NCBI GenBank assembly: GCA_027604185.1
Contig: JADGKB010000078.1
Span: forward strand, 1-64,000
Reading direction: 5' to 3'
DNA from: Boothiomyces macroporosus
Taxonomy: Eukaryota > Chytridiomycota > Chytridiomycetes > Rhizophydiales > Terramycetaceae
DNA length: 64,000 bases
Below the pieces are notes generated by a model. It had not been told where the DNA came from, searched no databases, and was given only the letters and a program-made list of their open reading frames with translations. Positions 1 through 64,000 of this stretch are shown piece after piece; positions within the stretch are counted from its first letter, which is position 1, and each line of letters starts with the position of its first letter. A program made the position numbers and the translations under genes.

Positions 1-3000
1 AGTCCAATCAGGCGGTTGGTACACAGTAAGACGAATGCTAACATAGCCAACCTACAACTACGAAGCAAACGGGAAGACCCCGCAAGAAATCGTCCAAAGT
101 CCTCGCTACTGCAACGGCAGAATGAAAAAGTGGGAGTTTGTCGCTCTCCACTTTTTTGTTGTGTTCAATCTCATCCTGGCTGTCATTCTGCCAGTGTTCT
201 ACTTTTCGATCTTTCCAAACTTTCTCCAGTACCACATTGACCAAATTGGTGTCAACGGCAACACCATCAGGATCCACAAGGCTTATGTTGGGCAGATGCA
301 AAACGGCTCTGTCCCAGTCGAAGTCGACATCCGGGTCGATGCGTTCACTTCATTCCCACTCCAGGGTGGGTTTCTCCCAAACACTGTCGACATCTCTTCT
401 GGCGGCAAGTCGCTCGCTTCTCTCGAAGTGCCAGAGCTCAACTTTATGCTGAACGAGGAGATCCGAGTCAACGTCAACTCCACGCTCACTCTGAGTGCCG
501 ACCAGCAACAGAACATGCAGCAGCTCTTGAAGCAGCTGTCCAGCCCAGACGGCGTCAAGGACTTGCAAATCAACATCCGCTTGAACCCAACCGTCACCAC
601 CCACGGCATCACCATCTATCCACACCTCGCGCTGAAGCGAGACCTCTCGCTCGGCGACGTGGTAGCCAGCACCAAGATGCTCACCGGCGGACCGTCCAAC
701 TTCAAGAACCCATTCATCTTCTTTGGGCCAGACAGCAGCCTTTGTAAGCACATTACTAACCGCAGTGTCCAGCGAATTGCGCTCGCAGTTCAACGCAGAC
801 GACATCATGCAGCTGCCAGACTCGCTCGGCGACTTCCAGCTGATCTGGACCAAGTTTGCCCTGCAGATGCAAGACATCATGGCGTCGACCGACTTTGGCT
901 TTGGGTTTGCCAATCCAAAGTACGTCTCGCTCGCCAACATCGACAGCATCTCGTACTACCTCGCGGTTGAGAACACCAGGGTGCTCAAGATGACCATCCG
1001 CAACGTTGGCCTGAAGACCGAGATCAACAGCGACTTCAAGATCGGGTTCGACTTTGCGTTTATCGATCCTTCGATCGACCCTGCAGCAGTGCAAACCGCG
1101 ATCGAGACTGCGTTCAGCAACTTTGCCAACAAGGGCGACTTTGGGTTTGCGCTCCAGGGGCCGGTCGTTGTCTCTGGCGCAGGCTTCTTTGAAACGATCA
1201 CTGCCGACCTGAATGTGCACGGCTCGATTGGCGACATCCTCTCGCTCGTGCCTAAGGGCTACGCCGACATCCTCACCAACCCAACGTCTGCCATTTCGAT
1301 CAACGCCACGCAGATTGTCGACATCATCGGCAAGTCCAAGATCGAGCTTGATGTGCTTGCAGACAAGATCTTTACCTCGCTGGGACTCAACATTCCGCTC
1401 TTCAACTTCCTGAAGCCGCCACAACAGATCGTCATTCCATACCAGGCCGGAGTCAGCATCTACGCCGGCGCCAACCTCGACCAGAAAGTCATCGACACCT
1501 CGCTTGCGCCAATCTCAATCACCCGCGAGAGCGGCGACGTGTTTGTCTCCACCAACGCGACTGTTGTTCCGCAAAACTCTGACGACGCAGCCAACGCGCT
1601 TGCTGTGTCCATCAACCCTATTCTCGCAGCGAACCCATCTGTTGGGCAGATCGGTATCAAAGACTTGGTGTTCATGGCTCCTGGCCAAGCGCCATTCAAG
1701 TGGACGCAGCAGCTGTTTGGACAGAGAGTGCTCAAGATCGCGCTGCCAGTGCTCGACAAGGCGCTGATCAACAGCTTGAACTCGCCAGCACTGTCGAACG
1801 CTCTCGGAAAGGTCGCACAGCTCGCTGTCGGAAGCGTCAACGTCAACCAGCTCACAACACAACCTGGGTTTGCAGCAACCGGAAACGTCAAAGTCACACT
1901 CAGCCCAACTCTGCCAACTGTGCACGTCGACATTGGATACTTCCACATTGACACTGCCATCGAGTCTGTCCCACTAGCCTCCCTCGAGCTCCCACAGGGG
2001 CTGCAGTTCTTCCCAAGCAGCGCCGGCACCAACATCAACGCCCAGCTTGTTCTCGGCCGCGACCCAGGCATCAGCGCCAAGGCACAAAGCTTGGTCGACG
2101 CTCTGCTCAAGAACGGCTCGCCACCGTCGTACTTTGGAACCACCGGACTCAAGTTTGGTGCTTCTGCCCAAAACTACTTCAAGACCTTCTCCAAGGTGGT
2201 CGTCGACATCAACACCCAGACTCTGCTGGACGTGCTCGCTGGGCAGCAGCTCAACATTGCCATTCCAGCCGGCTTGGTCAAGGTCAACTCTGCGGACGTG
2301 CAGCTCAAGTCGTCCACCAGCTTGAGCCTGGCTGCCGGAACCACACTCAACCTGCCATTCCCATTCACCGTCTCTGCCTCGCTCGGCTCTGTTGCGCTCA
2401 CCACCACTCTCGAACAGCAGTTCTTGATGGGACTCAACCTCGGCGCGCTCAACGTTGGCAGCGGCAGCAAGCCAGCCGATCTGCAAGCGTCAGTCACCCT
2501 TGCCACTGGCGCCAACGGATTCGCAGCCAAAGTCGGGTCAGCCGTCAACGCCATCCTGAACCTCGACGCTTCGTCTCCGCTTGCACTTGGAGCGACTGGA
2601 CTGCAGCTCGGCTCAGGTGCAGGCTTGATTGACCAGTTCAAGAACGTCACTGTTTCAACCACCACTGGCACGGTCGTCGCGCTGCTCAAGAAGCTCGTAG
2701 CTGCAAACGGAAACGCAGGCAGCCCGCTCGACCTGTCTGCAGTGCTCCCAGCGGACCTCGGAAACGTCTTGGCCACGCAAGTCAACCCATCGGTCAACAG
2801 CCTCAAGCTGCATGTTCTGCCACAGTCCAACATCGATGCTGGCGCAGACTTGACGTACAACAACCCGATCCCAGTGTCTGCCAGCTTGCCTTACGTATCG
2901 CTCTCTGCCCTGCTCGACGGCAACAAAGCCGTGGATCTCGCCTTGTCCAACGTGGTCTTGAAGCGCAACAATGGTGCGATGAATCCAGACGTTGGGATCA

Positions 3001-5617
3001 CTCTAGCCAACGGACTCGCTGCCAAGGTCGACTCTCTCCTCACTGCTTTCATGAACGGCGAGCTCTCGTCCAAGGTCGGTGTCCAGAGCCTGTACTTTGG
3101 AGCCAGCGCGAGCGACAAGAACGACTTGCTCTCGCAGGTCTCGCTTCCAAACTTGAACGCTCTCTTGGCACCAGTTGTGAAAGTTGCTGGACCGGCAGTT
3201 GCATCGCTGGTCAAGAAGACTGGCGCAACCGTGTCCAAGAGAGACGCAGCTCCGTTCGTCATCAAGGGCCCAATGGGAATCAGCCTTGCGCTCAGCGGTG
3301 CCGGCTTGGAGCTGCTCGACGGACAAAAGGTCAACGCCAACATCAACGCCCAGGTCAACCTGCCAGCGCCGTTCTCCAAGACTTCGTTCGACATCAGCAT
3401 TCCGTACATGGGCGGGTCTGCCTTCCTCGAGCAGCTCCCAGTCTCTGACTTTTCTCTCGGATTGAACGTCCAGGGCCAGAACCCAACTGTTGCGCTCAAC
3501 ACCCTCCTTGCACTGAAAGACTCTGACGCGCTCGCAGACCAGGTCAACACTCTCGTCAACGCGGTGTTGAGCGGCTCGCCAGTCCCAGGAAACGCAATCG
3601 TCAAAGGACTCACCATCGGTGCCAGCGCTCAGGACACCAACGATGCTCTGTCTGCACTCACTGCCGCACTCCCGCTCCAGAATCTGATTCCATCCGGCCT
3701 CTCTGGCGCACTCGACATCAACGCCCTGCTCGCGCAGCTCTCGCCAAGCATCAGCAACATCGGCGTAGCCACCAAGCCAGGCAAGGTGATTGAGAACACG
3801 GCAGCCATCAAGTTCAACCTTCCGTTCCCAGTCACGCTCAAGGGACTCAACTACTTTACCGCCTCCGCAGCGCTCGACGGCAACGCGCTTGTCGACATTT
3901 CTTCTACGTCGCCAATCTCGATTGCTTCTGGCACCAACGAGCTCAACGCTGCGCTCGACGTGCACTTCCCAAGCAGCAGCGGCATCCAAGGCGCCGTCAG
4001 CAAGTTTGTCAACGACCTGCTCACCAACATCAACAACAACTTTACCACTCCGTTCACGCAGAAGGTGTCTGCAACCAACGTCGCAGTCGGCTTCAGCGCA
4101 TCGCAGCCGCTCAAGGCGCTCAGCAAGATTGTGCTCAACATCGATCCAAACGTGCTCCTCAACCAAAAGAACTTTAACGCAGTGCTCAGTCTCGTCAACA
4201 GCCAGATCCAAGCCGGCGGCAGCGGTCTGCTCTCCAAGGCATTCTTGAAGCGCTTCATGACGCACGCCGACCAGGGACCAATCATCAACGGCGAGATCAT
4301 CGGAGGACTGCACCAGCTGCTCCCAATCACCGCCAACATTGGATACGCCAAGCTCAACGCACAGCTCGACGGAGCCGATCTCTTGGAGTTTGGGCTCAAC
4401 AAGGCGCTCACTCTTGCTGCTGACGGCGGAGACTTTGTGGCAAGCATCTACAACTACCTCAAGCTCTCTTCGGACCCAGCGATGGAGAAGGCTGTCGCAA
4501 CGTTCTTTGACCTGGTGCTCACCAAGCAGCCGGTGCCAAACAGCATTGGCGGCACTGGCGCTGTCTTTGGAGCCTCTGCCTCTGCTGCCGACGTCATCGA
4601 CACTTTCCAAACCGTCAATCTGTCGTTCAAGATGCAGCCAATCGTCAACATGATCTACAAGCTCGTCGACAACCTGCTCAAGCCAGCCGATCCAAACACG
4701 CCAAGCATCTTCAAGGGCATCAAGATTGTGCCAAAGAGCATGGACCTGGACGTTGCCGATGCCAAGACCCTCGTTGCCAATGCCGAAATCGACCTGCAAG
4801 GCGTCCCAGTGGACCTCGACATCAACATCCCGTATGCCACTGCTGGGCTCTCGTACAACGGCGTCTCGCTCGTCCAAAACGCACTCCAGAACATTGTGGT
4901 CAAGGACAACAAAGTCACAGCGTCTGTGCTCCTTGGCTTCAACGACCAGAGCGAAGCACAGCCAATCTACCAGGACATCTTGACCATTGTCGGCAACGTC
5001 GCCTTCAACATCACCACCAACACCAACGACTATGTGAACCTCGGATGGCTCGCCTTTGGCCCTAGCAAGGACAGCCAAATGACTCTGTTGCGCAGCGTGA
5101 ACGCCAAGGTTGAGCTGAACCCGTTGGTCGACCTGGCACGCAAGTTTGCCGAGCCATACTCGCTCGAAAACATTGATGCTTCCATCCAAGTCGAAGGCAT
5201 CCACGCCATCGCCACCCTCCCAGACCTTGGACTGCCGCTGAACGTCAAGGCTACGCTCAAGTCTGTCGCCAAGTGGGACATTGGCAAGCAGCGCGATCCG
5301 TCCAAGTTTGTTCCAATCGGATTGGTTGTCGGACAGCCATTCACTCTTCCACACATCGACTTGCTAGTCGAAGTTCCTACCTTGAATCCGCACCCGCCAT
5401 ACGACGCACAAACCACCGCAGTCCTCGCTGCCATGACCGACCTGATGGTCAATGTCGCCAGCTTCAAGAGCTTTGCCGAAGGGGCAGTTATTGGCTTTGT
5501 GTCTTTGATCGGAACCAACGGAGTCGAATTTGATATTCTGTCAAAGGCTTACATCTTTGGACCTGCCGGAATTTCGCTTCACAATACTCTCGAATTGGAT
5601 TTGGTTAACGATCAATA
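1..5617 (+). repeat. Tandem cassette unit 1
   Basis: Same sequence as 6975-12591 apart from single-base changes at 358, 5207 and 5366. It starts at or before the window edge, covers the 5' leader and coding sequence, and stops matching the other units after the A at 5617, inside codon NDQ-Y. Confidence 0.9.
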
Positions 5618-6303
5618 TTCTCACTTTTGGGATGATACCAACTTGTATCCGCTATATGACCCAACTGCTTCTCAAGGACCTGCAACTGCTTTCACTGACA
5701 ATCCAGTAATTGGTCAAATTTCAGTAATCAACAACTCTCCACTTCATTTAGATGCAGGTCAAGTAACTATTTGGGCTGGTGTGCCATATAATACACAAAC
5801 ATGGGGAAAGATTGACAATAGTATTGCATCTTCCATGTATTTCACTTCCATTGGAAATGTTGTTCTTTTGAACAAGAACGAAGGTGGAAATGTATTAAGT
5901 GACGCTGGTATGCCAACGGTATATTTATTTTTAATTTTAGGTTGGATTATTCAATGGCAATTTGTGGGCGCTTCCTTATTTCTTCTCACTTGATCCTGTA
6001 ACTCAAAACATTGTTGCTTTCTCTGCAGATAAATGGGATGCTCTTTTAACCGCTTTTGGACAAAGTTCTTTACCTCCTGGTATTTTGTACTCTACCATCA
6101 TTGAAATTAAACGCGATGGAAAACCAGTTTCTTGGTTCAACAATCTCATTGTTGCTATGGATCATACTTTCTGGTACAACCATTTGTACAACCAATTAGC
6201 TGATGGTGAAATTCCTTCCCACTTCAACTATGGAAACTATTTCAACAGAAACATCAGTCAAGGGTTGACTACTTGGGATTACCAATGGGCAATTACCAAA
6301 TAA
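122..6303 (+). CDS. Giant N-terminally anchored repeat protein, copy 1 (DUF3712/LEA-2-like)
   Basis: Exons 122-743, 766-5918 and 5941-6303, with two 22-nt introns, give 2,045 aa. Intron 1 carries ACTAAC just before its CAG. Intron 2 is placed by comparison with copy 3, which is uninterrupted there. Residues 7-30 form one hydrophobic segment with a short N-terminal tail, so the predicted topology is a signal-anchored protein with a very large ectodomain. The ectodomain is rich in beta-prone Leu/Val/Asn/Ser sequence and repeats a module of about 160 residues marked by a hydrophobic-GAS motif (for example GLKFGAS near 668, YFGAS near 982, TIGAS near 1156). It resembles fungal DUF3712/LEA-type-2 repeat proteins, which is a family-level inference only. 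The first 5.4 kb uses mostly C-ending codons, while the last 220 residues are AT-rich and differ from copy 3. No enzymatic motif is seen. The gene model is firm; the function is unknown. Confidence 0.85.
707..5100 (+). repeat. Degenerate internal ~160-residue protein modules (shown for copy 1)
   Basis: Protein-level repeats marked by a hydrophobic-GAS or similar motif, spaced 150-175 residues apart. Marks fall near residues 507, 668, 819, 981, 1155, 1313, 1472 and 1635, with two weaker ones before 507. Modules are too diverged to see at DNA level. The same modules exist in copies 2 and 3. Confidence 0.6.
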
Positions 6304-6974
6304 ATCCATTTTCAATGATATCGTTAATCTTCTTGAAACAAATTTTTTAATTCCTGAACTGATCGAATTCCTGCAACCTCAATAATTTCTATTTTTATCA
6401 AATCCATTAGGCAAATTCTTTCCGATTTGTTATCAATCATTTTGTGCTATTCAAACAGTTGGTGATTTTACTTTCATTTTGAATTTCCTTTTTAGGTTGA
6501 ATGGTGTGTTATGGTAACACAAAACGGAGGAATTATAACGAAATTAAAAATAGTTACTCCGTCAAATACGAAATCATCTGCCGTGCATTGACAGTGCAAA
6601 AAAGACCACAAAACCAGTTCAACAATGCAGTAATGAAAATATATACATTTGTTCCTAGTTTGGTTTTGTATCGACTAATTTCACTCAAAACAATGAAATC
6701 TGCACGGGTTATATTCAGCCATATTTATAGAAGAATTATTTATTTAAAACCAGCTTAAAACTGGAATATTTTTCCGTTTTGTAGCACTCTAGATTCCAGT
6801 TGCCTTGAGCTTTTTTTTCTCAAAGCGGTCACGTTAGTTGCGCCATCGTCTAATTCGGGAGACTCGCACCAGATCCCTGTAATTTGTAATACTCAATGGA
6901 CCTTTAAAAGGACTGAACGAACAATTGTAAATTATCCTAGACTACACGATGACGGACTCATCAGAAAAAAAACC
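6304..6974. other. Intergenic region between copies 1 and 2
   Basis: It holds the 3' UTR of copy 1 and the presumed promoter of copy 2. A palindrome CCTTTAAAAGG lies at 6901-6911, about 185 bp before the ATG of copy 2, and resembles but does not match a CArG box. I see no convincing gene. The 85-codon frame at 6501-6758 has no homology I recognise. Confidence 0.6.
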
Positions 6975-9900
6975 AGTCCAATCAGGCGGTTGGTACACAG
7001 TAAGACGAATGCTAACATAGCCAACCTACAACTACGAAGCAAACGGGAAGACCCCGCAAGAAATCGTCCAAAGTCCTCGCTACTGCAACGGCAGAATGAA
7101 AAAGTGGGAGTTTGTCGCTCTCCACTTTTTTGTTGTGTTCAATCTCATCCTGGCTGTCATTCTGCCAGTGTTCTACTTTTCGATCTTTCCAAACTTTCTC
7201 CAGTACCACATTGACCAAATTGGTGTCAACGGCAACACCATCAGGATCCACAAGGCTTATGTTGGGCAGATGCAAAACGGCTCTGTCCCAGTCGAAGTCG
7301 ACATCCGGGTCGATGCGTTCACTTCATTCCCGCTCCAGGGTGGGTTTCTCCCAAACACTGTCGACATCTCTTCTGGCGGCAAGTCGCTCGCTTCTCTCGA
7401 AGTGCCAGAGCTCAACTTTATGCTGAACGAGGAGATCCGAGTCAACGTCAACTCCACGCTCACTCTGAGTGCCGACCAGCAACAGAACATGCAGCAGCTC
7501 TTGAAGCAGCTGTCCAGCCCAGACGGCGTCAAGGACTTGCAAATCAACATCCGCTTGAACCCAACCGTCACCACCCACGGCATCACCATCTATCCACACC
7601 TCGCGCTGAAGCGAGACCTCTCGCTCGGCGACGTGGTAGCCAGCACCAAGATGCTCACCGGCGGACCGTCCAACTTCAAGAACCCATTCATCTTCTTTGG
7701 GCCAGACAGCAGCCTTTGTAAGCACATTACTAACCGCAGTGTCCAGCGAATTGCGCTCGCAGTTCAACGCAGACGACATCATGCAGCTGCCAGACTCGCT
7801 CGGCGACTTCCAGCTGATCTGGACCAAGTTTGCCCTGCAGATGCAAGACATCATGGCGTCGACCGACTTTGGCTTTGGGTTTGCCAATCCAAAGTACGTC
7901 TCGCTCGCCAACATCGACAGCATCTCGTACTACCTCGCGGTTGAGAACACCAGGGTGCTCAAGATGACCATCCGCAACGTTGGCCTGAAGACCGAGATCA
8001 ACAGCGACTTCAAGATCGGGTTCGACTTTGCGTTTATCGATCCTTCGATCGACCCTGCAGCAGTGCAAACCGCGATCGAGACTGCGTTCAGCAACTTTGC
8101 CAACAAGGGCGACTTTGGGTTTGCGCTCCAGGGGCCGGTCGTTGTCTCTGGCGCAGGCTTCTTTGAAACGATCACTGCCGACCTGAATGTGCACGGCTCG
8201 ATTGGCGACATCCTCTCGCTCGTGCCTAAGGGCTACGCCGACATCCTCACCAACCCAACGTCTGCCATTTCGATCAACGCCACGCAGATTGTCGACATCA
8301 TCGGCAAGTCCAAGATCGAGCTTGATGTGCTTGCAGACAAGATCTTTACCTCGCTGGGACTCAACATTCCGCTCTTCAACTTCCTGAAGCCGCCACAACA
8401 GATCGTCATTCCATACCAGGCCGGAGTCAGCATCTACGCCGGCGCCAACCTCGACCAGAAAGTCATCGACACCTCGCTTGCGCCAATCTCAATCACCCGC
8501 GAGAGCGGCGACGTGTTTGTCTCCACCAACGCGACTGTTGTTCCGCAAAACTCTGACGACGCAGCCAACGCGCTTGCTGTGTCCATCAACCCTATTCTCG
8601 CAGCGAACCCATCTGTTGGGCAGATCGGTATCAAAGACTTGGTGTTCATGGCTCCTGGCCAAGCGCCATTCAAGTGGACGCAGCAGCTGTTTGGACAGAG
8701 AGTGCTCAAGATCGCGCTGCCAGTGCTCGACAAGGCGCTGATCAACAGCTTGAACTCGCCAGCACTGTCGAACGCTCTCGGAAAGGTCGCACAGCTCGCT
8801 GTCGGAAGCGTCAACGTCAACCAGCTCACAACACAACCTGGGTTTGCAGCAACCGGAAACGTCAAAGTCACACTCAGCCCAACTCTGCCAACTGTGCACG
8901 TCGACATTGGATACTTCCACATTGACACTGCCATCGAGTCTGTCCCACTAGCCTCCCTCGAGCTCCCACAGGGGCTGCAGTTCTTCCCAAGCAGCGCCGG
9001 CACCAACATCAACGCCCAGCTTGTTCTCGGCCGCGACCCAGGCATCAGCGCCAAGGCACAAAGCTTGGTCGACGCTCTGCTCAAGAACGGCTCGCCACCG
9101 TCGTACTTTGGAACCACCGGACTCAAGTTTGGTGCTTCTGCCCAAAACTACTTCAAGACCTTCTCCAAGGTGGTCGTCGACATCAACACCCAGACTCTGC
9201 TGGACGTGCTCGCTGGGCAGCAGCTCAACATTGCCATTCCAGCCGGCTTGGTCAAGGTCAACTCTGCGGACGTGCAGCTCAAGTCGTCCACCAGCTTGAG
9301 CCTGGCTGCCGGAACCACACTCAACCTGCCATTCCCATTCACCGTCTCTGCCTCGCTCGGCTCTGTTGCGCTCACCACCACTCTCGAACAGCAGTTCTTG
9401 ATGGGACTCAACCTCGGCGCGCTCAACGTTGGCAGCGGCAGCAAGCCAGCCGATCTGCAAGCGTCAGTCACCCTTGCCACTGGCGCCAACGGATTCGCAG
9501 CCAAAGTCGGGTCAGCCGTCAACGCCATCCTGAACCTCGACGCTTCGTCTCCGCTTGCACTTGGAGCGACTGGACTGCAGCTCGGCTCAGGTGCAGGCTT
9601 GATTGACCAGTTCAAGAACGTCACTGTTTCAACCACCACTGGCACGGTCGTCGCGCTGCTCAAGAAGCTCGTAGCTGCAAACGGAAACGCAGGCAGCCCG
9701 CTCGACCTGTCTGCAGTGCTCCCAGCGGACCTCGGAAACGTCTTGGCCACGCAAGTCAACCCATCGGTCAACAGCCTCAAGCTGCATGTTCTGCCACAGT
9801 CCAACATCGATGCTGGCGCAGACTTGACGTACAACAACCCGATCCCAGTGTCTGCCAGCTTGCCTTACGTATCGCTCTCTGCCCTGCTCGACGGCAACAA

Positions 9901-12591
9901 AGCCGTGGATCTCGCCTTGTCCAACGTGGTCTTGAAGCGCAACAATGGTGCGATGAATCCAGACGTTGGGATCACTCTAGCCAACGGACTCGCTGCCAAG
10001 GTCGACTCTCTCCTCACTGCTTTCATGAACGGCGAGCTCTCGTCCAAGGTCGGTGTCCAGAGCCTGTACTTTGGAGCCAGCGCGAGCGACAAGAACGACT
10101 TGCTCTCGCAGGTCTCGCTTCCAAACTTGAACGCTCTCTTGGCACCAGTTGTGAAAGTTGCTGGACCGGCAGTTGCATCGCTGGTCAAGAAGACTGGCGC
10201 AACCGTGTCCAAGAGAGACGCAGCTCCGTTCGTCATCAAGGGCCCAATGGGAATCAGCCTTGCGCTCAGCGGTGCCGGCTTGGAGCTGCTCGACGGACAA
10301 AAGGTCAACGCCAACATCAACGCCCAGGTCAACCTGCCAGCGCCGTTCTCCAAGACTTCGTTCGACATCAGCATTCCGTACATGGGCGGGTCTGCCTTCC
10401 TCGAGCAGCTCCCAGTCTCTGACTTTTCTCTCGGATTGAACGTCCAGGGCCAGAACCCAACTGTTGCGCTCAACACCCTCCTTGCACTGAAAGACTCTGA
10501 CGCGCTCGCAGACCAGGTCAACACTCTCGTCAACGCGGTGTTGAGCGGCTCGCCAGTCCCAGGAAACGCAATCGTCAAAGGACTCACCATCGGTGCCAGC
10601 GCTCAGGACACCAACGATGCTCTGTCTGCACTCACTGCCGCACTCCCGCTCCAGAATCTGATTCCATCCGGCCTCTCTGGCGCACTCGACATCAACGCCC
10701 TGCTCGCGCAGCTCTCGCCAAGCATCAGCAACATCGGCGTAGCCACCAAGCCAGGCAAGGTGATTGAGAACACGGCAGCCATCAAGTTCAACCTTCCGTT
10801 CCCAGTCACGCTCAAGGGACTCAACTACTTTACCGCCTCCGCAGCGCTCGACGGCAACGCGCTTGTCGACATTTCTTCTACGTCGCCAATCTCGATTGCT
10901 TCTGGCACCAACGAGCTCAACGCTGCGCTCGACGTGCACTTCCCAAGCAGCAGCGGCATCCAAGGCGCCGTCAGCAAGTTTGTCAACGACCTGCTCACCA
11001 ACATCAACAACAACTTTACCACTCCGTTCACGCAGAAGGTGTCTGCAACCAACGTCGCAGTCGGCTTCAGCGCATCGCAGCCGCTCAAGGCGCTCAGCAA
11101 GATTGTGCTCAACATCGATCCAAACGTGCTCCTCAACCAAAAGAACTTTAACGCAGTGCTCAGTCTCGTCAACAGCCAGATCCAAGCCGGCGGCAGCGGT
11201 CTGCTCTCCAAGGCATTCTTGAAGCGCTTCATGACGCACGCCGACCAGGGACCAATCATCAACGGCGAGATCATCGGAGGACTGCACCAGCTGCTCCCAA
11301 TCACCGCCAACATTGGATACGCCAAGCTCAACGCACAGCTCGACGGAGCCGATCTCTTGGAGTTTGGGCTCAACAAGGCGCTCACTCTTGCTGCTGACGG
11401 CGGAGACTTTGTGGCAAGCATCTACAACTACCTCAAGCTCTCTTCGGACCCAGCGATGGAGAAGGCTGTCGCAACGTTCTTTGACCTGGTGCTCACCAAG
11501 CAGCCGGTGCCAAACAGCATTGGCGGCACTGGCGCTGTCTTTGGAGCCTCTGCCTCTGCTGCCGACGTCATCGACACTTTCCAAACCGTCAATCTGTCGT
11601 TCAAGATGCAGCCAATCGTCAACATGATCTACAAGCTCGTCGACAACCTGCTCAAGCCAGCCGATCCAAACACGCCAAGCATCTTCAAGGGCATCAAGAT
11701 TGTGCCAAAGAGCATGGACCTGGACGTTGCCGATGCCAAGACCCTCGTTGCCAATGCCGAAATCGACCTGCAAGGCGTCCCAGTGGACCTCGACATCAAC
11801 ATCCCGTATGCCACTGCTGGGCTCTCGTACAACGGCGTCTCGCTCGTCCAAAACGCACTCCAGAACATTGTGGTCAAGGACAACAAAGTCACAGCGTCTG
11901 TGCTCCTTGGCTTCAACGACCAGAGCGAAGCACAGCCAATCTACCAGGACATCTTGACCATTGTCGGCAACGTCGCCTTCAACATCACCACCAACACCAA
12001 CGACTATGTGAACCTCGGATGGCTCGCCTTTGGCCCTAGCAAGGACAGCCAAATGACTCTGTTGCGCAGCGTGAACGCCAAGGTTGAGCTGAACCCGTTG
12101 GTCGACCTGGCACGCAAGTTTGCCGAGCCATACTCGCTCGAAAACATTGATGCTTCCATCCAAGTCGAAGGCATCCACGCTATCGCCACCCTCCCAGACC
12201 TTGGACTGCCGCTGAACGTCAAGGCTACGCTCAAGTCTGTCGCCAAGTGGGACATTGGCAAGCAGCGCGATCCGTCCAAGTTTGTTCCAATCGGATTGGT
12301 TGTCGGACAGCCATTCACTCTTCCACACATCGACTTGCTGGTCGAAGTTCCTACCTTGAATCCGCACCCGCCATACGACGCACAAACCACCGCAGTCCTC
12401 GCTGCCATGACCGACCTGATGGTCAATGTCGCCAGCTTCAAGAGCTTTGCCGAAGGGGCAGTTATTGGCTTTGTGTCTTTGATCGGAACCAACGGAGTCG
12501 AATTTGATATTCTGTCAAAGGCTTACATCTTTGGACCTGCCGGAATTTCGCTTCACAATACTCTCGAATTGGATTTGGTTAACGATCAATA
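6975..12591 (+). repeat. Tandem cassette unit 2
   Basis: Offset 6,974 bp from unit 1. It matches unit 1 to its very last base (12591) and is then joined without any shared bases to the leader of unit 3. It lacks the 1.4 kb of C-terminal exon, 3' UTR and intergenic DNA that follow unit 1. Confidence 0.9.
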
Positions 12592-12592
12592 A
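7096..12592 (+). CDS. Giant repeat protein, copy 2, C-terminally truncated
   Basis: Exons 7096-7717 and 7740-12592, with one 22-nt intron (7718-7739), give 1,824 aa. I see two base changes against copy 1 (7332 and 12181) plus 12340, all synonymous, so the shared part is the same protein. The reading frame ends exactly where the cassette identity ends. The stop codon TAA (12590-12592) is made by the junction between the cassette end and the 5' leader of copy 3. The protein lacks the 220-residue C-terminal domain that copies 1 and 3 keep, and the gene has no 3' UTR of its own. It could be a broken copy, a shortened isoform or an assembly error. The upstream 121 bp match copy 1, so its promoter may be intact. 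Confidence 0.75.
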
Positions 12593-15500
12593 ACTACGAA
12601 GCAAACGGGAAGACCCCGCAAGAAATCGTCCAAAGTCCTCGCTACTGCAACGGCAGAATGAAAAAGTGGGAGTTTGTCGCTCTCCACTTTTTTGTTGTGT
12701 TCAATCTCATCCTGGCTGTCATTCTGCCAGTGTTCTACTTTTCGATCTTTCCAAACTTTCTCCAGTACCACATTGACCAAATTGGTGTCAACGGCAACAC
12801 CATCAGGATCCACAAGGCTTATGTTGGGCAGATGCAAAACGGCTCTGTCCCAGTCGAAGTCGACATCCGGGTCGATGCGTTCACTTCATTCCCACTCCAG
12901 GGTGGGTTTCTCCCAAACACTGTCGACATCTCTTCTGGCGGCAAGTCGCTCGCTTCTCTCGAAGTGCCAGAGCTCAACTTTATGCTGAACGAGGAGATCC
13001 GAGTCAACGTCAACTCCACGCTCACTCTGAGTGCCGACCAGCAACAGAACATGCAGCAGCTCTTGAAGCAGCTGTCCAGCCCAGACGGCGTCAAGGACTT
13101 GCAAATCAACATCCGCTTGAACCCAACCGTCACCACCCACGGCATCACCATCTATCCACACCTCGCGCTGAAGCGAGACCTCTCGCTCGGCGACGTGGTA
13201 GCCAGCACCAAGATGCTCACCGGCGGACCGTCCAACTTCAAGAACCCATTCATCTTCTTTGGGCCAGACAGCAGCCTTTGTAAGCACATTACTAACCGCA
13301 GTGTCCAGCGAATTGCGCTCGCAGTTCAACGCAGACGACATCATGCAGCTGCCAGACTCGCTCGGCGACTTCCAGCTGATCTGGACCAAGTTTGCCCTGC
13401 AGATGCAAGACATCATGGCGTCGACCGACTTTGGCTTTGGGTTTGCCAATCCAAAGTACGTCTCGCTCGCCAACATCGACAGCATCTCGTACTACCTCGC
13501 GGTTGAGAACACCAGGGTGCTCAAGATGACCATCCGCAACGTTGGCCTGAAGACCGAGATCAACAGCGACTTCAAGATCGGGTTCGACTTTGCGTTTATC
13601 GATCCTTCGATCGACCCTGCAGCAGTGCAAACCGCGATCGAGACTGCGTTCAGCAACTTTGCCAACAAGGGCGACTTTGGGTTTGCGCTCCAGGGGCCGG
13701 TCGTTGTCTCTGGCGCAGGCTTCTTTGAAACGATCACTGCCGACCTGAATGTGCACGGCTCGATTGGCGACATCCTCTCGCTCGTGCCTAAGGGCTACGC
13801 CGACATCCTCACCAACCCAACGTCTGCCATTTCGATCAACGCCACGCAGATTGTCGACATCATCGGCAAGTCCAAGATCGAGCTTGATGTGCTTGCAGAC
13901 AAGATCTTTACCTCGCTGGGACTCAACATTCCGCTCTTCAACTTCCTGAAGCCGCCACAACAGATCGTCATTCCATACCAGGCCGGAGTCAGCATCTACG
14001 CCGGCGCCAACCTCGACCAGAAAGTCATCGACACCTCGCTTGCGCCAATCTCAATCACCCGCGAGAGCGGCGACGTGTTTGTCTCCACCAACGCGACTGT
14101 TGTTCCGCAAAACTCTGACGACGCAGCCAACGCGCTTGCTGTGTCCATCAACCCTATTCTCGCAGCGAACCCATCTGTTGGGCAGATCGGTATCAAAGAC
14201 TTGGTGTTCATGGCTCCTGGCCAAGCGCCATTCAAGTGGACGCAGCAGCTGTTTGGACAGAGAGTGCTCAAGATCGCGCTGCCAGTGCTCGACAAGGCGC
14301 TGATCAACAGCTTGAACTCGCCAGCACTGTCGAACGCTCTCGGAAAGGTCGCACAGCTCGCTGTCGGAAGCGTCAACGTCAACCAGCTCACAACACAACC
14401 TGGGTTTGCAGCAACCGGAAACGTCAAAGTCACACTCAGCCCAACTCTGCCAACTGTGCACGTCGACATTGGATACTTCCACATTGACACTGCCATCGAG
14501 TCTGTCCCACTAGCCTCCCTCGAGCTCCCACAGGGGCTGCAGTTCTTCCCAAGCAGCGCCGGCACCAACATCAACGCCCAGCTTGTTCTCGGCCGCGACC
14601 CAGGCATCAGCGCCAAGGCACAAAGCTTGGTCGACGCTCTGCTCAAGAACGGCTCGCCACCGTCGTACTTTGGAACCACCGGACTCAAGTTTGGTGCTTC
14701 TGCCCAAAACTACTTCAAGACCTTCTCCAAGGTGGTCGTCGACATCAACACCCAGACTCTGCTGGACGTGCTCGCTGGGCAGCAGCTCAACATTGCCATT
14801 CCAGCCGGCTTGGTCAAGGTCAACTCTGCGGACGTGCAGCTCAAGTCGTCCACCAGCTTGAGCCTGGCTGCCGGAACCACACTCAACCTGCCATTCCCAT
14901 TCACCGTCTCTGCCTCGCTCGGCTCTGTTGCGCTCACCACCACTCTCGAACAGCAGTTCTTGATGGGACTCAACCTCGGCGCGCTCAACGTTGGCAGCGG
15001 CAGCAAGCCAGCCGATCTGCAAGCGTCAGTCACCCTTGCCACTGGCGCCAACGGATTCGCAGCCAAAGTCGGGTCAGCCGTCAACGCCATCCTGAACCTC
15101 GACGCTTCGTCTCCGCTTGCACTTGGAGCGACTGGACTGCAGCTCGGCTCAGGTGCAGGCTTGATTGACCAGTTCAAGAACGTCACTGTTTCAACCACCA
15201 CTGGCACGGTCGTCGCGCTGCTCAAGAAGCTCGTAGCTGCAAACGGAAACGCAGGCAGCCCGCTCGACCTGTCTGCAGTGCTCCCAGCGGACCTCGGAAA
15301 CGTCTTGGCCACGCAAGTCAACCCATCGGTCAACAGCCTCAAGCTGCATGTTCTGCCACAGTCCAACATCGATGCTGGCGCAGACTTGACGTACAACAAC
15401 CCGATCCCAGTGTCTGCCAGCTTGCCTTACGTATCGCTCTCTGCCCTGCTCGACGGCAACAAAGCCGTGGATCTCGCCTTGTCCAACGTGGTCTTGAAGC

Positions 15501-18153
15501 GCAACAATGGTGCGATGAATCCAGACGTTGGGATCACTCTAGCCAACGGACTCGCTGCCAAGGTCGACTCTCTCCTCACTGCTTTCATGAACGGCGAGCT
15601 CTCGTCCAAGGTCGGTGTCCAGAGCCTGTACTTTGGAGCCAGCGCGAGCGACAAGAACGACTTGCTCTCGCAGGTCTCGCTTCCAAACTTGAACGCTCTC
15701 TTGGCACCAGTTGTGAAAGTTGCTGGACCGGCAGTTGCATCGCTGGTCAAGAAGACTGGCGCAACCGTGTCCAAGAGAGACGCAGCTCCGTTCGTCATCA
15801 AGGGCCCAATGGGAATCAGCCTTGCGCTCAGCGGTGCCGGCTTGGAGCTGCTCGACGGACAAAAGGTCAACGCCAACATCAACGCCCAGGTCAACCTGCC
15901 AGCGCCGTTCTCCAAGACTTCGTTCGACATCAGCATTCCGTACATGGGCGGGTCTGCCTTCCTCGAGCAGCTCCCAGTCTCTGACTTTTCTCTCGGATTG
16001 AACGTCCAGGGCCAGAACCCAACTGTTGCGCTCAACACCCTCCTTGCACTGAAAGACTCTGACGCGCTCGCAGACCAGGTCAACACTCTCGTCAACGCGG
16101 TGTTGAGCGGCTCGCCAGTCCCAGGAAACGCAATCGTCAAAGGACTCACCATCGGTGCCAGCGCTCAGGACACCAACGATGCTCTGTCTGCACTCACTGC
16201 CGCACTCCCGCTCCAGAATCTGATTCCATCCGGCCTCTCTGGCGCACTCGACATCAACGCCCTGCTCGCGCAGCTCTCGCCAAGCATCAGCAACATCGGC
16301 GTAGCCACCAAGCCAGGCAAGGTGATTGAGAACACGGCAGCCATCAAGTTCAACCTTCCGTTCCCAGTCACGCTCAAGGGACTCAACTACTTTACCGCCT
16401 CCGCAGCGCTCGACGGCAACGCGCTTGTCGACATTTCTTCTACGTCGCCAATCTCGATTGCTTCTGGCACCAACGAGCTCAACGCTGCGCTCGACGTGCA
16501 CTTCCCAAGCAGCAGCGGCATCCAAGGCGCCGTCAGCAAGTTTGTCAACGACCTGCTCACCAACATCAACAACAACTTTACCACTCCGTTCACGCAGAAG
16601 GTGTCTGCAACCAACGTCGCAGTCGGCTTCAGCGCATCGCAGCCGCTCAAGGCGCTCAGCAAGATTGTGCTCAACATCGATCCAAACGTGCTCCTCAACC
16701 AAAAGAACTTTAACGCAGTGCTCAGTCTCGTCAACAGCCAGATCCAAGCCGGCGGCAGCGGTCTGCTCTCCAAGGCATTCTTGAAGCGCTTCATGACGCA
16801 CGCCGACCAGGGACCAATCATCAACGGCGAGATCATCGGAGGACTGCACCAGCTGCTCCCAATCACCGCCAACATTGGATACGCCAAGCTCAACGCACAG
16901 CTCGACGGAGCCGATCTCTTGGAGTTTGGGCTCAACAAGGCGCTCACTCTTGCTGCTGACGGCGGAGACTTTGTGGCAAGCATCTACAACTACCTCAAGC
17001 TCTCTTCGGACCCAGCGATGGAGAAGGCTGTCGCAACGTTCTTTGACCTGGTGCTCACCAAGCAGCCGGTGCCAAACAGCATTGGCGGCACTGGCGCTGT
17101 CTTTGGAGCCTCTGCCTCTGCTGCCGACGTCATCGACACTTTCCAAACCGTCAATCTGTCGTTCAAGATGCAGCCAATCGTCAACATGATCTACAAGCTC
17201 GTCGACAACCTGCTCAAGCCAGCCGATCCAAACACGCCAAGCATCTTCAAGGGCATCAAGATTGTGCCAAAGAGCATGGACCTGGACGTTGCCGATGCCA
17301 AGACCCTCGTTGCCAATGCCGAAATCGACCTGCAAGGCGTCCCAGTGGACCTCGACATCAACATCCCGTATGCCACTGCTGGGCTCTCGTACAACGGCGT
17401 CTCGCTCGTCCAAAACGCACTCCAGAACATTGTGGTCAAGGACAACAAAGTCACAGCGTCTGTGCTCCTTGGCTTCAACGACCAGAGCGAAGCACAGCCA
17501 ATCTACCAGGACATCTTGACCATTGTCGGCAACGTCGCCTTCAACATCACCACCAACACCAACGACTATGTGAACCTCGGATGGCTCGCCTTTGGCCCTA
17601 GCAAGGACAGCCAAATGACTCTGTTGCGCAGCGTGAACGCCAAGGTTGAGCTGAACCCGTTGGTCGACCTGGCACGCAAGTTTGCCGAGCCATACTCGCT
17701 CGAAAACATTGATGCTTCCATCCAAGTCGAAGGCATCCACGCTATCGCCACCCTCCCAGACCTTGGACTGCCGCTGAACGTCAAGGCTACGCTCAAGTCT
17801 GTCGCCAAGTGGGACATTGGCAAGCAGCGCGATCCGTCCAAGTTTGTTCCAATCGGATTGGTTGTCGGACAGCCATTCACTCTTCCACACATCGACTTGC
17901 TGGTCGAAGTTCCTACCTTGAATCCGCACCCGCCATACGACGCACAAACCACCGCAGTCCTCGCTGCCATGACCGACCTGATGGTCAATGTCGCCAGCTT
18001 CAAGAGCTTTGCCGAAGGGGCAGTTATTGGCTTTGTGTCTTTGATCGGAACCAACGGAGTCGAATTTGATATTCTGTCAAAGGCTTACATCTTTGGACCT
18101 GCCGGAATTTCGCTTCACAATACTCTCGAATTGGATTTGGTTAACGATCAATA
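12592..18153 (+). repeat. Tandem cassette unit 3
   Basis: Offset 12,536 bp from unit 1. It begins at the base equivalent to position 56 of unit 1 and matches up to 18153. Beyond that the C-terminal coding sequence is diverged from copy 1. Confidence 0.9.
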
Positions 18154-18808
18154 CACTCACTTCTTTGACGATACTACTGTCTATCCACAATACGATCCTC
18201 TCGCAGCTCAAGGTCCTGGTGCATCTGCTTCTGATACTCCAGTCATTGCACAAGCTTCTGTTATCAACAACTCTCCTCTTCACTTGGATGTTGGTCAAGT
18301 TACTATTTGGGCTGGTGTAGTCAATGACCCAACAATTTGGGGCCAAATTGACAATACCAATCCAGCTTCTATTTTCTTTACCTCCATTGGAAATGTTGTT
18401 CTTTTGAACAAGAACGAAGGTGGAAATGTACTAAGTGATGCTGGTATGCCAACTGTTGGCTTGTTCCATGGCAACTTGTGGTCTCTTCCGTTCGTATACT
18501 CTACCGATGCAAACAACAACCTGATTCCATTTGTTGCTGGAACTTGGGATGTAATCTTTTCTCAATTCGCTCAATCTGCACCAGGTCAAATTTATTCTAC
18601 CATTATTCAAGTAAAGCGTGACGGTAATCCAGTTTCTTGGTTCAACAATCTCATTGTTGCCATGGATAGAACTTTCTGGTTTGACAAGCTTCTTCCAAAC
18701 TTCAACAATGGTAATTTGCCAAGTCACTTCAACTATGGTAACTACTTTAACGGTAATTTCTCTACTGGAGCCAAAACTTGGGACTATCAATTGACCATTT
18801 CAAAATAA
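12658..18808 (+). CDS. Giant repeat protein, copy 3 (DUF3712/LEA-2-like)
   Basis: Exons 12658-13279 and 13302-18808, with one 22-nt intron (13280-13301), give 2,042 aa. The first 1,824 residues are the same as copies 1 and 2. The last 218 are homologous to copy 1 but clearly diverged, roughly three fifths identical by eye. It lacks the second intron of copy 1. The N-terminal anchor is at residues 7-30, followed by about ten degenerate modules of 160 residues. Only 66 bp of the common 5' leader (12592-12657) lies ahead of its ATG, and beyond that is the coding end of copy 2. Its own promoter is therefore missing as assembled, and it may depend on read-through from copy 2. A hairpin lies 40 bp after the stop. 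Confidence 0.83.
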
Positions 18809-18847
18809 AAGATTTTTTGAAAATACTATTGCGTTGTCAGCCCAGCA

Positions 18848-18867
18848 TCCTCCTTAACGAAGGAGGA
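18848..18867 (+). other. Perfect hairpin downstream of copy 3
   Basis: An 8-bp stem (TCCTCCTT / AAGGAGGA) closes a 4-nt loop AACG, 40 bp past the stop of copy 3 and 90 bp before the next ATG. It could act in the 3' UTR of copy 3 or in the promoter of the next gene. Confidence 0.5.
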
Positions 18868-18957
18868 CGTGGCGTATAAGGTGAAATAAGTTATCAGCCA
18901 ATTGTCTTTGAGGATAAGGTGTTCACTCAAACGAGTTTTTTGTTACATAATACGAAA

Positions 18958-20004
18958 ATGACGATTAATGCGCAAGCTTTTGCAAATGTATTTCAATTCA
19001 AAATTACCCAAATGAAGGTTTCTGAACATGGGAATACTAGGGGAGGATTCACTACTGTGAATCTAGATTTTGAATGTGATACAGTCAATGCATTCTGGGA
19101 AAAAGTCTTTCAGTATGTTCAACTTCACTTAAAAAAAGAAATTGAGATATATTATGATGAAGATAACGGACAAAGACTATATAGATATAGAACGGGAAAT
19201 AATCCAGATGTGAACGATATCCAAAATTATGTTATATTATTTACAGATAATGGAAAAGATTCTAGTGGAAAACAAAAATATCGAAAATTAAATGAAGTCA
19301 CCACCACATATCTGCAAAAATTCACCAACGAGTACAGACTTTCAATTCAGGACAGCGAAAAGGTGTACATTTCTCCAAGATTACTGGTACTTCAATATGG
19401 AAAAAAAATTGAAAATGGAGTAGATCATATAGGATTGTGTAAATTTTTGGATACATTGCAACCATTAGATCGTTCAGGTGCTGTTGCACCTTCTGCTGCA
19501 GAAGTAATTAGACAGCGTTTGAAGGAAAAAGCAAGAGAAACTGGCAGATATACTGGGCTAATCGATATGGTTTGGCTTTCATGGGCGAACTATATAACTT
19601 CATTTAGGAGCTTTGAAGAAAGAGAAACGCTAATTAATCAATTTGTACCTCCAACACACCTTGCACATTTGTTTACTAGCCGGCCTTCAACTACAAACGA
19701 AAGACTTGTTGGGCTTCAAGACGGTTTGAATATCTCCGCAAATTATATGGACAGCAATACACTAATCTTAGATGAAGTCATTAGTGATTGTTCGAATGCG
19801 ATGGAGTACCTGGATGAAACTATAAACGAATTGAATTCAAGAAAAAGGAAAATAGGAGAGTATATCAATAACTTGAATGCAAAAAAGATGGAAATGATTA
19901 GGTCTTCAAACTTGATCAAAGGAATTAGTTTGGCATTACCCACCAATGAAACTTCTCGAAGCTCATTGCTATCTGAAAGAATGGAAGACCAACTAGATAG
20001 ATAA
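18958..20004 (+). CDS. Uncharacterised protein with C-terminal coiled coil
   Basis: An intronless 348-aa frame starting at the first in-frame ATG (18958; protein begins MTINAQAF). I do not recognise the family. The N-terminal half is mixed charged and aromatic, and a Ser/Thr-poor helical region follows. Residues about 270-315 (NAMEYLDETINELNSRKRK onward) have heptad-like spacing that suggests a short coiled coil. No signal peptide or membrane segment is seen. It is convergent with CDC48, separated by 305 bp that contain both 3' ends. AT-rich codon use matches the rest of the window and not the cassette upstream. Real gene likely; function unknown. Confidence 0.6.
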   Translation: MTINAQAFANVFQFKITQMKVSEHGNTRGGFTTVNLDFECDTVNAFWEKVFQYVQLHLKKEIEIYYDEDNGQRLYRYRTGNNPDVNDIQNYVILFTDNGKDSSGKQKYRKLNEVTTTYLQKFTNEYRLSIQDSEKVYISPRLLVLQYGKKIENGVDHIGLCKFLDTLQPLDRSGAVAPSAAEVIRQRLKEKARETGRYTGLIDMVWLSWANYITSFRSFEERETLINQFVPPTHLAHLFTSRPSTTNERLVGLQDGLNISANYMDSNTLILDEVISDCSNAMEYLDETINELNSRKRKIGEYINNLNAKKMEMIRSSNLIKGISLALPTNETSRSSLLSERMEDQLDR

Positions 20005-20309
20005 AACATGCCGTAAATAAATAAATATTCCAAACTATATTGAAATCGATTATCTCACTCTAATTCTCCTGTTAAATCCAAGTCTAATTCTTCAGCTGTA
20101 GATTCACAACTAATCGATTCAGCCCATGACGTGTGTCTCTGGATTGAATCCACGATAGCTATATCCGCAGTGATTGAAAACGCCTCTAAAACTCTGTTGG
20201 CAAAAGGAAGCCATCACTTTGTAAACAAAATCGTATAGGGATCCATTTGTATTTGAGGTATCATTTCCACATAAGTTTTTAAAACAAAGTTTTTATTAGA
20301 TTTGCAACT
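20005..20309. other. Convergent intergenic region
   Basis: Shared 3' flank of the coiled-coil protein gene (plus) and CDC48 (minus). I see no gene or strong structure. Confidence 0.5.
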
Positions 20310-22854
<2,545 letters not shown>

Positions 22855-23117
22855 TTCGAGATCAGCGAAAAATTCCAGGGTTATTTTTCAAGTTGAATTA
22901 GTGTGGCTTGTATTTGAATGAGGTGGAAATTAGTTGAAGGTATTACTCATTGAGTTTGTTTTATATCTAGATATTCCCTAGTTTTCTTCTGGTGTCAATT
23001 GAGAAGCGCAGAGTAGTTATACCATCTAACATCGATAGCAAGATCTTTTCTGGCTCTATACTAGAATACAGACTCAAGTAATAATCCAAAGCTCGGTTCT
23101 ATTGTTAAAAGTACACT

Positions 23118-23513
23118 TTATTTTGTATTTGTATTGACCAGCAACTGTTTGATTCTCTTTTGTTTCTTCATGTAGTAAAATACGCCAGTTAAACAAGCAA
23201 ACAAAAACAATGCTGAGCCAATAATTGAAAAGAATAGAACGGGGTTTCCCTGATGTATTTCAATTCCTGATTGCGAGCTGGTTGGTTTAAATAATTCAAA
23301 TTTTAGTGAATCGTAGCTTGGGGTTTCGTCGTATTGATCAGTATCGTAATCATTTGATTCGTACTGGTCTTCTTGGTTAAGCGACTGATATGCTGCATAT
23401 TTTTGATTGGGCGGATCCTCAACAAACTGTGCAGACATGAATTTTTGTTTGGTGATTTCAGTTTTTAAAAGTGCCACTTCGCCTACCCAGCCTTGTAATT
23501 TGATGTTAATCAT
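23118..23513 (-). CDS. Small single-pass membrane protein
   Basis: An intronless 131-aa frame. Residues about 92-114 are strongly hydrophobic and followed by the basic stretch KKQKR, a classic stop-transfer pattern. The region before it is acidic and Tyr/Asp/Gln rich. There is no clear signal peptide, so it may be tail-anchored or type III. The second Met (MSAQF, residue 26) could be the true start. It lies upstream of CDC48 on the same strand and is divergent from the Rab3GAP-like gene. I do not recognise the family. Confidence 0.5.
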   Translation of the reverse strand: MINIKLQGWVGEVALLKTEITKQKFMSAQFVEDPPNQKYAAYQSLNQEDQYESNDYDTDQYDETPSYDSLKFELFKPTSSQSGIEIHQGNPVLFFSIIGSALFLFACLTGVFYYMKKQKRIKQLLVNTNTK

Positions 23514-23698
23514 CCTGTTTAAAATTTAGTTTTGACAGTCCCATAAATATAGCATTTAAATTTGGCTCCTATTTATATAAAACTTCAAGCTACAAAAGTT
23601 TAAATTAGGTTTATAGAGCTTAACAAGCTTTTTTAAAATCAACTCTTCAAGTAGAGTATCTTTTCAACTTTATTTTTGACAAAAAAGTTAATCTCAAA

Positions 23699-25556
23699 AT
23701 GAACGAATTCGAGTTTGTTGACCATACATTCGCCACGCAATTGGAAAAAACTGTAATGGAGCTATCTCTGTATTTGGAACCCCGGATAAAAGAACGTCAG
23801 ACTATCCTTCACAACTTTCAGTACAACCAAAAAGGATTTGTAAAATCGATGGAAATCAATGGACAATATTCGATTGTCTTTCAGTGCGAATCTTTATCTC
23901 TAATGAAGCTAGTGATGAAAGGGTTTGATGTCCCGTTCTTTTTGGAGAAAGATCATCGGTACAAACGAATCTACAAAGGTACTCTTTTTATTGATGGTAG
24001 GCTATCAGTATGGAGAAACGCTAAAGGAAATCAATATCTTGGTCCTGTCTTTTGCTCCTAGCATCGATTATTCACAGTACTTTCCGAAAAGCAAGTTGAT
24101 TAGAAGGGTCAAGAAATACAAAAAAGTAGTACATTACGAGCATGAACTGTTTAATCTATCGTTTATTGTATCTGCGCAAGAAAATATTCAAATTCCGAAA
24201 GAGAAGGGCCAATCTAAAACTACCAGTAAAACAGACCTTTCAAAATCTAAATCGGAATTCGCAATCACACCAGCTGATGATTTAATCAAGATGGAAAGCA
24301 CGGAAAAGCTACCAGAATCCAATATTCAAACAGACTTAACTAATGTAAACGAATTGGAAAAGAGCAGTACAAAGAAGGACTTGAAACTGGATATCAATAT
24401 AATAGAAAATGGAATCACTCAAATATTCAAACCTTCCCAGAAACAAACAAGAATTCCAGGCCACTATGATTTCTATGAATACGATATATCCAATCTATTT
24501 ATCAACACATTTTCAGAGAACATTACAAGTGAAACTATAAAAAAACTTCGATTCTTGAATAGAACAGTTCCAAAAGGGTCATTATTATGGAATTTGGCAA
24601 AGCTCATCATCAAAATTAAAAAAACAGAAATCGATCCAAACTCTGTAATCCAGTCAATATATAATCAGTTGCTAATACGGTTATTCTCCAACAAACCAAT
24701 ACCAAATTTACTAAACTGTACTTGTAAAGATCCATGTGAATGTATAGGATTACAGCATATTCTGTTACACCAGAAAATAAGCATGATTAATGTGTGTTTA
24801 AAACGAAGAAAAGATCGAGAATCGGATTTGATTGAAAATTACGAAAAAGTAGAAATTAATAGTTGGAAGTCTGATGCTAGTTTTGAATTATTAGAGTTGA
24901 AATTTGATGGAAGGAAATCAAAATTGGATGATGATCTTTATATTCCAGAAACTCAACCACCGACAGTGCTGACAAGGTATTTAGCCTTAATAATAGTGAT
25001 TTGATTGATAACTTTCAAGAAGAGCTGCTGTCTGTTGAAAATCCTACTTTATTACAAACACAGCATTTAGAGTCTGATATACAATCATTTAAAGCTGCTA
25101 ATCCAAACTGTAAATTCATTGATTTTGTAAAGTAAGTAATGTTAATACAGATGGTATTCACCAAACGATATAAAAAACAATCAACTATCATCTAGGATGC
25201 AAGGAAATTGTTTATGGAAACGACTATTTGACTCTAACCCACCTGTACCATGCAAATACCAAAAACCAATTTTTGACATTGACAAGCAAATGAGCATGGT
25301 TGAAGAGTACCTTGAACAATGTGATATAATTACAGAGCTGAATCCAATCTATGAGCTCATACTGGCGGATGAATTCAATATACCAATAGATAACATTAAA
25401 GATATTGAAAACATTGTGATTGAGAAATGGAAGCAAGGATTTGAGGGGTTTAGTGATAAAGATTTAGTACAAGAAGAGGATTATTACCATGACGGATCAA
25501 TTGTGACGAAAGGACAGGAATTTAGCATAACCAGAATAAAAGTGATTGAATTTTAA
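23699..25556 (+). CDS. RAB3GAP1: Rab3 GTPase-activating protein catalytic subunit homologue
   Basis: Exons 23699-23978, 24001-24976, 24997-25131 and 25151-25556 (introns 22, 20 and 19 nt) give 598 aa. The most diagnostic block is spliced from exons 3 and 4: CKFIDFVKWYSP, then LSSRMQGNCLWKRLF and PVPCKYQKPIFD. This matches the conserved Rab3GAP1 block (DFVRWYSP..LSARM..W..PIPARRQRRLFD). The N-terminus FEFVDHTF also fits. Family members form a complex with a non-catalytic subunit and regulate Rab GTPases, including Rab18 exchange and autophagy. The animal protein is about 980 aa, so this is a short version with a Ser/Lys-rich linker near residues 165-235. Two Rab6-like genes lie 30 kb away, but no functional link is shown. 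Confidence 0.8.
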
Positions 25557-25875
25557 CATTGTTATCAGCTGTATATGAATTAAAGCCCAGTTTTAGGGAG
25601 ACTTCTTTTTGAAAGATATTCGCTGACTGTTAAGGATTGAGAAATTAAAGCGAGCAGCTTCTCATGAAACAGTTGTGAAAAGTACCAGCAACATCCAAGT
25701 ATTTCCATAACGTATGCGTGTGTCTGGTAAAGCTAGAAATACCGGATTCTCAGTGATAACAGTAAATATTAGCAAAGGGCAAGTTTTCCTCTGGTTTGCG
25801 CGGTTTGTGTTGGAACTGAAACACCCCAATTTGGAAATACGCTTTTAAATTCCGAGAGAGCTGAATTTTTCAAAA
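25557..25875. other. Intergenic region upstream of the first two-TM gene
   Basis: Presumed promoter. It contains GCGCGGTTTG at 25798-25807; the core GCGCGGTT also occurs upstream of the paralogue at 27498. No gene seen. Confidence 0.4.
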
Positions 25876-26754
25876 ATGTCTGCCGAGAAACTACTGTTTA
25901 AATTAACTAGGAATAGTTTGCTACACCAGTACCAGCATGCACACGATGCAGAAATAGGGAAATACATTACTGCGGATGAACTGGAAGATATTTTGGATTT
26001 AATTAATGAACATACTAAACTTGGAATCGCAGCTCCTAGATGGACTGTGTCTACGTTGCTGTTTCCAATCGCAATCATTTTTACGATATATTCAGGTGTG
26101 ACAGCTAGTGTCAATGGGTACAATACAATCTATATTGGGGTTGCTGCTGCAATTATTTCCTTTGCATCACTATTTGGCCTGACTTTTATCGCCAAGCAAG
26201 GGATTTATCCTGAATTCATTGGTCACGTTAATGATATCAACTTGAAGTATGCTGGAAAAGTGAATGTCAAGTTGGACAAAACTTATGCTGGTTTCTCTGT
26301 TGTAAACACCGTTTCAAGTGATAAGTTAAAGTATGATTATACAATCTACTTGTATGGGATGGCTAAACAAGAAACAGAGTCTACTGCTCCATCTAGCGCT
26401 CCATCCTCGGTAGGTGATCCAGCAGCTCTTTTACAAAGAGGATCAACCAGTATTTCATACGCGAATAGTTTTGTTTCCTCCTCAAACCCTGCTCCTGAGG
26501 AAGCACCTAATTTTGGTCAGCCAACTCAATCTTTTGCACAACCAGCACAAACCTTTGCACAACCAGCACAATCTTTTATTCCACCTACAATAATTGTTCC
26601 GCCAGTTCAATCTGTTGTGCAACCAGCACAGTCGTATTCCCCACCAGATAACTTTGTTCCTCCAGTGTTATTACAGCCGCAAAATAATCAATATTTACAT
26701 CCTCGCCAAAGCTATGCGGCTTCACACGGAAGTCAGAGTTCTTTTGGAAATTAA
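25876..26754 (+). CDS. Two-TM protein with Gln/Pro-rich tail (paralogue A)
   Basis: An intronless 292-aa frame. Residues 1-53 are charged and helical (ending INEHTKL). Two hydrophobic segments follow, near 57-77 and 84-108. Then comes the conserved block HVNDINLKYAGKV and a beta-like segment ending YDYTIYLYGM. The tail from about residue 175 is low-complexity Pro/Gln/Ser with imperfect FAQPAQ repeats. The protein is clearly paralogous to the gene at 27746 in its first 180 residues, while the tails differ. I do not recognise the family and assign no function; a membrane protein with a cytosolic disordered tail is likely. Confidence 0.7.
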   Translation: MSAEKLLFKLTRNSLLHQYQHAHDAEIGKYITADELEDILDLINEHTKLGIAAPRWTVSTLLFPIAIIFTIYSGVTASVNGYNTIYIGVAAAIISFASLFGLTFIAKQGIYPEFIGHVNDINLKYAGKVNVKLDKTYAGFSVVNTVSSDKLKYDYTIYLYGMAKQETESTAPSSAPSSVGDPAALLQRGSTSISYANSFVSSSNPAPEEAPNFGQPTQSFAQPAQTFAQPAQSFIPPTIIVPPVQSVVQPAQSYSPPDNFVPPVLLQPQNNQYLHPRQSYAASHGSQSSFGN

Positions 26755-26838
26755 ATCTAGAATAAACCCTTTTAAATATTCCTGTCAACAGCTTTACAGA
26801 AAGAAGAACGAGCTTCAAGATGATATATTTTATTAACG

Positions 26839-27270
26839 TTAAAGAGAGGCTCTATCTGCTTCCCACTGCTTCTTTATCTTTGCGTTTTCCATTACTTTAG
26901 CAACTACATTTCCCCAAGCAACAACTACAAGCAGTGCAGGCCCATAGCAATTATACCAAGTGAGTTTAAAATTGTACGATGCCCCAAGTACACATTGGCC
27001 AGTCTGCATATTGCACGTAGAACCATCCAAACATACAGTGGGGTCATTAGGAAACATTGTGCAATTGCTGGATTTTGATTCACATTGACTGGTAGTGGTT
27101 TGGCAGTAATAGCCGGATTGATCACAGTCTTTATCTACTTTGCAATGAAAGAAATCGTTGGCGTGGCAAGTTCCACCAAAGCAATACTGTGTGCTTGTGC
27201 AATCAGTGTCATTTGAGCACGATAGCGATTGCCCAAGAGAAACACAGAGCAAAAATAAGAGTCTGAACAT
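26839..27270 (-). CDS. Cys-rich secreted or single-pass membrane protein
   Basis: A 143-aa frame. I chose the Met at 27270 because it begins a good signal peptide (MFRLLFLLCVSLGQSLS); an upstream in-frame Met at 27321 would bury it. About 14 cysteines occupy the ectodomain in spacings such as CSNDTDC and CKVDKDC, which suggests disulfide-knotted modules of EB or EGF-like size. A hydrophobic segment (GPALLVVVAWGNVVA) and a basic C-terminal tail follow, so it is probably a type I membrane protein. It sits between two paralogous two-TM genes on the opposite strand. Family not recognised. Confidence 0.6.
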   Translation of the reverse strand: MFRLLFLLCVSLGQSLSCSNDTDCTSTQYCFGGTCHANDFFHCKVDKDCDQSGYYCQTTTSQCESKSSNCTMFPNDPTVCLDGSTCNMQTGQCVLGASYNFKLTWYNCYGPALLVVVAWGNVVAKVMENAKIKKQWEADRASL

Positions 27271-27348
27271 TGATGAAGGTTTTGTTATTGGCCTATTTAT
27301 GGGAACCGCAAGGCGTTTCATTACTTTCGAAAAGACCGAATCTAACAC

Positions 27349-27745
27349 TTAAAGAGGTCATTAAAAAGATTTATTGTTGGAACAGCTCGGTTCCATGATT
27401 CTAATATTCATTTAAATTAATTCTAGGTTCTTTCTGATTGTATTTGTATTTGATATTACCTAATTATAAGGTCATTCGGACTGCTTTTGGATGGGTGGCG
27501 CGGTTCGAAATTTGGAGACTTGATTCCCCTTGACGGAGAATAACTTTTGAAATCAAGCAAATCAAATTCACGCTATTGATAGAGCAGTGCCGGTCAATTA
27601 CTGTTATTTTAAATATATTTCCCGTTTTTACAGACAGGTAAAGACCGAGTCAGTGTGTGGCGTGAACGAAACTGTTTCGAAACTCGGACTACAATTAAAG
27701 AGTGCGTTCCCCATAAATACCTGGCTCTTCTGCGCCAATTCATTA
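27349..27745. other. Divergent intergenic region
   Basis: It lies between the Cys-rich gene (minus) and the second two-TM gene (plus). It contains GCGCGGTTCG at 27498-27507, similar to the element ahead of the first paralogue. In-frame codons upstream of 27746 contain no ATG, so I do not extend the gene into it. Confidence 0.4.
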
Positions 27746-28549
27746 ATGTCATCAGACCAATTATTGATTAAACTCACGGTAAAGAGCTTGGTGCAGAAAT
27801 ATGTCCATCCCTACGACTCTGATTTCTCAAAATACGTTACTCAAACCGAATATGATGATATTCTACGGCTGTTGAATGAACACACTAGATTGGCAATGAG
27901 TGGGCCTCGAAAATTCCTTTCGTGGGGTCTATTTCCAGTTGGGATGGCGTTTTGTGCATATAGTGGTTACAAATCATCAGATAACGGGTTCAGCACTATA
28001 TTTATCGCTTTTGGATGCCTGCTTTTGACCTTCTTTTCACTCTTTGTTTCCATCTACCTGGCCAACAGAGGTGCACACCCTGCTTTTGTTCAACATATAA
28101 ACGACATCAATCTCAAGTATGCTGGGAAAATCAAAGCAAAGCTCGAAACTGTTCATACGGGAACTACCGTAACTACCACTACTTACTCTAGTGGTGGCAG
28201 CAGTACTTCAGTCACACAGCACTATGATTACAATGTCTACTTATTTGGGCTTAAACCACAAGGCTCCAACTTTAGTTCCCCAGCTCCATCATATAAATCG
28301 ACTCCTGATTATGGTGTGCAAGGGACACTTGGCTCAAACAACACTGGATACAATTCAGTATATTCGCCAGGTGGGTATTCTACACAGGGCTCGAATTATT
28401 CCTCTGCTCCATCTCAAAACTACCAGCCAACCCAAAACTATCAAGCTGCTCAAAACCACGGGAATCAAAGCTATAGAGCTCCTCAATACCAGACTAATCC
28501 AAATGGCAATAGAGTACCACAAAATAGTCAATATCAATATGGTAAATAA
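27746..28549 (+). CDS. Two-TM protein with Gln/Asn/Tyr-rich tail (paralogue B)
   Basis: An intronless 267-aa frame from the only in-frame ATG (27746; MSSDQLL). Its organisation matches the gene at 25876: a charged N-terminus with LNEHTRLA, two hydrophobic segments near residues 58-78 and 85-108, the block HINDINLKYAGKI, then YDYNVYLFGL. The tail is a low-complexity Ser/Tyr/Gln/Asn sequence with repeated QNYQ units and could be prion-like. Tail composition differs from paralogue A (Pro/Ala), so the tails evolved faster than the membrane part. No function assigned. Confidence 0.7.
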   Translation: MSSDQLLIKLTVKSLVQKYVHPYDSDFSKYVTQTEYDDILRLLNEHTRLAMSGPRKFLSWGLFPVGMAFCAYSGYKSSDNGFSTIFIAFGCLLLTFFSLFVSIYLANRGAHPAFVQHINDINLKYAGKIKAKLETVHTGTTVTTTTYSSGGSSTSVTQHYDYNVYLFGLKPQGSNFSSPAPSYKSTPDYGVQGTLGSNNTGYNSVYSPGGYSTQGSNYSSAPSQNYQPTQNYQAAQNHGNQSYRAPQYQTNPNGNRVPQNSQYQYGK

Positions 28550-29467
28550 AAATAGAGGTTGTTTGAATGCACATTTCTTAATTTGTCGATTGATTAATCA
28601 TCCAATGTAGTATATGCTTATAGTCTACGTGTGAGCTCTAACCTTTCAATTTGCGCTGGGGTTGCAAGTATTTTGGCCACACTCCTACCAGTTTTCCTTT
28701 TCATAGTTGTATCCCTTGGAGTGTGTACATTTGGAAAAGATTGCTCTACACATGGACCTGTTACACCGGGAGATTGAATTGCCGTCACTACAAACCACTA
28801 CATTTCAAGTCCTATCTTACAATATAGTTATCCAACATACATGTATCGAATTAAAACTTGTTTAATCAAAGGTATTCCTCTTTTCAATAAACAGTCGCTT
28901 ACCAATTTGTACAAAATGTAATTATTTGACACTCAATCTAATATGAGATCATAGCCAGTTTCATTTGGGGGCTTTAGATCCAGATAAACAACTGACTATG
29001 GGGTCTGATCCACAAGCCCAGGTCTATGAACGGCTTGATGTTTACAGTCGTCCATGGCGTATGCAATATTGCAATAGCCTACCTCTATCGATTAGTGCTA
29101 ATGAAAAAAGTGTAACTGGTTAATGCATCCCTCTCAGGGCTAGATCTATAGCCAATGCTTTCGCAAAGATATTCTCTCAATTTAAACGCTCTCAAAGAGC
29201 AACGATTGACAATCACAAAGAGTAATCTACCCAATTCTACACGGAATAAAGATCCTGAATACAAAATCAAGATAGCAAATTTAATGCGGGATATTAAAAT
29301 GACAAATTATTGGTTTTTGGGGTAGATGGTAACAGATGCTAAGATTAAAAAATGCGAGGCCCTAACCAAAGCTAATATGGCAAATTAAATCAAAGAAATG
29401 TTAATATATTATGCATGGATAATTTGTACTATAAATATAGAGGGATTCCACCATATCAATATTGAAA
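28550..29467. other. Intergenic region, about 0.9 kb
   Basis: AT-rich, with no frame of convincing length, no tRNA and no repeat that I can see. I searched it for an upstream signal-peptide exon for the next gene and found none with proper splice sites. Confidence 0.4.
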
Positions 29468-30022
29468 ATGCCAGGTGCAAACTTACTCGCAAACCCAGAC
29501 TTTAGTGCAAACGCAGCTTCATTTTGCTCCCAAACCTTTTGTATCCTTTCTGACGCTTCTGCAATCGCACCATGGACCTTTACCAATGGTCCAGCTTTTG
29601 AACTCGACTCTCCAGCAGTTTGGGCTCCATACAGTGGAGGTTGGTCAATGGACTTATGTGCGAACGTTGCTTATACCATTCAACAACAAGTAACTTTGGA
29701 TGTTGGCAAACCTTATGAATTGGATGTCGAAATCAGTGAAAATCCGTGTGGACCTTCTACAAAGACTGGATTCATTTCCGCTACTGGCAGTGCACCTCAA
29801 AGCTTTACTCATGATAGCAGCGATCCAACTTGGAAGCGCATCACTTACCACTTTGTCGCTACTGCTGCCCAAACAACAATCTCTATTGGGGGAACCAACA
29901 CTGGATCCTGCGGTCCTGTCGTAGGTTACGCCAAATTAGTAGGAGGAAAGGCGCCATCTTCCGCTTCTCCACTTGTATCTAGTATATCATTGATTGTACT
30001 TGCTCTTGGCTTGCTTTTCTAA
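29468..30022 (+). CDS. DUF642-like carbohydrate-binding surface protein with GPI-type tail
   Basis: 184 aa from the ATG at 29468. The opening GANLLANPDF, the central W..PAVWAPYSGGWSMDLC, the strand GKPYELDVEISENPCG and the later beta strands match the galactose-binding-like fold of DUF642 / choice-of-anchor proteins, which bind wall polysaccharides. The C-terminus is a Ser-rich stretch followed by a hydrophobic tail (SLIVLALGLLF), typical of a GPI attachment signal. Oddly, no N-terminal signal peptide is present: the domain starts at residue 2. Either a short 5' exon was missed or the entry signal is unusual. Cys pairs support an extracellular location. Confidence 0.65.
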   Translation: MPGANLLANPDFSANAASFCSQTFCILSDASAIAPWTFTNGPAFELDSPAVWAPYSGGWSMDLCANVAYTIQQQVTLDVGKPYELDVEISENPCGPSTKTGFISATGSAPQSFTHDSSDPTWKRITYHFVATAAQTTISIGGTNTGSCGPVVGYAKLVGGKAPSSASPLVSSISLIVLALGLLF

Positions 30023-30150
30023 AAATAAAAACCTTTCACTTTTCCAAAGTAATCTTCAAAATGATGTACTACCAGCTGCAACAGATCATAAACGGGCATC
30101 TTGAAAAGGAAAGCATTCGCTAACCATAGGTAATTTGAACCTGAACGTAG

Positions 30151-33100
30151 ATGTCTGATTTAGACTCGGATTTTAGATATATGGCGATTTGTGATTTGGA
30201 CAAAGACCTCCGCAGGAAGGAATTGAACGTTGACAAGCAAATGGAAGCGAAAATCACCGAAGGCCTGATGAAGTGTCTCTACGATACAAACACCGAAGTG
30301 CAAAACATGTCCTTGAAACTGTAATCCCAGCTAATTTAGATTGGTTCCATACGTTGCAAAATTACAAGACTATTTGCATCTAGTCAAACAAATCGGAGCG
30401 AAATTAGATGATCCGACAACCAGCGATATTGCCGCTACCTCTCTGAAGATTATTGTGAATGAATTACCTCTCGATTACAAGCATATCAACAGCATGATCT
30501 TGTATCTCATTCCTAAAATTCTGGTTCATTTCAAAGTAATATTCGTTAACTTTAGCAAGACAGTTTTGAAATTGATCTCTTGGATGTATTGGCGGATTTC
30601 TTTCCAAAGTTTGGAGTGACTATGAATGCTTTGGCGGATGCAAAAAGTTTACAGACGTCCATTTCTTCCACTCTGTTAGAGTTACTTAATCATGGAAGAC
30701 CAGTAGTTCGCAAAAGAAGTATCAATGCGCTCTCGGCGTTTTCAACCATTGCTCCAGATAATGTGTTTAATTTAGTAGCCCAAGAACTCATTACCCAATT
30801 ATCAGCAAAGTCTAAACAAAATGATTATGCCAAACTTCAAACTATCATTTCAGCTCTGGCAAGTTTATGGTATGTAATTTTAACATTAGCCGTACCAATG
30901 CAGACAGAATGGCGGGATCTGTTGGTGTGTTAATTGACTCTACTTTATCATTTGCTAAGGTTGATGATGACGATTTGAAAGAAAATTGCCTACAGGCGCT
31001 TGAAGTATTGGTTCAGTCATCAATTTCATCAGCAACATTGGAGTCTGTTATAAATCTTGCCCTTGAAATGATAAAATATGATCCTAATTACGATGACGAT
31101 GAAGAGGAGATGGATGTTGATGAAGAAGAAGAGGAAGAAGAAACCTACTCAGATGACGACGACATGTCCTACAAAGTAAGAAGAGCTGCTGCAAAAGTAT
31201 TGTCCTCTGTTGTTTCAAATCAACCACAAACTATTCCTTTGCTCTATGAAAGAGTTACCCCAGTGTTGATTCAAAGATTCAACGAAAGACAGGAGACCGT
31301 CCGCATTGATGTTATAAACACATTGATTACATTAGTCAAATGCACTGGAGTCCACCACGGAGAACGCGTTCAAGAAAGAATCAAGCGTCGCAAAGGAAGC
31401 CAAGGTCCGTTCCAAAGCGGCTCTAGCGGAAGGTAATTTGGTATTAAATTAGCGTGTCACTTTTGAAAGCTCAAGTTCCAAACATTGTTAAAGCAATTTC
31501 AAAGTTTATTTCCTTGTCTACAGTTTCTTCTGCAATCGTCGGAATCGAACTTCTCACTGAAATCACAAAGGTTTGTAACGGAGGATTAGAAAACTCTTTG
31601 AGCTTTGTTATCCCTACTTTCAAAGGCTTGCTGTCAAATACAAAGGTATTTAATAACTCTGTCGTCCACACAGATATCAAAATTAAAACTTTGGCGTTGA
31701 TTGTATCTATTGTCACTTTACACGACTCTGACACAATTAGTGAATTCTTCCCTCCTTTGGTCAATGCTATTGTTGAATCGACTGATGACAGCTATTACAA
31801 AGTCCAGACTGAAGCATTTAGTTCCATTGTGCAATTTGTGGTGGTGTTGCGTCCAAGTGGGGATATGGGATATGTTAGTATTTCTGAAAAGGCAAAAGAA
31901 CTTGTATTGCAATTGTATCAAGTCACTTGGGCAATTTTACAAAGGGATGATGTGGAATCTGAAGTTTCAGAAAAAGCACTATTGGCTCTTGGAGCAATTG
32001 TCTCTAACGCTGCTGATTTAGTAAGCGTACAAAAAGTGGAATCAGAAATTTTACCACATTTGCTTGTCAGATTAAAGAATGAATCAGCCAGAATTGTTAC
32101 TTTGGAAGTTGTAAAAACTTTGTTTGCATCTTCCCTGTTGGAAAACATCAACTCGTCAATTTTAGATCAATTTGTCGCGCAGATTCTAGAATTCATCACA
32201 AAGACCCATCGCCCGACCGCAATCAATTCTTTACAATGCTTGATTCTCTTGATTCCAAAGGCAAAATCGCTCAATGTTGCAGAATACAAATCAATATTGG
32301 AAAACCTAAATATTTTGTACTCAAACTTGCCTGATGTTTCAATTCTAACTCTTGGATTTGATTTGTTGGCTTGTATGGTTGAAACTTCAATGGATAAATT
32401 TGACACGGTAATGAGGGACATTGTGAAATCCACAACCATTCCAAAGCTCATTGATATTATTGTGAATTCATCATATATTGTATCTGGTGGAAGTGGACTT
32501 GACTCTTTGTTGTATTTGTGGTCGGCTTTGGCAGCAAATGAATCGCTGTCAGATTTCTATGTTACTGGTGTAAGACCACTGGTAGATTTGTCCACTGGTT
32601 CGGAAAGCAAAAAAGTCAGCAAGGAAACTTATCACGTACTCGCTAAATGTGTTGGAAAGTCCGTCAAATGTCAACAATTTACATCTCTAATTACCGAACT
32701 ATACGATAGAGTCAGGACTCTGAGTGATAATGTTCAATTCTTTTCAATTATCGCCTTGGGTGAAATCGGTATACAAGTGGATTTAACTCAACAAATCCCA
32801 GATATTTTCAATACCATTGATTCTATTTTCCAGAATGGCAATGAATCCCTAAAGAACTCTGCTTCTTATTCAATTGGGAGAATTGCTTTGGGAAGTCTGA
32901 AAACCAGTTTGCCTGTAATTCTCTCCAATATTCAAAATAAGAAGTATGAATATCAGTACTTGTCTGCCCTTCACGAACTTTTGCAGTGTTCAGTTTCAGA
33001 AGGCATTTCTCTTGGATCTTTTGACGATGAACTGTTCAGAATACTTTTCGAACGTACACAGAACCCAACTGATGACTCGACACTAAGTTTACTGGCTGAA

Positions 33101-33920
33101 TGCTTAGGAAAGTTGTCTCTTACAAACGTTTCAAAGTATGTTCCAATCTTGAAGCAAAATGTTGATTCTACGGTGAGCTCTACCAGGGCAAGCACGATCA
33201 CTGCTTACCGATTCACTCTTTCTAGTACAAATCCTGAATACAACAACATTGTCAAGCCATACATCTTGAACTTTTTGGGTAAAATCACCGACAGTGAAAA
33301 CAAAGTCAGATATGCAGCCCTCTCAGCCCTTCACTCTACTATCCACAGCAGATCCGATTTGATTGCAGACCTGTTGTCTCAATTGCTCCCTGCTTTATAT
33401 GAGCAAACCAAACTTAGGGTAATTATTGTTAATATTAGGAAGATTTGATTGAAGTTGTTGATATGGGGCCATTCAAGAACAAAATTGATCACGGGTTGGA
33501 GGCAAGAAAGGTATTTTGGCTTTAACATAGACTGCTTACGAGTGTATGGCTTCTCTATTGGACAACTGCTACCAACACCTGGTCATGACTGATTTTATCA
33601 AAGTGGTATTAAGAGGTTTGGCAGATAATCAAAATGAAATCAAGATTACCAATCATTTGATTCTCCAAAAACTAGCAAAAACTGGCGACAAAACGCTGAA
33701 CTTGTTTACTGCGGAGTTGATTCCACTGTTGAAAGCCGGCGCATTGACAGTTACCAAAGATACCGCTGTCAAGCAAGAGATTGAAAACATCAAGACATAC
33801 GTCCAAAGTTCTGTAAAGACCATCAAGGCACTGAATGCAGTCTTGACCCTTCCTACTTGGATAAACTTTGTGGAAGAAATTCAAAAAAGCACTGTTGGGG
33901 AAATCTATGAATCTGTTTAA
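30151..33920 (+). CDS. CAND1: CAND1/TIP120, cullin-associated HEAT-repeat protein
   Basis: Exons 30151-30320, 30340-30535, 30556-30869, 30890-31432, 31453-33418, 33439-33510 and 33531-33920 (introns of 19, 20, 20, 20, 20 and 20 nt) give 1,216 aa, close to the usual 1,230. CAND1 binds unneddylated cullin-RBX1 and exchanges SCF substrate receptors. The N-terminus SDLDSDFRYMAICDL, the acidic linker near residue 315 (a long Asp/Glu run), repeated HEAT helices and the C-terminal block EVVDMGPFKNKIDHGLEARK with YECMASLLDNC are diagnostic. It is single and intact, unlike the split version known in Aspergillus. Only 96 bp separate its stop from the next ATG. Confidence 0.93.
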
Positions 33921-34016
33921 ATAAAGTGCACGTCAACTCAATGGATTCAATTTGCCGTCCTAGTAGGATTGCCAGTGAACCTCCAAGTCTTGGGAAATTG
34001 TTTTTCAAAAAAAAAC

Positions 34017-37000
34017 ATGGAAAAAAAGAAATTGAATTTCATTTTAGAGTCGAAACAACCGCTGGCATTACCAACCACAAACACATTCATAAAAACATAT
34101 CAACTGGAAAACTCTGATTTTCGGGTAGTTTTTGTCGATGTTCCTGGACCGCTTGTTTCCTGTTCAATTGTGATCCCAACACTTTCAAACGATAATAAAG
34201 GTCTGCCGCATACACTAGAGCACTTGATATTTTGCGGTTCAGAGTCAATGCCTCATCGCGGGTACTTGGATAATCTAGCAACAAGGTAATTTTTGTTAAT
34301 ATCAGATGTTTATCTACAGGGACAAATGCATATACCGCAGAGGATCATACCTGCTATGAAATTACCACTGCTGGCTCTGAAGGGATGCTGCAAATATTCC
34401 CTGTGTTTTTAGATCATGTCTTGAACCCTACTTTAATTGAATCCCAATTTATGACTGAAGTGTATCACCTGGATGGCGAAGGCAAGGAGCAAGGTACCTT
34501 CAACTAATGGCAGGAGTGGTATTTTGTGAAATGGCTTCAAGAGAAAATACAGAAGCAGATTTACTGGACTTGAACTTGCGAAAGCTGCTCTATCAAAATC
34601 AAACTACTTATTCGTTTGAATGCGGCGGTTTGACACCTGATATTGCCAACCTTACAAATCAAGAGATTATCGATTATCACAAAAAGTTTTATCACCTCAA
34701 TAACTGCTATGTAATCATGTGTGGACAAATCAGACCATCAGATTTATTTGAAGAGTTGGAGAAATTTCCGTTTATTCACCAAGGGATTACTTCTAAATGG
34801 GAGCCGCTACAAATCCAATTGCCAGCGACTATTCCTGGAAAATTGGTCAGCAAAAATGTGCCATTCCCATCGGATAGCGAAGATGTAGGATCTATCGGTT
34901 ATGGATGGAAGGGCCCACCTTCGGAAGACGTAAAAACGACTGTAGCGTTGGAAGTATTGTACAGATACTTTAATGATAATCCATCTTCGCCTTTTCCTCA
35001 AAGATTCACAGAAAAAAGTACACCATTTGCAAACTACATTGACTTGTCGTCAAAGAATCACTTGGATTCACCAATTACACTTATTTTCAGTGGAGTTCCG
35101 TATAAACAGAGTCATCAAGATTCTGAAATGGAAGGAGAGTCTGAGGAAGATGAAGAATATTCCGATGACGACTCTATGGATGGCGAATCCGAAAAATCGA
35201 CGATGGATCAGGACTTGCCAGACTTGTTTGCGCCTGGTGTGTACCATAAAATGGTTATCGAATGTATTCATGATTTTGTAGTGAATGGTTTCAAGCAGCC
35301 TGGAGGAATGACACCGACGATAAAGCGGCACTTGTTGAAAACTAGTGAAGAATTGGAAGATTCACCGCATGAAACTATAGCAATGAATTTGGTTATTGAT
35401 ATTATTAGATATTCATTCGGCCAAAAGTAAATCCAAATTGACATAGCTCGTCGTTAAAAGACACCAAAGTTCAAGGAGGAACTCCAAAAATTGGATTAGG
35501 TATGCAAGTAATGTCAATTCTCGATTTACTTGAAAAAGAGGTATTGTTGAGTTTGATTGTAGCCTGACAGTTATTGGCAGCAGTTAGCAAAACAGTACTT
35601 TCTGGATCAGCCCGCATGTGAAATATTCATGATCCCAGATGTTGAATTATCCAACAAACTCACAGAAAATAAGCTTACCAAAGAACAGAGTAGAGTCAAA
35701 GCAATCGGACCAAAGGGGCTATTGGAATTAAAAGCCAAAGTTGACCAAGCAATTTTAGAAAATCAAGTAAATTTAACTGCCCAAGTAATATCCCGCATGC
35801 CGCCGATCCCTGATGTTTCTAAAGCAAGTACTATCAGATCGCAAATGCAGATTATTGACTATGAATCGTTAGATGATGGATTTGGATTTTCATCTTGCCA
35901 GATAATACACACGGAAACAGGGTTCTGCCATCTAGGATTAGCAATGAACATTGAACAGCTCCCAAAGCATTTGAGACCTTATTTGGTTTTGTTCCAGGAA
36001 TTGTTCTTTACTTGCCCACTAGAACTTTGGCTTTTCAATAACAACATCACCAAGATGAACTACCAACAAGTTGCTCAGTATGCATCAGAACTGTTTGTGT
36101 CACATGAATGTGGTGTTGGGCTTGGCAATTCTATATTTAGTACAGGAAGTTTGAGCGAGTTGGTTACAATATTTGTTACAGCAAAGCCTAGCGAATGGGA
36201 GACGATGATCAGATTTGTCGTTCAAGTGCTAATGTTTTCAAAGTTCACAAAGGACCGTATAATGACAACTGCAAAGAATTTGATTAGCAGTGTATCTGAC
36301 ACGAAAAATGATGGAAGTGCGGCTTTGAATGCGGTGGTTACTCGAATTACTCAGTACAACAGTATTGACTCTGATATATCTATATTCAAGCAAGAGTCCT
36401 TCTTGAAATCGGTTGTGGAGGATTGCAAGGTATTTTTTAGTTTAATTTAGAATGGCGGCTCAAAATCGGTTCAAATGCTTGACCAATTAAGAGAGTTCCT
36501 AGTAAATTCCCCTGGTCCTAGTTTCATTCGAGTTGGTGTTCCTTTCTATTTTTCGGTTATTAATGCTAGAAGCACTACCAATGACGTTGATATTGCCCAA
36601 GATATTAAACGTATTTGGATTTCTGAAAGAGAAAAGTTGAACACTTTTGAAAAGAAACGTAAACTTAATACTGCAGAATTGAAACCGGCGTTTCCGTTCC
36701 CAAGAACTGCTTATAGCTTGGATCAAGTGGATCAATCTTTTGCCAAGTCGCTTATTGTTCCGATTGCTGGAATGACTACGAGCTATTTATGCCAAATTGT
36801 TGAATGCGATTTGCTTACTAACCGTGCAGACTTTTTCCCAACTATGCTAGTATCAGAATTACTATCCAGAGCAGAAGGTCCATTATACTGTGGAATAAGA
36901 GGTAAGGGCTATGCATATGGTGCCAATGTAAATTGTTATCTCTGGGCAGGACAGCTATCAATCGACATTTACAGATCGAGCGAACCATCAAAAGCCCTTG

Positions 37001-37392
37001 CTGTGTTCCATGATCTGATCAAATACATTTCAACAGACAAAGGCTTTGAAGAAACCTTTACAGAATTCGAAATCGATACAGCACAAGCAGGAATTGCATA
37101 CCGCTGGGCAAGTGACGGGGCAACCGCGTCAAGTCTTTTATCCACGGCCCTTAGAGCTTCGTTGCGGGGATACAAGGACATTAAAGATTACCAAAGTGTA
37201 ATTCGCGAATTGTATCAAGTTACCAAAGCCGATTTAAAGAGAGTAATTGAAACATACTTTAAATTGTTCCTTTTGGAAGATATGCGCGTCACCGTGGTAA
37301 CTTCACCAGGTGGTGATGAAACTGCACAGGTATGCGAAGGGTTTGGAAAGGGATATCAAGTTAGAAAACTGGAAGATTTCCAAGTGGTGTAA
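34017..37392 (+). CDS. M16C-family zinc metallopeptidase (YOL098C/Sdd3-like)
   Basis: Exons 34017-34285, 34306-34493, 34514-35426, 35447-35540, 35563-36429 and 36451-37392 (introns 20, 20, 20, 22 and 21 nt) give 1,090 aa, the size of the large cytosolic M16C clan. The inverted zinc motif HTLEH is at residues 65-69 (HXXEH), followed by SSGTNAYT-like sequence (LSTGTNAYTAEDHT) and a downstream acidic zinc-ligand region. Four M16 half-domains are expected. An acidic low-complexity insert (EMEGESEEDEE region, near residue 355) interrupts the middle. No mitochondrial presequence is obvious, so it is more likely cytosolic than a presequence protease. I chose the Met at 34017 because the frame before it lacks another ATG. 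Confidence 0.88.
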
Positions 37393-37740
37393 TATTATCA
37401 ATATACTGTTCAAGTATTTTTAATGTGCTGTCTAATCCGCAAGTCCAAATACAACCAACTATGCCATGGTGCGGTGAATAACTGACTTTTGTTAATTTAA
37501 GGTTTCAAGTCGCATGATTTAGTTATCTGCGCGAGATCAAAAAGCGCACGGTCCAGCATGAATTAAAAAAGTTAAAATCGCTTATATGTAATCCCGTCAT
37601 CTCTTTTAATTTCTACTGAATTATTTTCTTCTTTCTTCTACTTGCTGCAGTTCAATCTTTTCCTCCCGCTTTTCCTTTTCCGTCCGCAAAATGTGAAAAG
37701 GCCCGATAAATTTCAAAAAAATTTACAAGCAATCCAAGTT
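37393..37740. other. Intergenic region before the MBOAT gene
   Basis: A pyrimidine-rich tract (37605-37685) lies just before the ATG at 37741 and probably marks the promoter or leader. An open frame extends upstream but has no ATG. No other feature seen. Confidence 0.4.
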
Positions 37741-39179
37741 ATGATTCAAGAGTACGCAGCTACTTTGGGAGTTAAAGTGGAGGTAATTCGCTTTGCGCTA
37801 TGCTTGTTCGCCGCATTCCCGATATCGGCATTGTACAACTTTATTCCATCAAATCAAATCCAAATCAAGCACCTTTATTCGATTATCACATCCGGAATAA
37901 TTACTTGTGTTGTATTTTCGACCTCATCATTTCTACAATTGGCAGTTCAAGTTTTGTTAATTTATTACACCAATGTATTTTTTGCAAAGTACAAGTTTGG
38001 ACCGTTGCTTGGATTTGGAATCGCTTTGGCTCACATGTCTTGGATCCATGCTGAAGCGCAAATATGGAGAGAAAATGATCCTACGTTTGTGGATTATTCG
38101 GCAATGATGATGGTGTTGCTTATCAAAATGTCTAGCTTTTCGTACTGTGTTCACGATGGAACCAGGAAAGAGTCGGAATTAGATTCGTATCAAAAGGAAT
38201 ACAGGATCATTAATATGCCAAGCTTAATTGAATTTATGGGGTACTCGTTCTTCTTTAATGGATACTGGGTCGGACCTGCGATTGAATTCAGACATTATCA
38301 ACGCTTTATCAATCAGGAGGTATTTTCTACTAATACTAGGGTGAGTACAAGAATATTCCGTCAACTGTAGGACCAATGCTGAAAGCTCTTGTTCTTGGAT
38401 TAGTGATGATTGTCCTTGAAACTGTGGTTGGAAAGCATTACCATTTCGCATTGACAACTTCTGAATTCTTTTTCGAGAAAACACTCTTTCAAAAGTATTT
38501 TGGACTAATGCTAGATTGCTTTATATTAATATTGCTGGCTTGTTTGTCAGGGCAAAGTTTCATTCTGTCTGGAAAATTTCTGAAGCGTCAGCTTTGGTTT
38601 CTGGTGTTGGGTATGCAGTAACCAATGGAAAAGAAAGATTTGATGCAGCTGAAAATGTGGATGTGTATGCTGTTGAATTTGCTGAAAATCCAAAAATGGC
38701 CATGGATGGCTGGAACAAGTACACTGCAAACTGGTTGAGAAGATACGTTTATGTCCGAGTGCGTCAATCGTGGTTAAAGCTGCCATTGACTTTCTTCATT
38801 TCTGCTTTCTGGCACGGGTTTTATCGTAATTTGTTTTTTGATTCTAGCTGGTTATTATTTATCATTCTTGTGGTCTGTTCCGTTAATGCAAGCAGGGAGG
38901 GCAGTTCGTAAACATTTACGACCAGTGTTTATTCAAGGTACGTTAGCACCATACAAGAAGGTCTATGATGCAATAGGATTTTTCGCTACACTGTTCTCTC
39001 TAAACTTTTTATACATGCCATTCATATTGCGTACAATGTCCAGCTCTTTTGAAATCTGGAAGAGCATGTATTTCATAGGTATCTTGTTACCTATCGTGGT
39101 TCAAGTTTCTCTGACTACCTTTGGCTTGGGTAAATTTATTCGCAGGGCTTTTATTCCACTGGATAAGAAAACCCAATAA
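37741..39179 (+). CDS. ALE1: MBOAT lysophospholipid acyltransferase, Ale1/LPCAT type
   Basis: Exons 37741-38319, 38340-38494, 38515-38825 and 38848-39179 (introns 20, 20 and 22 nt) give 458 aa. It is a multi-pass ER enzyme that re-acylates lysophospholipids with acyl-CoA (Lands cycle). Conserved marks are the early FPISALYNFIP segment, VHDGTRKE, the GP before the conserved phenylalanine region, WNKYTANWLRRYVYVR (family Asn motif) and AFWHGFYPGYY with the catalytic His near residue 345. The Pro in YPGYY is created across the last intron. About ten hydrophobic segments are present. The start at MIQEYAATLGV agrees with the N-terminus of the yeast enzyme. Confidence 0.92.
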
Positions 39180-39199
39180 TATATATTTTTAAATCTATT

Positions 39200-40487
39200 T
39201 TATTTTGATGGATGAACTGCTTTTGCGAAACCGATTCTTGGTGAATCAAAACTCTTGTCGTAGATGGAGTAGAATGCTCGCAAGAAAATATCACCGAAAA
39301 GAGCAAAGTTGTTTCCTTTGTGGTCTTTCTGCCCAATAATCCCAGAAATACAATGGACGTTGCTGAGTTTAAACAAGTAGAAAGAAGATGGGAGGTTGAA
39401 GTCAAAGCCATCATGGTGGAACGTAACATCTGGATAGCTAGCAGTACAGTTCAGATCATAGTAGCCAGTCTTTGGATTAAACGCACCACCAATTGCGGTA
39501 TTAATTGCACGCGCGATATCGTATCCAAGAATAATCAATGTAGTTCCCTAATTTAAATAAATCTTACAGTATCAGCGATTGAAGTGTTGAACTGCCCAGA
39601 AGCTAGACTTTGATTTACAATTGGAACTGTTCCATTGACAGATACTGTCCACTCGTTTAAATCGAATAACCACCAGAACAGAGTTGGTGGAGTTGGTGGA
39701 TCTGTTTGACGGAACCCAAGTTTAGTAATATCAACGCTTAGTACGTCAACCCAATGAATATCACCAGTAAATTTAGTTTCATCAAACCCGCCAAAAGTTA
39801 CTTGGCCGCTGTCGCCATCATCATAGTTGGACAAGTAGAAACTAAACATTCTTTGATATTCAGGAAAGTCCAGTTGATCGAAAAAGTTTGCATTGTTTTC
39901 GGGAGCGAATGGAGGTCTAGCAGTGGTGTTCAGTTTGTAAGAGATTTCTGATAACCCGTTGAATGCTAATCCAATTAACCCGTTGGTGCTTTTCATTCCG
40001 TAAGCATTGGATGCAACACCGATTGGGAGCATTGCTGTTTCGTTGGCAACGGTAACGGGAGCTCTGTAAATATCAGCAGTGACATTTCCACTACCATAGT
40101 AAACACGAAAGCTTTGGGCAGGAACTACTTGAGTAATACTAGTGTCATTCAAGTTAATTTTTGGATGACTGCACGAGCCATCAACAGAAGTACAGTTGGA
40201 GCCAAATACCCACATATCCGCTGAGCCAGTCTAAATTAGAACAATTTTACATCCAAATCTAATTCAAGGTGTTGGCCATCTCCAACGTATACTGGGCAGC
40301 TGTATAATACTATTTCATTCTTTAGCGGAGCTGTTGCTGGATCAACAATGAATTTGCTGTTCATTGCTTTTGCTCTTGCCATGGACGATGACACCGTGGA
40401 CTTTGCATTTCGTTGAATTGGAAGGACAATTGGCTCTCTTGCACTGACAAGACTAATGCTGGCTGCAATCAACAATTCAGCTTTCAT
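39200..40487 (-). CDS. Pepsin-type aspartic protease (A1 family)
   Basis: Exons 40487-40251, 40230-39568 and 39547-39200 (two 20-nt introns) give 415 aa. It has a signal peptide (MKAELLIAASISLVSA) and a short propeptide with basic residues. The first catalytic motif DTGS is at residues 79-82, the flap region YYGSGN follows, and the conserved FGGFDETKFTGDIHWVDV is in the middle. The second catalytic motif DTGT is at 299-302, with GDIFLRAFYSIYD near the end. Both catalytic motifs are split by an intron. It is most likely vacuolar or secreted; no GPI tail is seen. Convergent with the acyltransferase gene, 20 bp between stops. Confidence 0.93.
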
Positions 40488-40599
40488 TTTGGGAAAGTAT
40501 TAAAATGGAGTGTCTTTCCCCTTTTGGAATTTAGTACAACGTCACCGTTTGTTTCCATATGGTTTCCTTGTTTTGTCACTAGTATCTATGAATGGTTGT

Positions 40600-41978
40600 T
40601 TATTTTAAAACATAGAGGTCGACTTTGGGTAGTTGGAAGAGCAACCCAACATCCAAATCATTTTGCAGAATCAAATCGCGGCCGGCTTCATCCTTGTAAA
40701 TTATTTCAGAAAGGTCCTTTGCATAGTAATCTACAGACCTCCACAAAGTACAAAATGAAATTCGTGAAGATACTGTCCAGTCGTATCTCTGGCCGCCATC
40801 GAAAAGAGAAATTCCGACTTTGCTATTCTCTTTAAATTCCTCGATGATATCCAGCAGCGCATCAGAATAATCTACAGTTTCGATTTTCCTTTCAATGTTT
40901 ACTTCCGATCCTCTTGGAATAAAGAACGTGTCCATTTCAAGAGAATCCACGAGTTCATCTGACAAGGAGAGAAGCTGGTCCAAGTAAAATGTCAAATAGC
41001 TCTTTCTCTTGTGTGCTTGAGCGAGAGTCATTCTTTCTGGTTTAGGCAAGAAAGGAATCACTCTTTGTGCACTGGAATATCCTGCTTCCATTTCAAACTT
41101 GTTTAGGAGTGCTAGCTGCAAGTTCAAAAAATCATCGGTTGTTCTGTATAATTTCCTGCATGTGCCATTGATGAATGCCAGTTGGACAGTGTATACCCAA
41201 ACAGAGTTGATCAATTGACAATCTAGCACTTCGATAGATGCCATACATGTCTTCAAACTGATTCTTTGATTGGGAATGACTGGAAGTGCTCTAGGATTGT
41301 TGATAAATAAAGAATTATGAGAATCTGGTTGATTGTATGAGGGTGAAGTAGAAACACTGCTCTTTGGAGTTTTAGGTTCCACAAAGCTTCTGGTTGTGTT
41401 TGGGCTTTTCAATTGGAAATCCTGTGGTGAATTGGTTCTGGGTGATAGCGGATATGCTGTCTCTGAAATCTTTGGAGTCGTAGGCTCAGGAGTATACCTA
41501 GAAGACATGAATGTTTGTCGTTGTTCAGAATAAGAAACCGAATCTATATCTCTAACCGACCCATATTCGGATTGCCTTGATTTATACTCTGCAGAATAAT
41601 CGGATCTTGAGTCGCCATTTCCAGGCGATGGATAAATACTCTCTGGCCGCTTCTGTTGCAAATTACTAAAATATGCCATCGGCACCAATCCTCTAGTCTT
41701 CTCCATCGGATTAATCACTTCATAATACCGGTCCTTGATTTCAATGACCTAATGTCAACATTGATTACATAAAAGAAATCGCCTTTGCTGAATGAAAGCT
41801 CTGACTTTGCAGCAGCATTGTAATCTGAAGTTGCTCTAATGATTTTCTTTGGTGCCATTTTGAATATAGCATCTGGGTGTGATGATTGTCTGGCTTTGAT
41901 TTTGTCATGGCTAGTGTTTATTGGACTGGGAGCTTTTCTGGGAATCTTTCTTCCATCCCTAGAGGCCACAGAGGTCAT
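40600..41978 (-). CDS. BEM1: Bem1-like polarity scaffold (SH3-PX-PB1)
   Basis: Exons 41978-41769 and 41748-40600 (20-nt intron) give 452 aa. Residues 44-100 form an SH3 domain (IIRATSDYNAAAKSELSFSKG, then GLVPMAYFSN). A Ser/Pro-rich linker follows with many SP/TP sites, then a PX domain (about 238-348; RRxY-like CRKLYRTTDDF and IPFLPKPE), then a PB1 domain to the C-terminus (GISLFDGGQRYDW, KDEAGRDLILQNDLDVG). Bem1 links Cdc42, its exchange factor Cdc24 (via PB1) and PAK kinase. Yeast Bem1 has two SH3 domains; only the one equivalent to the second is present here. This gene is a strong argument that the host is a fungus. Confidence 0.87.
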
Positions 41979-42307
41979 GTCTGTTATTCAAAAAGCCAGT
42001 TTTTATGGTGTTCTCGGTGTCCTTGTCCATCCATAAAAGGTTGATGTCAAATAGTTGTGTGAGGCTGCTTTGAAGCTTGAATATTCGATTACCTAAATTG
42101 GTGGAATAAAGAGGGGTAATGATCGGTTAATGGCTGTTCAGTTATCGATTATTTCATCAATTTCAGTTTGATATCGGGATCTGGGTTGCACAGAGTCCCT
42201 GTCGGAAAACACTGTGTTACCACGGACCAAAGAGAGTATCCACAACTAACAGTTTGAAGAGTAATGTAAACAGTTTATTGGAACTTGGTAAAAACACAAT
42301 GAAAGGT
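41979..42307. other. Intergenic region
   Basis: It lies between the Bem1-like start and the stop of the GT2 gene (both minus). It includes the small palindrome AACACTGTGTT near 42209-42219. I looked for an upstream exon carrying a second SH3 domain and saw none. Confidence 0.4.
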
Positions 42308-44333
42308 TTAAGCAGAATCGTCGACTTCGATAATCAGCGGTAATTGCTCTTCGGATACAAGACGTTCCATAGGAATGCTGTCCTTAACTTCCTTGCTCTT
42401 GGCTGATTTTATGGTAGAGTTGCGGTTCAAGTTACGTCTGATGGTCGACCTTCTGCGTGCTTTGTAATATATTTCTTCAATATAAATAGGATAGTTTAGT
42501 AATTGCTCTTCCCAGCAGGTATGCAAAGTCATTTGCTTGTTGAGATCAGCAGCTAGTTGAGCTCTTACGTCCGGCTTAAACCTGCAGAACCATACATAAT
42601 AAATAAGGGAATAGAACATGACGACGGGTTTGAGGATAAGGCCCATTGGCAGGTTGAACATAATAGGATACCACATGAGCATATCTGGTCTGAAGCATGT
42701 TTGCGCTCTAACGTATCTTGTTGAATACATCAGTAAACAAGTGCAAGCTAAACCCCAACCCACACCCATGATGGTAAAGTAAAAGGACATGAGCTTGTAT
42801 ATATCCACAAATACAAAGGACATGAGCATCCCAACAACCAAACTGGCATCTAACGTCAACAGAAATGTTACCCCTGAATAGTTCAATAATTCTGTAGATG
42901 CAAAAGAATCGAATGGCCCATTTTGCTTTTGACATCAATCCTCTTGGAGTAAAGATGATTATCAGATACTTGTAAAAGAACTGATAAGAAGCAGGATCCC
43001 AACTGCGAAGTCTACAGTTAGTTTCTGTCTACCTTTGGTTAAAGAAAGAGTGTTCGCCGCAAGAACAAGCTTCGGGTTTAATTTTTCGCTTAATTGAAGC
43101 AGGAACTAAATCATACCAATGGACAGGGCATGGTGGAACAGCTGTTCTAATCAAGCAGTCGGCAACAAACCCAATACGAGCAGATGTAGACAATCCAAGT
43201 TTTTCCGAATCGTTTGTATCGGATAATCTATTCAAGATACATCCCAGTTCAAGATCTTCGCCATTAAATGTGGTGCAGTGTCGTTCAAGAACTTTAAGCA
43301 GTGGCTGGATATGCCAAGTAGCAATTGCTCCAGACGCAAACAGCTGCCCTCCAAGTTTGTCAAGAATAGATCGCATAAAGTTTGCAGACAAGTATTCAAT
43401 ATCTTGGAATCCTGCACAGAAACAGTCATCCATGTTACTTGATGCTAAAGGATAAGCTAACGCAACTTTGGTAGGATCTTTGAATTGTTCGTCAATGGCT
43501 TTATAACTCCAGTTACTTGGAACAATCACATCGTCATCAATCATTGTAACGATTCTAGCTTTAGTTCTGCCAGCTTTGATTTCGTTGTTCAAGTAAAAGA
43601 TTGTAGCATACTGAGCTAGAGTTTTGTTGCCATATTTAGAGATATGAACAACATTAATTGGCTTGTCAGTTCGGTGGCCATAATATTCGTCAGAAAGTCT
43701 TTGTGTCAACCTGTCTGTATCCTCCTCCTCTTGCTTCTTTGATCCATTGTCGGCAATATAGATTTGATGAGGACGTACCAATTTCAACAATGCTAATAGT
43801 GTCGGTTCGATACCACCTGAAGAGTTGTGCGCGACAATCATGAATACGTGGGTCTCTGGGGCTGGTTCAACTGCATCCGGTAATGGGGGATTCCAGGAAA
43901 CAAAAATACATTGAACGACAGCCATTGCAACTTCAAACGACATTACCGAAAATATGTAGAGATACAGTTCAGTAGGAGGTCGCAAGAAAGAGTATGTTTT
44001 CCAATAGTGTGAAGCGTTCCACAACATTGGAATGAATATTGCGGGGTTCAGTCCTTGAAACCCATACTGATCAACTGACGCATACACCACTCCTCCAAGT
44101 ATAATGATTGAAACAAAACAAGAAGCGATAATCGTAGATACACGAGACTTTTGCGAGAATATCTTGTCATAGCTTGGAACATAATCGGCAATCATTGGAG
44201 AAATGAACCCTGCGTACAATCCCAACAAGAACAAAAACAGTAGGGAATAGCAGAGTAATATCGAGATTGCAGAAAACAAGAACTCGGCCCCAGGCGACAA
44301 ATTTGGTCCAGATTCAACATCCAACAGTCCCAT
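42308..44333 (-). CDS. Membrane GT2 glycosyltransferase (chitin/hyaluronan-synthase-like)
   Basis: Exons 44333-43033, 43011-42872 and 42849-42308 (introns 21 and 22 nt) give 660 aa. Several hydrophobic segments at the N-terminus (to about residue 145) precede the catalytic domain, and about four more follow it. Catalytic marks in order are FMIVAHNSSGG, YIADNGS, MIDDDVIVP (DDD), GEDLELG (acceptor ED) and QRLRSW, which corresponds to the QXXRW product-binding motif with one extra residue. QRLRSW is formed across an intron. Such enzymes polymerise wall or capsule polysaccharides from UDP-sugars at the plasma membrane; the substrate here cannot be told. A Lys/Arg/Ser-rich C-terminal tail could be phosphorylated. 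Confidence 0.85.
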
Positions 44334-44884
44334 AATGATGAATCAATTTAGTGAAATTTTTTTCTATTTAACCAATTTCTGTGGCACTGCAGCTAAATCA
44401 GTGTGTGGCTAACCAAAAAGCTTGTCAATCAAACCAGGGTCAGCTTCAAAAGAAAAGAAAAGAGGATACTAATTTCTTTGGTTTTCATCGCTTGTATTGC
44501 ATCCAAGGTTTTTTATTGTCTGTTTGAATATTGCGGTCAATCATCAAGTCGCTATATTTGAGAGGTCCCTTGAAAAAACAATTTCTCCAAGAAAAGCAGA
44601 ATGGTGATGTAGTAAACGTTTCCTCTAAATTGAAATACTCATTTGAAATTGCGAGAAATTGATTTGCCAATTGTTTATAAAGAATTCGGTTATCGGATTA
44701 ATCTGGAAGAACCGGCCTTCCCGGTAATTAAAAGGCTAGCGAGAATCAAAGTATATTTGCTGATAACCAACTTTAATCATTACAATTCGTCTATTGTGCT
44801 CTCCCGACAGTGGCTTCAAAGATTGAATGTGGTGACCATGTGGCTCAAGATGAAATCAAAAATAATTGCATCATACAGGTACAT
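44334..44884. other. Intergenic region
   Basis: Promoter of the GT2 gene on the minus strand and 3' flank of the next minus gene. The 90-codon frame at 44643-44915 starts without an ATG and shows no domain. Nothing else seen. Confidence 0.4.
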
Positions 44885-45919
44885 TTATTCGAATTGCAGT
44901 ACAAATAACTTTTGAATAATCAGCGCAACAGATTCCCGAGTCAGTCCAGCAACCACGTTCCCTAATCCAATCAGGTACTCTTCCAGCTTTTGCTTTAGTA
45001 AAATCACATTTGAGCTGTTCCTGTGTTCTTTAGTAAAGTCATTCAAGTAGCCTTGGATAGTATTTATAGTCATTGGGACTATAATTGTTACTATGATGTG
45101 AGGAAGAGCTTCTATTACAAAATTGCAAATATTCCTTTGAGTTTCAGCAGAGATTTGCAAATAGGACAGAGTGCCAATTGCTAAAGAGCCTGTAGTCAAA
45201 GTGGTCGCGGTTGAAGTTGTAGAGAGAGCAGTGGTAGTAGAAATAGCGGTAGCTTCCACAGCACCAGCACCAATTAATGCAGTAGTGGTCGATGCAGTAG
45301 TTGCGAATAACGGAGCCATATACAACCCAATACCAATTCCAGCGGTTAAAGAGCATACAGGCACTACATATCGGTAATTGAATTCCTCGGTAGACAAACC
45401 ATGACCAACTGTAATCATTTCAAATAGCAGTTGATGCTTGGTAATCAGATAATCTTGCTTATTCTCTGCAGTCAAGAAATCGTATGACAACCCATCAGTT
45501 TGGAATTGATTTGAATACGACAGGAACGAAAGCGTATTTAAATGAAGGAATGCAACCAGAAATGAATGGTCTTTAGCGACCGAATATTCAATCCCGGAAT
45601 TCCACTGTGTATACTGTGAAGCAGAGAAATGCTTTCTTCCTAGAATAACAATTTTGAATTGTGTTTCTGCAGACCAATAAGGCTGCAGCGTCAGCTTGGA
45701 TTCATTTGGTTTATCTGCGGATTTAATTCCCAAGTATGGCTGGAAATAAGTGTCAAATCGAAGTCCAATCATCCCACTGTATTGTTTTACAATAAGGCGT
45801 TGATATGGATCCTTTGCTTTCCTCTCTTCTAACACCGTTGGGTCATTGTAACTTGTACTGGTTTGTGTAAAGAACTTGTCGCTGTTAAGAGGCTTGATAA
45901 TGAATCGAGATTCACTCAT
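44885..45919 (-). CDS. Uncharacterised protein with Ala/Thr/Ser-rich hydrophobic segment
   Basis: An intronless 344-aa frame from the Met at 45919 (MSESRFIIKPL); the longer frame upstream has no ATG. The N-terminal 180 residues are soluble-looking, aromatic and basic. Residues about 190-265 are hydrophobic and unusually rich in Ala, Thr and Ser (segments such as TTALIGAGAVEATAIS and STATTLTTGSLAIG), followed by another hydrophobic helix (EALPHIIVTIIVPMTI). It is probably membrane inserted. No signal peptide. I do not recognise the family. Confidence 0.55.
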   Translation of the reverse strand: MSESRFIIKPLNSDKFFTQTSTSYNDPTVLEERKAKDPYQRLIVKQYSGMIGLRFDTYFQPYLGIKSADKPNESKLTLQPYWSAETQFKIVILGRKHFSASQYTQWNSGIEYSVAKDHSFLVAFLHLNTLSFLSYSNQFQTDGLSYDFLTAENKQDYLITKHQLLFEMITVGHGLSTEEFNYRYVVPVCSLTAGIGIGLYMAPLFATTASTTTALIGAGAVEATAISTTTALSTTSTATTLTTGSLAIGTLSYLQISAETQRNICNFVIEALPHIIVTIIVPMTINTIQGYLNDFTKEHRNSSNVILLKQKLEEYLIGLGNVVAGLTRESVALIIQKLFVLQFE

Positions 45920-46031
45920 GAGGAAAGTTTGATTTCGACTTGCGCCACACTTTGTTGTGGCTCTTGGTTTGATCAATCAAAAAACACAAGATGAATGGTT
46001 TCTTGCTAATTAAACTAAGAGATTGGTTTAT

Positions 46032-49000
46032 TCAAGGAAGCGGATTGTTGTTTGGAAGTTGGACTTTGACGATATCCAAGAATACCTGTTCCAAAGTCAT
46101 TCGACCAATCGTGAACTGCTTTAGATGGCTTTGGTTTTTGAGGTCAGTCAAGCGGCGGATGAGCTCACCAATCGAGGTATTGAACTGTGAAAAGTCTAGG
46201 ATCACATTTTCCCCAACTACAGCATCAACGGAAATTTGTGCTAATGGGTCATCACGGAATACGGTAGATCGTAGGAAATCTACAATATTTGGAACTGGGG
46301 ATGCTAAATGAAGAGTTGCTTTGTATCCTTTGACGTGGGCTTTGGTTAGTTCGTATTCGGTAGCACACACTCTGAGAACACCATCAGTCATAATCGCAAT
46401 TCTATCGCAACACGATGTTTCATTGATATAATGAGTGGTCATAATTGTTGTTCTCTTGATGTTCAACAATCTTACAGTGTTCCACAACTTTTGCCGAGCA
46501 AGAGGATCTAATCCTGTAGATGCTTCATCCAAAACTACAAGGGAGCGCGGCAACATAACTGCAATTGCTGAACTTACCTTTCTCTTTGTACCTCCACTTA
46601 GATTTCCACAGTTTACGTTCTTGAACATTTCAATGCCAAACGCATGGAGCAAGTTGTTGATGTAATGTTCTAGTTGGGTATCTGGAAGGCCATTCAGAGA
46701 GCAGAAAAGCTGCAAATGTTCAACAACAGTCATGTTTGGGATCAACAGGTCGTCAAACTGTGGGCAGAATCCAATATTTTTAATAACATTGAATTTTTCA
46801 GAGGCTACATGCTTATAATCCATATGAATAGAGCCTGTGGTCGGAAGAAGTTGTGCAGTGAGCATGCCCAGTGAAGTTGTTTTCCCGCATCCATTTGGCC
46901 CCAACATTGCAAACATTTCATTTTTCTCGATTTGTAAATTCAAATTGTTAACAGCTACTTTTTTCTTGAATCTTTTGGTTACAGAGTTGAATGAAACAAA
47001 CGAATCGGTAATTGGTGGAATTCTTTTGATAACCAAATGCCAAAGTTCAATTGCCAGTAAGATGATAACATACAACACCAAGTATGCAATTGTTACCGCA
47101 AGAAAAGATGCTGTAGATGGGACACTCGACTCTCCTACAGTGGAAACTGCCATAAACACTGCAAATGGTGCTGTAGTTGGAAGATAGAGGAAGAGGGTGA
47201 TGAAAATCCCATATTGATCACTGCCCCATTGCTTGATTGCTCCAACAATAACCACAACGATATAAATAAGAAACCCAAACATTCGAATTCCAGTTGAAAC
47301 ACCTCTAACCATTGTTCGTGGCAGCAGAGATCCAAGAATTGCTGAAAAAAATATAGGTTGAAGCAAATAAAAGAACACCACGGCAGGAGAAAAGTTGTAA
47401 ACAGATGGAGTAATAGCGGAAACGAGTATGTTGAACGGAAGCGAAATCAACAGAGAGCGAACCAAAGTAACAAACCAGTAGCTTTGCAAAGGAACTCCTG
47501 TAGAAAGCAGCAGAAACTTAATTCTTTCTCGTGAATCACAAATGTCGTCCGAAAGCGTAACTACAAAATCGGAAAAGATAGAGTAGACAAGTATGTGAAA
47601 TACAATCACAGCCCATGCTACCTTTGGGTCTCCATGAGTGATAGACACATATTCTAGTGCACTAGAGACACTCTTATCTGGGAAAATAGCATTCAATGAA
47701 AGAAGCGAGGCGCCTGCATATCCCCCGAATACCGTGGTTACAAAATCAGAGCCATTCTTGACGAGTCTTCCGATTGTAATTGAATCAGTCGTATTTAGCG
47801 GTACAAAAGAGGAGGGGCTTTTTGCAATCAAGTCGGAAATATCGGTTTCCAAAACAAACCCGTTCGGAACAAGTCTGTCCATTAGTGTGGAAAACGTAAG
47901 CTTGTCAAAAGTAGTGGTGTTGACAACAAAAACCTTGAAAATCACATATAGAGCAATCGTCATGATTAGAGTAAGAGACATGCGTAATATCACTGGAACT
48001 ATTGATGCGGTAAACCTCTTGAATTCGAATTTGAAAAAGAACATGGTCTTTGACCAAGTTGAAGGCTCTACAAATGAATCCATATCATCCAAAAGTAGCT
48101 TTTGTTGTTCCTTTGTAATAGTAATATCACTTTCATCCACCAATTCCTTATTCGTGAAAATTTCCTCCAACCCATTCTCCTGAACCGAAAACGAAGTAAT
48201 TGCATTGTTCAAATCCCGGTCCAATTCAAATTCAGTTAAAATTGCAAGATCTTTGGCCGATATTTTGAATTCATAAATCTGAGCATTAGATCTGACACAA
48301 ACGACATCAACCCCTTTCAATTTAAACCAATTTTCAAACAACTCTACCCTAACATCGGGTGATGATTTTTCGATGGACAATGTGTAGCCAGTATTATAAG
48401 TATTTTTCAAGAACTCTGAGGATCCGACGCAAACCACTTGCCCAAGTGTCAGCATAGCCTTTCGGTCACAAAGAATGTCAGCTTCATCCATAAAATGAGT
48501 GCACAACAAAATTGCTCGATCCTTCTTTTTGCGAATCAAAAAGTCCCAAATTACACGTCTAAAGTTAAGATGGGCTACCTGTTTTCTGGGTCAACTCCCG
48601 ATGACATTTCATCCAAGACAACTAATTCTGGGTCATTAATAAACGCTAGGGCAACCCCTAATTTTCTTTTCTGACCGCCAGAGAGTAGTTTAGAAGCCAT
48701 ATTTAGCATTGTATGAGGAATCTGCAGTCCTTCAACAATATCATTTATCTTGTTATTAACTTCGTTTGACGGAACACCATGCATCAACCCAAAAAAGAAC
48801 ATGTGCTCTTTAGGAGATAGCTCGTCAAATAGAATATCAACTTGTGAACATATTCCTGTTTTCTCGGAAATGTCATATCTCTTTTCTTTTGCATCCAACC
48901 CAAATACACTGACGTCTCCATCAGTTGCAGACAGTACACCACAAAGAATGTTAATCAAAGTGCTTTTTCCGGCACCATTGTATCCGAGCAGACCAAAAAT

Positions 49001-50441
49001 TTCGCCCTTTGAAAATTCCAGAGAAACTTCAGTTAGTGCTTTTGTGGATGCCCCATCGTATATTTTGGAGAGATTTAATATTTGAACTTTGTTGAGTGAA
49101 GTTTCATTCGTTGAAGGCCGTTTCTCAATTTTTGGGAGCAATCTTTCCCTTTCTGCAACTTGCGGTACCGTCTTTTTGAAAAACTGAGAAATAGGGTAAT
49201 GTAGCGGTCTAGTTTCGTCTTGACTAACTTCGAGCCAGTTCAAGTATATACCAATCAAGTAAAGCATAACGGTTACACAACACGAAGTAAATACCAACGT
49301 ATTCACTATGTTTAACAAGTAATTACCTGAAGGAGCAGTAAAAGGCACAGAAGTACTTGTAAATCCTCGACCAGTTGGCGAAAATCCAGAAATGTATGAA
49401 TAGGCACTTAGCGCAATTCTGGGGTTTATGCATAGCAAAATAATACCCCAAGCAGGAATGTTTTGAATCATTTGCGATCGCAATTGCGCAGAAACAACTC
49501 CAACTAATATGTAGATGGTATAAAGAAGGATTGCACTTCGAATATTTGGGGCTCTTTGGGCACATATCCAAGTAAAAGCAATGTACGAGTAACATGAATT
49601 GAATATCAAAAAGAACAGAGGGCCTGCAGCTGAGGGAGTTTTCCACATATCCAAGAACATGAACATGTTCCAACCGGCATAGATAGTCGAAATCAAAATT
49701 GGAAAGAAAAAGGTGCCAATATAATAAGAAGACCTTCTAATGCCTACGATTAACCTTGTTGATACCAGTCATGAACAGTCCAAACTTTAGTCCTTTGGTT
49801 CTCTCCTCAATCATATTTGTAACCATGATTGAAGACACAGCAAAGAAGAAAAAGTCAGAGAAAAGGTCTGCAGATGAAGTAAGCAAGTTCTTGAAATTGA
49901 TATCTATTGCTTCTTTCACTTGGAAGCCAGCACCTGTATCTTGTCCAAGGTAAGAGTCTAAAAGATACTTTGTGAATACAACAGAGTGCATATCTGGTTG
50001 AAAACCGCAATTCTGTGTGCTAATACATATCCATAAACTAGAAAAGCTTCCCGAGCCGGCATAGGTAAATGTATAGTCGTATTGTTCGTTAGCCGAATCA
50101 AACTTTGAGAACGACAGCAATAGACTGTCAGGCTTTGTTGACTTGATGTAATCGGTCCTATTTGTAGTAGCGATATTGTATTTGTCGATTGCCGGCTGTA
50201 ATTTTGACATTGCAGAAGCATCTAGAGTTGAAGTGTCCAGATACAGGGGGATTGGAGTAGTATCGTAAATGTTATTGAATTCTGTTACAGAAAACACCGC
50301 TGTCAAAGTCTTGAGCAAGATATAACTGAGAGAGCCGTAAATAAAGAGCAGAACCAGGACATATTTTGTCTTTCCCTTCACCAGCTGGCGGGTGAAATTC
50401 AACCGAATAATTGCGGCAGTTTGGGTGTAAAATGAAATCAT
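46032..50441 (-). CDS. ABCA-type full-size transporter, copy 1
   Basis: Exons 50441-49766, 49743-49327, 49305-48579 and 48558-46032 (introns 22, 21 and 20 nt) give 1,448 aa. The order is TM domain 1 with a large first extramembrane loop, NBD1 (Walker A GYNGAGKST near 474; signature LSGGQKRK; VVLDEMSSGVDP), TM domain 2, then NBD2 (GPNGCGKTT near 1164; LSGGTKRK; LDEASTGLDP; MTTHY switch His). The C-terminal extension is of the ABCA type. ABCA proteins move lipids across membranes. The 21-nt intron is stop-free and in frame; I call it spliced because the paralogue has a 20-nt intron at the same place. Tandem with the paralogue at 50899-55283. Confidence 0.93.
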
Positions 50442-50898
50442 GCTTCTTCGGCACTTGTCGATAAATGCTTTATAAACAAAGTTTTTGTTTTTAAGTTCAT
50501 TTGAGAGCCCGGCACTCGGTAAGCCACTTTGGGATTTGTTAACTGTGGATACACAGCAATTGGAACAGAGTAATTATTAACCGCAAAATATCATGGTGAG
50601 TTTATACTGGTTGGATATCAATTAGTGATATGTGAAAAGAAGTTCTAATTTGACTATTCGCGCTTCCCGAAGGCTATGTGGGATTCGAGTCATCACATAC
50701 CGTAGTATTAATATATGCGGTGCTCTTTGGGCTGAGTGAACAACTTAAAAGATATGTGATGCTTGCCAATGGAACATCTTGGTATAATATTGATCTGGTA
50801 AAGGAATTTAGAGCTCAATTTCAACTAGTTGGACAATCGTGTGTACGAAATTATTCGGCATTACCGAAATCAAAGAATCTAATTCTATCAATGATTTA
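50442..50898. other. Intergenic region between the two ABC genes
   Basis: It contains the promoter of ABC copy 1 with a TATA box at 50469-50474 and the 3' flank of ABC copy 2. A 98-codon plus frame (50678-50974) overlaps the ABC2 coding end and has no ATG start that I can support. Confidence 0.5.
50469..50474 (-). promoter_or_regulatory. TATA box of ABC copy 1
   Basis: TATAAA on the minus strand, about 28 nt before the ATG at 50441. With normal spacing the transcript would begin almost at the start codon, so the leader is very short. Confidence 0.45.
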
Positions 50899-53800
50899 TT
50901 ATACTGTTTCTTTTGCTGATTTCTTGACAATGTCCAGAAAGACGTCTTCCAGTGACATTCGTCCAATCGTATAGTTCTTGATATAATTTTGGCGCACCAG
51001 GTCTGACAAACGAGAAATCAGCAGACTGAGGGGAATGCGGAACTGTTTAAAGTTGATCATGGCACTTTCACCAACAATATTTTCAATTTCTACCTGAGCA
51101 GTGTTGTCATCATAAAACAAGGACTGATAAACGAATTCTAGCAAATTGTCTGGTTTGGAGCTCATATGAAGTGTTGCCTTGTATCCTTGAGCAGATGATT
51201 TCGTTAGTTCATATTCAGTGTCACAGGCTTGAAGGTTTCCGTCAGTCATTATTGCAATCTTGTCGCAGTAAGAAGTTTCACTAATATAATGGGTTGTCAT
51301 GATGGTAGTTCGATTAACATTGAGCAAGCGAACGGTGTTCCACAGCTTTTGTCTTGCCAGAGGATCCAACCCAGTTGAAGCCTCATCTAGCACAACGAGT
51401 GATCGTGGTAACATTACGGCAATCGCAGAACTAACCTTTCGCTTTGTGCCACCACTAAGACTGCCACAGTTTACATTTTTAAACCTTTCAATTCCAAAAG
51501 CATGAAGCAAATTGTCGATATAGTCTTCAGAAGCGACTTCAGGAATACCATTCATCGCACAAAATAGATGTAAATGCTGTGCAACAGTCATGTTAGCAAT
51601 CAAGAGGTCATCGAATTGCGGACAGAAACCGATTCTCTTTATGGCTTCCAGTTTCCTTGATGCAACATGTAAACCATCCATGTGAACGGACCCACTAGTT
51701 GGTAGAGCTTGAGCAGTTAGCATGCTTAGGGAAGTAGTTTTACCACAGCCGTTCGGACCTAGGAATGCAAACATTTCATTCTTTTCAATTTGCAAGTTCA
51801 AATTGTTTACAGCAACCTTCTTTCCAAACCTTTTAGTAATAGAGTTGAATGATACAAATGATTGGGTAAAGGCAGCAATCTTTCGAATGAATAAATGACG
51901 TAGCTCTACTCCAGCAAATAATACAATGATACCAATAGACCATATTATACTGTTTGTCATGAACTGCTGAGCTGTTAAAACTTTGGTGTTCGCCATTGGT
52001 GCACTGAGCACTGATAGAGGCAGATATGGTGATAGAACTTCAAATGCGTCATTCAAGTATTTGTACTGAGCTGGTCCCCAATTTTCAATCGCACCGACGA
52101 TCAAGATCGCGAGAAGGGCTAGTAACCCACACACTCTAATCGCCTGAGTAATTCCACCAACAGCACTCTTTGCGAATACTGATCCAATCAAAGCAGAAAA
52201 GAATAATGGCTGAATTAGGTAAATGACTGCCGCTGCACCAGAGAGACTATATGCTGAAGGGAGAGCTGCTATAAATAACGCAATCAATGGAGCAATGATG
52301 ACAATAGATCTAACAAATATCACAATCCAGTAGCTACCCAATGGAACACCAGCAGAAAGAAGCAAGAACTTGATTTTCTCTTTAGATTCAGCAATATCTT
52401 CAGTCAAATTAACAAGAAAATCAGCATAGAGCAACTGCATGATTACCATTGTTAATGATTCATAGCTACCAGTGCTGTCAGTAACTTTAGTGTAGTATTC
52501 GTAGCTCGATGCAATCAAATTGTTTTTGAATAATGCCGACATTGCTAATAGCGGCGCTCCATCATAATCACCAATTGTGGTCAAGACTGTTCCGGTTGCA
52601 TTGGCAATCAAAGTACCCATTGATATTGATGAGCCGGTTGAACCAAGGGGAACGAATTTGGATGGATTATTGCTAATCAAACCATTGATATTAGTTTCCA
52701 GGACGAACCCGCTAGGCAGCAATCTTGGTAATATTTCATTTTCAAATGAAGCAGTCTCTGAGGAAGTATAAGCCCCGCCCAAGACTTTGATACAGATCCA
52801 AGCAATAATAATCAAGATTAGTGACAGTGTCATTCTGAAAAATATTTCAACAATTGAAGAGAATAGCCTTTGCATTTCGAACTTCATGTAGAAACCAGTT
52901 TTTGCAGCGAATGAAGGCTCTACAAACGATGCCATGTGATCAAGCAGATTCTGTTGCTCTTGTGGAGTGAGTGTAATATCTTTTTCATCTACCAGTTCTT
53001 TGTTTGTAAAGATTTGTTCTAGTCCATTTTCTTGGACCGAATAAGATCGAATAGCGCGCGAAATTTCACCGTCTCTTTCAAAATCTACTAAAGCATTCAA
53101 ATGCATGGCACTGATTTGGTATTCAACCAGTTTTTGATTTACCTTTGTAACGTAAACTTTGATGCTGCGTTTGTGGAACCAATTTTCAATGACTCTAATA
53201 TCAGTTGACGGGTGAGCTTTTTCCACGGTCAATGTGTATCCAGTATCGTAAATTTGCTTCAAGTATTCAGAAGACCCTACACAAACTAACTGACCGAGTG
53301 TCAACATTGCTTTTCTATCGCAAACTATATCGGCTTCATCCATGAAATGAGTGCATAGCAATATGGCTCGGTTTTGTTTCTTTTTCAGCAAAAAGTCCCA
53401 AATAACACGTCTAAATTTAATTGGCAAATTACCTATTTTCTGGGTCTACTCCAGAGGACATTTCGTCAAGTACTACAAGTTCTGGATCATTGATAAATGC
53501 CAAAGCGACACCAAGTTTTCTTTTTTGTCCCGCAGAAAGTACTTTGGTAGGGCTTTTAAGCATATGGTCTGGGATGTGTAGATCTGCCACAATCTGGTCG
53601 ATAGTCTGCTTGATTTGACTGGAAGGCACACCGCGCATTAATCCAAAGAAGAATAGATGCTCCCTGGTAGTCAGGTCATCATACAAGATATCGACTTGGG
53701 AACAGACACCCGTTCTTGCAGCAATTTCATATCGTTTTTCTTTGGCGTCCAAACCGAAAATATTGACGTTTCCTTCTGTTGCACTTAATACCCCACATAA

Positions 53801-55283
53801 TATGTTGATAAAAGTACTTTTGCCTGCCCCATTGTAGCCAAGTAATCCAAAGATTTCGCCCTTTGTGAATTCCAAAGAAACATCCGTCAAGGCTCTGGTA
53901 GTGGCTCCAGCATAAAGTTTACTTAAATTGGAAATCTGGACAGAATCACCGGTATTCATGCCTTTTTTAGTTCCAGGTTCAATCTTTGCATATACTTTGG
54001 CTCGCTCTTCAACAACAGCAGCACGCTTTTTGAAGAATCTCGAGATTGGGTAGTGAATTGGGCGGGTTTCATCTTGACTTACTTCTAGCCAGTTGAGATA
54101 AGCTCCAAATAGAAACAATAACACCGTGAACAGGACACTTGAAGCGACGATGGTGTTGACTGTATTAGCAATTAATTACTTGACGGAGCACTATACGGAA
54201 TGGCCATAGAGCTGAATCCTTTGTCATTTCCATTGATTTGACTGATTGCAAAGTACGTTGATAATCCAAAGCGTGGATTGACACACAACAAAACTGCACC
54301 CCACGATGGAATGTACTGTAGCAACTTGCTATTGATTGGTGTGACTTTTGAGATTACTCCTGTAGCTACATACACGGTACTTATCAACGTTGCAGCTCTA
54401 ATATTTGGGGCAAGTTGAGCACATATCCACGCAAAGCCAACATATCCATAACACGCACAAAAAACGAGAACTGCAAGCGGGCCAACAGCAGAAGGGACAG
54501 ACCAAATCTGAATAAACATGAATAAAGTCAATCCACCAAAAAGGGTTGCGATGAGCATTGGGATAAAGAACAGACCTATATAATATGAACTTCTTCGAAC
54601 ACCTGTATTAATGCAATACTACCTGTCATGAACAGACCAAACTTTAACCCTTTCGTCTTTTCTTCAAATAGTGCATAGATGATCATAGGAGATAGTGCCA
54701 GAAAGAATAGGTCTTCGAATGCATCAATAGCTACGAATGGCGTTCCTGAAGTTGATAACGCCTGTAGCATTGTCAAGTCACCATTCCCACCTCGCAGAGT
54801 TTTATCAATGATGTTCTTTGTAGCAGCTATATACTTCATATTTGGTTCAAAGCTGCAACCATTTGGAGTTATACATAGCCAAAGGGATGATAAACTTCCA
54901 CCCGAGGATGAACTGGTTAGCGTGTAGTCATATTTCTGGTTTTGTGAATCAAATGTTTTGAATGAAAGTAAAAGTGACATTGGTTGTTCAAGGGCCAAAA
55001 AGTCTTGTCTCTTCATCTGCTGAACCTGAGGGTTTGCAGTAAGTTTGGCCAGCGCATCAGAATCCAAGTTGATGGGGTCTACGAAAAGCTGGAGGGGAGA
55101 TACAGGCGCGACACCAGAAATAGCATCTGGATGGTAATTCCTGAAGGCAGTTTTTATAATAATGTATGGTAATAGTGAATACGCAAGGAGGAAAACCATG
55201 GCATACTTGATCTTTCCCCTGACGATTTGTCTAGTAAAGTTCAACCGAATAATAGCAGCAGTTTGTGTAAGACCAGATATCAT
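50899..55283 (-). CDS. ABCA-type full-size transporter, copy 2
   Basis: Exons 55283-54623, 54602-54180, 54159-53433 and 53410-50899 (introns 20, 20 and 22 nt) give 1,440 aa, paralogous along its whole length to the gene at 46032-50441 with all three introns at the same positions. NBD1 has GYNGAGKST near 471 but a changed signature, LSAGQKRK. NBD2 has GPNGCGKTT near 1159 and LSGGTKRK. I chose the Met at 55283 (MISGLTQTAAIIRLNF) because the paralogue starts there and a TATA box lies between it and the alternative upstream Met at 55385. Likely lipid exporter; substrate unknown. Confidence 0.93.
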
Positions 55284-55629
55284 TAGATTTCGAATATTGG
55301 TGACTCGCTTTATATAAGAGGACCCTAATTTTGCTGTGCCAAAGGACTTAACGGCGCTCTTTGTAAACGTGAAACCAAGTTTCATTTAGTTGACATGGCA
55401 ATATTTGTTAAGATTAAAAGCAGAATCTACTTGGCGAAATTAATTCTGGTTTAGCCTATTGACAGAATCTACTTGGCCAACTCGACTGTGGTCTAGCTTT
55501 TTAATCCAATTGAACTTTTGATACAGAAACAATCTGTACAAAACTTTGGTGATTCCCCAATGTTAAAAATGAGTTTGTACATCAAAGCAGAACGGGTAAT
55601 TTGACACTAATTTATTCTAGACCACACAT
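55284..55629. other. Intergenic region
   Basis: Promoter of ABC copy 2 and 3' flank of the Rab6-like gene. A short direct repeat (CAGAATCTACTTGG at 55421-55434 and 55463-55476) lies in it. No gene seen. Confidence 0.4.
55309..55316 (-). promoter_or_regulatory. TATA box of ABC copy 2
   Basis: TATATAAA on the minus strand, 26-33 nt before the chosen ATG (55283). It argues against the upstream Met at 55385 being the start. Confidence 0.5.
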
Positions 55630-56314
<685 letters not shown>

Positions 56315-56434
56315 TTAATCACGTGATGTTGAAATTCGGGCACTCAAAAGGCAACCATCAAATGGCTACAATAGATTCAAGTAGGAGAGAATACTGTATA
56401 TTAAAATAGAAGGGAAGCGCATAGTGAAAGCAGA

Positions 56435-57031
56435 TCAACAAGCACAAGAGCTACCTACAGATGTAGTCACGTAGTTGATGTTCAAATGCGTAGAAGTCTC
56501 TTTTACGGGTACCTTTTGTTCATACAAGTCCATTACAATTTTCTTGAACATGGCTTGAACGTTACTGCCAGTTTTAGCGCTGGTTTCCATGAAAATGGCG
56601 TTGAGCTTGGTTGCTAATTCTTCGCCCTCTTCTGGCCACACTTTTCTGCTACTATCCATATCCACCTTATTGCCAATGATAACTACTTTGATATCTTCGC
56701 CACATTCATTACGCACATCTCTTACCCAAGAATTTACCTTGGTGAAGGAGCTTCTGTTTGTAATGTCATACACCACTATTGCAACACGGGAGTTTCTGAT
56801 GAATGTTGGAATTAAGCTTCTGAACCTTTCTTGGCCAGCAGTGTCCCACAGTTGCAGCTTTATAGTCGTATCGCCCAAGTACATTGTTTTTATAAAGTGG
56901 TCGATTCCTATTGTAGCCTGGTATGAATCGTCAAATTTGTCGTACATCAAACGAGAAATTAGAGAAGTCTTTCCTACACTGATTTCGCCAAGCAACACGG
57001 TCTTGTATTTTAAAATATTTTGAAGGGACAT
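56435..57031 (-). CDS. Rab6-like small GTPase, intronless divergent paralogue
   Basis: 198 aa in one exon, the same length as the neighbouring Rab6. Motifs are [47 protein letters not shown] and ETSAK, with a C-terminus SCAC suited to double prenylation. It differs from the neighbour in the hypervariable tail and in the region after GNKVD (DSSRKVWPEEGEE). The lack of introns where the neighbour has two suggests origin by retroposition or intron loss. It probably works in the same endosome/Golgi pathway, but effector binding cannot be judged. Confidence 0.88.
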   Translation of the reverse strand: MSLQNILKYKTVLLGEISVGKTSLISRLMYDKFDDSYQATIGIDHFIKTMYLGDTTIKLQLWDTAGQERFRSLIPTFIRNSRVAIVVYDITNRSSFTKVNSWVRDVRNECGEDIKVVIIGNKVDMDSSRKVWPEEGEELATKLNAIFMETSAKTGSNVQAMFKKIVMDLYEQKVPVKETSTHLNINYVTTSVGSSCAC

Positions 57032-60000
57032 TTTGGAACATTTAAAAAAGAGAGTTTAAATTCAATGCTTCGAATGAGCCCAAGTAAACACAAACTTGGA
57101 CTTGCAGGGATTAAGGGGTGTCCACGTTAACACAAGCAAGAGAAGGGGTTGCGGTACTTTTTCGGGATGAGCCCACATCTCAATTTCAATTTTTCCTCAC
57201 TGTTGCTAATGGTTGTTTTCTCTTCAGCACCTGAAAACTGTTGTATTGCATACGAGCTGTATTTCTGCCAAAATTGCTTTGGATTGAAATCACAGCTGAT
57301 AAGTTTGAGTGCTAATCTCATCCAACAAGCATATCAAGATGTTCAGATGCTAGTGGATTGAAATAAACATGTGCAATAATATCTGGGAAACGGTTCCAAC
57401 ATATCTTTTGTCGTTGTGCCTTGCACAGATACACTTGAGAATAAGTTATGTAGGAAGCAAACAACTTTTGTCATCAATCAGTTGGTTGTACTGAATATTG
57501 TGGACAAGAGGATTGAATAATACTGAAGTAAAAAGGACAGTTTCCTCGTTGTGTGAACGTCAATGAAAATTGCTCAGTTCAACTTGGTCATTGCATAGCA
57601 ATTTAGTGGGAAATGCGGTAGTCAATCACTATTTATCAAGATTTGTACGATTACCATTTGCAAAAGAAATCAATACGGGATAATACTGAATGGGCATTGA
57701 TGGGTCTAAAAGTATCAATATCTTAAACATACGTTCCTGACAGACCAAGTCTTGAATCAAATCTAAATTGTTGAAATTACTCCTTTTCAATGTTGCTACC
57801 TTAATAATTCCCTAATTCATATTGGTATTCGTATTCAATGAATGCAGTATTTCAAGCTAACTACAAACACATTGTTCGTTTTGAGCCGTTTTTGGTTAAA
57901 GGATGCAATTGATTCAGATAATCCGAATTACAGATTCAACTTTAGAAACACTAGTTTGAACAATATCATTTTAATCAATAGTTACCATTTTATCCATTTT
58001 TTAACTGTGATCAATGAAATTGTTTCCTCAAAATGGGGGAAAACTTTACCTGACATTTCAGCAAAGAGATATTCGCTCCTATTGAAATAAAAATGAAAGA
58101 ATCCATTCGTGATTGATATGTAGAGTTGTATTGTTGGTTTTTTTTCTTTGGGGAGGTAGTGATAGTGTGTCTAATCTCTCTAGAGCGAAATACTGAATAT
58201 AACAGCCAGCAATGACAGTAATCAGTAACTTGTACAACTGCTGAATATAATGTACCGCAAGGCATTACAAGCTTAATGCTTGCAGTTGTATTATCTAGAT
58301 TGCTCACTTGGGCACGCAAACAGTTCCATCTCGAAATGGTTCTTCAAGATACAGAATCGACACCAAATAAATTGTTGACTGAAAGTACTGCTAATGCAAA
58401 TGAAAGTAAATTTGAGTTTGTTATAAGTTTCTTTGGATGATTGTTCATTTTGAGCTCTGGAAATAAATCATGGGACAACAGACACCTAGATAGTAAGAAG
58501 CCTGGTACAATTGTTTACTAATCCCGTAAAATGTTTGGTTAAAAGTTGCTTTCAAAGAAGTTTTGAATCTGTTAGATCAAGTGCTATTTGAGCCTTTTGA
58601 AGTTCCAAACCATTTCACATATATACATGTCCCATTAGGTCAGTTTAATAGGCTACGGGGATAAGTTCATACATATCCTACCTTTGAAGTTTACCATGAA
58701 TCCAGTGGATAATAAAAGTGAACAGGAAATGGAAACCCACACTTATCTTTTCCAAACTATAATAATCAGCCTTGCTTTTGGATCGGAAAGAATTTGGATT
58801 AGACTTTTAGGGGCACAGTATGAAACTAGCGAGACTGTCAGTAAAAAACGTGTTTCGCAAATAATGAAAAAATAGGAGATTTGTGTCCGGCAAGTATGGT
58901 GGGATACTATTATTAGCTTTCCTTTATCTTTCTTGCACTCATTTAAGCCTTTTTATCAAGTATTTTTTTTGCAAGGTCTTACCAAACTTAAAACGTTTTT
59001 CACGATTGGCGAATAATGCTTCGCAGCCAAGGTGAACGTGGTTGGATGACAGAATACAGTTTCATTTAGATAAATAGCAAGAGTTTTTGGACTGCAATGC
59101 GGAAACATATCAACTGTATTTGTGCAACTTGACCATATTGAAAAGAGTGAAAAACGGTTAACCAAGCATCTTTGTAGCTATTCACCTATTTGCAGAACTA
59201 TCAAGAGCACTGCTGATATGAAATTACTACAGCTACTCGTTCATTTCTCTAGATAAATGCGGAAAATTAGTCGATCGGTTTGTTCATCAATGGTTGGACA
59301 GTTGAACTGCAGAAATCAGACAATGTTCACACTTTCTCCTATAAGCAGCCATGAACAATTAAAGGGGATTTGGTAAAGGTGTTTTTTGAAAGCCGACATT
59401 AACTGAAGCAACTCATACCAAATTTTGGACAAACCAATAGCGCAAATATAGGTAATTTTGGTACTAACGTTCGATTGTTGATTGCTAGAATACACTAGAA
59501 AGTAAACATTCATTTGAAAATGGAATTCACGTTTGGAAAACACTTTCCGGCCAAAATAGCTCTCCACAAGAATTATGGCAATACCGTCAATCCGAGACTG
59601 TTTTCATACCCACAAATCGTTTGCTCTATAACACAGGAGAATTTCTGACCATTTAGCTCAACTCAAAAATTGATAAAGAGTATCAAATATTGGGACTTTT
59701 ACAAGTACACTCAAAGTTCAAGTGAAAATAGTAACCAGCCGCATTCCAGAGATTAATACTATGAAATTCATAATGCAGAATCAGGAAATGCCAAGTGCAA
59801 CGATATCTCAACCGCAATAATGCCTTTAATAAATCAGGAAATTCCCGATTGTTGAATACCAATGCTTAACGATACCAGTTGATGCTCCAACACAGCATTG
59901 TTGATTTTCTGTGCAATCAATGAGCTCAACTTTGCCAAAAGCAAGAAATAAAAGCAAAAACGTTTTCCGAGTTGACATTGATACTACAAAGGTACATATT

Positions 60001-60420
60001 CTCTACCTGGCTGGCACAATTGTACTACCCGGTGCAATTGAGATGTGCCCTATTCTCTTTCATTGTGATTCACATATGAAATAGTTTCAATGGCGTAAGA
60101 AGGAGCGCTCTATGGCCAGAAAATTGAAAACGTGTTTGACGACTGGCCGTATATGAAAGATTAGATCGCCCACCGCTGAAAAAGCCAATCAAAAACCACT
60201 TCAAGTTCATAAATAGTAATCCAATAATAGTTTGACATGGGTATTCATAGTTGGAAAAATTTCTAGCGTTTTTTAAAACTTTGCCAGACATGAATCTAGC
60301 ACATGAAGGGCAGAACGATTGAGCTGCATCTCTTTTACCGCTGTTACACAAGTCCGCTTTGGGAAGCATTTTCTAGGGAACTAGTATATCAACGGGGAAA
60401 ATCCTAAAAAAATCTTTATC
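57032..60420. other. Gene-poor region, about 3.4 kb
   Basis: Only short frames occur (57149-57361 plus, 57842-58090 plus, 59316-59567 minus, 60070-60369 minus), none with a recognisable domain. A homopolymer run of T lies near 58138-58145. No tRNA B-box is seen on either strand. It contrasts with the spacing of 20-500 bp elsewhere and may contain regulatory DNA for the bHLH gene or unrecognised noncoding RNA. Confidence 0.4.
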
Positions 60421-61331
60421 ATGAGCGACAATTATTACCAAGATCAACATTATAACCCCACAAGCTACTCTCCACAAGTAAACCATGAGAATACAAACCC
60501 GTCGCCGTTCCTTAAAGCTAGCCCATACGGAACTGATTTAGTTTACGCAAGCCATTCAAATAGTCCCGGAAATATCAGTATTAACCAGATACCTTATATA
60601 ATGTCTCCTTCTGTTACTCGTCAATTTGAATATTCACCACAGGATCAAGTAGTATACAGTGACCACACGCCTCTACAACTTACCCCCCCTGCAATGGTAC
60701 AGTCCAACTACAACTCTCATATATTGGAGCAAATTAATGGGCAAACAGAGTACAGCCAAAATATAGATTACTCAAGTCGTGTTAGCGCTTATACTGATTC
60801 AAACTCTGGCGTTACGCCGGCCCAGTTGCTAGAGTTGACTTTTAGAGAAGACAACCGCACCCCATACACACCTCCTGTCCAAGAATCTAAGCAATTAATT
60901 TTCACGTCCACTAAATAGTAATTATTATTAATCGCAGCCAAAATAGCCAGCCAGCACGACGTTCTTCGTCTGAATCTTCTAAACCTCCTTCTGGTGCGAA
61001 ATTCAAGAAACTTTCAAACAAAGAAGCAGAGCAAATGCGAAGAGATAAATTAAAAGATGCTTTCAAAGCTGTCAAAGTAGTCTTGCCGTTTGAAAAGGAA
61101 AAACATCCTTCCAAAGTGTTTATATTGAAAAGAGCAAGAGAACACATACTTGATTTAGAGCATGACAATGTACAGAAAGAAGACGAAATTCAGCAGTTAA
61201 AAGCCCACATTGAACAATTGAAAAATGCAATGCTTGCAAGAGGACTTTCTGTTCCTTATTTCCGACCTTACAACCGAACCGAGCGACATTCTGGAGAGAA
61301 TTACATTAGCTCTGAAGATGAAGATGATTAA
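60421..61331 (+). CDS. bHLH-leucine-zipper transcription factor
   Basis: Exons 60421-60917 and 60938-61331 (20-nt intron) give 296 aa. The N-terminal 170 residues are a low-complexity Asn/Gln/Ser/Tyr/Pro region, probably for activation. The C-terminal part has the basic region SNKEAEQMRRDKLKDAF with the Glu and two Arg that read E-box half-sites. Helix 1, a loop and helix 2 (SKVFILKRAREHILDLE) follow, then a heptad zipper (VQKEDEIQQLKAHIEQLKN). The end is acidic (SSEDEDD). The usual first-position His is Asn here. It is nuclear and probably dimerises through the zipper. Target genes cannot be deduced. Confidence 0.88.
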
Positions 61332-62675
61332 AAATATAAGCTAATTTTTATATACTACATTGATTGCATTTGGCTGGTTGGCTGTATGCGTGGTAACATA
61401 TCCATCCTATTTATTTATTCAAAAAAATGTAGCAAAATAAACTACCAGTACATCAAGTTTTGTTTAATTCAAACCAAAAAAATTGAAATTACAAGAGAAT
61501 CCCTAAAATAAACCAATAAAAATTCAACCAATTAAATCCAGATCATCAACTATGAATATTCGGCAAGTTTCTTTACTGTACTTGTCGGTTTATGGATTGG
61601 TTTTTAGAATTTCATTTTGGATAGAAAAACGTTTTCTGTTTCTCTGTTGATTGGTTAAATTAATCAACTGAAAACAAACTATCGACCTTAGAAAATCTCT
61701 CTATTTTGTAGATATTTTATTCGAGTGTTTGAATTCAGGAGATATCTGGCTTTTCACGATACAATTCGCAGCATGAATCAAGAATATACAATAAATAACT
61801 CTTTTATATATTTAGAATTGAGATGACCGACAATGTAGAAGTTTCCAAGTGTAGAGCGAATTAGACAGACTTAATGATAGATAAACTTGTGAAAACAAAT
61901 TTTGTTTAATTGAATTCTAGCAATTAATTTATTGTTAATTCAGAGAAGTCTCAAAGGAAATTTATAGGTACTGTCTTGAATTAAATACAATTTCGAGGAT
62001 ATAATCATTTTAGTAACCATTAATTAGAAGCAAAGTTTGTAGAATTTTCATTCAGTTGAACACTGACTTGTAAAGATTACGTTTCCGATATTATTGGCAG
62101 GCTATAAATACAACTTTTTAAGAAGTTTTGAATCCAGTTTTGCATTTTATGTGGTAAATGTCTGTCTGAATTCTTTTTCTTGAAAAGAAATCTAAAGTGT
62201 AGTTTGAATTGTTTGATAATTTCACTGTGGTGCAACATTATTGAATTTGGAGTATTTCGCGATAAGTTCGCACACGGATGGTCATTGTACATCTTACTAG
62301 ATGGAAAAATTGAATAGATACCGTGCATAACATCGGTATTGATCTGAAAACCATTCTGTAATTCAAAAACTCATTCCAACAATTTGGTTAACATGTGCTT
62401 GCTCTAGTCCTGATATACAATCCACAAGACACAAGACGAAAACTTTTTAACAGCGCATTTCACTGTAAATTGCATGATTGGCAGCAATCGAGTCACAGTT
62501 ACTTCTTTGACATCATGTCAATATTGCAATTGTTTCACAGTAACTGGGGAGTTTGGCGTCATTACTTTGGGGGTCCAACTCAATTCAAGCCCGAGGAATG
62601 ACAAATAATTGCCAGTAGAGGATGACAGGAATTATTGTATGAGGTTCGATTTATTTACAAACTAATTGCCAGCAA
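61332..62675. other. Convergent intergenic region, about 1.3 kb
   Basis: Very AT-rich, between the 3' ends of the bHLH gene and the minus-strand gene at 62676. The frames at 62077-62328 and 62395-62601 lack any supporting feature. No repeat or RNA gene recognised. Confidence 0.4.
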
Positions 62676-63320
62676 TTAATCAAAGTTGATGGAATCAAAT
62701 GAAAGCTCTGCTTCAAATGGATCTTCATCAAGCACTTTTTGGAATCTAGACACTGGCCCCTTATCAACATTTGCATACCAATGGCTGCTTTTTTCTGAAG
62801 TAACAGAGAACCTGCCCTTCTTGACTTCAACTACATTCTTTTCAAACAAGACTGGAGGAATATCAGAGCAGGCGGACAGTGAATTTCTATTAGAATTTGC
62901 AGATAACGCCTGTCTATGTGTATTTACTCTAGGAAATGTTGAAGATAGCGGAGGTGATAAGTTTAAACTCGGTCTACGGTGTCTAGGATAAGTGTTTGGT
63001 TTTTCTTCTTCGCCAACCAAGGTTGTAATCGACATGTTTCTTGTCCTCTTTGGTGTAAGAAATTCTGGAGGGGGAACAAACATGTTCATGTCAAGCTTTG
63101 GGTATGAATTATTACAAGTTGACCCGGTGCTAATTACTGAATCTTCAGATATTTTTGATAATATTGTTAGCTGCTCTTCATCCGGAATGGCTTTGATTCC
63201 TACTGCTTCTGCAAATTGAGTGGCAGTTAGTGTTTCTGTAGTGCCCACATAGTCTTCCTCGCTTATTTCATTTGATTTCAAAAAAAGTGACTGAAGTTTC
63301 GATGTAATTGAACCTTTCAT
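62676..63320 (-). CDS. Uncharacterised Ser/Pro-rich protein with RFxV-like motif
   Basis: An intronless 214-aa frame. No signal peptide or membrane segment; probably mostly disordered with patches such as TPKRTRNMSITTL and RHRRPSLNLSPP that look like phosphorylation sites (RRPS). The region FEKNVVEVKKGRFSVTSE contains RFSV, which fits the RFx[V/I] docking motif that WNK-pathway partners use to bind SPAK/OSR1-type kinases. This is a short motif and only suggestive. It could be a kinase adaptor or substrate. Family not recognised. Confidence 0.6.
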   Translation of the reverse strand: MKGSITSKLQSLFLKSNEISEEDYVGTTETLTATQFAEAVGIKAIPDEEQLTILSKISEDSVISTGSTCNNSYPKLDMNMFVPPPEFLTPKRTRNMSITTLVGEEEKPNTYPRHRRPSLNLSPPLSSTFPRVNTHRQALSANSNRNSLSACSDIPPVLFEKNVVEVKKGRFSVTSEKSSHWYANVDKGPVSRFQKVLDEDPFEAELSFDSINFD

Positions 63321-63360
63321 CGAGGCTTCTTGCTGTTTTCCTTGGTCAGCTCTTATTTAA

Positions 63361-63432
63361 CCTTTGGTCTCAAAGGCGTTACACGCCGTGGCTTGCAGTT
63401 TCAAAACCTGCAATATCAATAAAGAGCCACGG
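63361..63432. other. Cluster of perfect hairpins upstream of the 63320 gene
   Basis: CCTTTG-GTCT-CAAAGG at 63361-63376. GGCGT-TAC-ACGCC at 63375-63387. An outer stem CCGTGGCT (63386-63393) pairs with AGCCACGG (63425-63432) and encloses an inner stem TTGCAG (63393-63398) / CTGCAA (63408-63413). It lies 41-112 bp before the ATG of the minus-strand gene, so it may be promoter DNA or a structured leader. Confidence 0.5.
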
Positions 63433-64000
63433 CTTGCTTGAAATTACATCGGTAAAACTGCATCTATTCGCATAAAACTGCCGGAAAAGACCTAGTTTGA
63501 TTAACGGAATTATAGTCTTGATTACTAATTTTCCCCTTATTTTTTTTATTTAATCGTCGTACAGATGTGCATAATGGGAAACTGAGCCCAAGGCTTCACA
63601 AACGTTTGGCACTCAAACTCTCTGATCAATTATTACTTAGCCCTAGTGAGGCAAAACACTGAATAGCCCCCACAGATGTATGGATTTGGTAATTTACTCC
63701 TCCCGAATTGTCCTGTAAATCGTAGGGGTTATTTTGCCTTTGTTCTTTAGTTATGCGGTCAAGGACCACAAGGCGGTTAAGATGAGGAATACCCCTATTC
63801 AAAGTTACCATGCTTGTAATACCATTACCGTTTGTGTAACTTGATTAAACACATACTATGCTCAATTAAATTAGCATCATTGCACTCCTCAATCGTTGTA
63901 CTCCTTATCATTGCACTCCTCAACCATTGCATTTCTATTCAATTTAGCAATAATACTATGCACGTGATAAATTCATAAACAAAGAGTTCCATAGTCTTTC
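63433..64000. other. Intergenic DNA to window end
   Basis: AT-rich, with no gene I can support. It contains an imperfect direct repeat at 63877-63923. Confidence 0.4.
63877..63923 (+). repeat. Short direct repeat
   Basis: TCATTGCACTCCTCAA occurs at 63877-63892 and again at 63908-63923, 31 bp apart, with a related TTGTACTCCTTA between. Small tandem duplication. Confidence 0.55.

Follow-up and report, generated by a model that had tools for sequence, protein, structure and literature searches.

Genes on one contig of the Boothiomyces macroporosus assembly appear to be interrupted by segments of about 20 nt, which raises the question of whether these are spliceosomal introns and how a spliceosome would handle them. 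The genome is that of a fungus, a chytrid (Chytridiomycota, Rhizophydiales), with an assembly of 15.2 Mb. The window, that is, the whole stretch of DNA analysed, covers 64,000 nucleotides of contig C78 (69,041 bases). It is related to chytrids with ordinary introns.

Introns of 19-22 nt in the window

An earlier note on this DNA had placed 41 introns in 15 genes, 4, 19, 7 and 11 of them being 19, 20, 21 and 22 nt long. Our gene-finder model gives 44 introns in 15 genes (4 of 19, 19 of 20, 10 of 21 and 11 of 22 nt); the three added are 21-mers, one of which (26-46) lies upstream of the earlier reader's start at 122. All 44 have GT..AG ends, the model permitting no others. Plain counts of donor-to-acceptor spacing in the window showed no clear peak, since the motifs by themselves are too weak.

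Coordinates are those of the gene-finder model, with further support given where it was found. One gene is tandemly triplicated on the forward strand at 1-18808. Copy A carries introns at 26-46 (21 nt), 744-765 and 5919-5940 (22 nt each), and three of the 44 window introns are repeat copies, namely those at 7000-7020 (21 nt, repeat of 26-46) and 7718-7739 (22 nt, repeat of 744-765) in copy B and at 13280-13301 (22 nt, repeat of 744-765) in copy C. On the reverse strand, CDC48 has six introns, at 22820-22840 (21 nt, the first), 22645-22663 (19 nt), 22260-22280 (21 nt), 21818-21839 (22 nt), 21178-21197 (20 nt, whose removal restores GPPGCGKT) and 20774-20794 (21 nt). The segment 22693-22713 was rejected as a CDC48 intron, being coding according to homologues. 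The unnamed forward-strand gene at 23699-25556 is interrupted at 23979-24000 (22 nt), 24977-24996 (20 nt) and 25132-25150 (19 nt).

Further along the forward strand, CAND1, a name that rests on one exon, has introns at 30130-30150 (21 nt), 30321-30339 (19 nt), 30536-30555, 30870-30889, 31433-31452, 33419-33438 and 33511-33530 (20 nt each). The sole longer call of the trained model in the window, 134 nt at 29996-30129, bridges the end of a DUF642 protein gene and CAND1 and is taken as an artefact. The M16 peptidase gene has introns at 34286-34305 (20 nt, with the M16 domain, residues 58-142, spanning the join), 34494-34513 and 35427-35446 (20 nt each), 35541-35562 (22 nt) and 36430-36450 (21 nt). 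In the MBOAT acyltransferase, a domain match of 142.6 bits (residues 108-393) spans all three joins, at 38320-38339, 38495-38514 (20 nt each) and 38826-38847 (22 nt). The forward-strand gene at 60421-61331, whose product resembles a bHLH protein, has one 20-nt intron (60918-60937).

The remaining introns lie on the reverse strand. The aspartic protease domain (170.8 bits, residues 62-410) spans both joins of its gene, at 39548-39567 and 40231-40250 (20 nt each), and the Ras domain of a Rab-like GTPase (195 bits, residues 12-168) likewise spans those at 55838-55856 (19 nt) and 56039-56059 (21 nt). An SH3 domain (residues 47-96) spans the join at 41749-41768 (20 nt) in an SH3-PX protein. A glycosyltransferase-like gene, named from sub-threshold Pfam matches, has introns at 42850-42871 (22 nt) and 43012-43032 (21 nt). 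Two ABC transporter genes have three introns each, at 48559-48578 (20 nt), 49306-49326 (21 nt) and 49744-49765 (22 nt) in one and at 53411-53432 (22 nt), 54160-54179 and 54603-54622 (20 nt each) in the other.

Public gene models provided a comparison. CDC48 spliced by the six predicted introns is identical to the GenBank B. macroporosus protein (P0001) at 806/806 residues, and GenBank Cwc25 (P0241) omits one 21-nt stretch that corresponds to the 21-nt intron of our own model. P0241 also contradicts a 31-nt call in Cwc25, which is false, and shows the C-terminal part of our Cwc25 model to be wrong. A JGI contig of 2,481 bases from a relative encodes an 808-aa CDC48 orthologue with 92% identity, in which all six junction peptides are unbroken, one with a D-to-E change. 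This unbroken frame is consistent with the expectation for a contig derived from spliced RNA.

Length distribution across the genome

The gene finder was run on 245 kb with flat intron lengths and without a splice motif, allowing GT-AG or other, decoy end pairs. At 19-22 nt, GT-AG yielded 53 introns and each of ten other end pairs 1-8; in a second run GT-AG gave 54, versus 1-8 for each of seven other pairs. Neither GC-AG nor AT-AC, both among the ten, showed an excess at 19-22 nt. Elsewhere between 10 and 1000 nt, no length bin had GT-AG above the decoy range in these 245 kb (41-60 nt, 4; 61-100 nt, 6; 101-200 nt, 7; 201-400 nt, 24; 401-1000 nt, 11). The codon table in both runs had been refined on GT-AG gene models; a first table, captured by the biased tandem gene, was excluded.

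A trained model was then applied to 264 kb of the 15.2 Mb, giving 325 distinct introns below 31 nt, a count that includes one repeat too many because two of three tandem repeats were removed. Of these, 312 are 19-22 nt long; the shortest is 19 nt and few exceed 23 nt. At 19 loci outside the training set (L001-L008, L033-L043), introns in the matched gene were all 19-24 nt, although these loci and the branch statistics below are not fully independent, as the trained model, through its length prior and its motifs, favours learned features. In this sample nearly all introns are thus confined to a tight span under about 25 nt; a minority may be longer, and some may exceed 1000 nt.

We found no hidden class of stop-free 21-nt introns, since intron-like 21-mers in called exons (at least 10 bits) numbered 5, below the 8-12 such segments at 19, 20 and 22 nt. 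In-frame stops occur in 67 of the 75 introns of length divisible by three (expected 71%, p = 0.0003); this excess, which would suggest selection for such stops, fades with stricter motif thresholds (51/59, p = 0.009; 34/40, p = 0.08), so it may reflect detection bias. Similarity of the Introner type was absent from the 20-mers, whose mean pairwise identity over five mid-intron positions is 1.56, with about 1.55 expected from mid-intron base composition alone.

Splice-site and branch-site geometry

In the trained sample, 93% of introns have a GTA donor and 296/325 a YAG acceptor; donors are generally GTAATT-like, this being the commonest hexamer. A strong YTRAY-like branch site was scored in 285 of the 325 introns, leaving 40 without one, in line with the earlier description of a branch site a few bases before the AG. 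In 255/325, the closest match to TACTAAC agrees at 4 or 5 of 7 positions. Where the site is strong, the branch A falls at intron nucleotide 14-16 in 249/285 and 5-6 nt upstream of the last G in 238/285. Its commonest position is 14 in 19-mers and 16 in 22-mers; the 3' tail is near-constant, and length differences are absorbed mostly by the donor-to-branch interval.

U12-type introns have AT-AC ends or RTATCCTT donors together with a TCCTTAAC branch site. No such type emerged here: AT-AC gave 5 introns at 19-22 nt, with the other decoys at 1-8, and the donors are GTAATT-like. The earlier note had also placed the donor-to-branch distance near the steric limit. This agrees with a branch A mostly at 14-16, a distance much shorter than the roughly 46-52 nt given as the human minimum in the available text of PMC11291888 and PMC6692369.

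Spliceosome components

The U1, U2 and U6 snRNAs carry ATACTTACCTG, GTGTAGTATC and TACAGAGA, and their pairing sites are canonical. U1 scored 68.8 bits, slightly below the Rfam cut-off of 69.5, U2 was found in two copies, and U6 was found; the search for U5 snRNA gave no signal anywhere. All seven splicing proteins sought are present (SF1, U2AF65, Slu7, Prp18, Yju2, Cwc25 and Isy1). For U2AF65, the exon-by-exon genomic matches fall below the family's whole-protein cut-off, and the spliced protein matches human U2AF65 with 211.9 bits. Short branch-to-AG distances might permit loss of Slu7, Prp18 or U2AF65; no such loss is seen, all three genes having been found. The N-termini of Yju2 and Cwc25 are canonical, the latter starting MGGGDLN with the glycine plug intact. 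Losses had been anticipated in the earlier note, which proposed comparing SF1/BBP and U2AF among other parts. Both of these are present (U2AF as U2AF65) and no part sought is missing except U5, but one component, Isy1, has a changed N-terminus.

Among the homologues retrieved, the Isy1 N-terminus is replaced in Boothiomyces, altered in Globomyces and near-universal elsewhere, the start being near-invariant across plants, animals, algae, amoebae and fungi. Of 253 homologues, the 120 best include 79 with the canonical MARNxEKA start and 36 whose models start within that motif. The altered start recurs in P0121, from a strain with its own separate annotation, and partly in Globomyces (P0122). The first exon is uncertain: our model requires an intron of 17 nt and an exon of 4 nt, and the GenBank gene model of strain JEL0838 differs from ours at this exon. 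Our Isy1 model also contains a 46-nt intron call.

Proposed mechanism and alternatives

From these sequence features, the predicted introns are very probably U2-type spliceosomal introns, shortened genome-wide until a lower limit near 19 nt was reached, and we infer that the 19-22 nt segments are absent from mature mRNA. The spliceosome would remove them via intron definition with a near-fixed geometry. In the human B complex, as described in the available text of PMC11291888 and PMC6692369, the stretched intron path requires about 52 nt from donor to branch, so in Boothiomyces the two arms would have to meet without that bridge. Either U6 might take over the donor from U1 at an early stage, or one intron might never be occupied by U1 and U2 simultaneously. 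Isy1 may relieve the active site through its altered N-terminus, which reportedly touches the intron backbone at branching; early hand-over and the role of Isy1 are both steps that we infer.

The narrow range could instead be a selection effect, in which a reader or model seeking short introns misses longer ones. The trained model does have a length prior, and 9 of all its 336 calls exceed 30 nt; with motifs kept and lengths flat, 78 of 280 calls have lengths other than 19-22 nt. That same run nevertheless places 202/280 at 19-22 nt and none below 19, and with flat lengths of 10-1000 nt and no motif only 19-22 nt stood above the decoys, making this explanation very unlikely. Scarcely credible, in our view, is that the segments are non-spliceosomal and are removed by DNA elimination (as in ciliates) or an Ire1/ligase type reaction, or skipped by translational bypass. 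Their length does fall short of the published minimum for the human spliceosome (available text of PMC11291888 and PMC6692369), but they have GT-AG ends and a branch-like motif at a near-fixed place, none of the ten other end pairs, among them GC-AG and AT-AC, shows such an excess, and the genome encodes spliceosome proteins and the U1, U2 and U6 snRNAs, whose pairing sites are canonical. The GenBank CDC48 and Cwc25 models, moreover, omit the same segments.

A stronger contender accepts the introns as real and ultrashort and takes the machine to be unadapted, a canonical spliceosome tolerating them and the Isy1 change being drift or a gene-model error. The canonical pairing sites of U1, U2 and U6, the canonical Cwc25 and Yju2 N-termini and the uncertain first exon of Isy1 fit this account. 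It is less easily squared with the recurrence of the altered start in P0121 and partly in P0122, or with the prevalence of the canonical start among the best Isy1 homologues. We consider it a serious possibility, somewhat short of an even chance.

Comparison with known systems

Ordinary fungal introns follow the same GT-branch-AG logic, with SF1 and U2AF, as those of Boothiomyces. In Cryptococcus neoformans their mean length is 63 bp, about three times that in Boothiomyces (PMC8476143; this and the other papers compared here were available in part). The parallel that the earlier note drew with nucleomorphs and heterotrich ciliates is apt, and mikrocytids belong with them (PMC10245619). Chlorarachniophyte nucleomorph introns, at 18-21 bp, span nearly the same range and are numerous in a compact genome, but that genome is a relic endosymbiont nucleus, unlike the fungal one of Boothiomyces (cited in PMC10245619). 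Mikrocytid introns are very short and extremely narrow in range, as in Boothiomyces, at 16-17 nt; however, there are 224 in the whole annotated genome versus 325 in our 264 kb sample, and mikrocytids are parasites with a highly reduced spliceosome, whereas Boothiomyces has 7/7 protein factors sought (PMC10245619). The ultra-short introns of the ciliates Paramecium and Nyctotherus, about 25 bp, are longer than those of Boothiomyces (PMC5014332).

Stentor coeruleus, with introns of 15-16 nt, shares several features with Boothiomyces in the available text of PMC9505925. Both have genome-wide tiny, AT-rich GT-AG introns, a tail of 5 nt beyond the branch A, conservation of both the U6 ACAGAGA and the U2 branch-binding site, and an Isy1 N-terminus that is not conserved, with the first-exon model uncertain in Boothiomyces; the commonest Stentor intron start, GUAAUU, equals the commonest Boothiomyces donor hexamer. 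The two differ in the position of the branch A (nucleotide 10-11 in Stentor, mostly 14-16 in Boothiomyces), in the share of genes with introns (18% versus 113/159 gene models in our sample) and in the Cwc25 glycine plug, absent in Stentor and present in Boothiomyces (PMC9505925). A reduced spliceosome, as in mikrocytids, and loss of the Cwc25 plug, as in Stentor, each mark individual members of the ultrashort-intron group and not all of it. Replacement of the Isy1 N-terminus in Stentor and Boothiomyces, two unrelated lineages with introns below the human donor-to-branch limit, might be a recurrent solution for fitting a tight lariat loop, of 10-11 nt in Stentor and 14-16 nt in Boothiomyces, into the active site, with other branching factors staying canonical and Globomyces intermediate; we offer this tentatively and think it rather unlikely.

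Ultrashort introns are thus already known from nucleomorphs, heterotrichs and mikrocytids, and the fungal case appears new. No report of fungal introns this short was found in the literature searched, which lacked most subscription papers, and a term look-up in the available portions of PMC6572847, PMC5364385, PMC13391722, PMC12115818 and PMC8371127 returned none. Gene finders and RNA mappers call for caution here, because a minimum intron size above 20 nt would misread the Boothiomyces genome. Minimal intron length is a question of spliceosome geometry, and the known extremes cited above come from ciliates, relic nuclei and reduced parasites. In Boothiomyces, a chytrid whose genome measures 15 Mb, such introns occur throughout the sample, which allows comparison inside one fungal order and offers a testable candidate change, that in Isy1.

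Results

B. macroporosus (Terramycetaceae, Rhizophydiales, Chytridiomycota in the NCBI taxonomy) is a saprobe, and its assembly comprises 216 contigs and 15.2 Mb. A purpose-written, codon-based gene finder, joining exons across GT..AG gaps only, was trained and applied to the window, where it placed 44 introns across 15 genes, each 19-22 nt long (19 nt, 4; 20 nt, 19; 21 nt, 10; 22 nt, 11); three of the 44 are repeats accounted for by a tandem triplication. This agrees with the claim of an earlier note that all 41 introns it placed here, in 15 genes, measure 19-22 nt. A 134-nt call was rejected as an intron, since it joins two separate genes.

Removal of six introns from the CDC48 model (20310-22854) yielded the GenBank B. 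macroporosus protein ‘AAA ATPase cdc48’ at 806 of 806 residues, in line with the earlier claim that splicing restores known motifs of conserved proteins exactly. Seven proteins were scanned whole for domains: six encoded in the window (five spliced, one intronless) and U2AF65, whose gene lies outside it. In the spliced window proteins, Ras (195 bits), aspartyl protease (170.8 bits, nearly the whole profile covered) and MBOAT (142.6 bits) domains span the intron joins, and SH3 (37.4 bits) and M16 (39.4 bits) domains each span a join. The names CAND1 and ABC transporter rest on single-exon matches.

CDC48 is 91% identical to a Kappamyces sp. JEL0829 protein and 92% to a JGI contig protein, so close relatives are present in public data. 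Two ABC transporter genes of similar layout, which we take to resemble the ABCA type, lie side by side at 46032-55283. At 1-18808, a long gene stands in three tandem copies (open frames of 1,775, 1,650 and 1,868 codons; antisense open frames of 786-845 codons), with codons biased to final C; the copies appear near-identical, and no Pfam domain was found in the single frame scanned.

GT-AG was compared with decoy end pairs in 245 kb, made up of 45 kb of the window plus 200 kb drawn from 20 further contigs, using flat lengths and no splice motif; one codon table, which had been refined with GT-AG gene models, was applied to all pairs alike. GT-AG placed 53 of its 121 calls at 19-22 nt, against 1-8 for each of ten other end pairs (totals of 96-114 apiece); an earlier run with seven decoys gave 54 against 1-8. 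No GT-AG excess appeared in the other length bins between 10 and 1000 nt, where its counts never rose above those of the decoys. The decoy result therefore indicates that 19-22 nt was chosen by the data themselves. With motifs on and lengths flat, 202 of 280 calls fell at 19-22 nt, the remainder spreading over 23-300 nt, with none below 19.

With a learned length prior, a 264 kb sample gave 336 introns, 327 of them under 31 nt and 325 after duplicates were dropped (one tandem repeat still counted). From 19 to 25 nt, these numbered 38, 147, 75, 52, 11, 1 and 1 (mean 20.6 nt, SD 1.05), and the narrow distribution proposed earlier extends beyond the window. Coding sequence carried 1.6 introns per kb; short introns were absent from 46 of the 159 gene models, and median spacing between models was 146 bases. 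Where length was divisible by three, 67 of 75 introns held an in-frame stop, versus 71% expected; such an excess is what selection via nonsense-mediated decay might leave, though it may also stem from detection bias.

At 19 held-out loci outside training (L001-L008 and L033-L043; two pairs are the same gene), every intron called in the matched gene measured 19-24 nt, and four loci were intronless. Five loci were decoded later. SF1 (L047) has introns of 21, 22 and 24 nt and Yju2 (L046) has none; the exceptions lie in the other three. In Cwc25 (twin loci L044 and L045) the call of 31 nt was refuted by the GenBank protein, and Isy1 (L048) gave calls of 17 and 46 nt.

The donor begins GTA in 93% of introns, most commonly as GTAATT. 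At +5, T (47%) outnumbers G (just 21%) even though U1 has the canonical ATACTTACCTG. By our own scoring, 285 of the 325 introns carry a strong predicted branch motif, chiefly TTAAT, CTAAT, TTAAC or CTAAC. Its A lies at nucleotide 14, 15 or 16 in 98, 109 and 42 of these. The last G follows by 5 or 6 nt in 105 and 133 of the 285, consistent with a branch site few bases before the AG. This tail is mostly constant while branch position shifts with intron length, the commonest position being 14 in 19-mers (33/37) and 16 in 22-mers (25/44). All of these branch shares are somewhat inflated because the acceptor motif used for calling, itself seeded from introns found without it, covers the branch region. 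Introns are 29% GC versus 40% in the flanks.

U1 scored 68.8 bits (cut-off 69.5), and U2, in two copies, and U6 are present, all with canonical pairing sites. The U2 genes (L029 on contig C80, L030 on C178) have diverged, with an identical branch-binding region. The U5 search gave no match here or in any control genome. Slu7, Prp18, U2AF65, Cwc25, Yju2, SF1 and Isy1 were all found, among them SF1 and U2AF, two of the factors that the earlier note proposed to compare for losses; Slu7, U2AF65, Yju2 and Cwc25, the four compared with solved structures, align with their human counterparts.

Discussion

The minimum productive donor-to-branch distance in human introns is given as 46 nt (PMC11291888), and about 52 nt is explained by the need to span two extended helices and a 15 nm gap in the B complex (PMC6692369). 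The predicted Boothiomyces branch A lies mostly at nucleotide 14-16, in contrast to the human minimum, and we infer that a human-type B complex could not form on these introns without large change.

Stentor, with introns of 15-16 nt, is described in PMC9505925 as lacking the Cwc25 glycine plug and having an unconserved Isy1 N-terminus. The plug is missing there but intact in Boothiomyces, whose protein opens MGGGDLN; of 178 homologues, the top 120 include 104 with the start MG[GSA]GDLN. The Cwc25 gene occurs twice (contigs C49 and C100) with equal match score and the same gene model, possibly reflecting a duplicated or haplotype contig piece.

As in Stentor, Isy1 departs from the conserved start, beginning MAPKTLAQKQ... 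in our model and in Boothiomyces sp. JEL0838. Among the best 120 of 253 homologues, 79 start [MQ]ARx.EK, 36 models start inside this motif and 5 show neither, three without the region and two from Boothiomyces and Globomyces. Globomyces starts MANNQKEKQKSVVHRF; MARNEEKAQSMLYRF occurs in two chytrids, Fimicolochytrium and Thoreauomyces, and in almost that form in P0123 (Hompol1 by its label, taken as Homolaphlyctis). Judged from sequence, the Isy1 N-terminus is a candidate change accompanying tiny introns, a case weak at the first exon because our model needs a 4-nt exon and the GenBank model differs. The 5' end (L048 168-450; C39:29700-30900) seems to hold either two adjoining introns separated by an exon of 1-4 nt or one intron nested in another (a twin intron).

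Our literature search found no discussion of these B. macroporosus introns, which are already implicit in public GenBank proteins. Ultrashort-intron genomes are a known kind; the host group is new. What is new is the combination of a fungus in which nearly all predicted introns measure 19-22 nt with the retention of all seven splicing proteins sought.
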